Positions 1 through 64,000 of a stretch of DNA of 64,000 nt are shown in pieces. Under the pieces are notes generated by a model. The model was given only the letters and a program-made list of their open reading frames with translations. It had not been told where the DNA came from and did no database searches. The stretch is taken from NCBI RefSeq assembly GCF_002934365.1, contig NZ_PTIY01000014.1:1-64000 (forward strand), in the 5' to 3' direction. This DNA is from Methylobacter tundripaludum. Its GTDB lineage: Bacteria; Pseudomonadota; Gammaproteobacteria; Methylococcales; Methylomonadaceae. Every line of letters starts with the position of its first letter. Position 1 is the stretch's first letter. A program made the position numbers and the translations under genes.

Positions 1-27
1 GAAATATGCGGACATAGTAACGTCAGT

Positions 28-70
28 TCTGTTACTTGGCCAGGTAAATAAAAGCCTGGCTAGTAACAGA
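28..70. repeat. Imperfect inverted repeat downstream of zot
   Basis: The arms at 28-44 and 55-70 (TCTGTTAC...GGCCAGG against CCTGGC...GTAACAGA) form a stem of about 16 bp with one unpaired base and a 10-nt loop. It lies in the phage non-coding region just past the end of the Zot gene. There is no T-tract on either side, so it is a weak candidate for an intrinsic terminator. In filamentous phages such hairpins can be the packaging signal or the replication origin; which one applies here cannot be told from sequence alone. Confidence 0.6.
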
Positions 71-136
71 AAGACCAAACGCCGCAGAATTCAAAAGAAC
101 TGAATGGCAAAATAAAAAACCAAAAGCAAAAACCTA

Positions 137-1219
137 TTAACCCTTTTCGGGCGCTTTATTTGCGGGTTGATCGGAAACTAAAGCACCTTGACGTTGTGCG
201 GTATGGCGTTCCAGATATGGATTAAAACGATGGTTTTGTACGGATTCAAAGCAATAAGCTTGTGATGCAGGGTATGGCGTGGCCTGATGCGTATAACATG
301 AGCATTTATCGGTTCGCTTATTCAAAACGCAGCCAGCTAAGATCGGAGCCGCAACAATCTTGACCAAACCGGCATAGGCCGGGGCGGATTCCGGCACACC
401 GGGAATTTTGGGCTCAAAATCAGGAAAGGCGATGTCAGTAGGCGATACGCCAGCGGCAGGCGGCGTAGATGCTGAAGGGCTACCCGGCACGGGAGCAGCG
501 GTTGAAGCCTCAACCGGGTTTATCCTGTTTTTGATCCTGTAGATAACAAAACCGCCCACAACAACCGCTAAAACCAATGCGCCGATAGTGGCATAGAATG
601 ATAGCGGCTTCCGTTTGTCTTGCTTGGTATGGACTTCAGCCGAATCATACAAGTCATAGACCCGTTTAGGCAGCGTATAGGGGCGCTGCACGGCATCAGA
701 CCTTGATTGCACGTCTTGTTTACATTCCGGCCATTCGTACTCGGTACGGCCAGACCATTTAGCGACTAGATGAACATGTCGGCCAACCAGCAACCGAATA
801 AAATTATGAAAAAGGTGAGGCCCCTGAGAGATCAGCCAGAAATCAACGCCATAGTGCCGATGGGTCTCAAGCGTCGATATGCTTTCATGCACGCCCTGAG
901 CGCCGTTTGTTGGCCGCCAGATGCGCTGCACCTCATCAACGACGATCAACGAGTTAGGCTCTTTCCACTTCGGCCAATCTTCAACGAATTTAGGCGGTGC
1001 GGCAGTCTTCAGCCGTGCTTCTATATCAGCATCCTGACCCCGGCAAATATCGCACAGTTGAGACCGACAATAGATTGTTTCATGGGCAATACCCCTTAGA
1101 TTGCGGACACCGTGGATAAAAAACAGACGATCAGGTTCTGCAACGCGCAAATCAAGCAACTGATTCAGCAACCAAGCTGTTTTGCCGGTTCCAGGGCCGC
1201 CGGTAATTAAGGTAATCAT
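137..1219 (-). CDS. zot: Zot/pI-like phage assembly ATPase
   Basis: This is the inner-membrane motor protein that drives filamentous phage extrusion. The 360-residue product has a Walker A motif GGPGTGKT near residues 7-14 and a Walker B segment LIVVDEVQ near residue 92 in the cytoplasmic N-terminal domain. A single transmembrane helix follows at about residues 208-227 and then a Pro/Ala-rich periplasmic linker. The C-terminal tail contains a Cys cluster (CVLN..CSC) typical of Zot-family C-termini. Its start overlaps the stop of the upstream pVI-like gene by 4 bp, implying translational coupling. It is the last gene of the structural block, as expected for inoviruses. Family assignment is firm; enterotoxin activity should not be assumed. 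Confidence 0.95.
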   Translation of the reverse strand: MITLITGGPGTGKTAWLLNQLLDLRVAEPDRLFFIHGVRNLRGIAHETIYCRSQLCDICRGQDADIEARLKTAAPPKFVEDWPKWKEPNSLIVVDEVQRIWRPTNGAQGVHESISTLETHRHYGVDFWLISQGPHLFHNFIRLLVGRHVHLVAKWSGRTEYEWPECKQDVQSRSDAVQRPYTLPKRVYDLYDSAEVHTKQDKRKPLSFYATIGALVLAVVVGGFVIYRIKNRINPVEASTAAPVPGSPSASTPPAAGVSPTDIAFPDFEPKIPGVPESAPAYAGLVKIVAAPILAGCVLNKRTDKCSCYTHQATPYPASQAYCFESVQNHRFNPYLERHTAQRQGALVSDQPANKAPEKG

Positions 1220-1488
1220 AGCGGCGACAGCCGTTTAATCGCGATCAATGAGGCGCGAGTAATTAGAGCGGCACAGAGTATACCGAGAACCTGCCCTCCC
1301 CCTGCAAGATTGATCAGCGCCAAGGGGACGGAACCCATGCCGTTATAACTCGATGTGACGTGCGAAACGACCGTTGACGCTAGAGTAGTTAGTGCCGCAT
1401 AGCTCACAAAGCCAATGCCCAGGCTGGTGAGAACACGAGCGGCCAGTGATCCTGTAATTGCAAGCAAAAAAGAAGCTAATGTAGCCAT
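1216..1488 (-). CDS. pVI-like minor coat protein (DUF2523 type)
   Basis: The 90-residue protein is almost wholly hydrophobic, with a first helix at about residues 3-25, a second at about 27-45 and a third at about 58-80, and it ends in basic residues (KRLSPL). Size, hydrophobic profile and place between the adsorption protein and Zot match the DUF2523/pVI-like minor coat proteins of inoviruses, which cap the virion end that leaves the cell last. It begins 2 bp after the end of the pIII-like gene and overlaps the Zot start by 4 bp. The assignment rests on synteny and profile more than on residue identity. Confidence 0.8.
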   Translation of the reverse strand: MATLASFLLAITGSLAARVLTSLGIGFVSYAALTTLASTVVSHVTSSYNGMGSVPLALINLAGGGQVLGILCAALITRASLIAIKRLSPL

Positions 1489-1489
1489 A

Positions 1490-2827
1490 TCAACCCCTCA
1501 CCGGAGACAGTACCAACATCCCGGCGGCTAGCCATGCTAAGGCGATCATCAACGGTGCAATGCCGGTTGCAAGATCACATTCAGGTTGGTAGCTAACGGT
1601 AACCGTCTTACCATGCGACAACTGCACAATATTAGGAGATGGGCACGAACCAGAACCCAACGAAGTAGGGCTTAATGTAGCCGTGACGTTCACGGTTTGG
1701 ACAGCATCAGCGGGGGGAGCTTCGCCATACTTTGAACAACCGATTGCATCCGGGTATTTATCGCAATCAGTTTTTGCCTCGTTAGACTCAGGCGGTAATT
1801 CAGGCGCATTATTGACTGTCGTTACATGAGAAGAATTATCTTGATTTATCGTGTTGGTAGTTGTGGTGGTAGTTGCCGATATAGATTGCGTAGTCGGCTG
1901 AGTTAATGTGGTGGTCGAGGTAGATTCTTGCACCTGACCAGATGGCGTAGTGACCGATTTTGGCGCTGTCGGTGTCGATGTCTGGGGCATAGACAAATGA
2001 CCGGGATTCCAGTTGCTATCAGAAGGCCCATACATCGGCGATGTATCAAGATTGATCTGTACAGGCTCATCGACAACGGGATCGGACGAACCACTAGGGT
2101 CTATACTGTGTATTTGAGCGGTCACAGGCGCAGGATCAGCGGGTTCATGCGCGATTAAATCCGCAATCATTTGAGGATAACGCGGTATATCAACATAAGG
2201 TTCTGAACACAACCGATTAAAACCATTACCTGCTACATTCATGCAATGATTCAATAGATTTGCACCCTCAGGGCAATAAGGAGCAGTGTTTGAATGGTTA
2301 TAAAAATAGCGGGTATGAGATGCTGTATTGTAATACTCGAATTCATCCACCTTAGGATTCTGGCAATACGCACCGCTTGAATCAGTGCCAGCATTAGCGC
2401 CTTTGTATGCATTACCGGATGCATCAAAGGAATAACCCGCGTCATTAAAATATTCATAGATTGCGGACCCCACAGTAACGGCAGCAAAAAAATAAGGATT
2501 CTTTGCAAACTTTATCGCCGCCGCCGCAAATGCAGCCGCAGAAAAACGATTGCTGACACGGACAGCGGCAAATGTATCGCCGACAGGGATGGTAGATGTT
2601 GTGGCGTAACCACGACCCACAGCAGAATACTGAGCATTCATTGGAATAATGCCCATGCCGGTCGGCGCTTTAGATATTGGCTGAAATGTAGACGGTCCAA
2701 CAGTATAAGTGGTAGTGACCCCGGCACGAACAATGCCAAACGTCGGCAAAGCAGGGGCGGCGAAAACAACCGGAGAAAACAAAAAAAGAAAAAGAAACCG
2801 AAAAATCAGTTTGTGAATGTTATCCAT
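1490..2827 (-). CDS. pIII-like adsorption protein (TspB-like minor coat)
   Basis: The 445-residue product starts with a clear signal peptide (Lys/Arg-containing n-region, Phe/Leu-rich core, FAAP cleavage region near residue 24). The ectodomain contains paired cysteines. A low-complexity Thr/Ser-rich linker follows at about residues 290-345 with long Thr runs, then a second Cys-containing domain, and a C-terminal membrane anchor at about residues 420-440. This layout of signal, receptor-binding part, flexible linker and C-terminal anchor is that of filamentous phage adsorption proteins such as pIII and Neisseria phage TspB-like proteins. These bind the host pilus and terminate virion assembly. 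The receptor cannot be inferred. The start at 2827 lies inside the 24-aa gene upstream. Confidence 0.85.
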   Translation of the reverse strand: MDNIHKLIFRFLFLFLFSPVVFAAPALPTFGIVRAGVTTTYTVGPSTFQPISKAPTGMGIIPMNAQYSAVGRGYATTSTIPVGDTFAAVRVSNRFSAAAFAAAAIKFAKNPYFFAAVTVGSAIYEYFNDAGYSFDASGNAYKGANAGTDSSGAYCQNPKVDEFEYYNTASHTRYFYNHSNTAPYCPEGANLLNHCMNVAGNGFNRLCSEPYVDIPRYPQMIADLIAHEPADPAPVTAQIHSIDPSGSSDPVVDEPVQINLDTSPMYGPSDSNWNPGHLSMPQTSTPTAPKSVTTPSGQVQESTSTTTLTQPTTQSISATTTTTTNTINQDNSSHVTTVNNAPELPPESNEAKTDCDKYPDAIGCSKYGEAPPADAVQTVNVTATLSPTSLGSGSCPSPNIVQLSHGKTVTVSYQPECDLATGIAPLMIALAWLAAGMLVLSPVRG

Positions 2828-2880
2828 GCGGCCCCCACTATAGCTAAAAATACGGCCAGAAGATAAAAACCAGAAATCAT
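2806..2880 (-). CDS. 24-aa hydrophobic coat-like protein (pVII/pIX-like)
   Basis: A very small frame encodes 24 residues starting MISGFYLL and ending ITFTN. It is one membrane helix with almost no charged residues. Its ATG at 2880 overlaps the TGA of the upstream 73-aa gene (ATGA), and its end overlaps the start of the adsorption gene by 22 bp, so it sits in a translationally coupled chain. Filamentous phages encode two proteins of this size (pVII and pIX) next to the major coat gene, and they initiate virion assembly. Position, size and hydrophobicity fit; identity to a named family cannot be shown by eye. Confidence 0.6.
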   Translation of the reverse strand: MISGFYLLAVFLAIVGAAWITFTN

Positions 2881-3098
2881 AAGGTGCGCCTTAAAACTTT
2901 AATGCCCCAGGCTAAAGCCCAGGCCAAAACGACACCGCCGGAAACCTCGACCACGTCCACCAGCTCAACGCCGTAAAAAAAATAGGAATGACGTACCTCA
3001 TCGGCGGTCTGTATCAGATAAGCAGTGCAAGTGGCCTCGGTTTGGCCGTTCGGCTCGGCCGCACCAGTAACACCAGAAAAATAAACACAAATAGCCAT
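2877..3098 (-). CDS. Small inovirus membrane/coat protein
   Basis: The 73-residue protein has an N-terminal part with two cysteines, a mixed polar middle, and a C-terminal hydrophobic helix at about residues 48-67 followed by KVLRRTL. The basic C-terminal tail after a single helix resembles filamentous coat proteins, whose positive C-terminus contacts the DNA. It lies between the major coat gene and the 24-aa frame and overlaps the latter by 4 bp. It is probably a minor coat or assembly protein; no family was recognised. Confidence 0.65.
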   Translation of the reverse strand: MAICVYFSGVTGAAEPNGQTEATCTAYLIQTADEVRHSYFFYGVELVDVVEVSGGVVLAWALAWGIKVLRRTL

Positions 3099-3145
3099 AA
3101 CGACACCTAAAAAGGATGGGCGACGATTTACGCCGCCCGGATTGA

Positions 3146-3346
3146 TTACAGTGCTTTGCGCATCAGCTTGATAGAATAAATGGCGACGATGACAACAAAT
3201 ACAGCAGTAGAGACTGCTACCGTGTCACTACCGGCATCACTAATCGCAGTAGTGACACCAGCAGGAACGGCGGCAAAAGCATTGCTCACCATTGCCAGTG
3301 AACCGGCAGAAATTGCAGCCAAACGAAGTTTTAATGATTTGTTCAT
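3146..3346 (-). CDS. Major coat protein (pVIII-like) precursor
   Basis: The ATG at 3346 is preferred over a GTG four codons earlier because it gives a standard signal peptide (MNKSLKLRLAA...) and has a GTGAG purine stretch about 8 nt upstream. Cleavage after AFA (near residue 25) would leave a mature protein of about 41 residues: a short amphipathic acidic segment (AISDAGSDT), a membrane helix (VSTAVFVVIVAIYSI) and a basic tail (KLMRKAL). That is the exact layout of filamentous phage major coat proteins. A hairpin precedes the gene, consistent with separate high-level expression. Confidence 0.9.
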   Translation of the reverse strand: MNKSLKLRLAAISAGSLAMVSNAFAAVPAGVTTAISDAGSDTVAVSTAVFVVIVAIYSIKLMRKAL

Positions 3347-3391
3347 GATATTTCTCACTTTTCTAAATTGTCCGAAAGGACGTTAAAATAA

Positions 3392-3416
3392 GCCGCTTAT
3401 AGGTGCATAAAGCGGC
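3392..3416 (-). terminator. Hairpin between ssDNA-binding and coat genes
   Basis: GCCGCTT (3392-3398) pairs with AAGCGGC (3410-3416). On the minus strand the stem is followed by TTATTTT, as in an intrinsic terminator or attenuator. It sits between the replication block and the virion block, where filamentous phages separate expression levels. A second short stem (ACACC/GGTGT, 3423-3436) with a T-run lies next to it but is oriented for plus-strand transcription. Confidence 0.5.
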
Positions 3417-3466
3417 AATCACACACCAAAAGGTGTTTTTTTGGCTTGCCACACACCAACCAAAAT

Positions 3467-3784
3467 TTATTTAGGCGAATCCTGTACAAGTTCGGGAACT
3501 GTACCTTTGGGGATAAACAAAATGGTATTGTCGCCGACTGACATAATGCCGATTTCGAAACGAATGTTTTTATTCAGGTGCTGCTTGAACGCTGCAATGT
3601 CATGACAGGTAAAATCCTGTAACAGCGCGCGCTTTTCGCCGCTCTGCATAATCGAATCGCCCATGATTTGAATCTTGTCTTTACCCGGCAATAAAACGCC
3701 GGTTTCAATGCCGTCTTTGCGTTCTTTGACGGGATTCGCTGTATAAGCGTTTATCAGCTTGCCTTGACAGGTTATAAGTGCCAT
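3467..3784 (-). CDS. Phage ssDNA-binding protein (gene V-like)
   Basis: The 105-residue product contains beta-strand-rich sequence with alternating hydrophobic and charged residues. It has the length and position (directly after the replication initiator and before the coat genes) of inovirus gene V-type single-stranded DNA-binding proteins, which coat the nascent plus strand before packaging. No membrane segment or signal peptide is present. Residue-level motifs for this family are weak, so the call is mainly by gene order and size. Confidence 0.7.
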   Translation of the reverse strand: MALITCQGKLINAYTANPVKERKDGIETGVLLPGKDKIQIMGDSIMQSGEKRALLQDFTCHDIAAFKQHLNKNIRFEIGIMSVGDNTILFIPKGTVPELVQDSPK

Positions 3785-3827
3785 TTTTAATACCTCGAAA
3801 GTGATGCCTTGCGGCTTGCGTACAGCG

Positions 3828-5201
3828 TCACGCCGTACAGTTATTTACAGAACTCCAAGAGGCAAAACACCCACGCCCCGCTACGCGGTGCGCGGGTGCA
3901 TTTGCCAAAAAGGAGGCAGCTAGTTTGGTGCTGATCATTGCCCACTGTTTTGATCGAGTGATGACCTCAGCGGCAATTGATGCAACTCCAAAAATCAGGG
4001 TGACGTACTCAAAATATTGGTTCTGTTTGAGTTCGCCGGTTTCTTTATCAATCAGGTGCTTTTTAACCAGCGTAATGGTGTGATCGATGCGCTTGGCATC
4101 CACGCCGCCCATTATTTCTAAGTAGTCGGACCAGCGGCTTTCGTCGGCGGCTTGCTGGGCGGATTCGAGCAATTCATCATCAATCGACTCTCTAAGCTTG
4201 CGTAGTTGCCGCCAGACGGTGACGGGTGCGCCGCCTATTTGCTGAAATTGACGGATACCCCAGACACTCGCCCAAGCTTTGACACGCTGGCCGTAGGACT
4301 GGCTTTCGTGGGTGGTGTCGTGTTCCGGGTCGTCGATTGAGAAGCCCAGGTTTTTGCTGATGTACTTGGCGATATAGCCGGTGGCAGTTCCGACCTCAGA
4401 GTCGATTTCTACGGCGGTAAAACGGTGCTTGTCAGCACCCTGCTCTTGTCCGTCCACTTCGAGCGCGTAATGAGTCATAATTTTTCGTAACGCGTTGCAG
4501 TATTCCGCTTTGACGAAAAGAAGCATATGCCAATGAGGACAGCCATCATGATGAGGTTCGGCAACTCGGAAACCGAAAGGCTTGATGTCCTGACGGGCAT
4601 ATGCAGCCCGAATTTTAGACCACTGCTTTACTAGGTAATTCTGCGCGTCTTTGGGGGTGAGATCTTGATATTTGTCGTTGAGCTTTACGCCCGAGAATCT
4701 GTGAAATTTGCTTGGACAAGTGATCGTATAGAACTCGCCGACATAACCGTGCTGTTGGGCGTAGGCTTCGAAACCTGCCATTCTTATCATTAGCTCGGCC
4801 CGGCGATTGGTGGGGTTTGCCATCGAGGATTGAACGATAGTTGCCATGTCAACCAGATCGGATTCGTTGGAAATCATGGACTGAGTTTTCAGGAACTCAT
4901 TGGTTTTATGCGCCTTTTTGCCGACGCGATGCACGGTCAGGTTTGAGCTGTATTTTTCTTTGTGTTTGGCCACCCTGCCTTGATCGATTAGCTTGGACTC
5001 ATCGGTACGGCCTTGAAGCCGGTCCAGGGTGCGCCGCCACCATTTGACACACAAGAGCCGGGCTTTGTAGCCTTCATCGTGCTTGGCTTTTGGCTCGGGT
5101 ATGCCATTGGCTGACAAATAGGCGGCGAGTGATGGCCTGTCGTCCATGATCGGCATCAAATTTTCAATGTGGTATCTAACTGATAAGTTAAGCGTTGACA
5201 T
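3828..5201 (-). CDS. HUH replication initiator (phage GPA-type Rep)
   Basis: This rolling-circle initiator nicks the plus-strand origin and stays covalently bound through tyrosine. The 457-residue protein has the HUH metal-binding motif as HWH near residue 222 (context PHWHMLLF). A two-tyrosine motif YIAKYISK lies near residue 275, the Y-x3-Y arrangement of the superfamily I Rep enzymes such as phiX174 A and P2 A. The C-terminal part (to about residue 420) is hydrophilic and Arg/Lys-rich. The gene overlaps the upstream Cys-cluster gene by 14 bp, and the SD before its ATG is weak, suggesting coupled translation. Family placement as GPA-like is strong from the two motifs. Confidence 0.9.
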   Translation of the reverse strand: MSTLNLSVRYHIENLMPIMDDRPSLAAYLSANGIPEPKAKHDEGYKARLLCVKWWRRTLDRLQGRTDESKLIDQGRVAKHKEKYSSNLTVHRVGKKAHKTNEFLKTQSMISNESDLVDMATIVQSSMANPTNRRAELMIRMAGFEAYAQQHGYVGEFYTITCPSKFHRFSGVKLNDKYQDLTPKDAQNYLVKQWSKIRAAYARQDIKPFGFRVAEPHHDGCPHWHMLLFVKAEYCNALRKIMTHYALEVDGQEQGADKHRFTAVEIDSEVGTATGYIAKYISKNLGFSIDDPEHDTTHESQSYGQRVKAWASVWGIRQFQQIGGAPVTVWRQLRKLRESIDDELLESAQQAADESRWSDYLEIMGGVDAKRIDHTITLVKKHLIDKETGELKQNQYFEYVTLIFGVASIAAEVITRSKQWAMISTKLAASFLANAPAHRVAGRGCFASWSSVNNCTA

Positions 5202-5436
5202 GGTTAGAATCTCTGAAAATAGGGAAATCGTAGAGCGGGATGGTTGATTCCTGATCGGGCCCTGGAAAGCTGGAACGTAGCTTCGATACGTTCATTACCG
5301 TATAGAACTGAACCCGCTTACAACCACAGACGCACATAAAGCGGCGTACATGCAGGCCGGGGCTGCCAGTGGTGCGACCGCGGACGGCGTGATCTTGCGG
5401 CATAATGATTTGATGACAACGATTGCAGGTTTCCAT
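5188..5436 (-). CDS. Small Cys-cluster (zinc-ribbon-like) phage protein
   Basis: The ATG at 5436 (METCNRC...) is chosen because it overlaps the TGA of the preceding gene (TGATG), a classic coupling junction. An alternative start 13 codons upstream would overlap that gene by 40 bp. The 82-residue protein has CNRC near the N-terminus and a CVCGC cluster about 35 residues later, a likely zinc-binding pair of knuckles. It precedes Rep and overlaps it by 14 bp. A role in regulating or assisting replication is plausible, but no family was recognised. Confidence 0.65.
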   Translation of the reverse strand: METCNRCHQIIMPQDHAVRGRTTGSPGLHVRRFMCVCGCKRVQFYTVMNVSKLRSSFPGPDQESTIPLYDFPIFRDSNHVNA

Positions 5437-5705
5437 CAACGCCCCCGGCCTATCTCGCACCACTCGCACAAACAATCGGGATGATGTAATGGTTGTTCGG
5501 CACCGGATAGATCGACATCGATAAAGCGACCATACAGCGATTCAACGGCGTCATAACGGGCCTGCGGGTCATCAATGCCGTTAAAATGCTCTTCTTCGGC
5601 GTCGAAGTTTTCTAAATACTCGTTGAGCAAGTCTGAAAGTAAGTCCAGGTCGTCTTGGGTTAAATCGGTAATTGATATGACGGCAGGCATTAGGCACCTA
5701 CCCAT
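5436..5705 (-). CDS. Acidic hypothetical phage protein
   Basis: The 89-residue product is rich in Asp and Glu (for example DLTQDDLDLLSDLL and FDAEEEHF) and ends with a short Cys/His segment (HHPDCLCEWCEIG). The start could instead be the internal Met at codon 6 (MPAVIS), at 5690. Its stop overlaps the start of the Cys-cluster gene. The acidic, leucine-rich N-terminal half may form a helix that binds a partner protein. No family was recognised; it belongs to the early phage block by position. Confidence 0.55.
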   Translation of the reverse strand: MGRCLMPAVISITDLTQDDLDLLSDLLNEYLENFDAEEEHFNGIDDPQARYDAVESLYGRFIDVDLSGAEQPLHHPDCLCEWCEIGRGR

Positions 5706-5753
5706 AGGCCGATCAAAACTGTCAACAGCATTGAGCCGGTAAAAAATAGAAGG

Positions 5754-6362
5754 TTACGCATGGTTGCCACCCTGCCCTTTATCAGCCTCATCATAAAAAT
5801 CTAAATAAGTTCTGCAAACATCACAAACACAATAAAAAGGATGCGATGAAACATCAGTTTGAGTAGTGACACCCTGTCCCAATGAATCAAATTCAACCAT
5901 ATGCTTAGACATTCTTCCGTCTACAATGGCGTCAAAGCCATCATTAGTGCTCTCCGCTAATGATGAAAAAGAAAAGTCGTAAGCCTCTCCGCTATCGCCC
6001 CATTGATCGTAGTCTCTTAAGAAGCGATACCGTTCAGCATCTTTTCTAAGCGAGAAGGACTCTAATCTTGCCTCTTCAAGCTCACCACGCAGATCACCAA
6101 AAATTTCTGCAAGCCCATCCATAGGCGAACATTCTTTAAAAATAGTACCACCCTGCCCCGGAGCCTCGGGGATATGAGCAGAATGGCGGCAAGCGTCCCC
6201 GATATTCGGTTGAAGAAATGATAATTTTGAAAAAACTTGAAAGGCAACATGATTGCCGACATAACAAGAATTACCAAAAACAAAAAGAAGTAAATCCTGT
6301 TCTTGCGGTGTTAAAGTGATCGTAATCGATTCACGCGCTGCTGGGGTTTGAGTTGGTTTCAT
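5754..6362 (-). CDS. Hypothetical early phage protein
   Basis: The 202-residue protein is the first gene of the leftward phage transcript. An AGAGGG sequence lies about 7 nt before its ATG. The middle (about residues 85-115) is charged and helical in character (DLRGELEEARLESFSLRKDAERYRFL). Near the C-terminus is a CVCDVCRTYL motif like that in the next gene downstream, so the two may share a metal-binding element. No known domain was recognised. Its upstream region holds the TAGCTA boxes, so it is probably controlled by the divergent regulator. Confidence 0.6.
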   Translation of the reverse strand: MKPTQTPAARESITITLTPQEQDLLLFVFGNSCYVGNHVAFQVFSKLSFLQPNIGDACRHSAHIPEAPGQGGTIFKECSPMDGLAEIFGDLRGELEEARLESFSLRKDAERYRFLRDYDQWGDSGEAYDFSFSSLAESTNDGFDAIVDGRMSKHMVEFDSLGQGVTTQTDVSSHPFYCVCDVCRTYLDFYDEADKGQGGNHA

Positions 6363-6387
6363 AGGCTTGCCCTCTATGTGTTAAAAA

Positions 6388-6460
6388 TAGCTATCAGTCT
6401 GGTAGCGTTGACAGATTGTTAGCTAGAGAAGATCATTAAGTCAACAACTTTTAGCTATCA
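6388..6460. promoter_or_regulatory. Three TAGCTA operator-like boxes, 32-bp spacing
   Basis: The palindrome TAGCTA occurs at 6388-6393, 6420-6425 and 6452-6457, each start exactly 32 bp from the next, about three helical turns. The first and third extend to TAGCTATCA. They lie in the 119-bp divergent region between the leftward early gene and the rightward regulator. Equal spacing on one helix face is what cooperative repressor binding needs, so these are likely operators for the DUF3693/cI-like protein. Confidence 0.65.
6408..6436 (+). promoter_or_regulatory. Promoter for the phage regulator
   Basis: TTGACA at 6408-6413 is a perfect -35 hexamer. It is followed by a 17-bp spacer and GATCAT at 6431-6436 as a 4/6 match to -10. 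The central TAGCTA box falls in the spacer, so regulator binding would block its own promoter. On the minus strand a TTGACT at about 6440-6445 could serve the leftward early promoter. Confidence 0.55.
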
Positions 6461-6481
6461 ACTTGAGAGGCATTGAAAGAA

Positions 6482-6886
6482 ATGAAAACGATAATCAACT
6501 ATCTTGATGATTTAAAAGAGAAATATGGAAGCGACTACAAAACAGCAAAATTACTAAAAACTGGAACAGGTGCTATTTCAACAATAAGAAGCCGCAGCCA
6601 ATGCGGCGATGAAACAGCAATAAAAATTGCTGATCTGCTAGGAATTGATAGAACAGAGGTTTTAATTGCAGCAGCAATTGCAAGAAGTGAAGGCGAGGTA
6701 AAAAAGAGCTGGGAAACAATATCGAAAATGTCAGGAATTGCTGCAAGCGTTGCGCTTGTAGGTGTGCTAACACTAGGAAATTCAAGCATTGGAGCGGATT
6801 TAGAGTTAATCCATTCAACTACCAAGTCTGTATATTATGTTAAATTATATCGGCGCCTATATACGCCAAGCTTGGACATTGGCTAA
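6482..6886 (+). CDS. DUF3693-type phage transcription regulator
   Basis: The ATG at 6482 is preferred over an in-frame TTG at 6473 because GAGAGG (6465-6470) is only 2 nt from the TTG but a workable 11 nt from the ATG. Residues 1-65 look like a helix-turn-helix DNA-binding domain (YKTAKLLKTGTGAISTIRS, then IADLLGIDRTEVL), as in DUF3693 regulators of Vibrio and Xanthomonas filamentous phages. A hydrophobic segment (about residues 80-95, GIAASVALVGVLTLG) may anchor it in the membrane. It is divergent from the phage early genes and probably is the lysogeny repressor. The last 20 or so codons run through the dif-like site, so the C-terminus may differ in the free phage. Confidence 0.75.
   Translation: MKTIINYLDDLKEKYGSDYKTAKLLKTGTGAISTIRSRSQCGDETAIKIADLLGIDRTEVLIAAAIARSEGEVKKSWETISKMSGIAASVALVGVLTLGNSSIGADLELIHSTTKSVYYVKLYRRLYTPSLDIG
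6818..6845 (+). other. dif-like XerCD attachment site (prophage right junction)
   Basis: Bases 6829-6845 read TGTATATTATGTTAAAT, identical to the central region and XerD arm of the E. coli dif site as I recall it. The 11 bases to the left (the XerC-arm position) do not match. That is the pattern expected at the right junction of an inovirus integrated by XerCD: a degenerate phage-derived XerC arm on the prophage side and a chromosomal XerD arm outside. Prophage genes end here and chromosomal genes follow. Confidence 0.7.
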
Positions 6887-6953
6887 AAAAACATGGGTAT
6901 CCCTGGTGTAACTTCCGCCTAATCATACGACTCGTTTCGGCAGCGTGTCCCCG

Positions 6954-8354
6954 CTATTGATTGCTTGACACCTTGTCCATCCAGCTGCCGCCAAAGGCTT
7001 TGTATAAATTGATCAGCGCCTGTAACGAATTACTGCGGGCCGTCGCGTGAGAGAGCTTTACGTTGAACAGGTTGCGCTGTGCATCCAGCACTTCCAGATA
7101 ATTAGTAAGACCGTTGTTGTAACGCAGCCATGCCAACTTTAAATACTCGCTTAAAGCAGCCTCCTGCAGGCTAAGTGCCTGTACCTGTTCCCGGGTTTTA
7201 CTATTATCTATCAGCGCATCCTCGGTTTCCTTGAAGGCTTGAAGCAAGATGCTCTGGTAATTTAATAACGCCTGTTGTTCGCGAGCTTCGGCAGCTTTTA
7301 CTTGTCCTGCGATTTTGCCTGCGGTAAACAAAGGCATCGCCAACGCTACACCGTAATTCCACATGCCTGAAGGTCCCGACAGTAATTGGCTGAAATTGGC
7401 GCTGGCAGTGCCAAACGTTCCGGTTATCGTGAATTTTGGGAAATATTCACCTTTCGCAACGCCGATATTCGCATTAGCAGCAATTAAACCCTGTTCTGCT
7501 TGACGTATATCCGGGCGGCGAGCTAACAATTCGGATGGCAGACCGGCAGGCACGCCAAGTAAATGCAGTTCGGCTAACGGTAAGCCGCGTTCTATAGCTG
7601 CGGGATTATGGCCCAACAAAACACTCAGTTCGTGCTCTTTTTGAGCTATCAATTTCTCCAATTGCGGTATGATGGCGGCGGCGTTATGAACCTCGGACTC
7701 CGCTTGCCGCACCTGAGCTTTGGAATTAAGCTCCCCGTCGAAACGCGCTTGGGCGATACGGTAAGCTTCCCGGCGGTCGACCAAGGTTTGCTTGGCAATT
7801 TCCAAACGCACATCCAGTTCACGCAGTTGCACATAGGAACGCGCAACACCGGTGGCCAAAGTCAGCACCACAGTACGACGAATTTCTTCCTGCGCATAGA
7901 GATTGGCCCGGGCCGCTTCAGTGGCGCGCCGTAACCTGCCCCATACGTCTATTTCCCAAGACAAATTTAAAGTGGATTGAATGCTGTCATAAGCGGGTGT
8001 GGGGGCAGCGCCGTAAGTTGTTTCAGAATCTTTTTCCTGCTGGCCGAATGCATTGGCGCTAATTTGCGGAAACAAGTCGGCACGGGTGATGCTGTATAGC
8101 CCTAAATATTCTTCGACGGTAGCCGTGGCGATCAGCAGATCTTTGTTATACCGTAGCGCCTGCTCAATGAGTTTGGTCAGATGGGGGTCGCCGAATTGCT
8201 CCCACCAGCTAGTATCGCTAGCTGCAACGGTTTCGGCTGCGGCAAAACGCCAAGCATCCGGTATTGATCCGGTTGGCTGTTGGTAATCAGGACCGATCAT
8301 AAAACAGCCGGTTAGCGTTAAGGGCAACAATAAGGAAATAGGACAGTAGCGCAT
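6954..8354 (-). CDS. RND efflux outer-membrane channel (NodT/OprM family)
   Basis: This is the outer-membrane factor of a tripartite drug efflux pump. The 466-residue lipoprotein starts with a signal peptide and lipobox LTGC (Cys near residue 16), followed by MIGPDYQQP, the usual start of mature NodT-family proteins. Two OEP repeat halves are visible with the ATGVARSYVQLR and LLARRPDIRQAEQGL segments (the latter near residue 280). The length is normal for the family. It begins 2 bp after the pump gene and is the third gene of the operon. Confidence 0.93.
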   Translation of the reverse strand: MRYCPISLLLPLTLTGCFMIGPDYQQPTGSIPDAWRFAAAETVAASDTSWWEQFGDPHLTKLIEQALRYNKDLLIATATVEEYLGLYSITRADLFPQISANAFGQQEKDSETTYGAAPTPAYDSIQSTLNLSWEIDVWGRLRRATEAARANLYAQEEIRRTVVLTLATGVARSYVQLRELDVRLEIAKQTLVDRREAYRIAQARFDGELNSKAQVRQAESEVHNAAAIIPQLEKLIAQKEHELSVLLGHNPAAIERGLPLAELHLLGVPAGLPSELLARRPDIRQAEQGLIAANANIGVAKGEYFPKFTITGTFGTASANFSQLLSGPSGMWNYGVALAMPLFTAGKIAGQVKAAEAREQQALLNYQSILLQAFKETEDALIDNSKTREQVQALSLQEAALSEYLKLAWLRYNNGLTNYLEVLDAQRNLFNVKLSHATARSNSLQALINLYKAFGGSWMDKVSSNQ

Positions 8355-8356
8355 GA

Positions 8357-11300
8357 TTAGACTTCTTGTTTTGTAATAATGCTATCGGTGTGTTTCGGCG
8401 CTCTGATCCTCTCCAATAACACGAAAAATAACGGTACAAAAAATACGGCTAACAGGGTAGCGCTGACCATGCCCCCCATTATCCCCACACCGATGGAGTG
8501 CCGGCTGTTTGCACCTGCGCCGGTACTGAGGACCAAGGGTAGTACGCCAAGAATGAAAGAAAATGATGTCATCAGAATCGGACGAAAACGAAGCCGACAG
8601 GCTTCAAGTGCCGCATCCGCAACATCCATGCCCTGCCCGTTTTTTTCCGCCGCGAATTCGACGATGAGTATGGCGTTCTTGGCGCTCAGTGCGATCAGCG
8701 TGACCAAGCCGATTTGAAAGTAAACATCGTCCTCCATGCCACAGGCCCAGACGGCCAGTAAAGCTCCGAATAAACCGAAAGGAACCGCCAACATGACGGC
8801 GAAAGGCAGCGCCAACCGTTCGTATTGAGCGGCAAGAATTAGGAATACCATAATAATGCCGTAGATAAAGGCCGAGCTCGATGAACTGCCCGCAGCCTTT
8901 TCCTGAAATGACTGTCCGCCCCAGGCGAATGACATACTGTCGGGTAAAACTTCTTGCGCAGCTTGTTCCATGGCCAACATGGCTTGGCCGGAACTATAGC
9001 CTGCTGCCGCGCTGCCGTTGATCCGCGCCGCAGGGAAACCGTTGAAGCGGCTGATGGAGTTAGGACCATTGGCGTAGCGTACTTTAATCAGGCTGCTTAG
9101 GGGTACCATCGAACCGGACTGGCTGCGAACAAAAACTTTTTCGATATCCTCGGGACGGCTTCGATATTGCGGATCTGCCTGCAGCAGCACCCGGTAGGTG
9201 CGGCCAAACTTGTTGAAATCGTTAACGTAGGTGGTGCTGAACATGCCCTGCAAGGTATCGAACACGTCATCGATAGCAACCCCCATAGCCCAAGCTTTTT
9301 CTCGATCCAATGTAATGGATAGCTGCTGCGAGTTGGAGTTGATTGATGACGAAACGCCCGTTAGTTCATGGCGTTGGCGGGTTTTTGCAATAATTTTTTG
9401 GGTCATGGCTTCCAAAACGGCGGTATCGCCGGCACCTTGATTAAGCACCCAGAATTCGAAGCCGCCAACCACGCCGAGACCGGGTATGGCGGGAGGATTC
9501 AACAACGTTACCAGCGCTTCTTTGACGCTGGAAACTCGTTTAGTCAAGATAGCCATCACGTTTTCGGCTTGCAGCTCGGGCTTGACTCTGTCTTTCCAGT
9601 TCTTCAGGGAGAGGAATAACAGCCCGGCATTGGTCGCGCTGCCGCCATCCATCAGGTTCATGCCGGTAATAGAGACTATATCGCGTAATGCCGGATTATC
9701 TTTTACCAAGGCTTCCATTTTCTGCATGACTGCACTGGTGCGATCGACGCTGGCCGCATCGGGCAGCATAACGATGGTATACAAGGTGCCTTGATCTTCT
9801 GGAGGAACAAAACTGGTGGGTACGATTTTAAACAGGCCGACAATAACGGCAATCATGCATAGGTACAGCATGATGCCGATGGTGGTATGCCGAAAAAGCC
9901 AGCGAACCCCCCCCAGATAGCGCTGGGTGGCTTTTTCCAGAGCGGCGTCGAACAATAGAAAAAAGCGTGATTTCCGGTGTTCGGCCGGTTGAATAAGGAT
10001 GGCTGCCAGTGCAGGACTCAAAGTGAGGGCAACGACAGCGGATAGCGTGACCGAGATAGCGATAGTGATTGCGAATTGTTTATAGAGTTGTCCGGTCATG
10101 CCGCCAAGGAAAGAAACCGGAAGAAATACGGCGATCAGCACCAATGTCGTGGCAACGACCGGGCCTGCGACTTCGGACAACGCACGAGTTGCAGCATCGC
10201 GCCCTTTAAGTCCAAGTTCGCGTATGTTGCGTTCGATATTTTCAATCACCACGATAGCATCGTCGACCACCAGTCCGATGGCCAGCACCATGCCGAACAG
10301 GGTGAGCGTGTTAACCGAAAAGCCCAGCAGGTACATACCCGCCAAAGTGCCGATAATAGATACAGGCACGGCTAAAATAGGAATAAGCGTGGTTCGCCAA
10401 TTTTGCAGAAACAAGAACACGACCGCGACGACCAAAACAATCGCTTCAAACAACGTGTGAATAACTTCCTCAATGGATATGTTGACAAACTCGGTGGTGT
10501 CGAAAGGAATTTCATAGCTGATACCTGCCGGAAACGTCGCGGACAGGCGATCCATGGTTGCCTTGACTTGGTCTGCGACATCCAGCGCATTGGCGCCGGG
10601 TTGCTGATATACCGCTATCAGGGTAGCGTTTTCGCCATTAAGCCGGGTCTGCATGTCATAACTTTGCGCACCCAGTTGCACCGTTGCGACGTCGCGCAAA
10701 CGGATGGCGGCGCCGTCATTGCTGGCGCGCAGGATAATATCTTCAAACTCTTTCGGGCTGGTAAGCCGCCCTTCCGCCGCCACCGGCAAGGTGAGCACGA
10801 CCGGTTGGGACGTCGGCTTTTGGCCAATCTGACCGACGGCGAACTGAGTGTTCTGCTGGGATATTGCGTTGCGTATGTCCGCCGTGGTGATGCCGAAATG
10901 CGCCATACTGTCAGGCTTTAGCCAAATGCGCATGGCGTAATCGGAGGAACCGAGCGGAGCAACTTGGTTGGCTCCAGGAACCTGTTTGAGTTTGTCCACC
11001 ACATGCAGACTGGCGTAGTTGCTGACATAGGTCGGGTCGAAACGGCCATCCGATTTGATTGCCACCAGCAGTAAAATATTGGAAGTAGACTTTGTTACAA
11101 ATATGCCGCCCCGGCGCACTTCGTTCGGCAGTTGCGCTTCAGCCGTTTTAACGCGATTTTGTACGTCGTCATGAGCCTTATCGATATCCGTGCCGATGTC
11201 GAATACGATGCTCAGGTTCAGTGAACCATTGGATGAACTGGTAGAGTTCATGTAAAGCATGTTTTCGGCGCCGTTGACTTGCTGCTCAATGGGCGCGGCG

Positions 11301-11485
11301 ACGGTTTGAGCTACGGTTTCGGCGCTGGCGCCGGGATAGGTGGCGGAAACCTGGATTTGCGGCGGAGCAATATCGGGAAACTGCGCCACCGGCAGTTGAC
11401 GCAAAGCCAACAGGCCGGCCATGACGATGACTATCGACACTATCGCAGCGAAAATAGGCCGGCTGATAAAAAATCCAATATTCAC
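8357..11485 (-). CDS. RND multidrug efflux permease (HAE1/AcrB family)
   Basis: This proton-driven inner-membrane pump exports hydrophobic and amphiphilic compounds through the adaptor and channel encoded on either side. The product has 1042 residues, the family norm, with an N-terminal helix (FFISRPIFAAIVSIVIV), periplasmic porter loops, and the TM4 proton-relay motif GLVVDDAIVVIENIERN containing the two conserved Asp residues near 405-407. Its ATG overlaps the adaptor stop by 4 bp. It resembles MexB/AcrB-type HAE1 pumps rather than heavy-metal CzcA pumps. No local regulator gene is present, so control must come from elsewhere. Confidence 0.95.
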   Translation of the reverse strand: MNIGFFISRPIFAAIVSIVIVMAGLLALRQLPVAQFPDIAPPQIQVSATYPGASAETVAQTVAAPIEQQVNGAENMLYMNSTSSSNGSLNLSIVFDIGTDIDKAHDDVQNRVKTAEAQLPNEVRRGGIFVTKSTSNILLLVAIKSDGRFDPTYVSNYASLHVVDKLKQVPGANQVAPLGSSDYAMRIWLKPDSMAHFGITTADIRNAISQQNTQFAVGQIGQKPTSQPVVLTLPVAAEGRLTSPKEFEDIILRASNDGAAIRLRDVATVQLGAQSYDMQTRLNGENATLIAVYQQPGANALDVADQVKATMDRLSATFPAGISYEIPFDTTEFVNISIEEVIHTLFEAIVLVVAVVFLFLQNWRTTLIPILAVPVSIIGTLAGMYLLGFSVNTLTLFGMVLAIGLVVDDAIVVIENIERNIRELGLKGRDAATRALSEVAGPVVATTLVLIAVFLPVSFLGGMTGQLYKQFAITIAISVTLSAVVALTLSPALAAILIQPAEHRKSRFFLLFDAALEKATQRYLGGVRWLFRHTTIGIMLYLCMIAVIVGLFKIVPTSFVPPEDQGTLYTIVMLPDAASVDRTSAVMQKMEALVKDNPALRDIVSITGMNLMDGGSATNAGLLFLSLKNWKDRVKPELQAENVMAILTKRVSSVKEALVTLLNPPAIPGLGVVGGFEFWVLNQGAGDTAVLEAMTQKIIAKTRQRHELTGVSSSINSNSQQLSITLDREKAWAMGVAIDDVFDTLQGMFSTTYVNDFNKFGRTYRVLLQADPQYRSRPEDIEKVFVRSQSGSMVPLSSLIKVRYANGPNSISRFNGFPAARINGSAAAGYSSGQAMLAMEQAAQEVLPDSMSFAWGGQSFQEKAAGSSSSSAFIYGIIMVFLILAAQYERLALPFAVMLAVPFGLFGALLAVWACGMEDDVYFQIGLVTLIALSAKNAILIVEFAAEKNGQGMDVADAALEACRLRFRPILMTSFSFILGVLPLVLSTGAGANSRHSIGVGIMGGMVSATLLAVFFVPLFFVLLERIRAPKHTDSIITKQEV

Positions 11486-12639
11486 GACTGACCGCCACTG
11501 GGAACGCCGGCAGGTTGCTGCGGCTTTACAGGCATATTAGGCACTACATGGCTCATACCGTCCACGACCACCTGCTCTCCGTTTTTTAAACCGCTTTCGA
11601 TAATCCAGTCATCGCCGTACCAATCGCCCATTTCAACAGGACGTATTTCTACTCTATTATCAGCGCCGACCACATAAAGGTACTTCCCTTGTTGTCCCTG
11701 CAATACTGCGCGTTGAGGCACCAAAATGGCGTTGGGTCGAATGGCTCCTTTCAATTTAACCCGTACAAACTGGCCGGGAACCAATTTCAGATCGGGATTC
11801 GCAAATACGGCGCGAAAACTGCTGGTGCCGGTTTCGATAGAAATTTTCTTTTCGGAGAAATCCATTTTGCCGCTAAGTGGATAGACCGAACCGTCCGCTA
11901 TATGCAGTTCGACCACAAAATTAGCGTTTTCAGGTATCAGTAACCGTTTATTTACGACGTCTTCGTTGTTTTTCAGCAGACGGGTTTCCGAAACGTTGAA
12001 TTTGACCCATATCGGGTCGGTCTGGGTTACCGTGGTCAGCAAACCATCCTGACCAGGACTGACAAAACTGCCATCGGCTTTTGTTGTTCGCCCGCTTATG
12101 CCGGTTAACGGTGATTTGATCGTGGTGTAACTTAGATTCAATTCCGCTGCCGTGACATTTGCCCGAGCCGTCAGCACCGCTGCATCGGCTTCTGCCAAGT
12201 CGGAATCCGCATCGTCTACGTCTTTTTGGCTGACCGCATTTTGCGATATCAGGTTTTTAAGTCTTACCACGTTCCGTTTTGCGTTTTGTTGTCTGGCTTC
12301 CTGTTGAACTAAAGTGCCTTTTGTTCCTTCCAGGGCGGCGGCAAAGGGGCGCTCGTCCAACTGAAACAACACTTGTTCTTTCTGTACCAGTGTACCTTCT
12401 TCGTATAGGCGTTTTTCAAGCACACCTTCAACGCGAGTACGGATTTCCACAAGGCGGGAGCTTTCCGTTTGGCCGACAAATTCCCATTCTATAGGGATCG
12501 TGCGCTCTTCAATGCGCTGTATGATGACCTCAGGCGGTGAAAACTCAGGTGTTGCATGTTGCTCTTGACACGCAGCCAAGACTAGCGCCAGTTGGCAAAG
12601 AAGCGTCCAAAGAATTGGTAGGCGCGAATTGAGTTTCAC
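11482..12639 (-). CDS. RND efflux membrane-fusion adaptor (AcrA family lipoprotein)
   Basis: This periplasmic adaptor joins the pump to the outer-membrane channel. The start is uncertain: there is no ATG near the N-terminus. GTG at 12639 gives a compact lipoprotein signal (KLNSRLPILW..LALVLAAC) with a GGGG stretch 6 nt upstream; a TTG at 12651 is the alternative. The Cys after LVLAA would be lipidated. Barrel-sandwich halves flank a coiled-coil hairpin (about residues 95-165, with AVSQKDVDDADSDLAEADAAV). A beta-barrel and the C-terminal VLQGQQGKYLYVV segment follow. It is the first gene of the three-gene operon. Confidence 0.92.
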   Translation of the reverse strand: MKLNSRLPILWTLLCQLALVLAACQEQHATPEFSPPEVIIQRIEERTIPIEWEFVGQTESSRLVEIRTRVEGVLEKRLYEEGTLVQKEQVLFQLDERPFAAALEGTKGTLVQQEARQQNAKRNVVRLKNLISQNAVSQKDVDDADSDLAEADAAVLTARANVTAAELNLSYTTIKSPLTGISGRTTKADGSFVSPGQDGLLTTVTQTDPIWVKFNVSETRLLKNNEDVVNKRLLIPENANFVVELHIADGSVYPLSGKMDFSEKKISIETGTSSFRAVFANPDLKLVPGQFVRVKLKGAIRPNAILVPQRAVLQGQQGKYLYVVGADNRVEIRPVEMGDWYGDDWIIESGLKNGEQVVVDGMSHVVPNMPVKPQQPAGVPSGGQS

Positions 12640-13097
12640 GATGTGCCCCAAATTTATCCGGTTACAAGATTAGAATGAACAGCAAAGGTTATACAGTAAA
12701 AACATCAGCATAGCTTTTTTGTGGCGCATGACTTGGAGGGATGTTTTGTAAGAACAATTGCTTATGATTTAGTGAGGTTTGTTTGACTTCAATTGATATT
12801 GTTTTTCATTTTAATACGATTATTCGGCGGATGCGACATTATTATCTCTACTAAGGTTTATTATTTCTACTAAGTTTAAGTATGTTCGACGTAAGTTTTT
12901 GCAATGGCCCAATAGCGGAAAAAACAAACTCAAGGCATTACTGATACTCGTTAAAATTTAATTACTTACCCAAGCAAATACGCAGAAATGAATCCCGGAT
13001 GACCAGTTTTTTGGAATGGCGTAAAAAACAATCTTGATGCGGCTCATTCATTATGTTACTCTCCGAAAAAAATAGCACTTTAATAGGGGATAATATC
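12640..13097. other. AT-rich divergent intergenic region
   Basis: The 458 bp separate the leftward efflux operon from a rightward DUF697 gene and must carry both promoters. TATAAC-like and TTGAC-like hexamers are present, but no pair with convincing spacing and no clear operator palindrome could be picked out by eye. No open frame of coding character is seen. Confidence 0.5.
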
Positions 13098-13610
13098 GTG
13101 ACATCTGAACAACAAATTGAGTCAAACGCACTTCAATCCGAAGACGCCCAAGTTTCTCGCGAACAGGCAGCTAATCTTGTTATTAGTAAATATACCGGCT
13201 GGGCGGCTGGATCTGGCGTTATTCCTTTCCCTTTCTGGGATGTAGCCGCAATCGCCGCTGTTGAAATAAAAATGGTCAATGAGCTATTGGATATTTACGA
13301 TAAACCTTTTTCTGAATCGAAAACCCGCTCAATTCTGACCATTCTGATCGGCAGTCTTTCGCCTCAGCTGCTGGTCGGAGTAACGGCCGCCACACTGTTC
13401 AAAGTGATACCTGGCATAGGTTCTGCCCTGTCCATCATGAGCATGCCTATTCTTGCAGCCGCATCCGCCTATGCCGTTGGCCAAGTAATGGTAAATCACC
13501 TGAAAAACGGCGGCGACCTGACTAATTTTGACCCAAAAGCTAAACTAGATGATTTCAAAGCCTACTTTAAGGAAGGCAAGAAAAAAGTCGATCCTGCTGC
13601 TACAACATAA
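13098..13610 (+). CDS. DUF697-like membrane protein
   Basis: The GTG at 13098 is preferred to an ATG at 13053 because AGGGGA (13085-13090) sits 7 nt before it. The roughly 170-residue product has a DUF697-type core: a segment SKYTGWAAGSGVIPFPFWD, then AAIAAVEIKMVNELLDIYDK, and two hydrophobic helical stretches (about residues 80-105 and 108-130, with VIPGIGSALSI). The tail is Lys-rich. DUF697 domains often occur with GTPase domains or alone as inner-membrane proteins; no specific function is known to me. It is monocistronic, followed by a hairpin at 13681. Confidence 0.78.
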   Translation: MTSEQQIESNALQSEDAQVSREQAANLVISKYTGWAAGSGVIPFPFWDVAAIAAVEIKMVNELLDIYDKPFSESKTRSILTILIGSLSPQLLVGVTAATLFKVIPGIGSALSIMSMPILAAASAYAVGQVMVNHLKNGGDLTNFDPKAKLDDFKAYFKEGKKKVDPAATT

Positions 13611-13680
13611 ACTTTAACTGCGCCAAACAACGCACATAATCACGTTTAAAATTTAAAAAATTGTTTATTGAGACTTTAAA

Positions 13681-13711
13681 CCCCTGGTTCTGTCATATAA
13701 ATAACCAGGGG
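13681..13711 (+). terminator. Hairpin after the DUF697 gene
   Basis: CCCCTGGTT (13681-13689) and AACCAGGGG (13703-13711) form a perfect 9-bp stem with a 13-nt loop, about 70 bp after the stop codon. The downstream CTATCTCTATT is pyrimidine-rich but not a clean T-tract, so it may be a weak intrinsic terminator. Confidence 0.6.
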
Positions 13712-14232
13712 CCTATCTCTATTATCCTCTTAAATAACCCCATTCTCTTCAAATTCCAGCCTATCCAGACTAAGTTTCATTCACTTGAATGAATCGCACG
13801 CCTCAAGAGCTTTAGTTATAGCTTACCGTTTTTGAGCAATGTATGGGGTTGTTGTTATAATAAAAAAATTGGGTTTGTGCTGTCACAAGTCTTTAAATAC
13901 TTCGAAGATCACGTTTACTCAGTGTAACCACGGACTTATTTTCTTTAGTTATGAAGTATCGTATTCAGTGCAATAAAAAAGAAATGTATTTGCCTATTTT
14001 ACTGATTACTAATATATCAATAAAGCTAAAGTTTTGTTGGCGACGTTACACTGGCGTTTAATGTCATTAATAAATTTCATGTTTCTTAAAAAATTAATAT
14101 TAAAAATAATAAAACGCCAATTATTTGCAAATCGTTAGCCCGATATTAATGCGAGTATGAAAGCGCAAAAACATATCTTTGTAAGCCCGAACGTCTATAG
14201 CTTGAACGAAATAACCCAAATTAATTAACCAT
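13712..14232 (+). promoter_or_regulatory. Long AT-rich leader of the NRPS operon
   Basis: About 520 AT-rich bases precede the synthetase gene. An inverted pair TGGCGTTT (14052-14059) and AAACGCCA (14112-14119) flanks a very AT-rich 52-bp stretch and could form a long-range hairpin or mark a regulator site. No Shine-Dalgarno sequence is evident before the ATG at 14233 (the preceding bases are TAATTAACCAT). No gene is seen. The -10/-35 elements are ambiguous in such AT-rich sequence. Confidence 0.45.
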
Positions 14233-17200
14233 ATGTCTGCACAAAACGAACAAGCAATTGCCTTCGGACAGGGCATTTCAATACAACTGCCTAATCAACA
14301 ACTGCATAATTGCTTCGAGGCCTTGGTTGATCAACAGCCAGATGAGCCTGCAATCATCTTTAAAAACAAGACATTAACTTATTGTCAATTGGATCAATCG
14401 TCTAATGCTCTCGCCAATGCCTTGCTGAAGCGGCCAATTAGAACGGAAGAACCTATAGGTGTGTTGGTAGAACGCTCTGGATCGCTCCCAATTGCTTTTC
14501 TAGCTATTTTAAAAGCGGGAGGTGTTTATGTGCCTCTGGTCCATGATCATCCGTCCAATAGACTTGCCAATATCGTTGAACAGACGGGTATGCGGTATTT
14601 AATCGCACTGGATGGTTTGGAGCCGGCATCGGAAATTCTTAACGCGTTAGCAGCCAATAATGACGGCATTGCTGAGATTTTCCGGACCGAGGATACGCGG
14701 GAGGGAATCTTCGCGCGGCCTGATTTAACTGTTAGCTCATCGAGTCTCGCCGCTATTTTGTTCACCTCCGGCACAAACGGCCAACCCAAAGGAGTACTCC
14801 TTCGGCATGATGCCTGCATCAACATGGTGTGCGGTCACTTAGCCGCTCAAAATATCACTTCAAAAGATCGGTTGCTGCTTTCAAGCGGACCAGGCTTCAT
14901 TCTAGGATTTCGTGAGCTGTGCCTGCCGCTGTTGTCCGGCGCCGCTTATGTTGCTGTTACTCGAAACGAAATAGACAACCCTGACCGGCTACTCATGATT
15001 ATGTCACAGCATAAGGTCAGCATAGCGCTTTTCACCCCCTCTTATTTGCGCCTTTTACAGGGTAAGTTATCCAGTGGCCTGCGCTGTATCATGACGGCCG
15101 GCGAGCATCCCGATGAAAATAATGCCCGTCATTATGCCAAATCCATTGACTATTGGAACATGCATGGCGCCACCGAAGTGTGCGGCACGATATGTATGTA
15201 TAAGGTTAATCCGAACGATGTGGGGACGTTGCCGAGCGGTCGGCCTTTCAGTAATACAAGTGTTTATCTGCTTGATGAATATGGCGATGAGGTGCCGCAA
15301 GGCGAAATAGGAGAGATTCATGTTGTCGGTACCGGCTTAGCCAACGGCTACCTGAACCAGCCCGAACTGAGCGCACAAATTTTTGTGCAAACAAAGTTTG
15401 GACGGGCCTATAAAACCCGTGACATGGGGCGTTGGCGTGCTGACGGCAACCTGGAAACAATCGGCCGTTCTGACGATGTCATCAAAGTTTCGGGCCAAGC
15501 GGTTGCTCTGAGCGAAATTGAACGCACTCTTTTGCGCCACCCAAAGGTCAAGCAAGCGGCTGTCATTCAAAACGGCACCAAACTTGTTGCGTTCCTAGAA
15601 TGCGGAGATGATTCACCAGTAGATTGGCGAGACTATTTGTCCTCGACCCTTCCGGCGTACATGATCCCTTCATCAATTAACCGGCTGGAGCGCTTGCCTA
15701 CCAATTCTTCCGGCAAGATAGACCGGCAGGCGTTATTGACCAGGGCAAAGAGTTTTTCCCGTACTATCAGCGCCCCTCCCGACGGGCGTATAGAACAAGA
15801 AATAGCAGAAGTCTGGGCCGACATTCTTAAATTGGACGCGATTGGCCGTCATGACAATTTTTTTGCAATTGGCGGCACCAGCTTGCTTGCCATTGCAATC
15901 AGCCAGCAACTCCAGTCTATGGGCTATGCCGTAACAGTGCCGACCCTATTGGTTAATCTGACCGTGGCCGGCTTGGCCGATCACCTGTCGCAAGTGTCCG
16001 CCGAAGCGCCCGCACCGGCTGATAATATTTCAACCAGAGGCCAAGAGGATTTCTGGATTGGCGCCCAATTGGGGGTTTTGCAATCAAGCATGTTGATAAC
16101 GCGCCTGTTGCGGATTAGCGGCGATTCGCCAAGCCAAGAAACATGGCGGGCGGCGTGGCAAAAATTATTGGAGCGCCATAGTGCGCTACGCACGGCATTT
16201 TACCAGGACGCAAACGAAAAAATACGCTGGCAAACCGATGCACTGGATGAGCTTCCCGCCGAATCGGCTTTAAAAACAGCAAGCTGCAATTCGCTGGAGG
16301 ACGCAAGCGAGCGGGTCGCTGCTTGGGCTTCTATCCCGTTTGACCTGAGCAAAGCCCCTTTGGCTCGGGCCGGCTTGATACAAACCCCGGAAGCGCAACT
16401 GTTCTGGTTCGCTCTTCATCATGTTGTTGTAGACGGTTTGTCAGCCAGGATTTTACAGGAGGAGCTATATACTTTATTGCAAGGTAAAACCCTCCCTCCC
16501 GCTGCCGACGGCATAAATTTTGCTTGCGCCGCAGAACAGGCCTATCTAAGAACGCAGCAAGCGGAAATAGACAGGCATTTCTGGCAAGAGCACTTAAAAA
16601 ATACGGTTGTAGGCACCAACGGGAATGCATTTAATGCATTTGCAACGGATTTTGAACGGCCACTTATTCCGACAAGCAAAGCGGCCAAATCATTGACCGA
16701 ACGGCTTGATGCGCCATGCGTGGAAGCGTTAACCCAGCTGGCCCGCAGCCAAGGCGTGGGGATGCACTCGCTATTGCTGGCCATACTTGGCGACGAGGCA
16801 AGAAGACGAAGCGGCCGAACGACCCTGATTATTGGCAGTGCAATATCCATGCGGCCTGCCGGCGCGGAACAGGCGGTCGGGCTATTCGTTAACCTGTTGC
16901 CGTTGGTGTTGCATGGCGATAGAAGCGATCAATTCAATGCACAACTTCACAACGCCCAGTCGACGCTGAATACCGCAATCCAGTCGATCGGCACGCCCTC
17001 ATCGCAAATATTGCGCGATTTTCAAAATAAAAATCCTGATATTTTGCCGCTTTCACGCACCTCCATTTTTGACATTTCCTTAACCGCCAACACATCGCGC
17101 ATCAGTGAAGCTAAGGATGCAGCGTTTAGTCTTGCTCCGCAGGCCTTACCCGGCGAACTGAACCCGGTTCCCAGCGGTATCGATTTGGCTTTCTCCCATG

Positions 17201-20200
17201 AGCCGGACTTACAGGGCGGGCTGATATTGACATTGGCTTGGAATCCCGAGCTTTACCGTCAAAGTACGGCCCAGTCCTGGCTGACTGCGTTTAAAGAACG
17301 GGCCGTTTGGTTGGGCGCCGATCTATCCCGCGCCCAAAACCCGATGCCGCCCTTGTTACCTTTTGAGCAGCAGCTGCTGCAAAAATGGGAGCAAGGACCC
17401 GCGCTTCCGGTGCCTGAACGTTGCTTCCAGCAAGTCTTCGAGGCCTGGGCTCAAAAGACGCCGCTTCATCATGCCGTCGTCTGCGAACATGAAACCGTCA
17501 CTTACGCCGAACTGAACCGCCGGGCCAACGGCATTGCCCATGCCCTGTTGGAGCATGGCCTGGAAAGCGGCGACACCGTTGCCGTCTTGACCGACATTTG
17601 CGACGGCTTGCCCGCCGTCGTGCTGGGCATCTGGAAAGCCGGGGCCGCCTATTTGCCGTTGGCGGCAGACCACCCGCCCGAACGGCTGGCTCATATGATG
17701 GCCGACGCCAAGGCCCGGATCCTGGTCGTACCGGACAACCTGCCCGTCCCAGCAGCCTTGTCGGATATGGCGACGGCGGTCTTAACGCCCGACTGCCGAC
17801 AGCCTACGGAACGGCGCCCGGATATTGTCCGCCCGGCCGACAGCGTGGCCTATGTCATCTATACCTCCGGCACGACAGGAATGCCCAAGGGCGTCCCCAT
17901 ATCCCACGCTGCGATGATCAACACCATACAGGAATCGGCCCGCGCCATTCGCCTGACCGCAGACGATCGTGTCGCACTGGTCGCGACGCCCAGTTTTGAC
18001 GCTTCCTTATGGGAGCTGGGCCTGGGCCTGCTCAATGGCGCCGCGCTGGCGCCGATTTCAAAAAGCCTGCGCGACGACCCGTGGGCCATGAAGGATTATT
18101 ACGCCAAAATGGCGGTGACCGTGGCCTTCCACGCCCCGTCCTATTTGCGTATCAGCAAAAACAAGCCGTTTAACGGCTTGCGCGTGCTGATTGTCGGCGG
18201 CGAGCCGTCCAGCCACGAGGACGTGAACATTCACGGCCGCGAGGTCGAGTTTTGGCATGCCTATGGCCCCACGGAAACGACCATCATCGTCAGCCTGGAG
18301 CATATTCCCCCCTTCCCCGATCCCAGCCGTCCTTTGTCCGTCGGACCGCCGTTGGCCAACACCCTCATATCGATCCGCAACGGCGGCGGGCAACCCGTGC
18401 CTCCCGGCGTCATTGGCGAAATCTGGTTGGGCGGGCTGGGCCTGTCCAGGGGCTATCTGAATAATGACGAGCTGACCGCCGAACGCTTTGTGACCGTTGA
18501 CGGTTGCCGGTTCTACCGATCCGGCGATTTGGGCTGCTGGACGGACGATGGCCGTCTGGTCATCAAAGGCCGCATGGATCACCAAATCAAAATCCACGGC
18601 CAGCGCATCGAATTGGAGGAAATTGAAACGGCCCTGCTGGCGCTGCCGGATGTCACCGAAGCCATCGTATTGGTGGAAAATGCCGCCAACGGCACCCAAT
18701 TTCTGCGCGGCTTTGTCGCTATGGCCCAAGGCTGCGTCTTGCCCGGCGAGGCGGACTGGCATCCCCGCCTGGCCGCCCGCCTGCCCCATTACATGATTCC
18801 GGCCACCCTGACTGCGATTGAGCGTATTCCGCTAACCGTTAACGGCAAGGTGGACAGGACGGCGCTATTGCAATTAGTCGGCGAAGCGCAGGTCGAGGTT
18901 ATAAAAACACCGCCATCCACCTCGATGGAAGTGCTTATCGCGCCGATTTGGAGCGAATTGCTGGGCCAGGACGTTTGCCGCGAAGATAATTTTTTCGGCC
19001 TGGGCGGCAACAGCCTGCTGGCCGTCGCAATGGCGCATCGCCTGTCCAAGGCCTTGGCAGTCAGCATTCCGGCGCGCTACCTGTATACCGCGCCCACACT
19101 GGCCGTATTTGCCGCCCGTGTCGATGATACCCGGATTCAATATCAAAATCTTACCAAATCACCCGAAGCCAGCGACATAGCCACCGAAGGCGAGCTTGAA
19201 TTCTGGGTGGCCGAGCAGGCAGGGATTAATACCACCCCCTTCATAATGCCTTTGATCCGCAAGGTGCAGGGTAATATTCCTGCTCTGGAAAAATGGAACC
19301 GGGCATGGGCCAAGTTAACGGAACGACACGAATCATTGCGGACACAATTTGTCGAAGACGATCAAGGAACTTTACGCCGTGTCGTGACCCGGATAGCCCA
19401 GCCGGGACTTGAAGAAATAACAGTCAGCGACCTGGCGAGCGCCAATGCGCTTATCCGCGAGCGTCAAAGCCGGCCTATTCCGCTCAATGTCGCGCCGCTT
19501 TGGCAAGGCGGCTTGGTGCATGTCGAAAAAACAAACGAAACACTGTTTTGGCTTGCGATGCATCATGCCGTTGGCGATGGAGTTTCCTTTAATATTTTAC
19601 TGGATGAGCTGGCCCTGTTATTACAGGATAAAGAGCTGCCCCCGCTCGTGGGAAGCTATGCGCATTCCGCTGCCAGAGCCTTATCCTATCTGGCCGGTGA
19701 TGAGTTTAAGCATGATTTTTCGTATTGGCGCAATAGTCTGGCGGCCTTGCCGGAAACGGCCTTTGAAGACTGGTCATTGGATATACCCCGGTTGCAGACC
19801 GGCAAGCCCGGCTACCACCGGCTGCAAATATGCCTGCCGGCCGATATTACGTTGGGATTAAAGGCCATTGCCCAGCGCTACGACAGCAGCATGCATGCGC
19901 TGATGCTGACCCTTCTTGCGCTGGAAACCCGCCGACGTTCGCAACGGCGGCAATTTTTGATCGGCACGCCCGCCGACATGCGCGAAACCACCGAAGAAGC
20001 CGGCATCATCGGCTATTATGTCAACATGTTGCCGTTGATCATGGACGGCGATGCCGGCGATAGCTTTGAAACCCAATTAACCGGCACCCAACAGGTGTTG
20101 GCTGCCGCCTTGCACCACGGACGCGTGCCGTTTGCGCGCATTTATAACGACTTCCGCCAACAACGTCCCGGTTACCGCCATCCGTCCCGTTATCCGTTGT

Positions 20201-23200
20201 TTGACTTTGCGGTCAATGAAAACCCTCAAGCCCGGATAGATAAAGCCGATATAGGCTTCCGGTCTTTGGCGCGTTTTAGTGAGGCTATTGAATACGAATT
20301 GGTCGATGTCTCCCCGGGCCAGGATATGGTGTTCATCCATGAAATCCTGCCCGGCGGCGAACTCATGCTACAGCTGCAAGTAAACTCCGCTGTTTACTTG
20401 TTGGAGACCGCTACCGCCTGGTTCAACTCGTTGCGCTGGTGGGTTGAATGGTTGTGTGCGGACAAAGGCCATGCCCGGATGCCTCTGCCTAAACTGTTGC
20501 CGCAAGAATCGAAACTTCTGGCGCAAAATGGATACGGCCGCACCGTTCACCGCCCCAACCAACGTTTTCATGAATTATTTGAATCGGTTATCGACAGCAT
20601 GGGGGTCGACAGTTCAAAGCGCCTGGCCGTCATGACGCCTGAAAGCCGATTTTCCTATTTATCGGTTGAGGAACAGGCCAATCGCTTGGCTAATGCGTTG
20701 ATTCAATCGGGCATTAAACCCGGCGCGGTCATAGGTGTGCTGACCGGCCGCTCGCCGCAGTTGCCGTCGACAATTTTAGGCATTTGGAAAGCCGGGGCGA
20801 TTTATCTTCCCTTGTCGATTGATCTGCCCGTTGAACGGCTGTGCCACATGGTGAACGATGCGGCAGTCCGGCAACTGATTGTTTTAGATGGGCTGGACAT
20901 ACCTCAAGCCATCGCCCAAGTTACCCCAACGCACTTACGGCCCGAACAGCTGGCAGACTTTCATAGCCATCGTCCTTCCATTTCAGGGGATGCCGGGGAT
21001 ACGGCCTATATCATCTACACTTCCGGCTCTACCGGATTGCCCAAGGGGGCGTTAATCGCTCACAAAAGCTATGTGAACATGGCGCTTGGCTGCGGGGAAA
21101 TTCTGGGCATTAACTCAGACGATCGTTGCCTGATGTTCTATTCGCCGTCTTTCGATGTTTCCTTGTCGGATATTGGCGTACCCTTGCTTTTTGGCGCGAC
21201 GGTTTGCCCTGTCCATGACGACTTGATTGATTCTCCCAATCAATTCATGAAGTTTTTAAACGACACCCAAATCACCGTTGCCGACATCAGCCCTACCTAT
21301 TTAAGGCTGTTTGACAGTGCTGATTTCCAATATCTCAGGATTTTAGTCACAGGCGGCGAAGCGCCATTTCCTGCCGACATCGTTAAATACTCAAAGCAAA
21401 TCAGCTACTTCAATGCTTATGGACCTACGGAAAACACGGTAACCTGTGCGTTGGGCCAACTGACCATAAACCACACCCGCACGCCATCGTGCGGCTTGCC
21501 CTTGCCCAACACCAGCATCCACATCTGCGATGCCAATGGCAACCTTCTGCCGCCGGGTGAAATAGGAGAGCTATGGCTAGGCGGCATGGGGCTGGCAAAC
21601 GGCTATTTAGGACGGGAAGACCTGACTCTCGCCAGTTTTGTCGAGACACCTGAAGGACGCCGGTACCGATCCGGCGACATCGGCCGCTGGTTGACCAGGC
21701 TGCCCAATAGTCCGGGCGCCGTCGATGAAGTCCAGTTCATGGGGCGCATGGATAGCCAGATTAAAATGAATGGCATCAGGATAGAGTTGGGTGAAATTGA
21801 ACATATCGTCAACGGCCACCCTTCTGTATTTCAGGCTACGGTGCTGGCCGATGAAATTGCGGACAAAAAACAGCGCCTGTCTGCTTTCATCCATCTTCGC
21901 AATGATCGGGCCTGCCCTTCCGATATCGAATGGCGGGACTATCTGTCCGCCCATTTACCGGCCGCCACGATTCCAACGTCTTTCATTATCGTCGATTCCA
22001 TTCCGGTCAACAGTTCCGGCAAGGTCGATACAGCCTGCCTGCGCGGTCTTGCCCGCGCACAGCAAAACAATACTGTTTCGGAGAATCCGCCGCAAACGCC
22101 AATGGAAAAACGCGTGGCGGCGATATGGTGCGAACTTTTAAAGCTGGAAACAGTCCGTAAAGATGATAATTTTTTCGCACTTGGCGGCCACAGTCTGGTG
22201 GCCATTGCCGCGGCCCATCGGCTTGAACGCGACCTTAACCGTCCCGTTGCGGCCAGGGAATTATTCGCCTTCCCTGTGCTAAGTGATTTTTCCCGCCGTA
22301 TTGACACGGAAGATCAAGCGCCTGCCGCTGATTTTATACCGACAGACAGGGCGACAACCGGCCAGTTGGAGTTTTGGGTGGCGGAAAAAATCGGCAAGGC
22401 GAACCGCGGCCTCAATCTGACATTCTCCGTCGCAGAGCAAGACCGTAAAGTGGCCGCCGAACAATGGCGACAGGCCTGGGGCGAACTGGTCGGCCGCCAT
22501 CCTGCCTTGCGCACTTATTTTAAAGAGGATGCCGACGGCCAATTGCTACGGCAAATTTTGCCGACGCTGGACATGGAACTGGAACGCCAATGCCTGCCCG
22601 ACTTATCGGCCGCGCGTATCCATATTGCCAACCTGCAAACCATGACCATCCCAATGTCCTCGGCCCCTTTATGGCGTGCCGGCCTGGTCTTTGTTGAAGA
22701 TACCCGGCAAGAGGTTTTTTGGCTGGCCCTGCACCATGCCGTTGGCGACGGCCTATCCATCGGCATTTTGCTCGACGAATTGTCCCAGCTGTTGGCGGGG
22801 GAGAAATTACCGGCCCTGTCGGGCGACTATAATCATTTTGCCGGTCGCGAGCTGGCCTATCTTAAAGACCGGGCCGCCGCCGATGCGGAGTATTGGAGCG
22901 AAACCCTGGACGGCCTTGGCAACGGCGATGAAAACACGCCGCAGCCCTTCGACGAGTGGCCCCTGGATTTTAGCCGTCCAATTAACAGCGGCGACGGAAA
23001 AAACAAGGGCGGCCATTTCTTCCGCATCGCCCTTGAAGCCGCCACGGCCCAAAAACTTAAGGCTTTTGCCAGCCGACATGGGGCCAGCCTCCATGCGCTA
23101 ATGATGGCGCTGGTGGCGATGGAGACATCCAGACGTACCGGGCGTCCGAATTTCGTCATGGGAACTGTGGGTTCAACCCGCGAATTGGCGGAAGACTCGG

Positions 23201-26200
23201 CCGTGGTCAATTATTTTCTCAATATGCTGCCGATAGCCTGCCGGATTAACCGAAACGATTCGGTAGAACAGTCGATGGCCGCCATGCAGCTTGGCATCAG
23301 CCGGGCCTTGCAGCATGAACGTTATCCGTTTGCCCAAATCTGCCAGGATTTTCGCAATCGCCATGCGGCATCAAACCACCCTACCCGCTTTCCGCTATTT
23401 GATCTGGCCGTTACGGAAAATCCGGGTTTAGGTTCGGTCTCCGAAAGACATATCAAGCTTGTGCCTGTCAATGACAGCGCGACCAAGGAGATGCGCTACG
23501 ATCTCCGGCCTAACCCGCCGCCGCAGGACATGGTGTTGATTCATGAAGCCCTTGCCGATGACAGACTTGGGTTGTATTGGTACGTTGACGCCAACCTTTA
23601 CGAAAAAGATACCGCGTTGGCCTGGATCAATACTTTATTGGATTGGATGCGTTTTATCGTATCCCCGGAACGCCAAGCGCAAACAGCTTTGCCGTTGCTG
23701 ACCGCAGGTGAAGAAAAGCTATTGGACAGTTGGCAATACGGCCCGTCTTTACCCAAGCCTACCGGCTATTTGCAAGACCAATTTATGCGGATAGCCGGGC
23801 AAGAATCGCATAGCCCTGCTTTGCTGGTAGATCATGAAAGCCAAAGTTATGGGCAAATAGACAAGCAAAGCAACGGTCTGGCGCAGGTTTTGCGAAGGCA
23901 CGGCATTGGCCCCGGTGTTGCGGTGGGGGTACTGACCGAGCGATCAACAGCCTTGCCAGCGACTGTTTTGGCGATCTGGAAGGCCGGAGGCTGTTATCTG
24001 CCTTTGTCCGCCGAACTGCCCGGAGAACGGCTAAAATTTATCGCCGAAGATGCGGACATCAACTTATTAGTGGCGCTGGACGGACTGGCGATACCATCGG
24101 AATTGGCATCCTATGCGTTCCTGCGCCCGGAAACGCCGGCCTACGAATCGACCGCACCAATCAACCACGGCTGCCGGGATACTGACCCGGCGTATATCAT
24201 TTATACTTCCGGCTCCACCGGGGAACCCAAGGGCGTGGTTATAACCTTCGAAGGCTACGCCAATTTTTGCCTGGGCATGAAACTGGCGCTGACCATTTCT
24301 CCTGACGACAAAATATTGCAAATTTCTTCGCCCTCGTTTGACGCCTGGCTGCACGAACTGGGGCTGGCATGGTTTCATGGCGGCGCCTTAGCGCCCGTAG
24401 TCCGCAGAGAATTGGACGACATTTCCGGGATGCTTTTAAAAATGCAAGGTCTGGGCATTACCATAGCGACCCTGTCGCCATCGTATCTGGGATTATTTGG
24501 CAACGCCGAGTTCCCCGGTTTACGGATGCTGATGACAATGGGCGAGCCGCCGGTGAAGGCCAACGCCCTGCACTACGCAGGCCGCCTGACTTACATTAAC
24601 GGTTACGGCCCGTCGGAAAACAGCGTGGGTTCCTGTATTGGGCAAATCACCCCCCAATCCACGCGCATGACTGCGGGACGCCCATTAGCTAATACTTCCG
24701 TTCATATCCTGAACAAGGACCGGCAGCCGGTGCCGCCGGGATCGGCCGGCACCCTCTGGCTGGGAGGACGCGGCCTCTCGCCCGGTTATTTGAACCGCCC
24801 GGAACTGACGGCTGAAAGCTTTGTCGAAACCCCGGAAGGGCGCTTTTATAACTCCGGCGATTTGGCGCGCTGGACGCAGCAGGGCGAAATTGAAATCCTC
24901 GGGCGGATAGACAACCAGATAAAACTTCGCGGTCAACGCATCGAACTGGAGGAAATAGAACACCAAATCGGCCTGCATCCTGACGTATTGCAGGCCGCCG
25001 TGGTTATTCATGGTATGGCGGACGGGACACCGGGTTTGTACGGTTTTGTCTGTCTGCACCCGGAAGCGTCCGCAATCGGTAACGGCGAATGGCGTTCATT
25101 TTTGGCGAAGAAAGTACCCGATTATATGATCCCCTCGGCGATAAAGGCGGTGCCGGGCATTCCAGTATCGCTGGCCGGTAAAATCGATCGTAAAAGACTA
25201 ATTGCCGACTATCTTGATCAAGACATCGACATGATCGCGTCAAACGATTCCGATGTCGGCAGGCTAACGCCCCCTGGCAACCGGGTCGAAAAACTGATTG
25301 CCGAAGCATGGTCGGAAATTTTTCCAGGACGCACCATCTACAGCGAGGACAATTTCTTTGAACTCGGTGGCCACAGCCTTGCGGCCATTAGTGTCGTGAA
25401 CCGTCTTCGGCTGGAATTTACCTGCACCATCAATAATCTTTACGAACACCCGGTACTGGCCGATTTTGCCAAAACTTGCCAACCCAGGCACGAACATATT
25501 CGCGATCTATTGGCTAAAGTTAAAGTAGATTGGCAAGCCTATTCGGACCACTTAGAGGCCAACCCCAATCACCGCATTGACGGGCTTAAGGCTGCACAAG
25601 AACAGTATTGCGCCCGTAACAAAAAATACAGCGACATCGACCTCGGCCCTCGTAAAGATTATGAAAATATCTTGCTGACAGGGGCAACCGGCTATGTCGG
25701 CTGCTATTTGCTTCGGGAAATGCTAAAGGAAGGTAAGCGAAAGATCACAGCCTTGGTCAGAGGGACCGATCATGCGGCCAGCCGGGACAGGCTGCATCAG
25801 GTATTGGCGCATTATTTCGGCCCTAAAACGGGAGAGGAACTGGCTTATCATCCCCGATTGCAGGTATTGTCCAGTGACTTGAGCCGGCCAAGCTTGGGCC
25901 TGAGTCAAGATCAATGGACATGGCTGGCTACCCGGACCCAGGCTATTTTCCATTGTGCGGCCAATGTAAAACATTATGGTCACTACCAGGAGTTTCATCG
26001 GGATAACATTAACTCGGTGCAGAATTTGCTGGAACTGGCCGCATACAATTTGGACGCCCCCATGGACTTCCATCTGGTTTCCACCACCTCGGTCGTCGGC
26101 AAGCCCCCGGAAAGCGGGTTCAAGTTGTTCACCGAATATGACTTGCCCAACCCGGACTTAAGCGACAACTACTATATACGGACCAAACAGGAAGCCGAAC

Positions 26201-26772
26201 GGCTGGTATTGGATGCACGGGGCAAACTGAGCAACGCCAGCATCTACCGTGTCGGCAATGTGGTGTTTGCGACCGATGACAGTAACTTGCAGATCAATCT
26301 CAAAGACAATGCTTTTTTTCGCTTAGTCGCTGCATTGATTGAATTAGGCGCGGTTCCGAAAAAAGTTGAGGCCTTATTTTGCCATGTCGATTTAGTCGCC
26401 AGGGCGGTAATGCTGCTTGCGGAAACGCAGGCTTTGTCCAACGAAACGCATCATATCGAACATTCCCAGGAAACGTCCTTGGCGGAATTCATTAGCATCG
26501 CATTTCCATTAGTTACCTGCGATTTCGGCATGTTCATCGATCATTTGCTCAAGGCCTTGGACAAACCCGAACAGCAACAGGCTTTTTACGAAGTGCTGGA
26601 CGGTTTTAACCTGTATGGGGGGCAAGCTCCCCAAGTCAAAGCCCAGCATATTGAATTGACCAGTGTCCGCACCAACGAACTGCTTAAACGCTTAGGGTTG
26701 GCGTGGACCGATACTTCATCTGACGGCCAGCTGCGGTTCCTGCGGGAAGCTGCTTTACATTTTAAAAATTAA
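14233..26772 (+). CDS. Four-module NRPS with terminal reductase
   Basis: This giant 4179-residue synthetase is predicted to build a four-unit product and release it by NAD(P)H reduction. Domain order with approximate residues: A1 25-500, T1 (Ser 549), C1 602-1040 (HHVVVDG at 729), A2 1060-1560, T2 (Ser 1591), C2 1653-2100 (HHAVGDG 1777), A3 2112-2620, T3 (Ser 2650), C3 2711-3150 (HHAVGDG 2834), A4 3175-3680, T4 (Ser 3711), reductase 3812-4179 with TGATGYVG and YIRTK. The C domains keep RHxxLRT and VNLLP/VNMLP/LNMLP motifs but have a divergent first motif (E-x-FW). There is no epimerase, thioesterase or MbtH protein. A1 lacks the substrate-anchoring Asp (GFILGF where SFDAS is usual). Module 2 is visibly richer in G+C than module 1. 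The stop overlaps the RBS of the next gene. Confidence 0.96.
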   Translation: MSAQNEQAIAFGQGISIQLPNQQLHNCFEALVDQQPDEPAIIFKNKTLTYCQLDQSSNALANALLKRPIRTEEPIGVLVERSGSLPIAFLAILKAGGVYVPLVHDHPSNRLANIVEQTGMRYLIALDGLEPASEILNALAANNDGIAEIFRTEDTREGIFARPDLTVSSSSLAAILFTSGTNGQPKGVLLRHDACINMVCGHLAAQNITSKDRLLLSSGPGFILGFRELCLPLLSGAAYVAVTRNEIDNPDRLLMIMSQHKVSIALFTPSYLRLLQGKLSSGLRCIMTAGEHPDENNARHYAKSIDYWNMHGATEVCGTICMYKVNPNDVGTLPSGRPFSNTSVYLLDEYGDEVPQGEIGEIHVVGTGLANGYLNQPELSAQIFVQTKFGRAYKTRDMGRWRADGNLETIGRSDDVIKVSGQAVALSEIERTLLRHPKVKQAAVIQNGTKLVAFLECGDDSPVDWRDYLSSTLPAYMIPSSINRLERLPTNSSGKIDRQALLTRAKSFSRTISAPPDGRIEQEIAEVWADILKLDAIGRHDNFFAIGGTSLLAIAISQQLQSMGYAVTVPTLLVNLTVAGLADHLSQVSAEAPAPADNISTRGQEDFWIGAQLGVLQSSMLITRLLRISGDSPSQETWRAAWQKLLERHSALRTAFYQDANEKIRWQTDALDELPAESALKTASCNSLEDASERVAAWASIPFDLSKAPLARAGLIQTPEAQLFWFALHHVVVDGLSARILQEELYTLLQGKTLPPAADGINFACAAEQAYLRTQQAEIDRHFWQEHLKNTVVGTNGNAFNAFATDFERPLIPTSKAAKSLTERLDAPCVEALTQLARSQGVGMHSLLLAILGDEARRRSGRTTLIIGSAISMRPAGAEQAVGLFVNLLPLVLHGDRSDQFNAQLHNAQSTLNTAIQSIGTPSSQILRDFQNKNPDILPLSRTSIFDISLTANTSRISEAKDAAFSLAPQALPGELNPVPSGIDLAFSHEPDLQGGLILTLAWNPELYRQSTAQSWLTAFKERAVWLGADLSRAQNPMPPLLPFEQQLLQKWEQGPALPVPERCFQQVFEAWAQKTPLHHAVVCEHETVTYAELNRRANGIAHALLEHGLESGDTVAVLTDICDGLPAVVLGIWKAGAAYLPLAADHPPERLAHMMADAKARILVVPDNLPVPAALSDMATAVLTPDCRQPTERRPDIVRPADSVAYVIYTSGTTGMPKGVPISHAAMINTIQESARAIRLTADDRVALVATPSFDASLWELGLGLLNGAALAPISKSLRDDPWAMKDYYAKMAVTVAFHAPSYLRISKNKPFNGLRVLIVGGEPSSHEDVNIHGREVEFWHAYGPTETTIIVSLEHIPPFPDPSRPLSVGPPLANTLISIRNGGGQPVPPGVIGEIWLGGLGLSRGYLNNDELTAERFVTVDGCRFYRSGDLGCWTDDGRLVIKGRMDHQIKIHGQRIELEEIETALLALPDVTEAIVLVENAANGTQFLRGFVAMAQGCVLPGEADWHPRLAARLPHYMIPATLTAIERIPLTVNGKVDRTALLQLVGEAQVEVIKTPPSTSMEVLIAPIWSELLGQDVCREDNFFGLGGNSLLAVAMAHRLSKALAVSIPARYLYTAPTLAVFAARVDDTRIQYQNLTKSPEASDIATEGELEFWVAEQAGINTTPFIMPLIRKVQGNIPALEKWNRAWAKLTERHESLRTQFVEDDQGTLRRVVTRIAQPGLEEITVSDLASANALIRERQSRPIPLNVAPLWQGGLVHVEKTNETLFWLAMHHAVGDGVSFNILLDELALLLQDKELPPLVGSYAHSAARALSYLAGDEFKHDFSYWRNSLAALPETAFEDWSLDIPRLQTGKPGYHRLQICLPADITLGLKAIAQRYDSSMHALMLTLLALETRRRSQRRQFLIGTPADMRETTEEAGIIGYYVNMLPLIMDGDAGDSFETQLTGTQQVLAAALHHGRVPFARIYNDFRQQRPGYRHPSRYPLFDFAVNENPQARIDKADIGFRSLARFSEAIEYELVDVSPGQDMVFIHEILPGGELMLQLQVNSAVYLLETATAWFNSLRWWVEWLCADKGHARMPLPKLLPQESKLLAQNGYGRTVHRPNQRFHELFESVIDSMGVDSSKRLAVMTPESRFSYLSVEEQANRLANALIQSGIKPGAVIGVLTGRSPQLPSTILGIWKAGAIYLPLSIDLPVERLCHMVNDAAVRQLIVLDGLDIPQAIAQVTPTHLRPEQLADFHSHRPSISGDAGDTAYIIYTSGSTGLPKGALIAHKSYVNMALGCGEILGINSDDRCLMFYSPSFDVSLSDIGVPLLFGATVCPVHDDLIDSPNQFMKFLNDTQITVADISPTYLRLFDSADFQYLRILVTGGEAPFPADIVKYSKQISYFNAYGPTENTVTCALGQLTINHTRTPSCGLPLPNTSIHICDANGNLLPPGEIGELWLGGMGLANGYLGREDLTLASFVETPEGRRYRSGDIGRWLTRLPNSPGAVDEVQFMGRMDSQIKMNGIRIELGEIEHIVNGHPSVFQATVLADEIADKKQRLSAFIHLRNDRACPSDIEWRDYLSAHLPAATIPTSFIIVDSIPVNSSGKVDTACLRGLARAQQNNTVSENPPQTPMEKRVAAIWCELLKLETVRKDDNFFALGGHSLVAIAAAHRLERDLNRPVAARELFAFPVLSDFSRRIDTEDQAPAADFIPTDRATTGQLEFWVAEKIGKANRGLNLTFSVAEQDRKVAAEQWRQAWGELVGRHPALRTYFKEDADGQLLRQILPTLDMELERQCLPDLSAARIHIANLQTMTIPMSSAPLWRAGLVFVEDTRQEVFWLALHHAVGDGLSIGILLDELSQLLAGEKLPALSGDYNHFAGRELAYLKDRAAADAEYWSETLDGLGNGDENTPQPFDEWPLDFSRPINSGDGKNKGGHFFRIALEAATAQKLKAFASRHGASLHALMMALVAMETSRRTGRPNFVMGTVGSTRELAEDSAVVNYFLNMLPIACRINRNDSVEQSMAAMQLGISRALQHERYPFAQICQDFRNRHAASNHPTRFPLFDLAVTENPGLGSVSERHIKLVPVNDSATKEMRYDLRPNPPPQDMVLIHEALADDRLGLYWYVDANLYEKDTALAWINTLLDWMRFIVSPERQAQTALPLLTAGEEKLLDSWQYGPSLPKPTGYLQDQFMRIAGQESHSPALLVDHESQSYGQIDKQSNGLAQVLRRHGIGPGVAVGVLTERSTALPATVLAIWKAGGCYLPLSAELPGERLKFIAEDADINLLVALDGLAIPSELASYAFLRPETPAYESTAPINHGCRDTDPAYIIYTSGSTGEPKGVVITFEGYANFCLGMKLALTISPDDKILQISSPSFDAWLHELGLAWFHGGALAPVVRRELDDISGMLLKMQGLGITIATLSPSYLGLFGNAEFPGLRMLMTMGEPPVKANALHYAGRLTYINGYGPSENSVGSCIGQITPQSTRMTAGRPLANTSVHILNKDRQPVPPGSAGTLWLGGRGLSPGYLNRPELTAESFVETPEGRFYNSGDLARWTQQGEIEILGRIDNQIKLRGQRIELEEIEHQIGLHPDVLQAAVVIHGMADGTPGLYGFVCLHPEASAIGNGEWRSFLAKKVPDYMIPSAIKAVPGIPVSLAGKIDRKRLIADYLDQDIDMIASNDSDVGRLTPPGNRVEKLIAEAWSEIFPGRTIYSEDNFFELGGHSLAAISVVNRLRLEFTCTINNLYEHPVLADFAKTCQPRHEHIRDLLAKVKVDWQAYSDHLEANPNHRIDGLKAAQEQYCARNKKYSDIDLGPRKDYENILLTGATGYVGCYLLREMLKEGKRKITALVRGTDHAASRDRLHQVLAHYFGPKTGEELAYHPRLQVLSSDLSRPSLGLSQDQWTWLATRTQAIFHCAANVKHYGHYQEFHRDNINSVQNLLELAAYNLDAPMDFHLVSTTSVVGKPPESGFKLFTEYDLPNPDLSDNYYIRTKQEAERLVLDARGKLSNASIYRVGNVVFATDDSNLQINLKDNAFFRLVAALIELGAVPKKVEALFCHVDLVARAVMLLAETQALSNETHHIEHSQETSLAEFISIAFPLVTCDFGMFIDHLLKALDKPEQQQAFYEVLDGFNLYGGQAPQVKAQHIELTSVRTNELLKRLGLAWTDTSSDGQLRFLREAALHFKN

Positions 26773-26781
26773 GGAGATAGC

Positions 26782-27756
26782 ATGTTGAAGCACGTTCGCA
26801 ATTTGGGGTTGCGTATTGGCGAGTTCGACTCGCCAAATTTTGATACAAAGGAAATAGCGGCTTCGCTCGATATTCTGCACAAATATTTTGGTACAGATAG
26901 CTCTTCTATTCGTCCCCATCCTAACGAAGACATTATTCGCGATGAAATCCGCTCAATTGCTCCAAAGATCGCGACGCTGGCTGACACACTGATTGAAACT
27001 TTGGAAAGTTCCCACAGCGGCATATTTATTCCAAAATTTAAATTGGATACTTTTGATGTTGAAACGCGTAAATTTGTGTTGTACGCATTGACGCTATGCA
27101 TGGGGCACCCTTCCGCTACCGATCAGGTCGATAATCGTATAATTTGGGATATAAAAGCACGAGACGAGCTTTTGCAACCGAACCATATACCCACTTACTC
27201 AGAACACGCAAATGAAGCCGAATTACATACCGATACCCAATATCACCCCGAGCCTGAACGTTATTTAATCCTGTACTTTATCAGGCAAGCTAACTGTGGC
27301 GGCGGGGCTTCGATATTGCGTGATTTCAATTCCATTAAACAAAATATGCGCCAAAGCGCTGAGGGAGCCTGGGCGGTTGATTATCTGGAGAAAACCAACT
27401 TACCCTTCCAGGTCCCTACCAGCTTTACATCCAACCGGCGCTCGGATAGCGTGGAAGTCACTATCGCCCCAATTTTCGGTACATTTCCGAGTATCCGTTA
27501 CAGGCGCGATACTCTAAAAAGAGGGCTTCAGGCACGAACGGAATACGATACATCCGAGACACGCTATGCTGTCAATCTCTTAGAAAGAGAACTTCAAAAT
27601 ACAGAGTTGCTGGTCAAAAATACTTGTCATTCAGATGGTTTTTTAATGCTTAACAATCATGAAGCGCTACACGGCAGAGAATTGTTTACAGATCGAGATC
27701 GCTATGCTGTCAGAATACGCATTTCGAACAAAAATATTAATGCCGGAGTCGCTTAA
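26782..27756 (+). CDS. TauD/SyrP-type Fe(II)/2-oxoglutarate dioxygenase
   Basis: This is a probable tailoring hydroxylase of the peptide or a carrier-bound residue. The 324-residue product has the facial-triad HxD as HTD near residues 149-151 (context AELHTDTQY), the distal His in NNHEALHGRELF near residue 297, and the 2-oxoglutarate-binding Arg in RYAVRIRI near residue 310. This is the TauD/TfdA/clavaminate-synthase fold used by NRPS-associated hydroxylases such as SyrP. AAGGAG precedes the ATG, within the NRPS stop region, and its stop overlaps the exporter start (TAATG), so it is cotranscribed. Substrate and position hydroxylated are unknown; desaturation or another oxidation is also possible. 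Confidence 0.88.
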   Translation: MLKHVRNLGLRIGEFDSPNFDTKEIAASLDILHKYFGTDSSSIRPHPNEDIIRDEIRSIAPKIATLADTLIETLESSHSGIFIPKFKLDTFDVETRKFVLYALTLCMGHPSATDQVDNRIIWDIKARDELLQPNHIPTYSEHANEAELHTDTQYHPEPERYLILYFIRQANCGGGASILRDFNSIKQNMRQSAEGAWAVDYLEKTNLPFQVPTSFTSNRRSDSVEVTIAPIFGTFPSIRYRRDTLKRGLQARTEYDTSETRYAVNLLERELQNTELLVKNTCHSDGFLMLNNHEALHGRELFTDRDRYAVRIRISNKNINAGVA

Positions 27757-29393
27757 TGAATTTTCAATTTTTCACTTTTCTTAATAATGAAACGGGGGAA
27801 GTCAATTTCAAACTGATTTTAATGACCGCCACATCGGGGCTATCCAATACTTTGAATTTAGCGCTTATTAACGCATCCGTAGCATCGATGAAAGAGGGTG
27901 GCCCTTTTTGGCAACATTTTGTGATTTTCGGCATCAGTCTGACACTGTTCGTGTATTCCCTTCGATACATCCTCTACGAATCCAGCCGCATCGCTGAAAA
28001 AGCTGTCTGTAACATTCGCGCCCGGTTAGGAGATAAAATCCGTCGGTGTGATTTACAGTCGCTAGAAAAAATCGGTGAATCGGACATTCTAGCCCGTATC
28101 AGCCGGGATACCGGCATGATCAGCCAGACGACAAGACCGCTTTTTGCCGCTACCCAAGCCGCATTCATGGTTATATTTACCTTGTTGTACATTGCCGTAG
28201 AATCGCCGATTGCTGTTGTGCTATGCGGAATTATGATTCTATGTGGAGCTATTTTTTATATGAAGGATCGAGATGCCTATGAAAAAGGCCTGTCGGATTC
28301 ATCGGACTCGGAAGATGAATTAGCCAAATCATTGACTGGTTTATTGAGAGGATTCAAGGAAATTAGAATCAATCAGAAAAAAAGCGATGCTGTATTTGCC
28401 GATTTTTGTGATATCGCATCAACCGTAAGCATCGTCCGCACTAAAGTTATGCAGTTGTATGCTGATACAGTGGTATTCATAGAAATGTTCTTCGTCATCC
28501 TTCTTGGCGGCGTTGTGTTTATACTCCCGGTCATTTCCAATGAGTTTGCAGGAACAGTCACTCAGATCGTAGCGGCGATTCTGTTTTTTTTTGGTCCGCT
28601 AGCAACTGTTATCATGATGTATCCTGTCTATATGCAGGCTAACATGACAGTGGACAATCTCTATCGTCTGGAAAGGGATTTGGACAGAGATCAAAAAGTC
28701 AAAAATGATTCACATAGCATTGTTCAACAGGAATTCAACGATTTTAAAACCATACGTTTTGATCAAGTCGGTTTTATCTATGCCGATCCCGATGGCTTAC
28801 CCAGTTTTCAAATCGGCCCCATTACGACGACTGTAAACCGGGGGGAAATATTGTTTCTGATTGGTGGTAATGGGAGTGGTAAAACCAGTTTTATGAAACT
28901 TTTCACGTTACTCTATTTACCCACTTCCGGTACTATTTTTGTCGATGACCAGCCAATTGACGATGTCAATATCATTTCATATCGAAACCTTTTTTCAGCC
29001 ATTTTCTCCGATTTTTATTTATTCGATAAACTATACGGTGTCGGTGATGTTCCGCCGGAACGTGTGCAAGAACTCTTAAAACTGATGGGCATTGCCCATA
29101 AAACCGGAATTAAAAACGGCTGCTTTACCAATACCAACTTATCAACCGGCCAACGCAAACGCTTGGCGCTGGTAATGGCTTATCTTGAAGACAAGCCTGT
29201 ATATATCTTTGATGAAGTGGCTGCTGACCAAGATCCACAATTTCGCAGCTATTTCTACGAAACATTATTACCCGAACTCAAGGCGGCCGGCAAAACGATA
29301 TTAGTTGTCTCTCACGACGACCGATATTTCCATGTAGCGGATCGGATTCTGCAAATGGATTACGGTCAGTTATTTGCCTACATGGATAAATGA
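27756..29393 (+). CDS. Cyclic-peptide-type ABC exporter (PvdE/SyrD-like)
   Basis: This fused exporter has a six-helix membrane domain (about residues 15-300) and a C-terminal ATPase. The Walker A motif is GGNGSGKTS (near residue 370), the ABC signature is LSTGQRKR (near 463), Walker B is VYIFDEVAADQDP (near 484), and the switch His lies in VVSHDDRY. The YIFDEVAADQDPxFR sequence and overall length of 545 residues are those of the cyclic peptide/siderophore exporter family (SyrD, PvdE). It very likely moves the NRPS product across the inner membrane. The start overlaps the dioxygenase stop by 1 bp. It works as a homodimer by family analogy. Confidence 0.92.
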   Translation: MNFQFFTFLNNETGEVNFKLILMTATSGLSNTLNLALINASVASMKEGGPFWQHFVIFGISLTLFVYSLRYILYESSRIAEKAVCNIRARLGDKIRRCDLQSLEKIGESDILARISRDTGMISQTTRPLFAATQAAFMVIFTLLYIAVESPIAVVLCGIMILCGAIFYMKDRDAYEKGLSDSSDSEDELAKSLTGLLRGFKEIRINQKKSDAVFADFCDIASTVSIVRTKVMQLYADTVVFIEMFFVILLGGVVFILPVISNEFAGTVTQIVAAILFFFGPLATVIMMYPVYMQANMTVDNLYRLERDLDRDQKVKNDSHSIVQQEFNDFKTIRFDQVGFIYADPDGLPSFQIGPITTTVNRGEILFLIGGNGSGKTSFMKLFTLLYLPTSGTIFVDDQPIDDVNIISYRNLFSAIFSDFYLFDKLYGVGDVPPERVQELLKLMGIAHKTGIKNGCFTNTNLSTGQRKRLALVMAYLEDKPVYIFDEVAADQDPQFRSYFYETLLPELKAAGKTILVVSHDDRYFHVADRILQMDYGQLFAYMDK

Positions 29394-29438
29394 CATGACA
29401 TCATTCAAAACTTCACGCATAAAAAAGAGTAAGCCGCT

Positions 29439-30305
29439 ATGAGAAGTATCATAAACTGGTTTCAGAATCGTTACCGTGCCCTTGGGAACCTGGTAAGCCG
29501 TCAAGCTCCGTATATCGTCATTTTCATAGTCCTATTAAGTTTCGGTGCTGTGCTGTGTTTTGACAGAATCGTTATATCAGTCCACTCCGGGGAATTGGGG
29601 GTGCTCTGGCGGCGCTTAGGAGGGGGGACTGTGTTAGATACCGTCTACCATGAAGGACTTCATGTCATTCTTCCTATCAACAAAATGTATGTTTATAATG
29701 TCCGTAAACAGCAGTACACCGATTCCATAGAGACTTTAACCACTGATGGCTTATCTGTCCATGTCCAGTTTCAAGTCCGTTATTTCATCGCCCCAGACAT
29801 GCTTCCCCTGCTCCATCAACGTATCGGCCCGGATTATGTCGATGTCATGATTCGTCCGGAAGTTCGAGCGGCAATCCGCACGGTCTTTGGTCAATATAAA
29901 CCCGAAGAGATTTACAATAACCAGAAATCCAATCAAGAACGCATCAGCGAATTATCCAGAATACGCCTGGAAGCGGGTTATGTTTCATTGGACGATGTAT
30001 TGATTGTGAGTATCACCTTGCCCGATAAAATATCGCAAGCCATTGAAAACAAAATGACATACCAACAAATTGACGGCGAATACGCTTACAGGTTATCAAT
30101 AGCCCAAAAGGAAGCCAGTCGCAGAAAAATTGAAGCCGATAGTCTCGCTCTGTACAACACTACCTTAAAGTCCAGTCTAAGCCCTGATGTGCTTCGCTGG
30201 CGAGGCATAGCCGCAACTGAAGAGCTGGCAAAATCGAACAATGCCAAGACCATTGTAATTGGTTCAGGCGCTTCAGGATTGCCGATTATTCTGGGTAAAG
30301 AATAG
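29439..30305 (+). CDS. Prohibitin-like SPFH membrane protein
   Basis: The 288-residue protein has one N-terminal membrane helix (about residues 24-42) and then a band-7/SPFH domain (about 45-220; GLHVILPINKMYVYNVRKQQ, TTDGLSVHVQFQVRYFI). A helical segment rich in Glu, Ala and Lys (about 215-250) follows, and a C-terminal part with ATEELAKSNNAKTIVIGSG like that of prohibitins. SPFH proteins form large membrane rings that scaffold partners or regulate proteases. It begins 45 bp after the exporter and lies 4 bp before the binding-protein gene, so it belongs to the same transcription unit. Its link to peptide export or self-protection is inference from position only. Confidence 0.87.
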   Translation: MRSIINWFQNRYRALGNLVSRQAPYIVIFIVLLSFGAVLCFDRIVISVHSGELGVLWRRLGGGTVLDTVYHEGLHVILPINKMYVYNVRKQQYTDSIETLTTDGLSVHVQFQVRYFIAPDMLPLLHQRIGPDYVDVMIRPEVRAAIRTVFGQYKPEEIYNNQKSNQERISELSRIRLEAGYVSLDDVLIVSITLPDKISQAIENKMTYQQIDGEYAYRLSIAQKEASRRKIEADSLALYNTTLKSSLSPDVLRWRGIAATEELAKSNNAKTIVIGSGASGLPIILGKE

Positions 30306-30309
30306 AATT

Positions 30310-31464
30310 ATGGACCGTCTTATTCGAGTGTTGTTTATTTTTGCCTTGATGACGTTTGTTTTTATTCAGCAAGGAAGATCGCTGGACAAATATGCTTTAA
30401 AACGGCAACAACATACCGAAAATTCACTTGCGCCCTTGACAGTCGGCGTCAGCTGGCCGTTCAATAAGGCGCAAGACGGCTTTGCTCAGGGCCTGGAGCT
30501 TGCCAAAGAGGAGATTGAGTCAAACGGGGGGCCACGAATTAAACTCATTATTAGAGATGACCAGAATGATTGGGAAACATCACGGAAGATTGCCCTTGAA
30601 TTCGTAAGCAACCCGGACATGACGGCGGTAATTGGCTATCGTGATGACAGCATTGCAATTAGGGTGTCGGGTATTTATGAACAGGCGGAGCTTTTGCACA
30701 TGATTGTAGGCGCCACAACTGCCAGCCTCACAGAGCATGATTTCGTTTATATCGTAAGAACCATCAACCCCATAGAAGACGATGTGGTCCCGCTGGTAAG
30801 GGCCGCGCCCAAATCAAATAATGGCGAGTTAAAATATGCAATGGTTTGGGAGGCGCAGGAACGCTCCAGTGAATTAGCCTATCAATATCAAATCGCTCAA
30901 AATAAAAATAATGGCGAATTGATTTATCAGAAACAATATGATCCCGAAACGATGGATATCCGGCATATAGTCAATGAACTGCGTGGCGCGGCCCCCGACG
31001 TTATTTATTTTTCGGGGTCTCCTGAAACTACCGGGGAATTTGTCCGCACTACACGAAACTTGGGAATTGACATCCCCATTACCTTGATCAGCAAAGGCAT
31101 GAGTGAGTTGGAGAAAATTGCCGGTAAAAATGCAATGCGTAACATAATCTATTTGGATTTTTATGACAAAGATGCAAAAAATAAAGAGAATGTCTATTTC
31201 GTGGAAAAATTTTTGGCCCGTTTTGGCAAGTACCCTGACACATGGGCCGCACAAGGATATGATGCACTCAATATACTTGCCGGCGCCTCGCGTCTAAGCC
31301 ATTCCAACTTTGCGCTTGATTTAGCCTCTGCAATAAAATTTTCCCATCCTTGGCATGGAGCCAATGGAATCTATCGTTTTGATCGAAAAGGCGAGTTAAG
31401 GTCTAAACCGGTTTTTGTACGTGTGCTAAACAGCAACGGTGAGCAAGAGGGGGATCTCAGGTAA
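30310..31464 (+). CDS. Type I periplasmic-binding protein (Leu/Ile/Val-type fold)
   Basis: The ATG at 30310, 4 nt after the SPFH stop, is the natural start; a longer frame would overlap the SPFH gene. The 384-residue product begins with an uncleaved-looking or weak signal segment (LIRVLFIFALMTFVFIQQ), so it may be membrane-anchored. It then has a two-lobed Peripla_BP_6-like fold: LTVGVSWPFNKAQDGFAQGLELA, then TAVIGYRDDS, VIYFSGSPETTGEFVR, and DTWAAQGYDALNIL near the end. No ABC permease or ATPase for uptake is nearby, so it may act as a sensor or binding partner rather than a transporter component. It is the last gene of the operon. Confidence 0.85.
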   Translation: MDRLIRVLFIFALMTFVFIQQGRSLDKYALKRQQHTENSLAPLTVGVSWPFNKAQDGFAQGLELAKEEIESNGGPRIKLIIRDDQNDWETSRKIALEFVSNPDMTAVIGYRDDSIAIRVSGIYEQAELLHMIVGATTASLTEHDFVYIVRTINPIEDDVVPLVRAAPKSNNGELKYAMVWEAQERSSELAYQYQIAQNKNNGELIYQKQYDPETMDIRHIVNELRGAAPDVIYFSGSPETTGEFVRTTRNLGIDIPITLISKGMSELEKIAGKNAMRNIIYLDFYDKDAKNKENVYFVEKFLARFGKYPDTWAAQGYDALNILAGASRLSHSNFALDLASAIKFSHPWHGANGIYRFDRKGELRSKPVFVRVLNSNGEQEGDLR

Positions 31465-31638
31465 TGGATAGTTTGGCTTGTCAGCGAGATCGTGTGGTCA
31501 GTTGCCCCCCACAAAAATATTTGATGCACTCGATTCCGGCGTTATACGCCAAAAATCTCTTCCTAAAGAAACAAGTATAATGCTGGTAAAAATCTCCAGC
31601 GCATGTAGCTTCGTCTGGCTACGTCACGGCGATTCGTC

Positions 31639-32946
31639 TTAAATCGCATTCTTATCCAATGCCTTCAAATGTTTTAATTTTTCCTTAATCTTGATTTCCA
31701 GGCCTCTATCCACCGGTTGGTAATATTGCCTCCCTGCCAACTCATCGGGAAAATAATTCTCCCCGGCGGCATAAGCTTCCGGTTCGTTATGGGCATAACG
31801 ATATTCCTTGCCGTAATCCAGCGATTTCATTAGTTTGGTCGGCGCATTTCTTAAATGAACCGGCACACCCAAACTGCCGCTTTGTCTGGCATCCGCCATC
31901 GCCGCGTTGTAAGCCATATAGACCGCGTTACTTTTCGGTGCGCAAGCCAAATAAACAACGGCTTGCGCCAAGGCTAACTCGCCTTCCGGACTGCCTAATC
32001 GCTCCTGGGCTTCCCAGGCGTTGATGCAAATCTGCAAGGCCCTTGGATCGGCATTGCCAATATCTTCGGAGGCCATCCTGACGATACGCCGGGCCAGATA
32101 GGATAAGTCACAACCGCCATCCATCATCCTGCACAACCAGTACAGCGAGGCATCGGGTGAACTGCCGCGCACGGATTTATGCAACGCCGAGATTTGGTTA
32201 TAAAATTCTTCGCCCTGGTTATCGAAACGTCGCACGCCGCCAGACAGCACTTCTTTGGCAATCGCTTCATTAACCACCTGCCCTCCTTTTGCGGAGGCAA
32301 GCTCTACAGCGATTTCAAGCAAGTTGAGCAGTCTTCGGGCGTCACCGTCGGCAGCCTGAGCGAACTGCTGTTTAATGTCTGCGTTCATTTCGATCGCCAA
32401 GCCGCCCAAGCCTCGCACTTTGTCGGTCAGCGCTTTATCGATCACGGCCAATAAATCATCAGCCGTTAAAGCATTAAGCACGTAGACCCGCGCCCGCGAC
32501 AATAACGCATTGTTCAGCGCAAAAGACGGATTTTCAGTCGTCGCACCGACAAAATAAACCGTGCCGTCTTCGACATGCGGCAGGAAAGCATCCTGTTGCG
32601 ACTTGTTAAAACGATGCACCTCATCGACGAATAAAATAGTGCGCCGATGTTGTTCCAGTTGGATTTTTTTTGCTTCCGCAACCGCCGCCCGTATTTCTTT
32701 AACGCCGGACAACACTGCCGAAATCGGCATAAACTCGGCGTCGGAATGATGGGCGATGATGCGCGCAAGCGTGGTTTTTCCGGTTCCCGGCGGCCCCCAG
32801 AAAATCATCGAGTGCAGGCGACCCGTGGCAATAGCCTCGTAGAGCGGCTTGCCCGGCTTCAGAATATGTTGTTGACCGACGTAATCGGCTAATTCTGTTG
32901 GCCGCATCCGGTCGGCCAAGGGCGTGGTTAAGTCATCAAATAGCAT
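31639..32946 (-). CDS. rarA: Replication-associated recombination protein A
   Basis: This AAA+ ATPase acts at stalled replication forks (RarA/MgsA). The 435-residue product carries Walker A GPPGTGKTT near residue 52, Walker B LFVDEVHRF near 105, sensor GATTENPSF, and the C-terminal tetramerisation domain beginning around HKSVRGSSPDASLYWL. Length is normal. It is convergent with the NRPS operon; a small stem around its stop codon (GCGATT/AATCGC) lies in the junction. The next gene upstream is lolA, a common gammaproteobacterial neighbour. Confidence 0.96.
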   Translation of the reverse strand: MLFDDLTTPLADRMRPTELADYVGQQHILKPGKPLYEAIATGRLHSMIFWGPPGTGKTTLARIIAHHSDAEFMPISAVLSGVKEIRAAVAEAKKIQLEQHRRTILFVDEVHRFNKSQQDAFLPHVEDGTVYFVGATTENPSFALNNALLSRARVYVLNALTADDLLAVIDKALTDKVRGLGGLAIEMNADIKQQFAQAADGDARRLLNLLEIAVELASAKGGQVVNEAIAKEVLSGGVRRFDNQGEEFYNQISALHKSVRGSSPDASLYWLCRMMDGGCDLSYLARRIVRMASEDIGNADPRALQICINAWEAQERLGSPEGELALAQAVVYLACAPKSNAVYMAYNAAMADARQSGSLGVPVHLRNAPTKLMKSLDYGKEYRYAHNEPEAYAAGENYFPDELAGRQYYQPVDRGLEIKIKEKLKHLKALDKNAI

Positions 32947-33011
32947 AAGAGCCGGCTAAAGGCAAAAGACGAAAGGCTAACGGTACATACAGCTTGCGCC
33001 TTTTGCCTATA

Positions 33012-33638
33012 TCAATCCGAGAAAACATCGACACCCTTGGGCGCATTAAACTCAAACAAAGTCTGTTTTAACGGCGGATTCAAAATAACATTGGAAAAAT
33101 AAATACGCGTGAGCTGACCGAAATTGTCACTCAACTCCATGCCGCCCAGTGAATCGTTATTCAAGCCGATCAACACATATTTAAAACTGCTTTCCTGGTT
33201 TTTGGGTAATAACTTTACCCACATCAAGTCGCCGTCAACCCCCTGGTGTTCCATCGTGAAGTTATCATCCAGCGATATTTCGCCGCTTAGCAGCAATGCC
33301 GGCGTCGACCCCACCGATTCGTCCAGTTTTTTAACGGTGACTTGTTCCAGGTCGGTATCGTAAAACCAGACTTTACCGGACGTAGAGACAATCTGTTGTT
33401 GAAAAGGTTTTAAATAATCCCAGCGAAATTTACCCGGCCGTTGCAGATAGAAGACACCGTAACTGGTTTGGGTAGGATTGCCCGCTTCATTAATCAATAC
33501 CTGTTTAAAATCGGCAGTCAGTGATTTTGTATTCTTTAAAAACGCCTTCAACTGCCTGACCGGTTTGTCTTCCGCATGGCCCGGAGCATTAAACAGCATC
33601 ATGGCGATCAAACCGGCGAAAATTGTAATTTTACTCAT
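33012..33638 (-). CDS. lolA: Outer-membrane lipoprotein carrier LolA
   Basis: This periplasmic chaperone carries lipoproteins from LolCDE to LolB. The ATG at 33638 (MSKITIFAG...) is preferred to one three codons upstream because it gives a tight signal peptide ending near NAPGHA. The mature part shows the LolA beta-barrel half with TADFKQVLINEAGNPTQTS and RPGKFRWDYLKPFQQQIVS. Total length is about 208 residues, normal for the family. It lies between rarA and mrcB, all on the minus strand. Confidence 0.95.
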   Translation of the reverse strand: MSKITIFAGLIAMMLFNAPGHAEDKPVRQLKAFLKNTKSLTADFKQVLINEAGNPTQTSYGVFYLQRPGKFRWDYLKPFQQQIVSTSGKVWFYDTDLEQVTVKKLDESVGSTPALLLSGEISLDDNFTMEHQGVDGDLMWVKLLPKNQESSFKYVLIGLNNDSLGGMELSDNFGQLTRIYFSNVILNPPLKQTLFEFNAPKGVDVFSD

Positions 33639-33656
33639 AAATACCAATACCTTTGT

Positions 33657-36002
33657 TTAGTTATCCGGTAACAAATTATTAATCATCGTTTCAATTTGAT
33701 TAACAGGTGAATCGACGCACGGTGAAGATTCTTCGGGCGCCGAACCGATAATGAAGGGATATTCCTTCGCTCCAAAGCAATTTTCATTCGCCAGTAAGCC
33801 GTTGGCCGGATCAACCCAAGCCATCTTGATATTATCGGGAGGAATCAGGGTCACCGGCTGGGTTGAAACCTGCTTCATTAATGAAGTCCAGACTTGCAAA
33901 GCGCCGCTTGCTCCCGTCAATCCGGCCGGCTTGTTGTCGTCCCGGCCAATCCAGACTACGGCCAAATAATCTCCGGTGTAACCGGCAAACCAGCTGTCTT
34001 TTGAATCATTGGTCGTGCCGGTTTTACCGACCAAGCCATAATTTTCCGGAAACGATGAATATGCTGAACGTCCGGTACCTTCATGCATGACTTCCTGCAA
34101 TATGGTGTTAACAATATAAGTGACCGATGGATCGAGCACCTGTCTTACCGTAAACGGATAACTTTGCAGGCGTGTGCCGTCGGCCGCGACGACCGCACGA
34201 ATACCTTTTAACGGCGTTGCAAAACCGTCACCGGCCAACGTTTGGTAAATCTGGGTGACTTCCATCGGCGTTAAGTGCGCTGCTCCCAGCAGAAGCGATG
34301 GAAACAGGTCAACCGGCCGGGTAATGCCCATGCTTCTTAATGTTTTTGCGACCCTGGCCACTCCTATATCCATCCCTATCCGAACGGTAGCCAGATTGTA
34401 AGAGTGGGCCAATGCAGTATGGAAACCTACCGTACCATGCTCTTGGTGATCGTAGTTGCTGGGGCTCCAATCGTTGCCTCCCGCTCCCTTAACCACAATC
34501 GCCGTATCGCTGACCGGCGTGGTAATGGTGTACTTGTCAGGATACTCCAACGCGGTCAAATACACGACCGGCTTAATTAATGAGCCGATCGGCCTGACCG
34601 CATCCATAGCGCGATTAAATCCGGCGGCGGATTGCTCACGACCACTCATCAACGCGGCTATTTCACCACTGTCCCTACGCGTCACCACTGCGGCGGCTTC
34701 AAGTTCGTTCGCTTTAGGCAGCTTTTCCAGCTGATTCAGCTTTTTAGTCGCCGTTTCCTCCAGCGCATCCTGAACCCGCGTATCCAGTGTGGTAAAAATT
34801 CTCAGCCCTTCGGAAGTTAAATCTTCCTCCTTATAATCCTGTCTTAATTGCCGCTTGACCAAATCAAGAAAACCCGGATAGCGGTTGGTTGACCGGTGGG
34901 TATTGGCAATTACGTTTAAAGGCTTTGCTCTTGCCTCGTCCGCCTGTTTTTTAGTGATATAACCTTCCGCTTCCATCTCTTCCAGCACCAGATTGCGCCG
35001 TTGCAGGGAGCGATCGGCATAACGCCGTGGATCATATTCGGAGGGTCCGCGAACCAACGCAATCAACGAGGCGATATGTTCCAACGGCAAGTCCTTTAAA
35101 GAACTGCCGAAATAGAATTCGCTGGCCAGGCCAAAGCCATGTACAGCGCTGGCGCCATCCTGGCCCAGATAGATTTCATTCAAATAGGCTTCCAGAATCT
35201 CGTCTTTGCTGTAGCGATATTCCAGAATCAGCGCCATCAAAGCTTCTTTTACTTTACGCGACAAGCTACGCTCAGAGGTCAGATAAAAGTTCTTAACCAG
35301 TTGCTGAGTGATCGTGCTGCCGCCTTGCACCATATGCCCGGCCAGTACATTCATCCACATTGCCCTGGCAATGCCTTTAAATGAAATGCCGATGTGCTGA
35401 TAAAAGTCCCGGTCTTCTGAAGCCAACAAGCCCTTAATCAGTGCATCCGGCGCTTCTTCCAGCTTAATTAAAATCCGGTCTTCCTTTATGGTGGGGTATA
35501 AGCTGCCGATTTGCACCGGATCCAGGCGCACAATGGCAAGGTCTTTGGTTTGCGACGCATCAACGATATTGGCAATGCCTGACGCGGTAAAATTCACCCG
35601 GATAACACTGCTGGGTTGGGTTTGATCCCAAAAGGTAAACGCCCTGGTTTTTACGCTGATTTGCGAGCCGCTTTTAAAATACGTGCCTTCCGAAGACAGC
35701 TGCGCATCATGACGGTAATGCAGCGTTTGCAACAACTCTTCAAACTTCGCGGCCGTCAGGTTATAACCGGCATAGAGTTCTACCGGACTGGCATAAACCC
35801 TGGCCGGAATAGCCCAGCGTTTACCTTCAAATTGGGTACGCACGTTATAATCCAGGTAGCCCAAATAACTTGCCAATAAAAACGCAAATCCGGCCATAAA
35901 AACCAGTACTGAATTTCTAAACCAATGTGAAGTCGATTTTTTGGGGGTTGGTTTTTTCGTGTCGTATCGACCTGATCCGCGTTTTCTTGTTTTTTCTGCC
36001 AT
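33657..36002 (-). CDS. mrcB: Penicillin-binding protein 1B
   Basis: This bifunctional peptidoglycan synthase has glycosyltransferase and transpeptidase activity. The 781-residue protein has a basic cytoplasmic tail, a membrane helix (about residues 28-50), a UB2H-like region, a GT51 domain with catalytic Glu in LASEDRDFYQH (near 197) and QGGSTITQQLVKN. The transpeptidase domain has SxxK as GSLIKP (near 475), SYN, and KTGTTNDSKD (near 665). It is the gammaproteobacterial PBP1B type. The gene ends 19 bp before the lolA start. Confidence 0.95.
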   Translation of the reverse strand: MAEKTRKRGSGRYDTKKPTPKKSTSHWFRNSVLVFMAGFAFLLASYLGYLDYNVRTQFEGKRWAIPARVYASPVELYAGYNLTAAKFEELLQTLHYRHDAQLSSEGTYFKSGSQISVKTRAFTFWDQTQPSSVIRVNFTASGIANIVDASQTKDLAIVRLDPVQIGSLYPTIKEDRILIKLEEAPDALIKGLLASEDRDFYQHIGISFKGIARAMWMNVLAGHMVQGGSTITQQLVKNFYLTSERSLSRKVKEALMALILEYRYSKDEILEAYLNEIYLGQDGASAVHGFGLASEFYFGSSLKDLPLEHIASLIALVRGPSEYDPRRYADRSLQRRNLVLEEMEAEGYITKKQADEARAKPLNVIANTHRSTNRYPGFLDLVKRQLRQDYKEEDLTSEGLRIFTTLDTRVQDALEETATKKLNQLEKLPKANELEAAAVVTRRDSGEIAALMSGREQSAAGFNRAMDAVRPIGSLIKPVVYLTALEYPDKYTITTPVSDTAIVVKGAGGNDWSPSNYDHQEHGTVGFHTALAHSYNLATVRIGMDIGVARVAKTLRSMGITRPVDLFPSLLLGAAHLTPMEVTQIYQTLAGDGFATPLKGIRAVVAADGTRLQSYPFTVRQVLDPSVTYIVNTILQEVMHEGTGRSAYSSFPENYGLVGKTGTTNDSKDSWFAGYTGDYLAVVWIGRDDNKPAGLTGASGALQVWTSLMKQVSTQPVTLIPPDNIKMAWVDPANGLLANENCFGAKEYPFIIGSAPEESSPCVDSPVNQIETMINNLLPDN

Positions 36003-36141
36003 AACCTCTTACAACATTCTTTTAATTAGCGTCTGCTATTATACATAGGAGGATTGCCCGAATCAGCAACCATCTGTTATCCGTATAAAAAACCGCGTTG
36101 CCATGCATTATTTCTGCCCACTGATGGTCCTTGCGACCGCG

Positions 36142-37134
36142 CTATGTGATCAGCACAATTTTTCCTGTGCTATGCCCGGTTTCTATCAGCTCATGGGCTT
36201 TCGCGGCTTCTGCCAGCGACAACTGTTTGCCGATATGGGTTTTTAATTGCCCTTTCTCAAGCCACTGCGCGCATTGGTTTAAAATTTCAACGTGTTTGTC
36301 TCTTGCCTCCGGCAAATCCCTAAGCATCGGCGTTAACATCAGCTCAAAGCCTATCAATAAATTGCGTATTCTGGCTTCAGCCAGATTCAGCTCACCCGGA
36401 TCAAGCAAGGTCACCAGACGACCGAAGTGCGCTGTCGCCTGGATGCTTTGTTTAAACACTTCGGCTCCCACCGTATCAAAAACCAAGTCCGCGCCTTTAC
36501 CGTCAGTAAGTTCATTGACTGCATCGGCAAAACCGCCTTTGGTATAACGGATGACTTCATCAGCACCCAACGCTTGGACGAATTCAGCTTTCTGTTCTGA
36601 ACTCACCGTAGTAATCACTCGTGCGCCTTTCAGTTTTGCCAACTGTATCGCCACATGCCCTACCCCACCGGCTCCGGCGTGAATCAATACGGTTTGCCCT
36701 GATTGCAATCCGCCGCGATCGATCAGACCGCCCCACGCGGTAATCAGCACCAGCGGCAATGCAGCAGCCTCGGTAAATGAGCTGGTTTCCGGCATCAAAC
36801 TGACCCAACGTTGATCCAGTACGTTATATTCGGCGTAATTGCCCTGTTCACGGCCTAACCCACCGTGGCAAAACCAGACTTTGTCGCCCGGTTTGAATCG
36901 GCTGACTGCACTGCCTGTTTCAACAACCTCCCCTGCTCCGTCGCAGCCCAATACCGCAGGCAGTGGATTATCGTAAAGCAAGCCGTTACGCCTGATTTTG
37001 GTGTCGACAGGATTGACGCCAGCGGCTTTAAGCCTGACCTTAACTTGTGTTGCCGTAGAGATCTCCGGCTCAGCAATATCCTGTAATTCCAAAACATCGG
37101 GATTACCGATTGCGGTCATCATTATCGCTTTCAT
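36142..37134 (-). CDS. MDR-family NADPH:quinone reductase / alcohol dehydrogenase-like protein
   Basis: The 330-residue medium-chain dehydrogenase/reductase has an N-terminal GroES-like domain (VNPVDTKIRRNG, LGCDGAGEVVETGS) and a Rossmann domain with AGAGGVGHVAIQLAK near residue 155. It lacks the catalytic zinc ligands of true alcohol dehydrogenases, so it fits the zeta-crystallin/quinone oxidoreductase branch. AGG lies 8 nt before the ATG. The physiological substrate is unknown. It stands alone between mrcB and nspC. Confidence 0.88.
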   Translation of the reverse strand: MKAIMMTAIGNPDVLELQDIAEPEISTATQVKVRLKAAGVNPVDTKIRRNGLLYDNPLPAVLGCDGAGEVVETGSAVSRFKPGDKVWFCHGGLGREQGNYAEYNVLDQRWVSLMPETSSFTEAAALPLVLITAWGGLIDRGGLQSGQTVLIHAGAGGVGHVAIQLAKLKGARVITTVSSEQKAEFVQALGADEVIRYTKGGFADAVNELTDGKGADLVFDTVGAEVFKQSIQATAHFGRLVTLLDPGELNLAEARIRNLLIGFELMLTPMLRDLPEARDKHVEILNQCAQWLEKGQLKTHIGKQLSLAEAAKAHELIETGHSTGKIVLIT

Positions 37135-37207
37135 ATTTTTAACCTTTTTTGAGTAATTGAAAATGTACAGACATCTGTCTTAATGAGCGCTGAATCATCA
37201 CGTACTC

Positions 37208-38353
37208 TTAATCAGCCAGCCATTGCCGGCGATAATCCTGATAATCATAATGTTTCAATTTTTTTACCCGCAGGGAGTTGCTGACATAAATATCCGGCAG
37301 ATTGTAACCATTAAAGCGGTTTGCCTTGATCAGGGTGTAGGCGCCGACGTTGTTAAAAACCACTTTATCGCCTACTGCCAAAGGCGCTTTAAAACAATAT
37401 TTGCCAAATACATCCCCAGCCAGGCAGGTGCAGCCCGCCAAAATAGCGCTATATTGTCCGTCGGGATCATGTTCGTGCAATTCGGGCTGACGCTGATACT
37501 CGAACACTTCGGGATGGTGATTGATTGAAGTGTCCAGTATGGCAATAGTTTCACCGTCGCTGACAAAACGATCAATCACTGTCGCCACTAAATGCCCTGC
37601 TTGGCCTACAATCGCTTTGCCCGGCTCGATATAAACCTCAAGGCCGAAATCGTTTTTCAGTTTTTTTACCAGCTCAATAAACGGCCGGTGATCTTCAATT
37701 TGGCCGAACAAATAGCCGCCTCCGAGATTCAACCATTCCAGTTCAGCCAATCCTATCCCCAAATAGTGTTGGAGTTTTTCAACGGTTTTAATCAACGGGG
37801 TAAAATCGGTTGACGAAAAAACATTATGAATATGCAAGCCCTGAATTTGATCCAGACCAATCGATCGACTCAACTCTTCAATCGCCACCCCCAGTTTTGA
37901 ATGCTGCCGACAAGGGTCAAACCGATCGTCATGCAGAAAAGACAGCTTTGGATTAATCCTCAGGCCGATTGAGGTCAGTGCCCCAGCCGTCTCGGCATAG
38001 CGTTGATATTGCGTCAAAGAATTGAAGCTAATGTGTGAACACAGCAAACTTAACTCGTCCAGTTCGTCCGTCTTTATGCCTGGCGTGGTCAAATGAATAG
38101 AGCCTTGTCCTGATAAAACCTCGCCGGCCAGCCTGGCCTCGAATAAGGAACTGGCCGAAAAGCCGTCAACAAAAGGTTTCGCCATGTCCAGCACAGCGGA
38201 AAAAGGCAATGCTTTTATCGAATATAAAACCTTGCAGCCGCACTGATTCCTCAGGTCGGCTAACATTGCCAACGCCTTGGCAGCTTCTGTTTCATCCAAA
38301 ACAAAAGCCGGCGAGGAATAAACACTGTCTTTCAGTACTTGGAAATCCATCAA
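37208..38353 (-). CDS. nspC: Carboxynorspermidine/carboxyspermidine decarboxylase
   Basis: This PLP enzyme makes (nor)spermidine by decarboxylating the carboxy precursor. The 381-residue fold-type III decarboxylase has the PLP lysine in YSIKAL (near residue 47), GGGYLFG for phosphate binding, the EPGKA motif, and the catalytic Cys region CTCLAGDVFG (near 310). The family assignment is clear. The partner dehydrogenase that makes the substrate is not in this window. The ATG overlaps the fthC stop by 4 bp, so the two are cotranscribed. Confidence 0.92.
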   Translation of the reverse strand: MMDFQVLKDSVYSSPAFVLDETEAAKALAMLADLRNQCGCKVLYSIKALPFSAVLDMAKPFVDGFSASSLFEARLAGEVLSGQGSIHLTTPGIKTDELDELSLLCSHISFNSLTQYQRYAETAGALTSIGLRINPKLSFLHDDRFDPCRQHSKLGVAIEELSRSIGLDQIQGLHIHNVFSSTDFTPLIKTVEKLQHYLGIGLAELEWLNLGGGYLFGQIEDHRPFIELVKKLKNDFGLEVYIEPGKAIVGQAGHLVATVIDRFVSDGETIAILDTSINHHPEVFEYQRQPELHEHDPDGQYSAILAGCTCLAGDVFGKYCFKAPLAVGDKVVFNNVGAYTLIKANRFNGYNLPDIYVSNSLRVKKLKHYDYQDYRRQWLAD

Positions 38354-38958
38354 CGGGAAAACTGCCGTCCTTTGCCGGCATAAAGCGTTTTTTCGGTCAT
38401 TACATAATCCATAGCCACATCATGAGCATCGGCAACGACTTGCTCAACTAACTGCGATTCAAAACAAACGCCGACCAACACCGCATCGGCCCTGACATTC
38501 TTCAATAAGCGGTCATAATAACCCGCGCCATTGCCAAGGCGCCCTCCATTTCGATCAAAAGCCACACCCGGCACCATGATGCAATCGAGTTCTCCTGGGT
38601 CAACTTCTTTCCCCGGCTCCCCCCATCGTTGTTTGGGGGGCTCCAAAATCCCCCACGTTCCCTGTATTAGCTCGACAAAACTCTCCAGTCTCCACAAGCC
38701 TAATTTGTTATGCCCCTGCTCATCTTTAGTACAGTAAGGGATGACGATACGCTTACCCGTTGCCAGTTCGTCTGACAATGCCTGTCGAGTCCTTACTTCT
38801 GAGCGACAATGGTTATACCACATGATTGTTTTTGCCTGCCGGTAAATCGGTTGCGCAATAAATCGGGAGCAAATGAGCCTGCTGAGCTCATCCTTATCTA
38901 TTTGCCCATTGCGTGCATCGTAAATTTTGCGGCGCTGTTGATTTTTCAGATCATTCAT
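38350..38958 (-). CDS. fthC: 5-formyltetrahydrofolate cyclo-ligase
   Basis: The enzyme converts 5-formyl-THF to 5,10-methenyl-THF with ATP. The ATG at 38958 (MNDLKNQQRRK) is chosen because GAGG sits 5 nt upstream and the protein then begins with the usual basic helix. The frame extends nine codons further without better support. Signature motifs are VPGVAFDRNGGRLGNGAGYY near residue 145 and an Arg/Lys-rich N-terminus. At about 202 residues it is of normal length. 6S RNA often lies upstream of this gene in gammaproteobacteria, but the 145-bp gap to mtdB here is too short for it. Confidence 0.93.
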   Translation of the reverse strand: MNDLKNQQRRKIYDARNGQIDKDELSRLICSRFIAQPIYRQAKTIMWYNHCRSEVRTRQALSDELATGKRIVIPYCTKDEQGHNKLGLWRLESFVELIQGTWGILEPPKQRWGEPGKEVDPGELDCIMVPGVAFDRNGGRLGNGAGYYDRLLKNVRADAVLVGVCFESQLVEQVVADAHDVAMDYVMTEKTLYAGKGRQFSR

Positions 38959-39071
38959 CCGCACCTCGTACCATACCCAAAACACATAAAATTGTTTGGA
39001 TGATACACAGATTCATCATCGGTTTAAAACTCAAATAGGTAAGGACATTTTTATTCTGCTGCTTTTTCTTT

Positions 39072-39098
39072 TATACTTGTCCGATAATTCATAAGGAG
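39072..39098 (+). promoter_or_regulatory. -10 element and strong RBS of the mtdB pair
   Basis: TATACT at 39072-39077 is a good -10 hexamer, though the -35 region (TTTATT) is weak, suggesting an activator or alternative control. AAGGAGAG ends about 5 nt before the ATG at 39104, a strong ribosome-binding site fitting a highly expressed C1-pathway gene. Confidence 0.45.
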
Positions 39099-39103
39099 AG
39101 ATC

Positions 39104-40012
39104 ATGGAAAAGCCATTCATTTTACACATGCTAACCACAGCCAAAAACCTTAGTCCATTTGATGTCAATATGGCATTGGATGCTGGCTGGGTTTCCGCAC
39201 TACCCTATATCAATGTTGAGCCTAGCGAAGTCCAGGGTCTGGTGCAGGATGCCATTTTTTCCCGCAGCCCCAAAAACTTAAAACGCACGGGGATATTCAT
39301 TGGCGGACGCGATACCAAACAAGCGATGGATATGCTGAAAACTGCCAAACGCTCCATGTTTGCTCCTTTTGAAGTTTCCGTGTTCGCCGATCCTAGCGGC
39401 GCATTTACCACTGCGGCAGGCATGGTTTCTGCCGTTGAACGCGAATTAATGACTAAATTCGACACCACGTTGGAAGGAAAAAATATTCTAGTTTTGGGCG
39501 GAACCGGTCCTGTCGGCCAAGTGGTTGCAGTAATTGCCGCTCAAGGTGGGGCGCACGTCAAGCTTATCGGTCGTCAATTGGATAAGGCTCAAGCCATTGC
39601 CGACATGTGCAACAATGAATTTGGCGAAGGTAAAATTAACATTGAAGCCGGTGCCGATGCGAATAAAGGTGAATATATCAAAACAGCTGATGTTGTTTTT
39701 GCAACCGGCGCGGCGGGCATTGAATTATTAAGTGCTGAACTCATCGCATCGGCCCCTCAACTTAAAGTCGCCGCCGATGTTAACGCAGTGCCGCCATCAG
39801 GTATCGCGGGCGTTGACGCTTTCCATAACGGAACCCCCATTGAAGGCTCAATCAGCGGTGCTGTCGGCTTGGGCGCTATGGCAATTGGTAATATTAAGTA
39901 TCAAACCCAGATCCTCTTATTGAAAAAAATGATCAGCAGCGAAAAACCTGTTTACCTGCATTTCGAGCACGCCTTTGAAACCGCCAGAGAATATATTAAA
40001 TCAAATGCTTAA
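39104..40012 (+). CDS. Methylene-tetrahydromethanopterin dehydrogenase paralogue 1 (MtdB-like)
   Basis: The enzyme oxidises methylene-H4MPT in formaldehyde oxidation of methylotrophs. The 302-residue product has the family N-terminus (ILHMLTT.., SPFDVNMALDAG), the IFSRSPKN and GIFIGGRD motifs, VFADPSGAFTTAA, and a GGTGPVG dinucleotide loop near residue 132. After the second Rossmann strand it reads LIGRQ, with a basic residue where NADP-users carry one. By eye it is about half identical to the next gene, so they are old paralogues rather than a recent duplication. Both belong to the MtdA/MtdB/MtdC superfamily; which named class this one falls in needs a tree. Confidence 0.88.
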   Translation: MEKPFILHMLTTAKNLSPFDVNMALDAGWVSALPYINVEPSEVQGLVQDAIFSRSPKNLKRTGIFIGGRDTKQAMDMLKTAKRSMFAPFEVSVFADPSGAFTTAAGMVSAVERELMTKFDTTLEGKNILVLGGTGPVGQVVAVIAAQGGAHVKLIGRQLDKAQAIADMCNNEFGEGKINIEAGADANKGEYIKTADVVFATGAAGIELLSAELIASAPQLKVAADVNAVPPSGIAGVDAFHNGTPIEGSISGAVGLGAMAIGNIKYQTQILLLKKMISSEKPVYLHFEHAFETAREYIKSNA

Positions 40013-40058
40013 GTCTAACTTCTCGAATTAACCTGCATAACGATAACAAGGAACTCTA

Positions 40059-40982
40059 ATGGCGAAACGCAGCATTCTTCACATGCTTGATCCCATGCCG
40101 AACAACAGCCCATTCGACATTAATATGGCACTGGATGCGGGTTTTGATGTGCTTATTCCCTATAACAACGTCAAACTGGATAGCGTTTACGGCCTGACTC
40201 AAGACGCAACTTTCTCCCGCAGCCCATCAGGCGTTAAGCGCACCGGCATTTTTATTGGCGGCCGCGACTTAGGTCTAGCCATGGACATGCTGAAGACAAG
40301 CAAGCAAGCCATGGTTTCGCCTTTTGAAGTATCGGTTTTTGCCGACCCCAGCGGCGCTTTCACCACAGCAGCAGCATTAGTCACCTGTGCAGAGAAAGAA
40401 CTGAAAGCAAAACACAACAAAGAACTGAAAGAGTGTTCAATTGTTATTTTTGGCGGAACAGGTCCTGTGGGTATTGCGACAGGCATTATTGCCTCGTTAG
40501 CCGGCGCCGATGTGACATTAACCGACCACTTATCGGCTGATACGGCTTTGGACGTTGCTAAAGCCTACAATCGTCGTTTTAATTGCACTCTCAAAGGAGC
40601 CTTGGCCAATTCAGAAGCCGATAAAGTTCAACTGGTTGCTAATACCGATATTATTTTTTGCACGGCCAAAGCAGGCATTCAAGTTTTAAGTGCCGGGGTG
40701 CTAAAAGAAGCAACACAGCTAAAAGTAGCTGGCGATGTTAACGCAGTTCCACCTTTTGGCATAGAGGGCGTCAAAAACGACGATTGCGGCGCCCCCTTAA
40801 GTCACGCGACAAAGGCTCCAGGCGCAGTAGGCATTGGTGCTTTAGCCATAGGAAATGTTAAATTTCAACTACAGCATGAATTATTAGAAGCAATGCTGGG
40901 ACCTGAACAGCCGTTGTATATTGACTTTAGATATGCGTTTAACAAAGCCAGAGAAATGCAATTCGGCCCCACTATAGACTAG
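40059..40982 (+). CDS. mtdB: Methylene-tetrahydromethanopterin dehydrogenase paralogue 2
   Basis: The 307-residue product begins SILHMLDPMPNNSPFDINMALDAG and shares IFIGGRD, FADPSGAFTTAA, GGTGPVG and GDVNAVPPFGIEGV with paralogue 1. The N-terminus looks closer to the classical MtdB of methylotrophs as I recall it. After the second Rossmann strand it has LTDH: an acidic residue that would favour NAD over NADP. It follows paralogue 1 by 46 bp with an AAGGA RBS, so both are in one operon. A hairpin at 41017 ends the unit. Confidence 0.9.
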   Translation: MAKRSILHMLDPMPNNSPFDINMALDAGFDVLIPYNNVKLDSVYGLTQDATFSRSPSGVKRTGIFIGGRDLGLAMDMLKTSKQAMVSPFEVSVFADPSGAFTTAAALVTCAEKELKAKHNKELKECSIVIFGGTGPVGIATGIIASLAGADVTLTDHLSADTALDVAKAYNRRFNCTLKGALANSEADKVQLVANTDIIFCTAKAGIQVLSAGVLKEATQLKVAGDVNAVPPFGIEGVKNDDCGAPLSHATKAPGAVGIGALAIGNVKFQLQHELLEAMLGPEQPLYIDFRYAFNKAREMQFGPTID

Positions 40983-41016
40983 AATAACAAGCAATTTGCG
41001 AGTTAAGCTAACCGAT

Positions 41017-41055
41017 AACTCAGGATTCCCGTTAAAAATTATGGGAACCTGAGTT
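41017..41055. terminator. Bidirectional terminator between mtdB and uvrY-like genes
   Basis: AACTCAGGATTCCC (41017-41030) pairs with GGGAACCTGAGTT (41043-41055) with one bulged base and a 12-nt AT-rich loop. It lies between two convergent genes and ends 2 bp from the regulator's stop codon, so it can serve both. Confidence 0.7.
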
Positions 41056-41056
41056 G

Positions 41057-41701
41057 TTAAATCAAAGCATCATCAATATAGCCGAATTTAATTGCCAATC
41101 GAATTAATTCGACATCATTTTTTACGTGCAGTTTGCCGTAAAGACGATAGCGGTAAGTGTTTACCGTTTTATCACTGAGAAGCAACATTTCAGACATTTC
41201 TTTGATGGTTTTTCCCTGAAGAATTAAAGTAACAACTTCAGCTTCTCTTTGGGATAGCGCCGAAAATGGCGATTCATTACCCCCCGGCAAACTTTGAAAC
41301 GCCAGGTTATTGGCAACTTCGGAACACAGATAACGTTTACCCTCCATTACCTTCCGAATGGCGTTAACCATCTCATCGACCGGGGATCCCTTAGAAACAA
41401 AACCTAAAACGCCAAGCTTGAGCAATTGATGAGGGATAGGACCGTCATTACGAACAGATACCGCAATGATCTTTACTTCAGGATCTTGTTGCAGGATTCT
41501 ACGACAGGCTTCCACACCACCTATTCCGGGCATGTTAACATCCATCAACACAACATCCGGGGACAACGTAACAACCGCATCGACAGCTTTCTCACCCGAT
41601 TCAGCCACACCGATAACCGTAATATCTTCGGCATCGTTTAATAATGCCTCAATTCCGGTTCGAACGAGCTCATGATCATCAACAAGCAGGACACTAATCA
41701 T
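41057..41701 (-). CDS. uvrY: UvrY/GacA-type LuxR-family response regulator
   Basis: The ATG at 41701 (MISVLLVDDHELVRTGI) matches the usual UvrY/GacA N-terminus; another ATG four codons upstream is possible but touches its own RBS. The 214-residue protein has a receiver domain with phospho-acceptor Asp in VLMDVNMPGIGG (near residue 54) and Lys in VSKGS. A C-terminal LuxR helix-turn-helix follows (FSALSQREAEVVTLILQGKTI, KTVNTYRYRLYGKL). In gammaproteobacteria this partner of BarA/GacS drives Csr small RNAs. The sensor kinase is not nearby, as is usual. It is divergent from the motA-like gene. Confidence 0.9.
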   Translation of the reverse strand: MISVLLVDDHELVRTGIEALLNDAEDITVIGVAESGEKAVDAVVTLSPDVVLMDVNMPGIGGVEACRRILQQDPEVKIIAVSVRNDGPIPHQLLKLGVLGFVSKGSPVDEMVNAIRKVMEGKRYLCSEVANNLAFQSLPGGNESPFSALSQREAEVVTLILQGKTIKEMSEMLLLSDKTVNTYRYRLYGKLHVKNDVELIRLAIKFGYIDDALI

Positions 41702-41906
41702 AACTTTTTCCATTCCTTTATTGGTTAATTATAAAACAGTTCGCTACATAAAAATGATCGCATTCCTGTTTTCCAAGATTATCAATACGCATTATATATC
41801 CGTATTTACACATAAAGTAGATTTAGCTGCATCGATGTAATATGATTTTACCAGATCAAAAACCATGAATACCCGCAGAATCAACATGTTCTGATATTAT
41901 TGCAAA

Positions 41907-42719
41907 ATGAAATTCAAAAAGACATCTCTACAAGCACTCCCAAAAAAAGTTAACTACTCAACAGCTGTAGGTATTTTCCTCAGCATTATTCTATTCCTTT
42001 TCATTGTTATATTTGCTGCAAATGACCCGCTTTCTTTTCTAAATCTGACAGGTTTTGTGATTGTTATTGGCGGCACGATTGCCGCTATCTTCTTAAGCTA
42101 CCCTTTAAGAGACATTAAACACAGCTTGAAATCGCTCAAACTTATTTTCTTTTATGAGAGCTTAAATCCGCAACGAGAGGCCAATGAAATTATTACGGTT
42201 TCTCGAATGTGGTTTAACCGAGACAAACTCGCAATAGAAAACATTATCGACAGCATCAACAACCCTTATTTGAAAACAGGTTTCCAGCTTGTCGTAGACA
42301 ATACGCCGGTAGAAGATATTCTAGCATTGCTCAAATGGCGCATTGCCCGCTTAAGAGCCAAAGAAAAAACCGAGGCTAATATATTTTATAGTCTGGCCGC
42401 CTACTCTCCGGCGTTTGGTATGCTGGGTACCCTGATAGGCATGATCAACATGCTGCAAATTATTGAGCTTAAAGACATAGCGGGCATAAGTTACAACATG
42501 GGGACTGCGTTAATTACAACCTTTTACGGCCTCATTATGGCTAATCTCGTTTTTCACCCTATCGCCATAAAACTGGAAAGACGTACCGAACAGCGCATCA
42601 TGATCATGAGTATGGTCATGGAAGGCATTACACTGATAGCTGATCGCCGTAGCCCATCATTTATACGGGAAACACTCAAATCATTCATTATGCACTACGA
42701 TAATGAATTAAAAGACTAA
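41907..42719 (+). CDS. MotA/PomA-like proton or sodium channel subunit
   Basis: The 270-residue protein has four predicted membrane helices and the MotA/PomA core: GFVIVIGGTIAAIFLSYP early, the cytoplasmic loop with EANEIITVSR, then SPAFGMLGTLIGMINML and GTALITTFYGLIMANLVFHP near residues 165-225. It resembles PomA more than TolQ or ExbB. It is paired with a downstream MotB-like gene 24 bp away, forming an ion-driven stator. No other flagellar gene is in the window, so it could power flagella encoded elsewhere or another machine. Confidence 0.88.
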   Translation: MKFKKTSLQALPKKVNYSTAVGIFLSIILFLFIVIFAANDPLSFLNLTGFVIVIGGTIAAIFLSYPLRDIKHSLKSLKLIFFYESLNPQREANEIITVSRMWFNRDKLAIENIIDSINNPYLKTGFQLVVDNTPVEDILALLKWRIARLRAKEKTEANIFYSLAAYSPAFGMLGTLIGMINMLQIIELKDIAGISYNMGTALITTFYGLIMANLVFHPIAIKLERRTEQRIMIMSMVMEGITLIADRRSPSFIRETLKSFIMHYDNELKD

Positions 42720-42743
42720 GCGTCCAACTTATCAGCACTGTAA

Positions 42744-43628
42744 ATGAGTAAAGCCCCATTTTCAAAATTACAATCCTCCTTATCCTTAGAGGATCTACTT
42801 AACCAGCCGAGTAATCGCAACCCGCAAAACTGGCTGCTAACCTATCTGGATGTCTTTGTCCTGATCGTCATGTTGGTAATTACATTAATTACTGTCAGCG
42901 ACATTAATACGGAACAAAAACCAACAACCCGTAAACCTAAAAAAGCACCTGTCATGGCATGTCAAACTATTGCTGCGCCTGTCTTCGTAAGCTGCCCACC
43001 CTCCGTTTTTATTGAAAATCCGCCTATCCAACAAATCATGCTCACTGAACAGATAGCCGAGATCAAGACTGAATCCAAAGAAAGCAGCATTGTTACCCCT
43101 ACACCCACTAATACGCCAGAAATTAAAACCGAAACCACAATAAACCCTCCGCCAAAACCGACCGACATCGACTCAACAGATGAAAATAAATTACACCAAC
43201 AGTTAACTAAAACAATTGATGAGTTTGGTCTTAACAAGGCCGTCAATATAAAAATCGCTCAAGGCTATGCGCAGCTTGAGATTCAGGACAAAGTATTATT
43301 TAAATCCTCAGAGGCGGCGCTAACGGCGTCTGGAGAGTCATTATTAAAGCGCCTTACGCCTTTATTGAAACAGGCGGTCGGTCTGATTCTAATTGAAGGA
43401 CATACAGACAACATTCCCATTAAAACCGCCCAATTTCCATCCAATTGGGAGCTGGGTTCTTCCCGAGCCACCAGTGTCCTGCATTTTCTGGTCTCGCAAC
43501 AACTCGACACCAGCCGCTTACGAGCCATCACATACGCAGACACCATGCCTATAGCCGATAATTCAACACCGGAAGGAAGAGAAAAAAATCGCCGCGTTAA
43601 TATCTTGATAAAATTTTCAGAACACTGA
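42744..43628 (+). CDS. MotB/OmpA-like stator protein
   Basis: The 294-residue protein has an N-terminal membrane helix with the stator Asp (NWLLTYLDVFVLIVML, Asp near residue 36). A Pro/Thr/Lys-rich linker follows (about 60-140), and then an OmpA-type peptidoglycan-binding domain (LILIEGHTDNIPI, SNWELGSSRATSVLHFL, EGREKNRRVNI) at about residues 170-290. This is the MotB plan. It follows the MotA-like gene by 24 bp. The linker is longer than I would expect for a classical MotB, but the functional residues are present. Confidence 0.87.
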   Translation: MSKAPFSKLQSSLSLEDLLNQPSNRNPQNWLLTYLDVFVLIVMLVITLITVSDINTEQKPTTRKPKKAPVMACQTIAAPVFVSCPPSVFIENPPIQQIMLTEQIAEIKTESKESSIVTPTPTNTPEIKTETTINPPPKPTDIDSTDENKLHQQLTKTIDEFGLNKAVNIKIAQGYAQLEIQDKVLFKSSEAALTASGESLLKRLTPLLKQAVGLILIEGHTDNIPIKTAQFPSNWELGSSRATSVLHFLVSQQLDTSRLRAITYADTMPIADNSTPEGREKNRRVNILIKFSEH

Positions 43629-43870
43629 AACAAGCAGCTTTCTTGGGAAGAGGGCCCGAACATAAGAGAATATAATCAGCAGGTTCGGCTTCGATATTTT
43701 TAAATATTAACGATTAGACGCCAAAACTGACACCTTTTCTATCCTCGTATTTAACAAAATAACGCATCATTACTGTATCATATACTTCTAAACAACCTTA
43801 AAAAACGCCATATCTTGTCTACTTTTAGGCAAAACGTAGGCGGTATCTTTATAAATAACAGGGGAAATTA

Positions 43871-44359
43871 ATGACTGTTGGTGTTGATGATTTTAAAAAA
43901 GCGATGCAACTATGGGCCAGCGGCGTCACTGTTGTTACGACGCACTCTGAAAAATTCGGCCTTCAAGGCATGACCGTAACCGCATTTTCCAGCGTATCGA
44001 TTAATCCACCTCAAGTATTGGTTTGTATTAATGAATCAGCTGACACCGGAGTAGGAATTCAAGAAAGCCAATGCTTTGCCGTCAATGTATTAACCGCATC
44101 TCAACAAGACGTTTCCAATCAATTTGCCGGCGGCAGCAGTCAAGAGCAGCGATTTGAAAATACACCATGGACGCCCGGCATTATCGGAGCTCCTATTCTG
44201 GATAGCAGCCTGACATCTCTGGAATGCATAGTCATTGAAAAAATCCACGCAGGTACGCACTGGATTATAATCGGCGAAGTACAAAACTGCGTATGCCGCT
44301 CAGGCGAACCGCTTTTGTATTATCGAGGCGCTTACCAACAACTTTTGATTCAGCCATAA
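43871..44359 (+). CDS. Flavin reductase-like domain protein
   Basis: The 162-residue product matches the flavin reductase (FMN-binding split barrel) family: FKKAMQLWASGVTVVTTH at the start, GMTVTAFSSVSINPPQVLVCIN, and ILDSSLTSLECIVIEKI. Such proteins reduce flavin for a partner monooxygenase or bind FMN. AGGGGA lies about 7 nt before the ATG. No monooxygenase is adjacent, so the partner is unknown. Confidence 0.88.
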   Translation: MTVGVDDFKKAMQLWASGVTVVTTHSEKFGLQGMTVTAFSSVSINPPQVLVCINESADTGVGIQESQCFAVNVLTASQQDVSNQFAGGSSQEQRFENTPWTPGIIGAPILDSSLTSLECIVIEKIHAGTHWIIIGEVQNCVCRSGEPLLYYRGAYQQLLIQP

Positions 44360-44489
44360 ACCAGGAATAACCATCTCTTAGTTGACATGCCGCGCCACCG
44401 CATTCACCTAATTTTTATAATAAATTTATCCCATTTGAAATTTTTATTACGATTGCAATGGAATTATCTTTGGACCTAGTTAAAATATT

Positions 44490-44519
44490 TTGCTCTGCTT
44501 ATCTTTTTAGTGCTATCAT
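44490..44519 (+). promoter_or_regulatory. Putative cold-shock gene promoter
   Basis: TTGCTC (44490-44495), an 18-bp spacer and TATCAT (44514-44519) with an upstream TGC make an extended -10 promoter. The transcript would have a leader of about 85 nt before the ATG at 44612, in keeping with the leaders of cold-shock mRNAs, which fold differently at low temperature. Confidence 0.4.
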
Positions 44520-44611
44520 CTGCCGCAGTTAAAGTTTGAGCCGGCTTTATTATAGAGCTGGGATTTGTAACGCCGACAAAAATTGGCGAATTTTTTAAGT
44601 AAGAGTGTGAT

Positions 44612-44821
44612 ATGTCAGAGCAAGTTGTAGGTACCGTTAAGTGGTTCAATGATGAAAAAGGTTTTGGATTTATTGAACAAGAAGGTGGCAAAGATGTTTT
44701 TGTTCACCATAGCGCAATTAACGGCACCGGTCGCAAGACCTTAAGGGAAGGCCAGAAAGTTACTATGGAAGTAACTCAAGGCCAAAAAGGTCCACAAGCC
44801 GAAAATGTAACCCCAGCGTAA
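44612..44821 (+). CDS. Cold-shock protein (CspA family)
   Basis: The 69-residue protein is a single cold-shock domain with RNP1 as KGFGFIEQ and RNP2 as VFVHHSAI. It starts [15 protein letters not shown] and ends [10 protein letters not shown], all typical. It binds RNA and ssDNA and melts secondary structure. It is monocistronic, with a promoter upstream and a perfect 14-bp stem downstream. Whether it is cold-induced or constitutive (CspC/E-like) cannot be told. Confidence 0.95.
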
Positions 44822-44834
44822 CAAACTCAATATA

Positions 44835-44868
44835 CTTGACTCAAGACTCGCATCAGTCTTGAGTCAAG
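44835..44868 (+). terminator. Perfect 14-bp hairpin after the cold-shock gene
   Basis: CTTGACTCAAGACT (44835-44848) and AGTCTTGAGTCAAG (44855-44868) form a perfect stem with a 6-nt loop, 14 bp past the stop. There is no T-tract, so it may protect the 3' end or act with Rho as much as terminate. Confidence 0.65.
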
Positions 44869-44953
44869 CTCATATTAAGCAGTTTTGAACTTATGGGCAT
44901 AAAACCCATCAAGTAGAAGCTGGCTTAATGTCAAACAGTTATCGCGTTTTTTC

Positions 44954-45904
44954 CTATCTTTTAGCGCATCTGCAAAGATACTTCATTAACATTACGCCCC
45001 CTAAAACGAGTGCCCCGGAAAAAATACCCGTCAGCGCATTGAATAGCGAAAAAGCCAGAGTTTCAATCACGCCGCCAATACTAGGCACGATGTTGGCGCT
45101 TTGAGCCAGATGATCAGTGAAGCGGTGTGCGGCCGGAATGCCGTGGACTAGAATTCCACCACCGACCATAAACATTGCCGCAGTGCCGATAATTGTCAGC
45201 AATCTCATCAGGTACGGCGCACCAAACAAACATGCACGACCAATTTTATGCAGGATTCCCCCCCATAGTCTAAGGCCCTGCCTTTGACATAAATAGAATC
45301 CAGCATCGTCCAGCTTCACAATGAGGGCCACCAGACCATACACACCGATGGTCATAATCACCGCAATACCGGAAACTACCGCTACTTTGGTCGTAAAAGC
45401 CGCAGTTGCCACAGTACCCAACGTGATGACAATAATTTCTGCTGATAGAACAAAATCGGTGCGAACCGCTCCTTTAATTTTGTCCTGCTCAAACGCCACC
45501 AGATCGATCTCCGGATTAGCGACTGCCGCAGTCAGCTCGGCATGTTGAGCTTCATCCTCAGCGTGAGCATTCAACAACGGGTGCACCAATTTTTCAAACC
45601 CTTCAAAACACAGATAAGCGCCTCCCAACATCAGCAACGGCATGATTAGACCCGGCGCAATCCAACTTATTATTAGAGCCGTAGGCACTAAAATCAGTTT
45701 ATTTTTCAATGAACCTTTCGCGACCGCCCATACTACCGGTAGCTCGCGATCCGCCCTGATACCGGATACCTGCTCGGCATTCAGCGCCAAGTCATCACCC
45801 AAAACACCAGCCGTTTTCTTTGCTGCAACCTTGGTCATCAGGGCTACGTCATCCAGGACCGCAGCTATATCATCAAGTAAAACTAAAAGACTGGTACCGG
45901 CCAT
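44954..45904 (-). CDS. DUF808 (YedI-like) inner-membrane protein
   Basis: The 316-residue product starts AGTSLLVLLDDIAAVLDDVALMTKVAAKKTAGVLGDD, the recognisable DUF808 N-terminus, and has several membrane helices (about residues 75-95, 150-195, 230-250 and 285-310). A conserved-looking LLMLGGAYLCFEGFEKL lies near residue 95. Family function is unknown to me. It is a single gene, convergent with the cold-shock gene. Confidence 0.9.
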   Translation of the reverse strand: MAGTSLLVLLDDIAAVLDDVALMTKVAAKKTAGVLGDDLALNAEQVSGIRADRELPVVWAVAKGSLKNKLILVPTALIISWIAPGLIMPLLMLGGAYLCFEGFEKLVHPLLNAHAEDEAQHAELTAAVANPEIDLVAFEQDKIKGAVRTDFVLSAEIIVITLGTVATAAFTTKVAVVSGIAVIMTIGVYGLVALIVKLDDAGFYLCQRQGLRLWGGILHKIGRACLFGAPYLMRLLTIIGTAAMFMVGGGILVHGIPAAHRFTDHLAQSANIVPSIGGVIETLAFSLFNALTGIFSGALVLGGVMLMKYLCRCAKR

Positions 45905-46002
45905 CTTGAATTATTTTCAAATAGAAGTGAATGCATGGCTTTTTATAATTTGCCTATCCCGATTTGTAATATGTAAGTATTTTTAAGGCCCACTAAATTT
46001 AT

Positions 46003-47403
46003 TTAAATAGTAATTTTCTCCCCTACCCGAGGAATATTCGCACTCCACCCTGTGCGTTTAAAACAGGTCTGCAATGATAACATAGCCGCTTTCTCGCCAT
46101 GAATCAGATAAAGTCTCGGCTTGGGTTCATCAAAATGCCCCGCCCACTGTAACAACTGGCTTTGATCGGCATGAGCGCTTAACGCACCGAGTGTATGCAC
46201 CTTAGCCGCTACGTTAACATCAGCACCCAGGATTTTTAAATGTGATTTCTTACCGTCGACAATAACCCGACCCAAAGTACCTTCGGCTTGAAAGCCCGCG
46301 ATAATGATATGCGCATTGTGCCGCCATAAATTGTATTTAAGATGATGACGAATGCGGCCGCCGGTACACATGCCGCTGCCGGCAATAATAATCACGCCGC
46401 CGGCGATACGGTTAACGGCCATCGACTCTTCCGCCGTCTCTGAATAGATCAACTCAGGAAGCCAGGCTTGCCAACCATCGGGAGCAATTTTAGTGAATTC
46501 GGGATCGTCGATATTGAATAAATGAGCATTATCAGCGTAGATATTACTGGCTCTAATCGCCATCGGACTATCCAGATAAACCTGTTTCTGAGGCAGTCCG
46601 CCCTGACGCTGAATTTTACCTAGCCAGTAAATCAGGTCCTGGGTTCTGCCCACCGCAAAAGCGGGAATAATCACATTGCCGCCACTCTCTGAGGCTTCCG
46701 CCAATGCTGCGCGTAATTCCTCCAGCGTGTTTTCCAGCGGCTTGTGATCACGGTCGCCGTAAGTGGATTCAAGCAACAAGACATCGGCTTCGGTAAAAAC
46801 AGTCGGGTCGCGCATTAACGGCGAATTCAAATTGCCCAAATCACCGGAAAAAACCAGTGTTTTGGTTTTGTCTTTCTCGTTAATGCGCAAACGCACGATG
46901 GATGAACCGAGTATATGGCCGGCCTCATGAAAAGAGACACTAAGACCGGGAAGTATTTTGCTTTCCGTGCCGTAGGCTATCGGCTGACGCAATTCCAGTA
47001 ACGCGTTAACATCCGCTTCGGTATACAGAGGCTCAAGCAGCGGCTTACCGGCCCGCTCCCGGCGTTTATTTTCCCACTCGGTATCCCGTAATTGCAAATG
47101 GGCGGCATCCATCAACATCAATTCCAGTAGTGGAAAACTGGCTTCGGTCAAAAATACCGGCCCGTTGAATCCTCCTTTAACCAGCATCGGCAAACGTCCG
47201 CAGTGGTCGAGATGGGCGTGAGACAAGACCACGGCGTCAATACTGGCGGGATTAAACGGAAAATCGGCTTCATTTTGTTTTTCCGTTTCCTTGCTCCCCT
47301 GAAACAATCCGCAATCAAGCAGTATTCGACTGGAATCGGTTTCAAGTAAGTAACAGGAACCGGTAACTTGGCCCGTTGCGCCTAAAAAAGTAAGATTTGC
47401 CAT
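46003..47403 (-). CDS. Metallo-beta-lactamase/beta-CASP RNA-processing hydrolase
   Basis: The ATG at 47403 (MANLTFLGATGQVTGSCYLL) begins at the conserved N-terminal strand; a frame extends 25 codons further but without family-like sequence. The 466-residue enzyme has HAHLDHCG (metal site), the beta-CASP segment with GRTQDLIYWL and GSGMCTGGRIRHHL, and an RMMBL-like C-terminus (ADVNVAAKVHTLGALSAHADQSQLL). This is the YSH1/CPSF73-like bacterial exonuclease group. The substrate RNA is unknown. It is divergent from the L,D-transpeptidase gene. Confidence 0.93.
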   Translation of the reverse strand: MANLTFLGATGQVTGSCYLLETDSSRILLDCGLFQGSKETEKQNEADFPFNPASIDAVVLSHAHLDHCGRLPMLVKGGFNGPVFLTEASFPLLELMLMDAAHLQLRDTEWENKRRERAGKPLLEPLYTEADVNALLELRQPIAYGTESKILPGLSVSFHEAGHILGSSIVRLRINEKDKTKTLVFSGDLGNLNSPLMRDPTVFTEADVLLLESTYGDRDHKPLENTLEELRAALAEASESGGNVIIPAFAVGRTQDLIYWLGKIQRQGGLPQKQVYLDSPMAIRASNIYADNAHLFNIDDPEFTKIAPDGWQAWLPELIYSETAEESMAVNRIAGGVIIIAGSGMCTGGRIRHHLKYNLWRHNAHIIIAGFQAEGTLGRVIVDGKKSHLKILGADVNVAAKVHTLGALSAHADQSQLLQWAGHFDEPKPRLYLIHGEKAAMLSLQTCFKRTGWSANIPRVGEKITI

Positions 47404-47603
47404 TGCGTCGCCTAGTAGTTGATTGAAACTTAATAATGCTGTCGCCGCACGAATGGCTACCTCAAATTCCCACGACAATGCAGTTGATGTTAGAATCGTG
47501 CCGTCATCGAGCCATACAGCAAAAAGACTGATTATTATAAAAAGATTTATCGTAACCCAACTGCAATACTTAATATTACAAAATTTTTCAGCGAAGACAT
47601 CAA

Positions 47604-49352
47604 TTGAAAAAGACCATAGAATATTTTATTTCTCGATCTCTCATCTTTCTGTTCCTGATTTTCCCCATGCAGGCCCTACTTGCCGAAGAAACCATCAATC
47701 AGGAACACGGTATAGCCCGGGAAATTTCCGCGATTATTGCAGCCAAACAGCATCCTTACCTGATGCTGTCCAATTTTCCAAATCGTACCGAAGACCTTGA
47801 GTCCATCTACACGATGTCAAACCACCAACTGCTGTGGCTGGGCAACGCGAATGCCGAAAAAAACATTACCGATGTGCTCAATCTGTTGGCGAACGCAACT
47901 AGCCATGGTTTAAATCCAAAAAATTATGATGCCGATCCGCTACGGCAGAAACTGCTATCCATATTGAAACTTAAGCCTGATTCGTACAAAGAGTTAGCAT
48001 TATATGACACGGCGATAAGTATATCGTTATTACGGTTCCTGCATGATTTACATTATGGCCGCGTAAATCCGCAAGGCATTAATTTTAACTTGAAGCTAAG
48101 AGAAAAAAAGCTGATCGACCTACCCTTGCTGATTAAAAACAGCTTGGCGCAAAATACGCTGATTCAATTACCGCTATCGGTCGAACCGACTTTAAAGCAA
48201 TATCAAAAGCTAAAACAGGCATTGGCTAATTACCGTCAACTTGCCGCAACCGCGCAGCCTTTTCAGCTGGTTATAGAAAAAACCTTGCATCCCGGCGACA
48301 CCCATCCGCAAATTGCCGAATTACAACGATTTTTAACTATTATCGGTGATTTGCCCAAAGATAAATCTGCCATCAGTACGGAAAACCCATTGCTATACAC
48401 CGAGGCTATCGCTGCCGGAGTTAAGAATTTCCAAAAAAGACATGGGCTCACTGCCGATGGTCATATCGGAAAGAGCTCTGTGTCCACGCTTAACGTGCCT
48501 TTAAGCCAACGCGTAACACAAGTCGAGTTAGCTATGGAAAGACTGCGTTGGCTGCCTGAGTTCAATGGCGGAGCATCCATTATTGTCAACATCCCGGCCT
48601 TCCAGTTATGGGCGTTCGATGACATTGATCAAGCCGATGCCAATATAATTAATATGAGAGTCGTTGTCGGTAAAGCGCTGAAATACCAAACACCGGTATT
48701 GATGGCGGAAATGCATTTTATCGATTTCATGCCTTACTGGAATGTCCCTTACAGCATCATAAAAAACGAAATATTACCCAAACTAACTCGAAACAGTTAT
48801 TACCTTGATAAAGAAAACATGGAAGTCGTTTCTGTATTTCGCGACTCGGAAAGCCCTATGGCGCTTAACGAGGAAACAATGAATCTGCTTAAACAGGGAA
48901 AGTTAAGAATCAGGCAGCGCCCCGGGGATAAAAACGCCTTGGGTAAAGTCAAGTTCATTTTCCCCAATAAAGACGATGTGTATTTGCACGATACGCCGGC
49001 AAATGCGTTGTTTAGCCAGTCAAGAAGGGATTTCAGTCATGGCTGCGTGAGAGTTGCCGCCCCTCAAAAACTGGCTGAATTTGCGCTTAAAAACCAGGAT
49101 AATTGGAATGCAGAAACGATACAACAGGCCATGAACACGGCCAAAACGCAACGTGTGATCTTGAAAAAGCCAATACCGGTGTTGTTTTTTTATACCACGG
49201 CTTTTTTTGACCAGAATGATAATTTAGAATTTTACCCTGATATTTACGGTCATGACGCGGCATTGATGGAGGCTCTTAGCAAACCGGACGACCTACCCGA
49301 CCAATTGCTTTTTATCGGCACTAATACTGCGCCGGGAGCGCTAATTAAATAA
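47604..49352 (+). CDS. L,D-transpeptidase (YcbB/LdtD-like)
   Basis: A TTG at 47604 is the only start that gives a full signal peptide (KKTIEYFISRSLIFLFLIFP..ALLA); no ATG or GTG lies upstream in frame. The 582-residue protein has a peptidoglycan-binding domain (HPQIAELQRFL, AGVKNFQKRHGLTADGHIG, near residues 235-295) and a YkuD catalytic domain with VYLHDTPANALF and the active-site Cys in SHGCVRVA near residue 475. It forms 3-3 crosslinks in the wall. The facing gene encodes a YcbK-like protein, an association also seen in E. coli. Confidence 0.93.
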   Translation: MKKTIEYFISRSLIFLFLIFPMQALLAEETINQEHGIAREISAIIAAKQHPYLMLSNFPNRTEDLESIYTMSNHQLLWLGNANAEKNITDVLNLLANATSHGLNPKNYDADPLRQKLLSILKLKPDSYKELALYDTAISISLLRFLHDLHYGRVNPQGINFNLKLREKKLIDLPLLIKNSLAQNTLIQLPLSVEPTLKQYQKLKQALANYRQLAATAQPFQLVIEKTLHPGDTHPQIAELQRFLTIIGDLPKDKSAISTENPLLYTEAIAAGVKNFQKRHGLTADGHIGKSSVSTLNVPLSQRVTQVELAMERLRWLPEFNGGASIIVNIPAFQLWAFDDIDQADANIINMRVVVGKALKYQTPVLMAEMHFIDFMPYWNVPYSIIKNEILPKLTRNSYYLDKENMEVVSVFRDSESPMALNEETMNLLKQGKLRIRQRPGDKNALGKVKFIFPNKDDVYLHDTPANALFSQSRRDFSHGCVRVAAPQKLAEFALKNQDNWNAETIQQAMNTAKTQRVILKKPIPVLFFYTTAFFDQNDNLEFYPDIYGHDAALMEALSKPDDLPDQLLFIGTNTAPGALIK

Positions 49353-49398
49353 AAGCGGCAATCCGGCACATCATATTAAATAACTTTCGAATAGAAAT

Positions 49399-50118
49399 CT
49401 AGCTACCCCAGGTTCTCACACTACCTGTATCCAGATGCACAAAGTCGGATTTTTCGTAATAGCCGACGCCGCCGCGACGCATGGCAAGCGCTGCATTTCT
49501 GATTCGTCTGGTATCCAAGCCCTCAATGCGTATATCAATCGCCCTGCCCTGCATATGCAGGCTGTTTTTGGCGACGCCATCGCTGTGTTTGCGCAAATCG
49601 GCATTGGTAGCCGGCGACCTATAACCGGAGACGATATGAAAAGGCTTCCTGACCTCAAGAGTATGTTTCAGATCATACAACTGATCCAGCAATGCCGGGT
49701 CAATAGGGTGGACACTACCGTCATGGTAGTCACGAAACAAATGATTAATTTCGTGAAGAGCATCTTTGATGTAACGGCCCTGCTCAAAATAAGTCAGCTT
49801 CAGCTGGTCACCTGTATGGGTGTTATGGAAAGCAAGCACCTTATGCGAGGGCGAGTTCCGATCAAATAGGTTATTGACATCCGCCTGATGCGAAGACATA
49901 TGTGAAGACAAATGCCGATGCAGCGTGTCATGAATGCGCGTCTTATGGGAAGTCGAATGCGAATTAAGCATTGCGTGCGAGGCTATGTGTTTAACTTTAG
50001 CGTTTGCGGTCCCGATTCCCCCTGCCATCAGCAAGGAGCCATAAGCCATGTTTTTTAGGAACTTGCGTCTTGATGAAATAATGTCGCTTTCAGTCATAGT
50101 CGTGGTACTCGTGTCCAT
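49399..50118 (-). CDS. YcbK-like DUF882/peptidase M15 family protein, Tat-exported
   Basis: The 239-residue product has a twin-arginine signal (SSRRKFLKNMAYGSLLMAGG) ending near TANA, so it is exported folded. After a long His/Ser-rich stretch (about residues 40-90) the catalytic-like domain starts: HEINHLFRDYHDG, then HIVSGYRSPATNADLR, SLHMQGRAIDIRIEG and GGVGYYEKSDFVHLDTG, the M15/DUF882 metal-binding set (His, Asp, His). It is probably a wall carboxypeptidase-like hydrolase. An alternative start at codon 8 (50097) also keeps the Tat signal. The His/Ser-rich insert is unlike E. coli YcbK. Confidence 0.88.
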   Translation of the reverse strand: MDTSTTTMTESDIISSRRKFLKNMAYGSLLMAGGIGTANAKVKHIASHAMLNSHSTSHKTRIHDTLHRHLSSHMSSHQADVNNLFDRNSPSHKVLAFHNTHTGDQLKLTYFEQGRYIKDALHEINHLFRDYHDGSVHPIDPALLDQLYDLKHTLEVRKPFHIVSGYRSPATNADLRKHSDGVAKNSLHMQGRAIDIRIEGLDTRRIRNAALAMRRGGVGYYEKSDFVHLDTGSVRTWGS

Positions 50119-50465
50119 GCTTTATTACGTATAATTACAGAGATTTCATTTTGGTCATTTAACCTTAAATTAATCTTAAGTATTCCATGCATAAAGACAT
50201 ATAAAGCCTTAAATATAGATAATTATTTAAAATTTGCGACATTGAAATCCCCATCGGCTTTATCTATCCATTGAAACCTTGAATGCGATTTTGTCACGGA
50301 CGCAGCTGCCCCCTCAAAAGCCGGTTAATCGAGTGATGAAGCAGCGTAAATATTTCATTCTCCACAAAGATCGCCATAAAACTTCGTGACCTACGTGGTG
50401 AATTTAAATATGTAATAAAGATATACTTACAACCTTGAACACTGCATCTCTAATGGACGACACTC
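50119..50465. other. Intergenic region with no recognised gene
   Basis: The 347 bp separate two divergently transcribed genes. The first half is strongly AT-rich and must hold the promoter of the ycbK-like gene. The half nearer 50,465 contains AT-rich TATACT-like hexamers (about 50,423) that may be the promoter of the next gene. No hairpin or RNA gene was recognised. Confidence 0.4.
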
Positions 50466-51758
50466 ATGCGCAAAAAAGCCATTAAACCCTCCGCTTATCT
50501 GACCGAAGTCAAAACGCTATCGGACCGGATCGTCAAGGCTCAACAACCGATCCGCATACTCGACGCGATCAAATGGGATGATCATATCAAACAGGCTTTT
50601 TTTGACAGCGATTGCAAACAATCGCCGATAGTCACCCCCGATTATTATCAAAAACGTCCCTTGGGCTTTGACCCGAACGAAAAGAAACAGGAGTTTTACC
50701 AAATCGAGCGTGATTTGATGCGCAAGCTTGGCCAGCTCAACCCGCTCAGCGTGATCATGCGCCGCATTTGCAAGGAATACCTGGACGTGGTGCGTATGCT
50801 GGAGACCAGAGGGAAACCGACCTTCGCCAATATTTCCCAGGAATTATACGGCTCATCCCAGGACGTTTTTCATGTCGGCGACCCAACCATTGCCGATCTC
50901 GGCAGCATGATGGAAGAAACCCTGTCGCAACTGCTGAAACTGGATTTCCTGGTCGAGGAGCCCAAAACCATCAACGCCAAGGATGCTGTCGCCATCCTTA
51001 ACGAAAAAATAGAAGCCGTGTTTCCGGGCGACGGCCTGCGCGCGATGCTTAGCGACGGTATCGTCGCCGATGCCGCCGCCGGCACCGATTACATTAAATT
51101 GCGCGCCGATGCATGGTTCAACATGCGCGACCTGCGCGTACTTGAAGTTCACGAAATATGGGTGCATTTGGGGACTACCCTGAACGGTCTGGCTCAACCC
51201 TATTGCACATTCCTCGGCAAAGGGCCGCCGTCCGCGACCATCACCCAGGAAGGGTTGGCTGTACTAATGGAGATATTAACCTTCAGTTCCACACCGAACC
51301 GGCTGATGCGCCTGATCAACCGAGTGCGCGCCATCACTCTGGCCGAAGAAGGCGCTGACTTTATGGATATATTCGATTTCTTTAGGGATAAAGGCTTGGA
51401 CAAGGAAGAAAGTTATACGCTCAGCAGCCGGGTATTCAGGGGCAGCAGCTCTGACGGCATGCCGTTCACCAAAGACCTGACCTACATCAAAGGCTTTGTA
51501 CTGACTTATAATTTCATGCGCCTGGCGGTCAGCAAGGGCAAACCTGATCGCATCCCGTTGCTGTTTTGCGGTAAAACCATGATAGAAGACATGAAGGTGC
51601 TGGTGGACCTGGTTGAAGAAGGCACCGTGATAGCGCCACGCTTTTTGCCGCCGCAGTTTAAAGACCTGATGGGCCTTTCGTCCTGGATGAGTTTCAGCCG
51701 TTTCATGTCGACCATGAATTTCCGGCAACTGGAACAAGACTATGCCAATGTTTTATGA
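50466..51758 (+). CDS. QEGLA-motif DUF1704 protein (tyrosine-carboxypeptidase-like fold)
   Basis: The 430-residue product has HEIWVH (HExxxH) near residue 228 and, about 30 residues later, TQEGLAVLMEI, the QEGLA motif. Bacterial members are annotated as flavohemoglobin-expression-modulating proteins. The same DUF1704 family includes eukaryotic MATCAP tubulin tyrosine carboxypeptidases, in which the HExxxH and a later Glu bind zinc. So this is likely a metallo-carboxypeptidase-like enzyme with unknown substrate. The SD before the ATG is weak. No signal peptide is seen, so it is cytoplasmic. Confidence 0.85.
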   Translation: MRKKAIKPSAYLTEVKTLSDRIVKAQQPIRILDAIKWDDHIKQAFFDSDCKQSPIVTPDYYQKRPLGFDPNEKKQEFYQIERDLMRKLGQLNPLSVIMRRICKEYLDVVRMLETRGKPTFANISQELYGSSQDVFHVGDPTIADLGSMMEETLSQLLKLDFLVEEPKTINAKDAVAILNEKIEAVFPGDGLRAMLSDGIVADAAAGTDYIKLRADAWFNMRDLRVLEVHEIWVHLGTTLNGLAQPYCTFLGKGPPSATITQEGLAVLMEILTFSSTPNRLMRLINRVRAITLAEEGADFMDIFDFFRDKGLDKEESYTLSSRVFRGSSSDGMPFTKDLTYIKGFVLTYNFMRLAVSKGKPDRIPLLFCGKTMIEDMKVLVDLVEEGTVIAPRFLPPQFKDLMGLSSWMSFSRFMSTMNFRQLEQDYANVL

Positions 51759-51840
51759 TTTGTGCATATAATTGCGCTTTGGCTGCGGCAGAGCCTCTCT
51801 TTACTGATCACGACAAAAATAATAATGACAAGGTAATCCT

Positions 51841-52260
51841 ATGAAAGCACCAAGACTACTAGCCCTATTTTTTATAGTTTCCTGCTTTAGCGTCAGCGCA
51901 AGTCATGCAGCAGAGCATCATAGCGGACACGGCGCAAGCAACAGCGGTGGCGGCGGCGGGGAGAATGCCTGCTCAAAACCGCAACTTACCAAGTTTCTGC
52001 CTGCAAATTTAGCAACCGTTGCGCCGGGGTCCGCGTTCTCTTTTTACGCTTTTAATGTGGAAAAACCCGAGCAAATCAAAGTCACCGTAAAAACAATCCC
52101 CGTTGAAGTGACAACGGAAGATAAAGAATCGTTTATTGTAGTAAAAGGGCATTTACCCGCCGAATTAGTTAACACAACGGCAAGAATCAACATCAAGGTT
52201 AACGCCAAGGTTTCAAGATGTAATGGCGAAGACGGCTGGCTGGTAAAAATTGCCGAGTAA
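51841..52260 (+). CDS. Secreted hypothetical protein with Gly/His-rich N-terminus
   Basis: The 139-residue product has a signal peptide (RLLALFFIVSCFSVSASHA) with cleavage after SHA near residue 24. A His/Gly-rich stretch follows (HHSGHG...SGGGGGE) and a beta-rich domain of about 90 residues with two cysteines (near residues 47 and 130) that could form a disulfide. AAGG precedes the ATG. No family was recognised. The His-rich segment could bind metal. Confidence 0.65.
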   Translation: MKAPRLLALFFIVSCFSVSASHAAEHHSGHGASNSGGGGGENACSKPQLTKFLPANLATVAPGSAFSFYAFNVEKPEQIKVTVKTIPVEVTTEDKESFIVVKGHLPAELVNTTARINIKVNAKVSRCNGEDGWLVKIAE

Positions 52261-52345
52261 TAGCGGTTCTTTTTCATCTGCATCGGCAGATGGAAGTATC
52301 TGTCTGCCGACACGATCAACGAATGTTAATTTTTAAGAGCGTTTC

Positions 52346-53140
52346 ATGTCTGAAAACCAGTCCATTAAACACTGCGTAGCTTTTTGTCTGGCGCAAAGCT
52401 TTGATATTAGCGCATTGGCAAAATTGCTTTCAGATTCATCGCTGATAAGAATTATTAAAGGCGCTTTACTGATTGAGGATGATCAATCCTGGTCGGTGGT
52501 CTTTGCTTACGGCGCTGTTGTGCACTGGAATGTCAGTTCGGAACAGCAGACCAAGTTGCATCAGTTATTGTTGGATCATGCAGCTTATCCGCTGATTTCA
52601 CCGGAGGAAGACAACTTCAGTTTCGCTCTCGATTGCCCCAACACCCGCATTGTTGAAGACCATATTGAAATCGAATCTTCGGATCCCATTCTGATATTTG
52701 CATTATCCCAAGGCATGGCCCAATCGATTAAGCTGGCCGCTTTTGAAACCAATGCCATTACAACCATCAACAACACCAGCTACATTCCCAAATCATTAGC
52801 TGAAAACGGAAGAATCAAATTAAGCCGTCATAAAATAGCGAAAATCCGCGGACAGCTGTTTTTAACCAAAAGCGACATCATTTTGAATTACGACCTGCTC
52901 GATACGCCTGATTTCTTTTGGGAATACCCGGAATATGAGGCTTTTTACGGCGTCACCGCCAAGTACCTGGAAATAGCCCAGCGGACCGAGGTTTTGTCAA
53001 AAAAGCTGGAGACTATCCACGAGTTATTTGAAATGCTGGCGGACGAGCAAAAACACCGGCATTCAACGATATTGGAGTGGATTATTATCTGGCTGATTGC
53101 TTTCGAAATAGGCATGACGATATTCGACAAAGTACTCTAA
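52346..53140 (+). CDS. RMD1/DUF155 family membrane protein
   Basis: The 264-residue protein fits the RMD1/YagE (DUF155) family: KHCVAFCLAQSFDISALAKLL at the start, DQSWSVVFAYGAVVHWN, then LLDTPDFFWEYPEYEAFY and LEIAQRTEVLSKKLETIHELFEMLADEQKHRHSTILEW near the end. A single C-terminal membrane helix follows (WIIIWLIAFEIGMTIF). Fungal and mitochondrial relatives act in meiotic division or mitochondrial translation; the bacterial role is unknown. It is 16 bp upstream of rlmJ. Confidence 0.85.
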   Translation: MSENQSIKHCVAFCLAQSFDISALAKLLSDSSLIRIIKGALLIEDDQSWSVVFAYGAVVHWNVSSEQQTKLHQLLLDHAAYPLISPEEDNFSFALDCPNTRIVEDHIEIESSDPILIFALSQGMAQSIKLAAFETNAITTINNTSYIPKSLAENGRIKLSRHKIAKIRGQLFLTKSDIILNYDLLDTPDFFWEYPEYEAFYGVTAKYLEIAQRTEVLSKKLETIHELFEMLADEQKHRHSTILEWIIIWLIAFEIGMTIFDKVL

Positions 53141-53155
53141 ACAATTAAATCCATC

Positions 53156-53998
53156 ATGCTCAGCTACCGACATTCCTTTCACGCGGGCAATTTTGCCGAC
53201 GTACTAAAACATATCGTCCTGATACAATCTCTTGGATACTTAACAAAGAAAGACAAGCCCTTTTGCTGCATCGATACCCATGCAGGCCCCGGAAAATACG
53301 AGCTGGACGGCGACTACGCATTAAAAAACCGGGAGTTTGACACCGGCATCGGCAAGCTATGGCAACGCAATGACTTGCCGGAATGCGTTGCCCACTATGT
53401 CAGCCTGATCAAACGCTTTAACGGCCCCGGCAAATTAACCCGCTATCCCGGCTCTCCGTTAATTACCAAACAGTTGCTGCGCGACAAAGACCGGCTGTGT
53501 TTATTTGAACTGCACAACACCGAAATAAAGCTATTAACCGCCGAAGCCGACAAAGATAAGCGCATCAGCGTATTTCATGGCGATGGTTTAAAAAGCTGTT
53601 TAAAGTTGTTGCCGCCATTCGAACGCCGGGGACTGATACTGATTGACCCTTCCTATGAAATAAAAAGCGATTACCAAGAAGTTGTTGAAGCACTGGCCGT
53701 CATGCATAAGCGTTTTGCTACAGGCACTTATGCGCTCTGGTATCCGGTCATTGAGCGTAGCCGCAATAAGAAACTGGAGCGCGCAATTCAAGCCAGCGGC
53801 ATCAACAATGTGCAGTTATTCGAACTGGGCATACGCGCTGACAGCGACGAACACGGCATGACCGCCAGCGGCATGATCGTCGTCAATCCGCCGTGGACTT
53901 TGGCAGCTGAAATGCAACAGGTTTTGCCGTGGCTGGCCGATGTTCTGGGCAATGACGGCGAAGGTTTTCACCGGATACAGACGCTGGTTGCCGAATAG
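53156..53998 (+). CDS. rlmJ: 23S rRNA (adenine2030-N6)-methyltransferase
   Basis: The 280-residue enzyme methylates A2030 of 23S rRNA. It begins MLSYRHSFHAGNFADVLKHIVL, the RlmJ signature, and has a SAM site (DTHAGPGKY) near residue 42 and a catalytic motif DPSYE near residue 168 in place of the common DPPY. WYPV follows near residue 198. Length is normal. It is a frequent gammaproteobacterial housekeeping gene. Confidence 0.95.
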   Translation: MLSYRHSFHAGNFADVLKHIVLIQSLGYLTKKDKPFCCIDTHAGPGKYELDGDYALKNREFDTGIGKLWQRNDLPECVAHYVSLIKRFNGPGKLTRYPGSPLITKQLLRDKDRLCLFELHNTEIKLLTAEADKDKRISVFHGDGLKSCLKLLPPFERRGLILIDPSYEIKSDYQEVVEALAVMHKRFATGTYALWYPVIERSRNKKLERAIQASGINNVQLFELGIRADSDEHGMTASGMIVVNPPWTLAAEMQQVLPWLADVLGNDGEGFHRIQTLVAE

Positions 53999-54190
53999 CC
54001 CAGCAGCGCCCATTCAAGGTATAATTGCCTGAAAAAATAGAACACGGACAACAGTGATAAGACGGATTTAAACGGATTTTTTCCTTTTTTTATCAGTGCC
54101 AATCAGCCAAATCCGCATCTATTATTAATAGTCCGTATCGGCCAAGTAACACGTATAATTGACATAAACCCACTTCAATAACAAAAACCA

Positions 54191-55855
54191 ATGTCCACAA
54201 ACGATAACCAACCTACGTCAAACTTTATCCGCCAGATCATCGCCAATGATCTGAAAGACAACAAAAACAACGGCAAAGTCATCACCCGCTTCCCCCCCGA
54301 GCCTAACGGCTACCTGCATATCGGTCATGCAAAATCGATCTGCCTGAATTTCGGCATCGCCGCCGAAAACAACGGCCGCTGCAATCTGCGTTTTGACGAC
54401 ACCAATCCCGAAAAAGAAAGCGACGAATACGTGGAATCGATCAAACGCGACGTACACTGGTTGGGCTTTGAATGGTCGGAATTACATCACGCGTCGGATT
54501 ATTTCGAGCAGCTCTACGACTATGCCGTGCAACTGATCGAACAAGGACTGGCCTATGTCGACAGCCTATCCGCCGAACAAATCCGGGCCTATCGCGGCAC
54601 CTTGACCGAACCCGGCAAGGAAAGCCCCGACCGTAGCCGTCCGATAGCGGAAAACCTCGATTTATTCAAACGCATGCGCGCCGGTGAATTTGCTGACGGC
54701 CAGTACGTGCTGCGCGCAAAAATCGACATGGCTTCGCCCAACATCAACATGCGCGACCCGGCGTTGTACCGGATTCGCCGCGTGCATCACCAACGCACCG
54801 GCGACGACTGGTGCATCTATCCGATGTACGATTACACCCACTGCATTTCCGACGCGCTGGAAGGCATCACCCATTCGCTGTGTACGCTGGAGTTTGAAGA
54901 CCACCGCCCGCTTTACGACTGGGTGCTGGATCAGGTTAAGACACCGACCCATCCGCAGCAGATTGAATTTGCCCGCTTGCAGCTCGAGTACACCATCGTC
55001 AGTAAACGCAAACTCAACCAGTTGGTCACCGAAAAACACGTAAACGGTTGGGACGACCCACGCATGCCGACTATCGCCGGTTTGCGCCGCGCAGGTTTTA
55101 CGCCTAAATCGATACGCGATTTTTGCGAGCGCATCGGCCTGACCAAGCAAAACTCCTGGATCGAAATGGGCGTGCTGGAATACTGCATCCGCGAAGATTT
55201 AAACGAGAATGCGCTCAGAGCCATGGCGGTTCTACAGCCGCTGCGCGTGGTCATCGACAATTATCCTGAAGGCCAAACAGAGCAACTGGAAGTCAGCAAC
55301 CACCCGCAAAAACCCGAGCTGGGCAAACGCATCGTGCCTTTCTCCAAGGTCATTTTGATCGAACGGGATGATTTTGCCGAAAATCCGCCTCCAAAATTCA
55401 AGCGTTTGGTGGAAGGCGGCGAGGTCCGTTTGCGCGGCTCTTACGTTATCCGGTGCAACGAAATCATCAAGGATGCCGGCGGCAACATCACCGAACTGCG
55501 TTGCAGCTACGACCCCGACACCTTGGGCAAAAACCCCGAAGGCCGAAAAGTCAAAGGCGTGATCCACTGGGTTTCCGAGCAGCATTCGCAACCGGCGGAA
55601 CTGCGCCTGTATAACCGCTTATTCAGTGTGCCTAACCCTGACAATGAAGAAAATTTCCTGGACGTCATAAACCCGGATTCGCTGGAAGTCCTTACCAATT
55701 GCCGGGTCGAGGCCAGCTTGGCCCATGCTCAAGCGGAAAACCGTTACCAGTTTGAACGTACCGGCTATTTTTGCCTTGACGCGATAGACAGCGTGAATGG
55801 CAAACTGGTGTTTAACCGCACCGTGACCCTGCGGGATAGCTGGGAAAAAGACTAA
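54191..55855 (+). CDS. glnS: Glutaminyl-tRNA synthetase
   Basis: This class I synthetase charges tRNA-Gln. The 554-residue product has the HIGH motif as [10 protein letters not shown] near residue 40 and the KMSKS equivalent VVSKRKL near residue 275. The core [10 protein letters not shown] and the anticodon-binding beta-barrels in the C-terminal half follow. Length is normal for the gammaproteobacterial enzyme. No SD is evident before the ATG, but a 190-bp upstream gap allows its own promoter. Confidence 0.97.
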
Positions 55856-55893
55856 CCCAATATCACTCTGAATTTATCAACCACGGAATCACT

Positions 55894-56307
55894 ATGAACC
55901 AACAAGACAGCATCAAACTTGTAGAACAATACTACGCCGCATTCAACGGCGGCGACATGGATACTTTCCTTAACCTGCTGACCGACGACGTCATCCACGA
56001 CATCAACCAAGGCAGACGCGAAATTGGCAAAGACGCCTTCACCCAATTCATGGCCTGCATGAACAACAATTACAAAGAACAGCTGGTCGACATGGTCATC
56101 ATGGCGACAGAAGACGGCAAACGCGCGGCTGCGGAATTTGTGGTGCTGGGCGAATATATTAAAACCGACGAAGGCCTACCTGCCGCACAAGGGCAAAAAT
56201 ACCGCCTGCCGGCAGGCGCTTTTTTTGAAATCCGCGACAACAAAGTGGCCCGCATTACCAACTATTACAACCTGCAAGACTGGATTGCGCAAGTCAGCGA
56301 AAGTTAA
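55894..56307 (+). CDS. Ketosteroid-isomerase-related (NTF2-like) protein
   Basis: The 137-residue NTF2-like protein reads VEQYYAAFNGGDMDTFLNLLTDDVIHDINQG and later FFEIRDNKVARITNYYNLQDWI, the pattern of the steroid delta-isomerase-like family. It is cytoplasmic, with no signal. Its substrate is unknown; many relatives are not steroid enzymes. GGAA precedes the ATG by 5 nt. It follows glnS by 38 bp and may be cotranscribed. Confidence 0.85.
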   Translation: MNQQDSIKLVEQYYAAFNGGDMDTFLNLLTDDVIHDINQGRREIGKDAFTQFMACMNNNYKEQLVDMVIMATEDGKRAAAEFVVLGEYIKTDEGLPAAQGQKYRLPAGAFFEIRDNKVARITNYYNLQDWIAQVSES

Positions 56308-56334
56308 TCTGCACCATCTTTAAATAAAAAAACT

Positions 56335-56367
56335 GAGGCAGGAGTGACCAATATGCACTCCTGCCTC
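56335..56367 (-). terminator. Strong hairpin with minus-strand T-tract
   Basis: GAGGCAGGAGTG (56335-56346) and CACTCCTGCCTC (56356-56367) form a perfect 12-bp stem with a 9-nt loop. An A-rich stretch lies to its left, so on the minus strand the stem is followed by a T-tract, a canonical intrinsic terminator in that direction. It lies 27 bp past the NTF2-like gene and could also end that transcript. Confidence 0.7.
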
Positions 56368-56990
56368 GGTCAACGCCCCTCTAGTTAGGACACTTCGAAC
56401 CATCAAAGTAAACAATATGTCGCCCAGTCACCAGCGGTATTGTTATGCATATCGATGGTATAGCACGATGCGGTGGCTGATTTGCTCTCAATGTAGTTCC
56501 AGCACAGATCAAGCTCTGATAAGCCGTATGAAGCCACGGTATTAACGAATTTTCCGCTCCTCTTCTGCCCTCTGTCCGATGCCGTTTCCCCCCGTGCTTC
56601 ACATATGGCGGTCTACCGGATACCTCAGTGTCCGATGCTATTGACTACACAAACAAGAAAAAACTTACAAAAAAACAGTCGATGCTTTCCCCAAAATCAT
56701 CATCCACCGATATTTTTTTAGGATGCCTTTCCGTAGACTTGCATGCCATGCGTCGGAAGCATATTGCAATCGAAGCGAATGCCGTATTGTTCTGGATTAT
56801 TGTGAAGATGCTACTTGAGCGCAAGACTGTCCGCGCCGGCAGAATCCGTTCAAGCACCCGACTTCGCCAGTTTGTCATAATCTCCCGGCCTGCATAGTTT
56901 TATCATCATGAGGTGGTAAAAACATATCTGTGCTCATATTGAGCGCCTTTCTCCAATACATTTTTGATAAACCAACGAAGGAAGTATCTT
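56368..56990. other. Gene-poor region, possible decayed sequence
   Basis: About 620 bp hold no gene I recognise. Short frames occur on both strands (minus strand 56381-56602, 73 codons; plus strand 56628-56897, 89 codons), but neither has an RBS or a family resemblance. The T-tract terminator at 56335 faces a minus-strand transcript coming from this region, which would fit a lost or decayed minus-strand gene or a small RNA. An AAGGAAG RBS at its right end belongs to the next gene. Confidence 0.4.
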
Positions 56991-57791
56991 ATGAAGAAGA
57001 ATCGCTTGTTGAATATTATTATCCTAATAATGATGATGACTATCGCCGGACAGGCAAGTGCGGATGTGGTTTATGCTTCATACACCGGTTCGCAACAAGG
57101 TGTAACCGTTCGCGATCTGAAGTTGAACCAACTTTCGTTCTTTAACACGGGGTTCAATGCCAGCGGTATCGCTCCGGGGCCTAACAATGATGTGTACTTG
57201 GCTTCTGGAAACCATCTGTACAACTATAGCGCCAATGGTGCTTTGATAACCGACATGACTTTCCCCGACGGCGGCATCAACTACACAAGCGTAGCCGTTA
57301 GCGGAGACAAGGTGTATGCATCGTATACCGGTTCACAACAGGGTGTAACCGTCCGCGATCTGAAGTTGAATCAACTTTCATTCTTTAACACGGGCTTTAA
57401 TGCCAGCGGTATCGCTGCCGGACCTAACAATGATGTGTATTTGGCTTCCGGAAACCACCTGTATAACTACAAAGTCGACGGCACCCTCATAACCAATATG
57501 ACCTTTCCGATCGCCACCATCAACTATACCGACGTAGCCGTTAGCGGCGGCAAAGTGTATGCTTCGTACACGGGTTCGCAACAGGGCGTAACCGTCAGAG
57601 ACTTGAAGCTGAACCAGCTTTCGTTTTTTAATACGGGCTTCAATGCCAGCGGCATCTCGGCCGGGCCGAACAATAACGTGTACTTGGCTTCAGGAAACCA
57701 CTTGTACGATTACAACGTCAACGGTACCCTCATAACCAATATGACGTTTCCTATCTCAACCATCAATTACACAGACGTAACCTTTAAATAA
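56991..57791 (+). CDS. Secreted protein with three 81-residue repeats (probable six-bladed propeller)
   Basis: The ATG at 56991 (MKKNRLLNII) is preceded by AAGGAAG; an upstream ATG has no RBS. A signal peptide ends near residue 25 (GQASA|D). The rest is three repeats of 81 residues starting near residues 27, 108 and 189. Each repeat splits into two halves of about 40 residues that both begin with a VYxAS-type strand (VYASYTGS.. and VYLASGNHLY..), so the protein could fold as a six-bladed beta-propeller of NHL type. The product has no membrane anchor or sorting signal and is probably periplasmic or secreted. The ligand is unknown. Confidence 0.8.
   Translation: MKKNRLLNIIILIMMMTIAGQASADVVYASYTGSQQGVTVRDLKLNQLSFFNTGFNASGIAPGPNNDVYLASGNHLYNYSANGALITDMTFPDGGINYTSVAVSGDKVYASYTGSQQGVTVRDLKLNQLSFFNTGFNASGIAAGPNNDVYLASGNHLYNYKVDGTLITNMTFPIATINYTDVAVSGGKVYASYTGSQQGVTVRDLKLNQLSFFNTGFNASGISAGPNNNVYLASGNHLYDYNVNGTLITNMTFPISTINYTDVTFK
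57069..57791 (+). repeat. Three tandem 243-bp coding repeats
   Basis: Units begin at 57069, 57312 and 57555 with an exact period of 243 bp (81 codons); the third is cut short by the stop codon. The first 34 codons encode the same amino acids in all three units, yet differ at about 11-15 third-position or synonymous sites between units, so the repeats are not fresh copies. Confidence 0.9.
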
Positions 57792-57871
57792 TGCCGGCAT
57801 TAAAGATGAGACGCAGAGCATAAGGCAGATTGACCGTTAACCAATCTGCCGCAAACGGAGCGACAGACCTC

Positions 57872-57908
57872 AGCCTCTGCCGGATCTTTCCAGACAGAGG
57901 CTTTTTTT
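57872..57908 (+). terminator. Intrinsic terminator after the repeat-protein gene
   Basis: AGCCTCTG (57872-57879) and CAGAGGCT (57895-57902) form an 8-bp stem with a 15-nt loop, followed directly by a run of seven T residues. A second stem (GCAGATTG/CAATCTGC, about 57824-57849) precedes it. This is a canonical Rho-independent terminator. Confidence 0.85.
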
Positions 57909-58164
57909 ATTGCTGATGTCCTGTGCTGATTGTTAACGTGCCGACAACCAGAGCAGTAGTCAATGCATGATCACTTTGGCGCCCTGACCTTGAACGGCCC
58001 TATGATACAGGTTTCGGCATCGCCTGCCGGTTCTTCATTGTGCGAATTTATTTCAGTTGCATTTAAGATTTATCGTATATCATAGCGTCTGGAAAGCAGT
58101 GGTCTTTCCAATTATTTATTTTCAGGCGTAGTCTGGAAATCACATCAAAACACTTCATAGGTAT
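57909..58164 (+). other. Intergenic leader of the small secreted-protein gene
   Basis: The 256 bp after the terminator have no coding frame of note. The AT-rich stretch around 58,045-58,085 is the likeliest place for the promoter of the next gene. No recognised RNA family was seen. Confidence 0.35.
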
Positions 58165-58503
58165 ATGATGAATTTAATCAAAAAAGCAGTAATCACCTTC
58201 ATTATGGCTATCTCTTTCGGTGCAAGCACCGTTGCTTTGGCTGAAGATGCAAAAGCCGCAGAAGTTATTGCGCATCTTGAAGCAGCGATAGCCGAAATCG
58301 GCAAACATGATTTCAATGCCGCTTATACACACGAGAAAGCAGCACGTAACGCTTCTGAAGAAATCGTCGGCAACGAAACTGTTGTAAAGCAAGGCCTTGA
58401 TAGCATTATCAAAGCGCAAATCATCGGTAAAAGTGCAGATGAAGAAAAAGCCATTGCTGAATTAAACAAAGCATTAGGCTTTTACAAGTCGATCAATCAC
58501 TAA
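58165..58503 (+). CDS. Small periplasmic helical protein, unknown function
   Basis: The 112-residue product has a signal peptide (KKAVITFIMAISFGASTVALA) with cleavage near residue 26. The mature part of about 86 residues is Ala/Glu/Lys-rich and helical (AAEVIAHLEAAIAEIGKHDF, ARNASEEIVG, EEKAIAELNKALGFYKS), and contains no Cys. It may be a small four-helix-type periplasmic protein. Two adjacent ATG codons are possible starts. No family was recognised. Confidence 0.7.
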   Translation: MMNLIKKAVITFIMAISFGASTVALAEDAKAAEVIAHLEAAIAEIGKHDFNAAYTHEKAARNASEEIVGNETVVKQGLDSIIKAQIIGKSADEEKAIAELNKALGFYKSINH

Positions 58504-58612
58504 GATCCGATTTTAATTGGGGCAGGGTTAACTTAAGTTGATCCTGTCTACCATTAAAACTACCGCCCCCTCCTGATTTTTTTGCCCGGCCTAGCCGAGC
58601 TCCCCTGTTTTC

Positions 58613-59449
58613 ATGCACAAATCTTACCAGCCGCAATCCTGCTATATATGCCCCCTTTGCGCGGCCTCACTACAGCTTAATCAATCGGCTAAAAGTTATG
58701 TTTGCGAAAACAACCATCAGTTCGACCTTGCAAAAGAAGGTTACCTGAACCTTTTGCCGGTGCAGTTCAAGCATTCTGCGGAACCCGGCGATAACAAGCA
58801 AATGATACAGGCCCGACGCGAGTTTTTGGAAGCCGGGTATTATGAACCACTGGCCAAAGCGGTATCGATGATGATTGATGCAAATCATCCCAATCATCTG
58901 CTGGATTTGGGTTGCGGCGAGGGCTATTACAGCCGGAAGATCGAAACCTATTGTTCAAATCCGATGATGCTGCATGGCGTCGATATTGCCAAGTTTGCAG
59001 TCGCCGCAGCCGCGAAAAAACAGCCCAACGCCCGATTCATCGTCGCAAGCGCTAACCGATTGCCTTATGCAGACCGTTATTTCGATTTTGTATTGAGAGT
59101 ATTTGCCCCGTCAAACGATGATGAACTGAAACGGATACTGAAACCGTCAGGGCTTTTACTAACCGCAACACCGGGTCCCAGGCATCTGTGGCAATTAAAA
59201 CAATTCATCTATGCCGAAGTGAAGGAACATGCTTTGGAGAATGAACTGCCGCAAGGTTTCGAGCGCATTAATACACAGCGTATCAGTTATAAAATCACCC
59301 CGGCTCCCGAACAAAGAATCGCCCTGTTGCAAATGACGCCGTTTGCATGGCGAGCCGACCAACGCGTCCAACAAGCCATTAAAGATGCGGAGGAACTGGA
59401 AATAGAGACCGATTTTGTTTTGACGCTGGCCGTAAAATTAAAATCTTAA
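58613..59449 (+). CDS. rlmA: 23S rRNA (guanine745-N1)-methyltransferase
   Basis: The 278-residue enzyme begins with a zinc-finger (CPLCAASL..CENNHQFD, near residues 18-38). The RlmA linker EGYLNLLPVQFKHSAEPGDN follows, then a SAM-binding LLDLGCGEGYYSRKI near residue 96 and the later RVFAPSNDDELKRILKPSG. Length and layout match RlmA(I). It methylates G745 of 23S rRNA in gammaproteobacteria. It is monocistronic. Confidence 0.93.
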   Translation: MHKSYQPQSCYICPLCAASLQLNQSAKSYVCENNHQFDLAKEGYLNLLPVQFKHSAEPGDNKQMIQARREFLEAGYYEPLAKAVSMMIDANHPNHLLDLGCGEGYYSRKIETYCSNPMMLHGVDIAKFAVAAAAKKQPNARFIVASANRLPYADRYFDFVLRVFAPSNDDELKRILKPSGLLLTATPGPRHLWQLKQFIYAEVKEHALENELPQGFERINTQRISYKITPAPEQRIALLQMTPFAWRADQRVQQAIKDAEELEIETDFVLTLAVKLKS

Positions 59450-59533
59450 TTCTTAGCGCCCTACCCTTCCGCCATTGCGCCGGATACCGTGAACGTATAA
59501 CATCTGACCAGTCATTACGTTGAGGTTATAAGC

Positions 59534-61078
59534 ATGAGCAATGAAACAGCACCGGATTCAAGCCTCACCCTGGTTAAGGCATTATCCGTAGCGAATGCCT
59601 GTAGCCTCATTGAAACGCATATCTCCTGGCTGCTGCTGACCGGCCAATACGTCTACAAGATCAAAAAACCGGTTAACTTCGGTTTCCTGGATTTTTCCAC
59701 GCTGGAAAAACGCCGCTTTTGCTGTAATGAAGAACTAAGGCTGAACGAGCGCTTAGCCGCCGAGCTGTATCTTGAAGTTGTACCGATAACCGGCACTGAG
59801 GATCAACCCCAACTGGGCGGTGCCGGCGTAGCCATCGAATACGCCGTCAAGATGGTTCAGTTTCCTGCCGGACAATTGTTAGGCGAATACGCCAGAACCG
59901 GTCAACTAGGTACCGATCACATCGATCAACTTGTCGATATTGTTGCCGATTTTCATCAAACGATTGCGCAAACCGACAGCAAGTCTCCCTATGGCGATAG
60001 CGCCAACATCAACCATTGGTTTGCCGAGAATTTCGACCATATCAAACCGTTACTGGTCGACAATGCTGAAAAACAGCAGCTACAGCGCATCCGGCAATGG
60101 GGCGATACCGAATGGCACAAGTTGACCGGGTTGATGCAGCTGCGCAAGCAACAAGGCTATGTCCGTGAATGCCACGGTGATCTGCATCTGGGCAATATGA
60201 CGCTGATAAACGGTAAGGTCACCTTGTTCGATTGCATCGAGTTTAACCCGATGCTGCGCTGGGTCGATGTAATCAGCGAAGTGGCTTTTTTGTTCATCGA
60301 CCTGCTGCACTTCGGATATGACCGCTACGCTTACCGTTTCCTTAACCGCTATTTGCAACGCACCGGCGATTATCAAGGATTGGCGCTGCTGCGCTATTAC
60401 CTGGTTTACCGTGCGCTGGTGCGGGCCAAGGTTTCTTTATTACGCATGGCGCAGCAGCAGGGCGACGATGCCGTTACCAAACAGGCGCGTTGCGAATACG
60501 CGGCGTTTGCCGGCCTAGCCGAGCGTTTTACCACAAGCCGCCGACCTGCTCTGATCATTACCCACGGCTATTCTGGCTCAGGAAAATCCACCCTAGCCGC
60601 TCAGCTCGCCGAAAAAATCGGCGCCTTCCAGATCCGCTCCGACATAGAGCGCAAACGGCTGTTCGGCTACCAAGCTTATGCGCAAACCGGCAGCGGTATA
60701 GACGACGGGCTTTATACCCAAGATGCGAGTCTAAAAACCTATCAACATCTTAAAGAACTTGCCCGAACCGCGCTTGAAGCCGGTTTCCCGACAATTGTCG
60801 ACGCTACCTTTCTTAAAGCCGGACAACGCGAATTGTTTCGGCAGCTTGCAGCTGACTGCGGAGCGCCGTTTCAGATCATTACTTTTCAAGCGTCCGATCG
60901 GGAATTGTGCCGGCGCATCAAACAACGGCAAAACGATGCATCGGAAGCCACTGTAGACGTACTGCATCGGCAGCAGCAATCGGCACAGCCGCTGTCGGAG
61001 CAAGAGCAATCCTGCGTAATAACGATTGATACCGAGAACGGCAATGCTCTGGAAACCCTGTTGGATAACTTTCAATGA
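59534..61078 (+). CDS. APH-like/AAA ATPase fusion protein
   Basis: The 514-residue protein joins an aminoglycoside-phosphotransferase-like N-terminal domain (VYKIKKPVNFGFLDFSTLEK; catalytic loop CHGDLHLGNM near residue 213; LFDCIEFN near 233) to a C-terminal P-loop domain with GYSGSGKST near residue 345. Such bifunctional proteins are widespread in proteobacteria. The APH domain need not confer drug resistance. A short gap of about 140 bp separates it from the next small gene. Confidence 0.88.
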   Translation: MSNETAPDSSLTLVKALSVANACSLIETHISWLLLTGQYVYKIKKPVNFGFLDFSTLEKRRFCCNEELRLNERLAAELYLEVVPITGTEDQPQLGGAGVAIEYAVKMVQFPAGQLLGEYARTGQLGTDHIDQLVDIVADFHQTIAQTDSKSPYGDSANINHWFAENFDHIKPLLVDNAEKQQLQRIRQWGDTEWHKLTGLMQLRKQQGYVRECHGDLHLGNMTLINGKVTLFDCIEFNPMLRWVDVISEVAFLFIDLLHFGYDRYAYRFLNRYLQRTGDYQGLALLRYYLVYRALVRAKVSLLRMAQQQGDDAVTKQARCEYAAFAGLAERFTTSRRPALIITHGYSGSGKSTLAAQLAEKIGAFQIRSDIERKRLFGYQAYAQTGSGIDDGLYTQDASLKTYQHLKELARTALEAGFPTIVDATFLKAGQRELFRQLAADCGAPFQIITFQASDRELCRRIKQRQNDASEATVDVLHRQQQSAQPLSEQEQSCVITIDTENGNALETLLDNFQ

Positions 61079-61219
61079 CCGGTTTTTACTGGCGATAATT
61101 TCTTTTTCAGCGCTATGCGCGTAACATCGAGGCGCAGCAGCTTTAATGATTACATTCCATCAAAAAACGAACGGCATTGCATCCGCTTATGGAATCTGCT
61201 TTGCCTTTAGGAGGTCAAA

Positions 61220-61426
61220 ATGAATGAAGACACATTAAATATCGAAATCAGAAAATTCCTCAAAAACGTCGGCATCACCTCGCAACGTGAGATTGAACAC
61301 GCCGTACTCAAAGCGGTTGAAACCGGAAAACTGAACGGTTCCGAAACCCTGGACATCAAGATGACCCTGGATGCTCCGGCTATTGGCATCAGCCATAGCA
61401 TCGAAGGGAAAATAGCGCTCGAATAG
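61220..61426 (+). CDS. DUF6494-like small protein
   Basis: The 68-residue protein (MNEDTLNIEIRKFLKNVGITSQREIE...) has a charged N-terminal helix and a C-terminal beta segment (LDAPAIGISHSIEGKIAL). It resembles the DUF6494 family, of unknown function. AGGAGG sits 7 nt before the ATG. It lies 90 bp upstream of the MazG-like gene. Confidence 0.75.
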   Translation: MNEDTLNIEIRKFLKNVGITSQREIEHAVLKAVETGKLNGSETLDIKMTLDAPAIGISHSIEGKIALE

Positions 61427-61518
61427 ATAGCTTAAGCTTGGCCTGGTTCACATCAACTCGGTTTAAATCGGCGAGGTTTTTACTACTGAATCGCCACAAC
61501 AGGCGGAGGATAAAAACC

Positions 61519-62007
61519 ATGAATAAACATTTAAAATTAGTCAGGGAATTTCACGACACATTTTCACTCCCGCAAGCAGAATATGGGGCAAATACGCGCT
61601 TGTCCGACATGGATATTGTTGAACGTCAAGCACTGCTGATGGTGGAAGGCAGTGCGGTATTAAAAGCGATTAAAACGGGAGAGATGGTTGAAATGCTGGC
61701 CGGTCTGGTTAATCTGGCTTATTACGCATTGGACGCTATCGCAATACGGGGCAGCGACGTTACAGACCGTCCGGTAACATGGCGGAATGACGGCTTCGTC
61801 ATATCCATCATGCGCACCCTGTCCGACAAAATCAACAACTGCACCTCCGGCGGCGCCGATGCTTATTCGGACGTGTATTGCCTGTGCGTTCATTTAACAA
61901 GCAATTTTATCAACGCGGATTTCGATAAAGCCTTTCAGATGATCCACGACAGCAAGTTGTCCAAACAAGCTAAAGCGCCCGACTTGAGCGAATGTCTTTA
62001 TGAATGA
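61519..62007 (+). CDS. Degenerate MazG/PRA-PH-like pyrophosphohydrolase-fold protein
   Basis: The ATG at 61519 is chosen because GGAGG sits about 8 nt upstream; a longer frame begins at 61438 without an RBS. The 162-residue product resembles phosphoribosyl-ATP pyrophosphohydrolase/MazG-like proteins (VREFHDTFSLPQ at the start, DIVERQALLMVEGSAVLKAIKTG, then MLAGLVNLAYYALDAI). The usual Glu-rich catalytic motif is altered in the first helix (VEGS where EExxE would be expected), so activity is doubtful. The second half after about residue 95 is unlike MazG. Confidence 0.6.
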   Translation: MNKHLKLVREFHDTFSLPQAEYGANTRLSDMDIVERQALLMVEGSAVLKAIKTGEMVEMLAGLVNLAYYALDAIAIRGSDVTDRPVTWRNDGFVISIMRTLSDKINNCTSGGADAYSDVYCLCVHLTSNFINADFDKAFQMIHDSKLSKQAKAPDLSECLYE

Positions 62008-62107
62008 TTTTTAAATGGCCATCTAAAATGTGCTCGGCATAGGCCGGAATAAGGCCATCCAAGTGCGCAACGCGAGGCGGCGTTTCCGGCAGAATTTTGA
62101 GTGTTAA

Positions 62108-62127
62108 AGCGGGAATATATTCCTGCT
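62108..62127 (-). terminator. Short hairpin at the end of fumC
   Basis: AGCGGGAATA (62108-62117) and TATTCCTGCT (62118-62127) pair with one G-T wobble; the turn must come from the AT-rich centre. It abuts the fumC stop at 62128 and is followed on the minus strand by TTTAACAC. A small convergent terminator is likely. Confidence 0.5.
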
Positions 62128-63531
62128 CTATTTGGGAAAAATCATTTCCTCGGGACGGATCAGCTTATCGAACTCTTCCTCGGTCACAAAACCGCCGGAA
62201 ACCGCCTCTACCCGTAAGGTACTGCGATTTTTAAAGGCCCGTTTCGCAATTTCTGCGGCATTGTCGTAACCGATACGCGGGGCCAAGGCGGTTACCAGCA
62301 TCAACGAACTTTCCATAAGCTCGGTAATACGGTCGACATTCGGCTCAATGCCGACCACGCAATGATCGGTAAAACTGATCGCCGCATCGCCGATAAGCCG
62401 GATCGACTGGAGCACGTTATAAATAATGACCGGCTTGAACACATTGAGTTCCAAATGCCCTTGCGCCCCGGCAAAGGTGACGGTGGTGTGATTACCGATG
62501 ACCTGTGCGCAAACCATCGTCATCGCTTCGCATTGGGTCGGGTTCACCTTGCCCGGCATGATTGAAGAGCCCGGTTCGTTTTCAGGCAGCGACAGTTCGC
62601 CGATGCCGGAGCGCGGACCTGAGCTCAACAGGCGGATATCATTGGCTATTTTATTGAGGCTGACCGCGATGGTATTTAGCACCCCGGAGATTTCCACCAT
62701 TGCGTCGTGCGCGGCCAACGCCTCGAACTTATTGGCCGCGGAAACGAACGGCAACCCGGTGAATTTCGCGACTTCTTCGGCAAACTTGTCGCCAAAACCC
62801 GGCTTAGAATTCAGACCCGTACCCACTGCTGTGCCGCCTTGCGCCAAGGGATACAGCCGTTTGAGACTGTCGTTGATCCGGTCTATGCCCAATTGCATCT
62901 GGGCGGCATACCCGGAAAACTCCTGCCCCAAGGTCAGCGGGGTTGCATCCTGCAAATGCGTTCGCCCGATCTTGATTATTTCGCTCCATGCCTTGGATTT
63001 CTCCGAAAGCGCGCAGTGCAAATGTTGGAGCGAGGGAATCAGCGAATGGTGCAACTGCTCGACTGTCGCGATATGCATGGCCGTCGGAAAAGCGTCATTC
63101 GAAGACTGGCTGCGGTTGCAGTGATCGTTCGGATGAACCGGCGTTTTAGATCCCAAAACGCCGCCGAGACGCTCGATAGCCAGATTAGAAATCACCTCAT
63201 TGGCGTTCATGTTGGACTGGGTGCCGGAACCGGTCTGCCAGACAACCAGAGGAAAATTGTCGTCCAGGTTGCCGTCGATAACTTCTCGGGCGGCCCCCGC
63301 TATCGCGTAGCCGGTTTTTTCGTCAATGCTGTTCAGCGCGATATTTGATAATGCGGCGCAATATTTGACGATGCCCAACGCCCGGATCAAAGGCCGGGGC
63401 AGGCGTTCATTGCCGATGTTGAAGTTGATCAGGGAACGCTGGGTTTGTGCGCCCCAGTATTTGTCGGCGGGGACCTGTATGGGGCCGAAAGAGTCGGTTT
63501 CGGTACGGCTATTGTCGATACTTTTTGTCAT
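62128..63531 (-). CDS. fumC: Class II fumarate hydratase
   Basis: The 467-residue enzyme interconverts fumarate and malate in the TCA cycle and is iron-independent. It has [13 protein letters not shown] near residue 100, [16 protein letters not shown] near 190, and the family signature [17 protein letters not shown] near 320. Length is normal. It is preceded by a cytochrome c gene with a hairpin between, so probably has its own promoter at about 63,540-63,590. Confidence 0.97.
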
Positions 63532-63592
63532 GAGTGTCCTCTGTGGTTGAGTTTAAGCGTGGACAAGCTCTAGCCGTAACAAACCCTATGTT

Positions 63593-63618
63593 GGGTTACC
63601 TCTGTTTGGAGGCAACCC
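63593..63618 (-). terminator. Hairpin between the cytochrome c gene and fumC
   Basis: GGGTTaCCTC (63593-63602) and GAGGcAACCC (63609-63618) pair with one mismatch around a 6-nt loop, about 19 bp downstream of the cytochrome stop on the minus strand. No T-tract follows. Confidence 0.55.
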
Positions 63619-63636
63619 ACAACCTTCTCTACAAAC

Positions 63637-64000
63637 TTATTTGAGCTGCTGATAATACTGAGCCAGATCCCTGATTTCTTCATCACTCAGTTGCTGGGCG
63701 ATCAGACGCATGCGACTGTAAATATCGTTATGCCGCCGGCCGTTTTTATAAGCTGCCAAGGTTGTCGCAAAATAATCGGCCTGTTGCCCCGCCAGCGCCG
63801 GAATATCTATTTTTTCGCCCTGCCCCTTAGCGCCATGACAAACAAAACAGGGCGGCAGGATACGTTTGCCGTCACCCTGTTCAACCATTTTTTCCGCTCT
63901 GGCAAGGTTCCGGTTAGCCGATTTATTTTGAGGCGACGGCAGGGAATTGAACCAGACCGCGAGATCGGCGGCATCCTGCTCGGTCAGGCCCTTGGCAATC
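63637..64000 (-). CDS. Cytochrome c (di-haem c4-like), C-terminal part
   Basis: The frame runs off the right edge, so only the C-terminal 120 residues are seen. They include the end of an upstream domain (IAKGLTEQDAADLAVWFNSLPS) and a full second haem domain with the haem-binding CFVCH, IPALAGQQADYFATTLAAYKNG, and axial Met in YSRMRLIA. The final helix is DEEIRDLAQYYQQL. Two-domain layout fits cytochrome c4-type proteins, periplasmic electron carriers. A Met at 63888 is internal and not the start. Confidence 0.85.
   Translation of the reverse strand, partial: IAKGLTEQDAADLAVWFNSLPSPQNKSANRNLARAEKMVEQGDGKRILPPCFVCHGAKGQGEKIDIPALAGQQADYFATTLAAYKNGRRHNDIYSRMRLIAQQLSDEEIRDLAQYYQQLK

Follow-up and report, generated by a model that had tools for sequence, protein, structure and literature searches.

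On balance, we favor a reading in which the 64,000-nucleotide stretch of Methylobacter tundripaludum DNA analyzed here (the window) carries a horizontally spread assembly line for a small, reductively released peptide, together with a recurrent envelope module that would export or otherwise handle this peptide. The assembly line is a single nonribosomal peptide synthetase (NRPS) gene on the + strand (14233..26772; 4,179 aa). On the same strand, it is followed by genes for a TauD/TfdA-type Fe(II)/2-oxoglutarate dioxygenase (26782..27756; 324 aa), a SyrD/PvdE-type (cyclic peptide export) ABC exporter (27756..29393; 545 aa), an SPFH/Band 7 (prohibitin-like) protein with one N-terminal hydrophobic helix (29439..30305; 288 aa), and a type I periplasmic-binding protein (30310..31464; 384 aa). 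The gaps between these genes are 9, -1, 45, and 4 bases in window coordinates, in agreement with an initial annotation that described the genes as lying without real gaps. Its placement of the five genes and its naming of the last four are likewise borne out by the open reading frames and by Pfam and NCBIfam profile scores: 53 bits for the dioxygenase (PF02668; cut-off, 27), 329.2 bits for the exporter (TIGR01194; subfamily cut-off, 286.2), 99.8 bits for the SPFH protein (PF01145, Band_7; cut-off, 23.6), and 103.2 bits for the binding protein (Peripla_BP_6). The binding protein most likely starts at ATG 30310 rather than TTG 30259; its N-terminal segment is hydrophobic (a signal peptide or an anchor), and its first 60 residues contain no Cys. 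While those genes hold, the set reaches further upstream than had been recognized, since a gene for a DUF697/slr1306-like small membrane protein (13053..13610, + strand; 185 aa; PF05128, 38.6 bits versus a cut-off of 27.7) was overlooked. Homologs of this protein occur in 21 of 35 clustered sources, the window included, and the copy at G000:C17 is 84% identical. The methanotroph host proposed earlier fits the two tandem Mpt_N (methylene-H4MPT dehydrogenase) genes found within the window.

The NRPS has the domain order A-T-C-A-T-C-A-T-C-A-T-R, as the initial annotation had it. Pfam finds four AMP-binding, three Condensation, four PP-binding, and one NAD_binding_4 stretches in its 4,179 residues; the reading frame is open, all of the C, T, and R motifs sought are present, and the order A1-C1-A2-C2-A3-C3-A4-R recurs in orthologs. 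With approximate bounds, the adenylation domains lie at 14302..15750 (A1), 17380..18882 (A2), 20530..22032 (A3), and 23680..25212 (A4), and the condensation domains lie at 16030..17352 (C1, HHVVVDG), 19150..20472 (C2, HHAVGDG), and 22330..23652 (C3, HHAVGDG), all on the + strand. At the C terminus, a thioester reductase (R) domain with TGATGYVG and YxxxK motifs (25675..26406, + strand) takes the place of a thioesterase, none of which is among the Pfam matches of the protein; this is the arrangement of NRPSs with a terminal R domain. The R domain scores 143.5 bits against PF07993 (cut-off, 20.1), although it stays below the cut-off of the narrower TIGR01746 (176.3 versus 213.35). Reductase domains release aldehydes or alcohols. 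The earlier proposal of a reductively released peptide with its own exporter is thus supported, as a prediction, by the R domain and the TIGR01194 score, while release as an aldehyde cannot be distinguished from release as an alcohol from the sequence.

The identity of the building blocks can be approached through the adenylation domains. We read their codes at ten positions that we take to line the substrate pocket, in an alignment of 14 NRPS rows, several of them fragments. The A1 code is ILRLMAMGTK in the window; Asp235, a position checked on an alignment to LgrA, is absent, and Arg239 is kept, in all nine readable NRPSs. A1 reads in this way as a domain that probably loads a carboxylic acid lacking an alpha-amine. 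A2 (DAWFIGAIIK in the window) reads DAWF(I/L)GxI(I/V/L) in 10 of 10 readable rows and is Leu-like, and A3 (DVSDVGAVTK) reads DVSD(V/I)GA(V/I)(T/S)K in 11 of 11 and is basic, or Arg-like, both by comparison with reference codes. Codes 1 to 3 are largely conserved across the orthologs. At A4, the window has DAHTMMGVGK and differs from the 11 other readable rows, which share D(L/A/S)STMVGAAK. Modules 2 to 4 would then add a Leu-like residue, an Arg-like residue, and a third residue, after which the R domain would reduce the thioester to a free aldehyde (or alcohol). This predicts, as the product, an N-acyl tripeptide set free by reduction. A starter without an N-terminal amine would leave nothing on which to close, so the cyclic imine suggested by the initial annotation now appears unlikely.

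Collinear orthologs of about 4,180 residues are encoded in Rhizomicrobium, on Azospirillum plasmids, and in Chlorobiaceae. Those measured (Rhizomicrobium, two Azospirillum, and two Chlorobiaceae proteins) are 46 to 50% identical to the window NRPS over about 4,100 aligned positions, and similar gene company surrounds the NRPS in distant phyla; the Chlorobiaceae exporters are only 32 to 37% identical to that of the window. A set unique to the source strain is thereby ruled out. The pocket codes are largely conserved in hosts as distant as green sulfur bacteria, Alphaproteobacteria, and a methanotroph, which suggests that these hosts make a related compound for a common role. With few candidates scored per genome, the R domain is found in 15 of 98 Chlorobiales genomes and in 1 of 301 genomes of the window's order, namely the source genome alone. 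The R-domain query recovers the family at E values of about 3e-94 or better, with no match at 1e-30 in the 300 other genomes of the order and nothing else at that threshold in the phylum sample (397 other genomes); one weaker match outside the family (1.2e-38) comes from 1 of 385 genomes.

The dioxygenase has a narrower distribution. It retains the HxD...H iron site (HTD...H) and the 2-oxoglutarate-binding arginine, and it is 45 to 47% identical to Azospirillum genes that occupy the same position in the two records opened; among the orthologous clusters tested, it is shared with Azospirillum only. Within the window's order, it is found in 1 of 101 genomes, the source genome, where the query recovers its own gene. 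A search of the 13 genomes that hold the nearest SPFH loci gave no copy of it, although such an empty result carries little weight alone. Among solved structures, the best match is 7n7v (1e-9), and arginine hydroxylases of the VioC type match at 6.6e-4 to 0.0086; a phmmer search of the PDB with the single sequence gave no matches. In the window and in Azospirillum, this enzyme probably hydroxylates one residue of the peptide.

The exporter, SPFH, binding-protein, and DUF697 genes form a wider module of their own. Most of the evidence comes from 79 SPFH loci, drawn from the 80 top-ranked among 267 confirmed stretches that a single peptide pattern retrieved, and from 40 control stretches of 10 genomes (Methylococcales, Rhizomicrobium, M. 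fulvum, and Chlorobiaceae), which cover fewer groups than the test loci. Control positions were fixed before inspection, and some fall on cluster-bearing contigs, outside the cluster. Near the SPFH gene, at least one partner is present in 78 of these 79 loci, compared with none of the 40 controls, an association beyond chance. Taken singly, the binding protein is present in 59 of the 79 loci, DUF697 in 54, and the SyrD exporter in 47 (tblastn, with minima of 300 aligned residues and 180 bits, applied equally to control DNA), each versus 0 of 40 controls. DUF697 as a chance neighbor is thus ruled out. These counts are to be read with the loci being partly interdependent (six Pseudoalteromonas SPFH rows, for example, lie at most about 1% apart in the tree), with 40 of the 79 being whole and many others meeting contig ends, and with simple ORF calling having missed or misplaced some genes, including the SPFH gene in 3 of 79 loci.

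An NRPS or PKS gene lies within 10 kb in 37 of the same 79 loci. The remaining 42, many of which meet contig ends, have no NRPS/PKS ORF of at least 600 aa in that range; hence, the module belongs to no single product and does not always accompany an assembly line. An RND triad was considered as a further general component and rejected (1 of 79 loci versus 3 of 40 controls); close homologs of such a triad do adjoin the module in L089 to L092. Separately, on Tistrella pTM3, which we take to be the didemnin plasmid, an SPFH gene lies near RND and NRPS-like genes. In the SPFH tree, the window protein falls in a 16-row clade with 100/100 support, among Acidobacteriota, alphaproteobacterial, Myxococcota, and Chlorobiota rows and apart from those of Methylococcales; the latter copies are about 40% identical, and inheritance within Methylococcales is ruled out. 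The Azospirillum SPFH protein lies outside this clade on a long branch. In open-licence PMC literature, represented in part by titles and the beginnings of abstracts, we found no description of the module or of the assembly line. In the portions available, a paper on Pseudomonas aeruginosa SPFH proteins (PMC13086221) contains neither "ABC transporter" nor "nonribosomal," and PMC6282198 touches on NRPSs only briefly.

What might this module do? The SyrD-type exporter would carry the peptide over the inner membrane, with the SPFH protein acting as an inner-membrane scaffold at the exporter, the binding protein catching the peptide on the periplasmic side, and DUF697 serving as a membrane partner. 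More broadly, and tentatively, at least ten phyla may share an unnamed envelope machine, a SyrD-type exporter in an SPFH scaffold with an often tethered type I binding protein and DUF697, that passes assembly-line peptides through the cell envelope; the present operon would couple this machine to N-acyl peptide aldehydes of a new and conserved class.

Alternatively, the SPFH, binding, and DUF697 proteins may serve sensing and self-protection, with the binding protein sensing the product in the periplasm and a signal through SPFH/DUF697 regulating export or membrane stress, and with no part in transport. We regard this as rather unlikely, yet several observations agree with it. A Pfam scan of 26 genes of the window, lying between 137 and 47478, turned up no importer permease or importer ATPase. 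Of 62 binding-protein ORFs from the 79 loci, 25 carry a lipobox-like motif, and the binding protein of L071 is a fusion with TSP3 and OmpA domains, features that suit a tethered receptor. Furthermore, the module is present in loci without an NRPS, and a methyl-accepting chemotaxis gene adjoins the Azospirillum cluster. Conversely, Pfam detects no known signaling output domain in three binding proteins (those of the window, L060, and L071), the C-terminal part of the L060 protein having no family match, and the exporter accompanies the module in 47 of the 79 loci. In our view, it is slightly more probable that the SPFH and binding proteins help to export the product or to capture it than that they act in sensing or self-protection.

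Importers are the usual partners of type I binding proteins, and R-domain siderophore synthetases exist; the R domain scores 133 bits with the MxcG HMM, a value below the cut-off of that model. The product could accordingly be a metal- or nutrient-scavenging peptide with the binding protein as its uptake receptor, but this is improbable: neither a TonB receptor nor an importer is among the 26 window genes scanned, the A codes give no apparent hint of iron ligands, and the binding protein scores 56.5 against a cut-off of 477 for the branched-chain amino acid-binding subfamily (PRK15404). Equally improbable is that the cluster yields nothing in the source organism, its NRPS being silent and the genes for the dioxygenase, exporter, SPFH protein, and binding protein being ordinary neighbors, for although G+C content is mosaic (54.3% in the NRPS versus 42 to 45% in the genes behind it) and the dioxygenase and R domain are rare within the order, the motifs are intact, the frame is open, the gaps are near zero, and similar gene company recurs in distant phyla.

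To our knowledge, it is poorly understood how nonribosomal peptides, once past the ABC exporter, cross the Gram-negative envelope. The recurrent exporter-SPFH-binding-protein-DUF697 set is a concrete, genetically testable candidate for this step and could serve as a handle in mining genomes for new NRPS/PKS clusters. Both the peptide and the module are worth isolating, because the same assembly line is found in very distant bacteria and the module is found again next to other assembly lines for peptides and polyketides. Azospirillum, a cultured soil and root bacterium, would be a workable host for finding the product.

Among known systems, aureusimine and myxochelin, like spumigin and aeruginosin, are products of R-domain NRPSs, whose synthetases share with the window protein a series of NRPS modules that ends in NAD(P)-dependent reductive release. 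Yet the window protein falls below the equivalog cut-offs for AusA (1601.6 versus 2500) and MxcG (1338.7 versus 2300), and it differs from these systems in its A1 domain without Asp235 and in having four A-T units on one protein. As far as the available parts of the reports indicate, livipeptin is a small peptide aldehyde from an R-domain NRPS (PMC10548850), and Xenorhabdus indica has an ATRed NRPS (PMC7586950). The exporter belongs with the SyrD/PvdE family by its TIGR01194 score; that family comprises cyclic peptide exporters, whereas the predicted product here is linear, and the window gene shares an operon with SPFH and binding-protein genes. The SPFH protein has the Band_7 domain and N-terminal membrane helix of HflK, HflC, and other SPFH proteins but misses the HflK and HflC equivalog cut-offs (22.7 versus 159.4 and 14.8 versus 134.4).

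The initial annotation knew of no described system with this exact set. Azospirillum plasmid records (NZ_CP022363.1 and NZ_CP007795.1), in which the features carry generic product names, qualify this claim: they hold the NRPS, dioxygenase, exporter, DUF697, and SPFH genes, the NRPS being orthologous and collinear and the dioxygenase in the same place. The binding protein is absent there; these clusters also have a second ABC exporter gene and one for an alpha/beta hydrolase, and their SPFH protein is divergent. In Thalassobaculum, a single case was reported of an NRPS/PKS with a cyclic-peptide exporter and a prohibitin next to it (PMC12016528); the assembly line is a different one, and the accessible part of the report makes no mention of a binding protein or DUF697, but an exporter-SPFH pair adjoins the assembly line there just as it does in the window.

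All five genes that the initial annotation had joined into one operon (14233-31464) were confirmed, and the observation was then extended; the interpretation attached to them is supported in part. The genome of Methylobacter tundripaludum comprises 4.18 Mb in 45 contigs, and the window covers bases 1-64000 of NZ_PTIY01000014.1. The nonribosomal peptide synthetase (NRPS) has 4,179 residues with four adenylation (A), four carrier, three condensation (C), and one reductase (R) stretches, and contains three HHxxxDG motifs, four carrier motifs, and the reductase nucleotide motif TGATGYVG and YxxxK. Downstream lie a TauD-type dioxygenase, an exporter above the cut-off of the cyclic-peptide exporter family TIGR01194, a Band_7 (SPFH) protein with a single N-terminal membrane helix, and a Peripla_BP_6 binding protein, separated by 9, -1, 45, and 4 bases along the five genes. 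With ATG 30310 as its most suitable start, the binding protein has a hydrophobic N-terminal segment, possibly a signal peptide or anchor, and lacks Cys within its first 60 residues. A DUF697 protein of 185 residues, encoded upstream at 13053-13610, had been overlooked. The G+C content drops from 54.3% in the NRPS gene to 42-45% across the four that follow, giving the operon a mosaic appearance.

Upstream of the operon, an RND pump triad occupies 6954-12651 on the minus strand; its homologues (63-87% identical) occur near an exporter and SPFH gene at four loci of other Methylococcales (L089-L092), three of which also carry DUF697. A Zot-domain protein (PF05707) and a Phage_GPA replication protein within the first 5 kb (137-5201, minus strand) are probably a filamentous-phage remnant, and a tandem gene pair at 39104-40982 encodes proteins with the N-terminal domain of methylene-H4MPT dehydrogenase.

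Within the order, SPFH matches occur in 30 of 201 genomes and binding-protein matches in 21 of 201 (E 1e-20). We fetched 34 stretches, most of them around such matches and two from the other NRPS of the same genome. Counting the window, the four most widespread protein clusters among the 35 sources were SPFH (29), the binding protein (25), DUF697 (21), and the exporter (20); the lead of the first two reflects how the stretches were selected, whereas that of DUF697 and the exporter does not. The M. tundripaludum genome itself has a second exporter-SPFH-DUF697 group (G000:C17:33000-52900, L086), whose DUF697 protein is 84% identical to that of the window and which perhaps arose by recent duplication; the binding-protein query matched this genome in the window only, not at that group. 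It also has a second, larger, reductase-terminated NRPS cluster (G000:C16:45000-84828, L093 and L087), whose reductase domain is the genome's top PF07993 match. Among the other loci, a Methylobacter relative has a tandem SPFH-PBP-SPFH-PBP duplication (L066, 6114-11269), and four from Methylococcales (L060-L063) have a protein of about 705 residues, an ammonium transporter family member in the L060 copy, after SPFH and a 632-638-residue binding protein. In L070 (6124-13635), a 1,994-residue KS-AT-ACP-aminotransferase-C protein immediately precedes a module-type binding protein.

The association extends far beyond the order. An alignment of 26 SPFH proteins was used in one scan of genome contigs, which gave 267 confirmed stretches; the best 80 of these, representing 79 loci, were kept, and partners were sought by ORF-independent tblastn at fixed thresholds. 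Of these 79 loci, 59 have the binding protein, 47 the exporter, 54 DUF697, and 22 A and C domains together; at least one of the three partners is found in 78, at least two in 60, and all three in 22, although the loci share ancestry and these counts are not independent events. Forty 20-kb control stretches, drawn from 10 genomes, yielded none of these proteins or domain pairs, and RND pumps, the control family, were present at 1 of 79 loci versus 3 of 40 controls. Of the 40 untruncated loci, 29 have the binding protein, 29 the exporter, 30 DUF697, and 15 A and C domains. When ORFs of 600 residues or more are considered, an NRPS/PKS lies within 10 kb at 37 of the 79 loci and not at the other 42. 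Rows of the SPFH tree span ten named phyla. At least some binding proteins are tethered, since the one in L071 forms a fusion with TSP3 and OmpA domains and a lipobox-like motif occurs close to the beginning of 25 of the 62 binding-protein ORFs at the 79 loci. In a Skermanella plasmid record, DUF697, exporter, prohibitin, and MbtH genes adjoin NRPS genes; in one from Rhodobacteraceae SC52, genes for a phosphopantetheinyl-transferase protein and TauD are followed by an ABC gene, prohibitin, and DUF697.

Among the best 80 of the 267 stretches, the closest SPFH relatives (57-65%) belong not to methanotrophs but to Magnetospirillum, Rhizomicrobium, one alphaproteobacterial and one deltaproteobacterial MAG, Acidobacteria, and Chlorobiaceae, and the window protein falls in a 16-row clade (support 100/100) with Acidobacteriota, Alphaproteobacteria, Myxococcota, and Chlorobiota. 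Several of the nearest loci adjoin an NRPS orthologue, and two (L098 and L100) adjoin a different NRPS. R-domain matches were obtained in 9 of 12 genomes of these nearest loci and not in M. molischianum and the two Acidobacteria with L098 and L100. The full A1-C1-A2-C2-A3-C3-A4-R layout is present in Rhizomicrobium (4,169 aa) and five Chlorobiaceae (4,175-4,193 aa), and a partial one in L191, the alphaproteobacterial MAG locus L185 (split frames), and M. fulvum (contig edge). Rhizomicrobium has a divergent DUF697 gene followed by NRPS, exporter (63%), SPFH, and binding protein. In six Chlorobiaceae stretches, some of them cut, two exporter-like genes (32-37%) lie behind the NRPS, and the SPFH, binding-protein, and DUF697 genes flank its other side; L102 additionally has genes for a phosphopantetheinyl transferase and an MFS protein close by. 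Seven Azospirillum plasmid records match A1 (57-58%) and TauD (45-47%), and the two opened contain NRPS, TauD, two ABC genes, a hydrolase, DUF697, a hypothetical protein, and prohibitin; the SPFH protein of these two sits on a long branch apart from the clade that holds the window protein. Identity to the window NRPS is 49.5-49.9% for Azospirillum and Rhizomicrobium and 46-47% for the two Chlorobiaceae measured. The R-domain query matched 15 of 98 Chlorobiales genomes (about 3e-94 or better) and 2 of 385 in the class of Rhizomicrobium, namely, Rhizomicrobium itself and one weaker match (1.2e-38); the window's own genome was the sole match, both in 301 genomes of the order and in the 398-genome phylum sample. 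TauD was found in none of 13 genomes of the nearest loci, again from the best 80 of 267 stretches, and the window's own genome gave its sole match among 101 genomes of the order. The simplest reading is that the assembly line spread horizontally.

Pocket codes were read through a 14-row alignment, with several rows being fragments, at what we take to be the code positions. A1 reads ILR-x-(I/M/L)-(A/S)-x-G-(T/A)-K in all nine readable rows, with Ile at the position aligned with Asp235, where LgrA has Asp. Since the absence of Asp235 is a sign of acids that lack an alpha-amine, A1 is expected to load an acyl starter, and its conserved Arg239 could bind an acidic or otherwise polar group. The A2 code (alike in 10 of 10 rows) resembles what is presumably a Leu code, and the A3 code (11 of 11) what we take to be an Arg code. 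A4 reads D(L/A/S)STMVGAAK in 11 of 12 readable rows; the window instead has DAHTMMGVGK, and so its reduced residue may differ from that of the relatives. The expected product would be N-acyl-Leu-like-Arg-like-X with a reduced C terminus. The initial annotation had also proposed a cyclic imine; a macrocyclic imine is unlikely because the predicted product has no N-terminal amine. The dioxygenase keeps HTD...H and Arg, and a profile of five homologues weakly matches the clavaminate-synthase/arginine-hydroxylase group (best, 7n7v at 1e-9), which suggests that it hydroxylates a residue.

Exporters of this family move peptides outward, and large membrane assemblies are typical of SPFH proteins. Together with the SPFH membrane helix and the finding of no importer adjoining the binding protein among the 26 window genes scanned, this favors a model in which SPFH would scaffold the exporter and the binding protein would catch the product in the periplasm, a reading of the module that we consider about evenly balanced. 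The main rival, put forward at the outset and in our view less likely, is that the SPFH/binding-protein pair serves sensing or self-protection. For the scaffolded exporter with a periplasmic catcher, the Azospirillum operon, which has no binding protein, speaks against a strict need for that component.

Among the open-licence PMC papers searched, none was found to describe this assembly line or the module itself. One paper reports, as a single case, a Thalassobaculum NRPS/PKS adjoined by a cyclic-peptide exporter and prohibitin (PMC12016528). The predicted product can be likened to small peptide-aldehyde protease inhibitors (PMC10548850). The NRPS is new, conserved, and of a known type; what is unusual is that it is coupled to a recurrent exporter-SPFH-PBP-DUF697 module.
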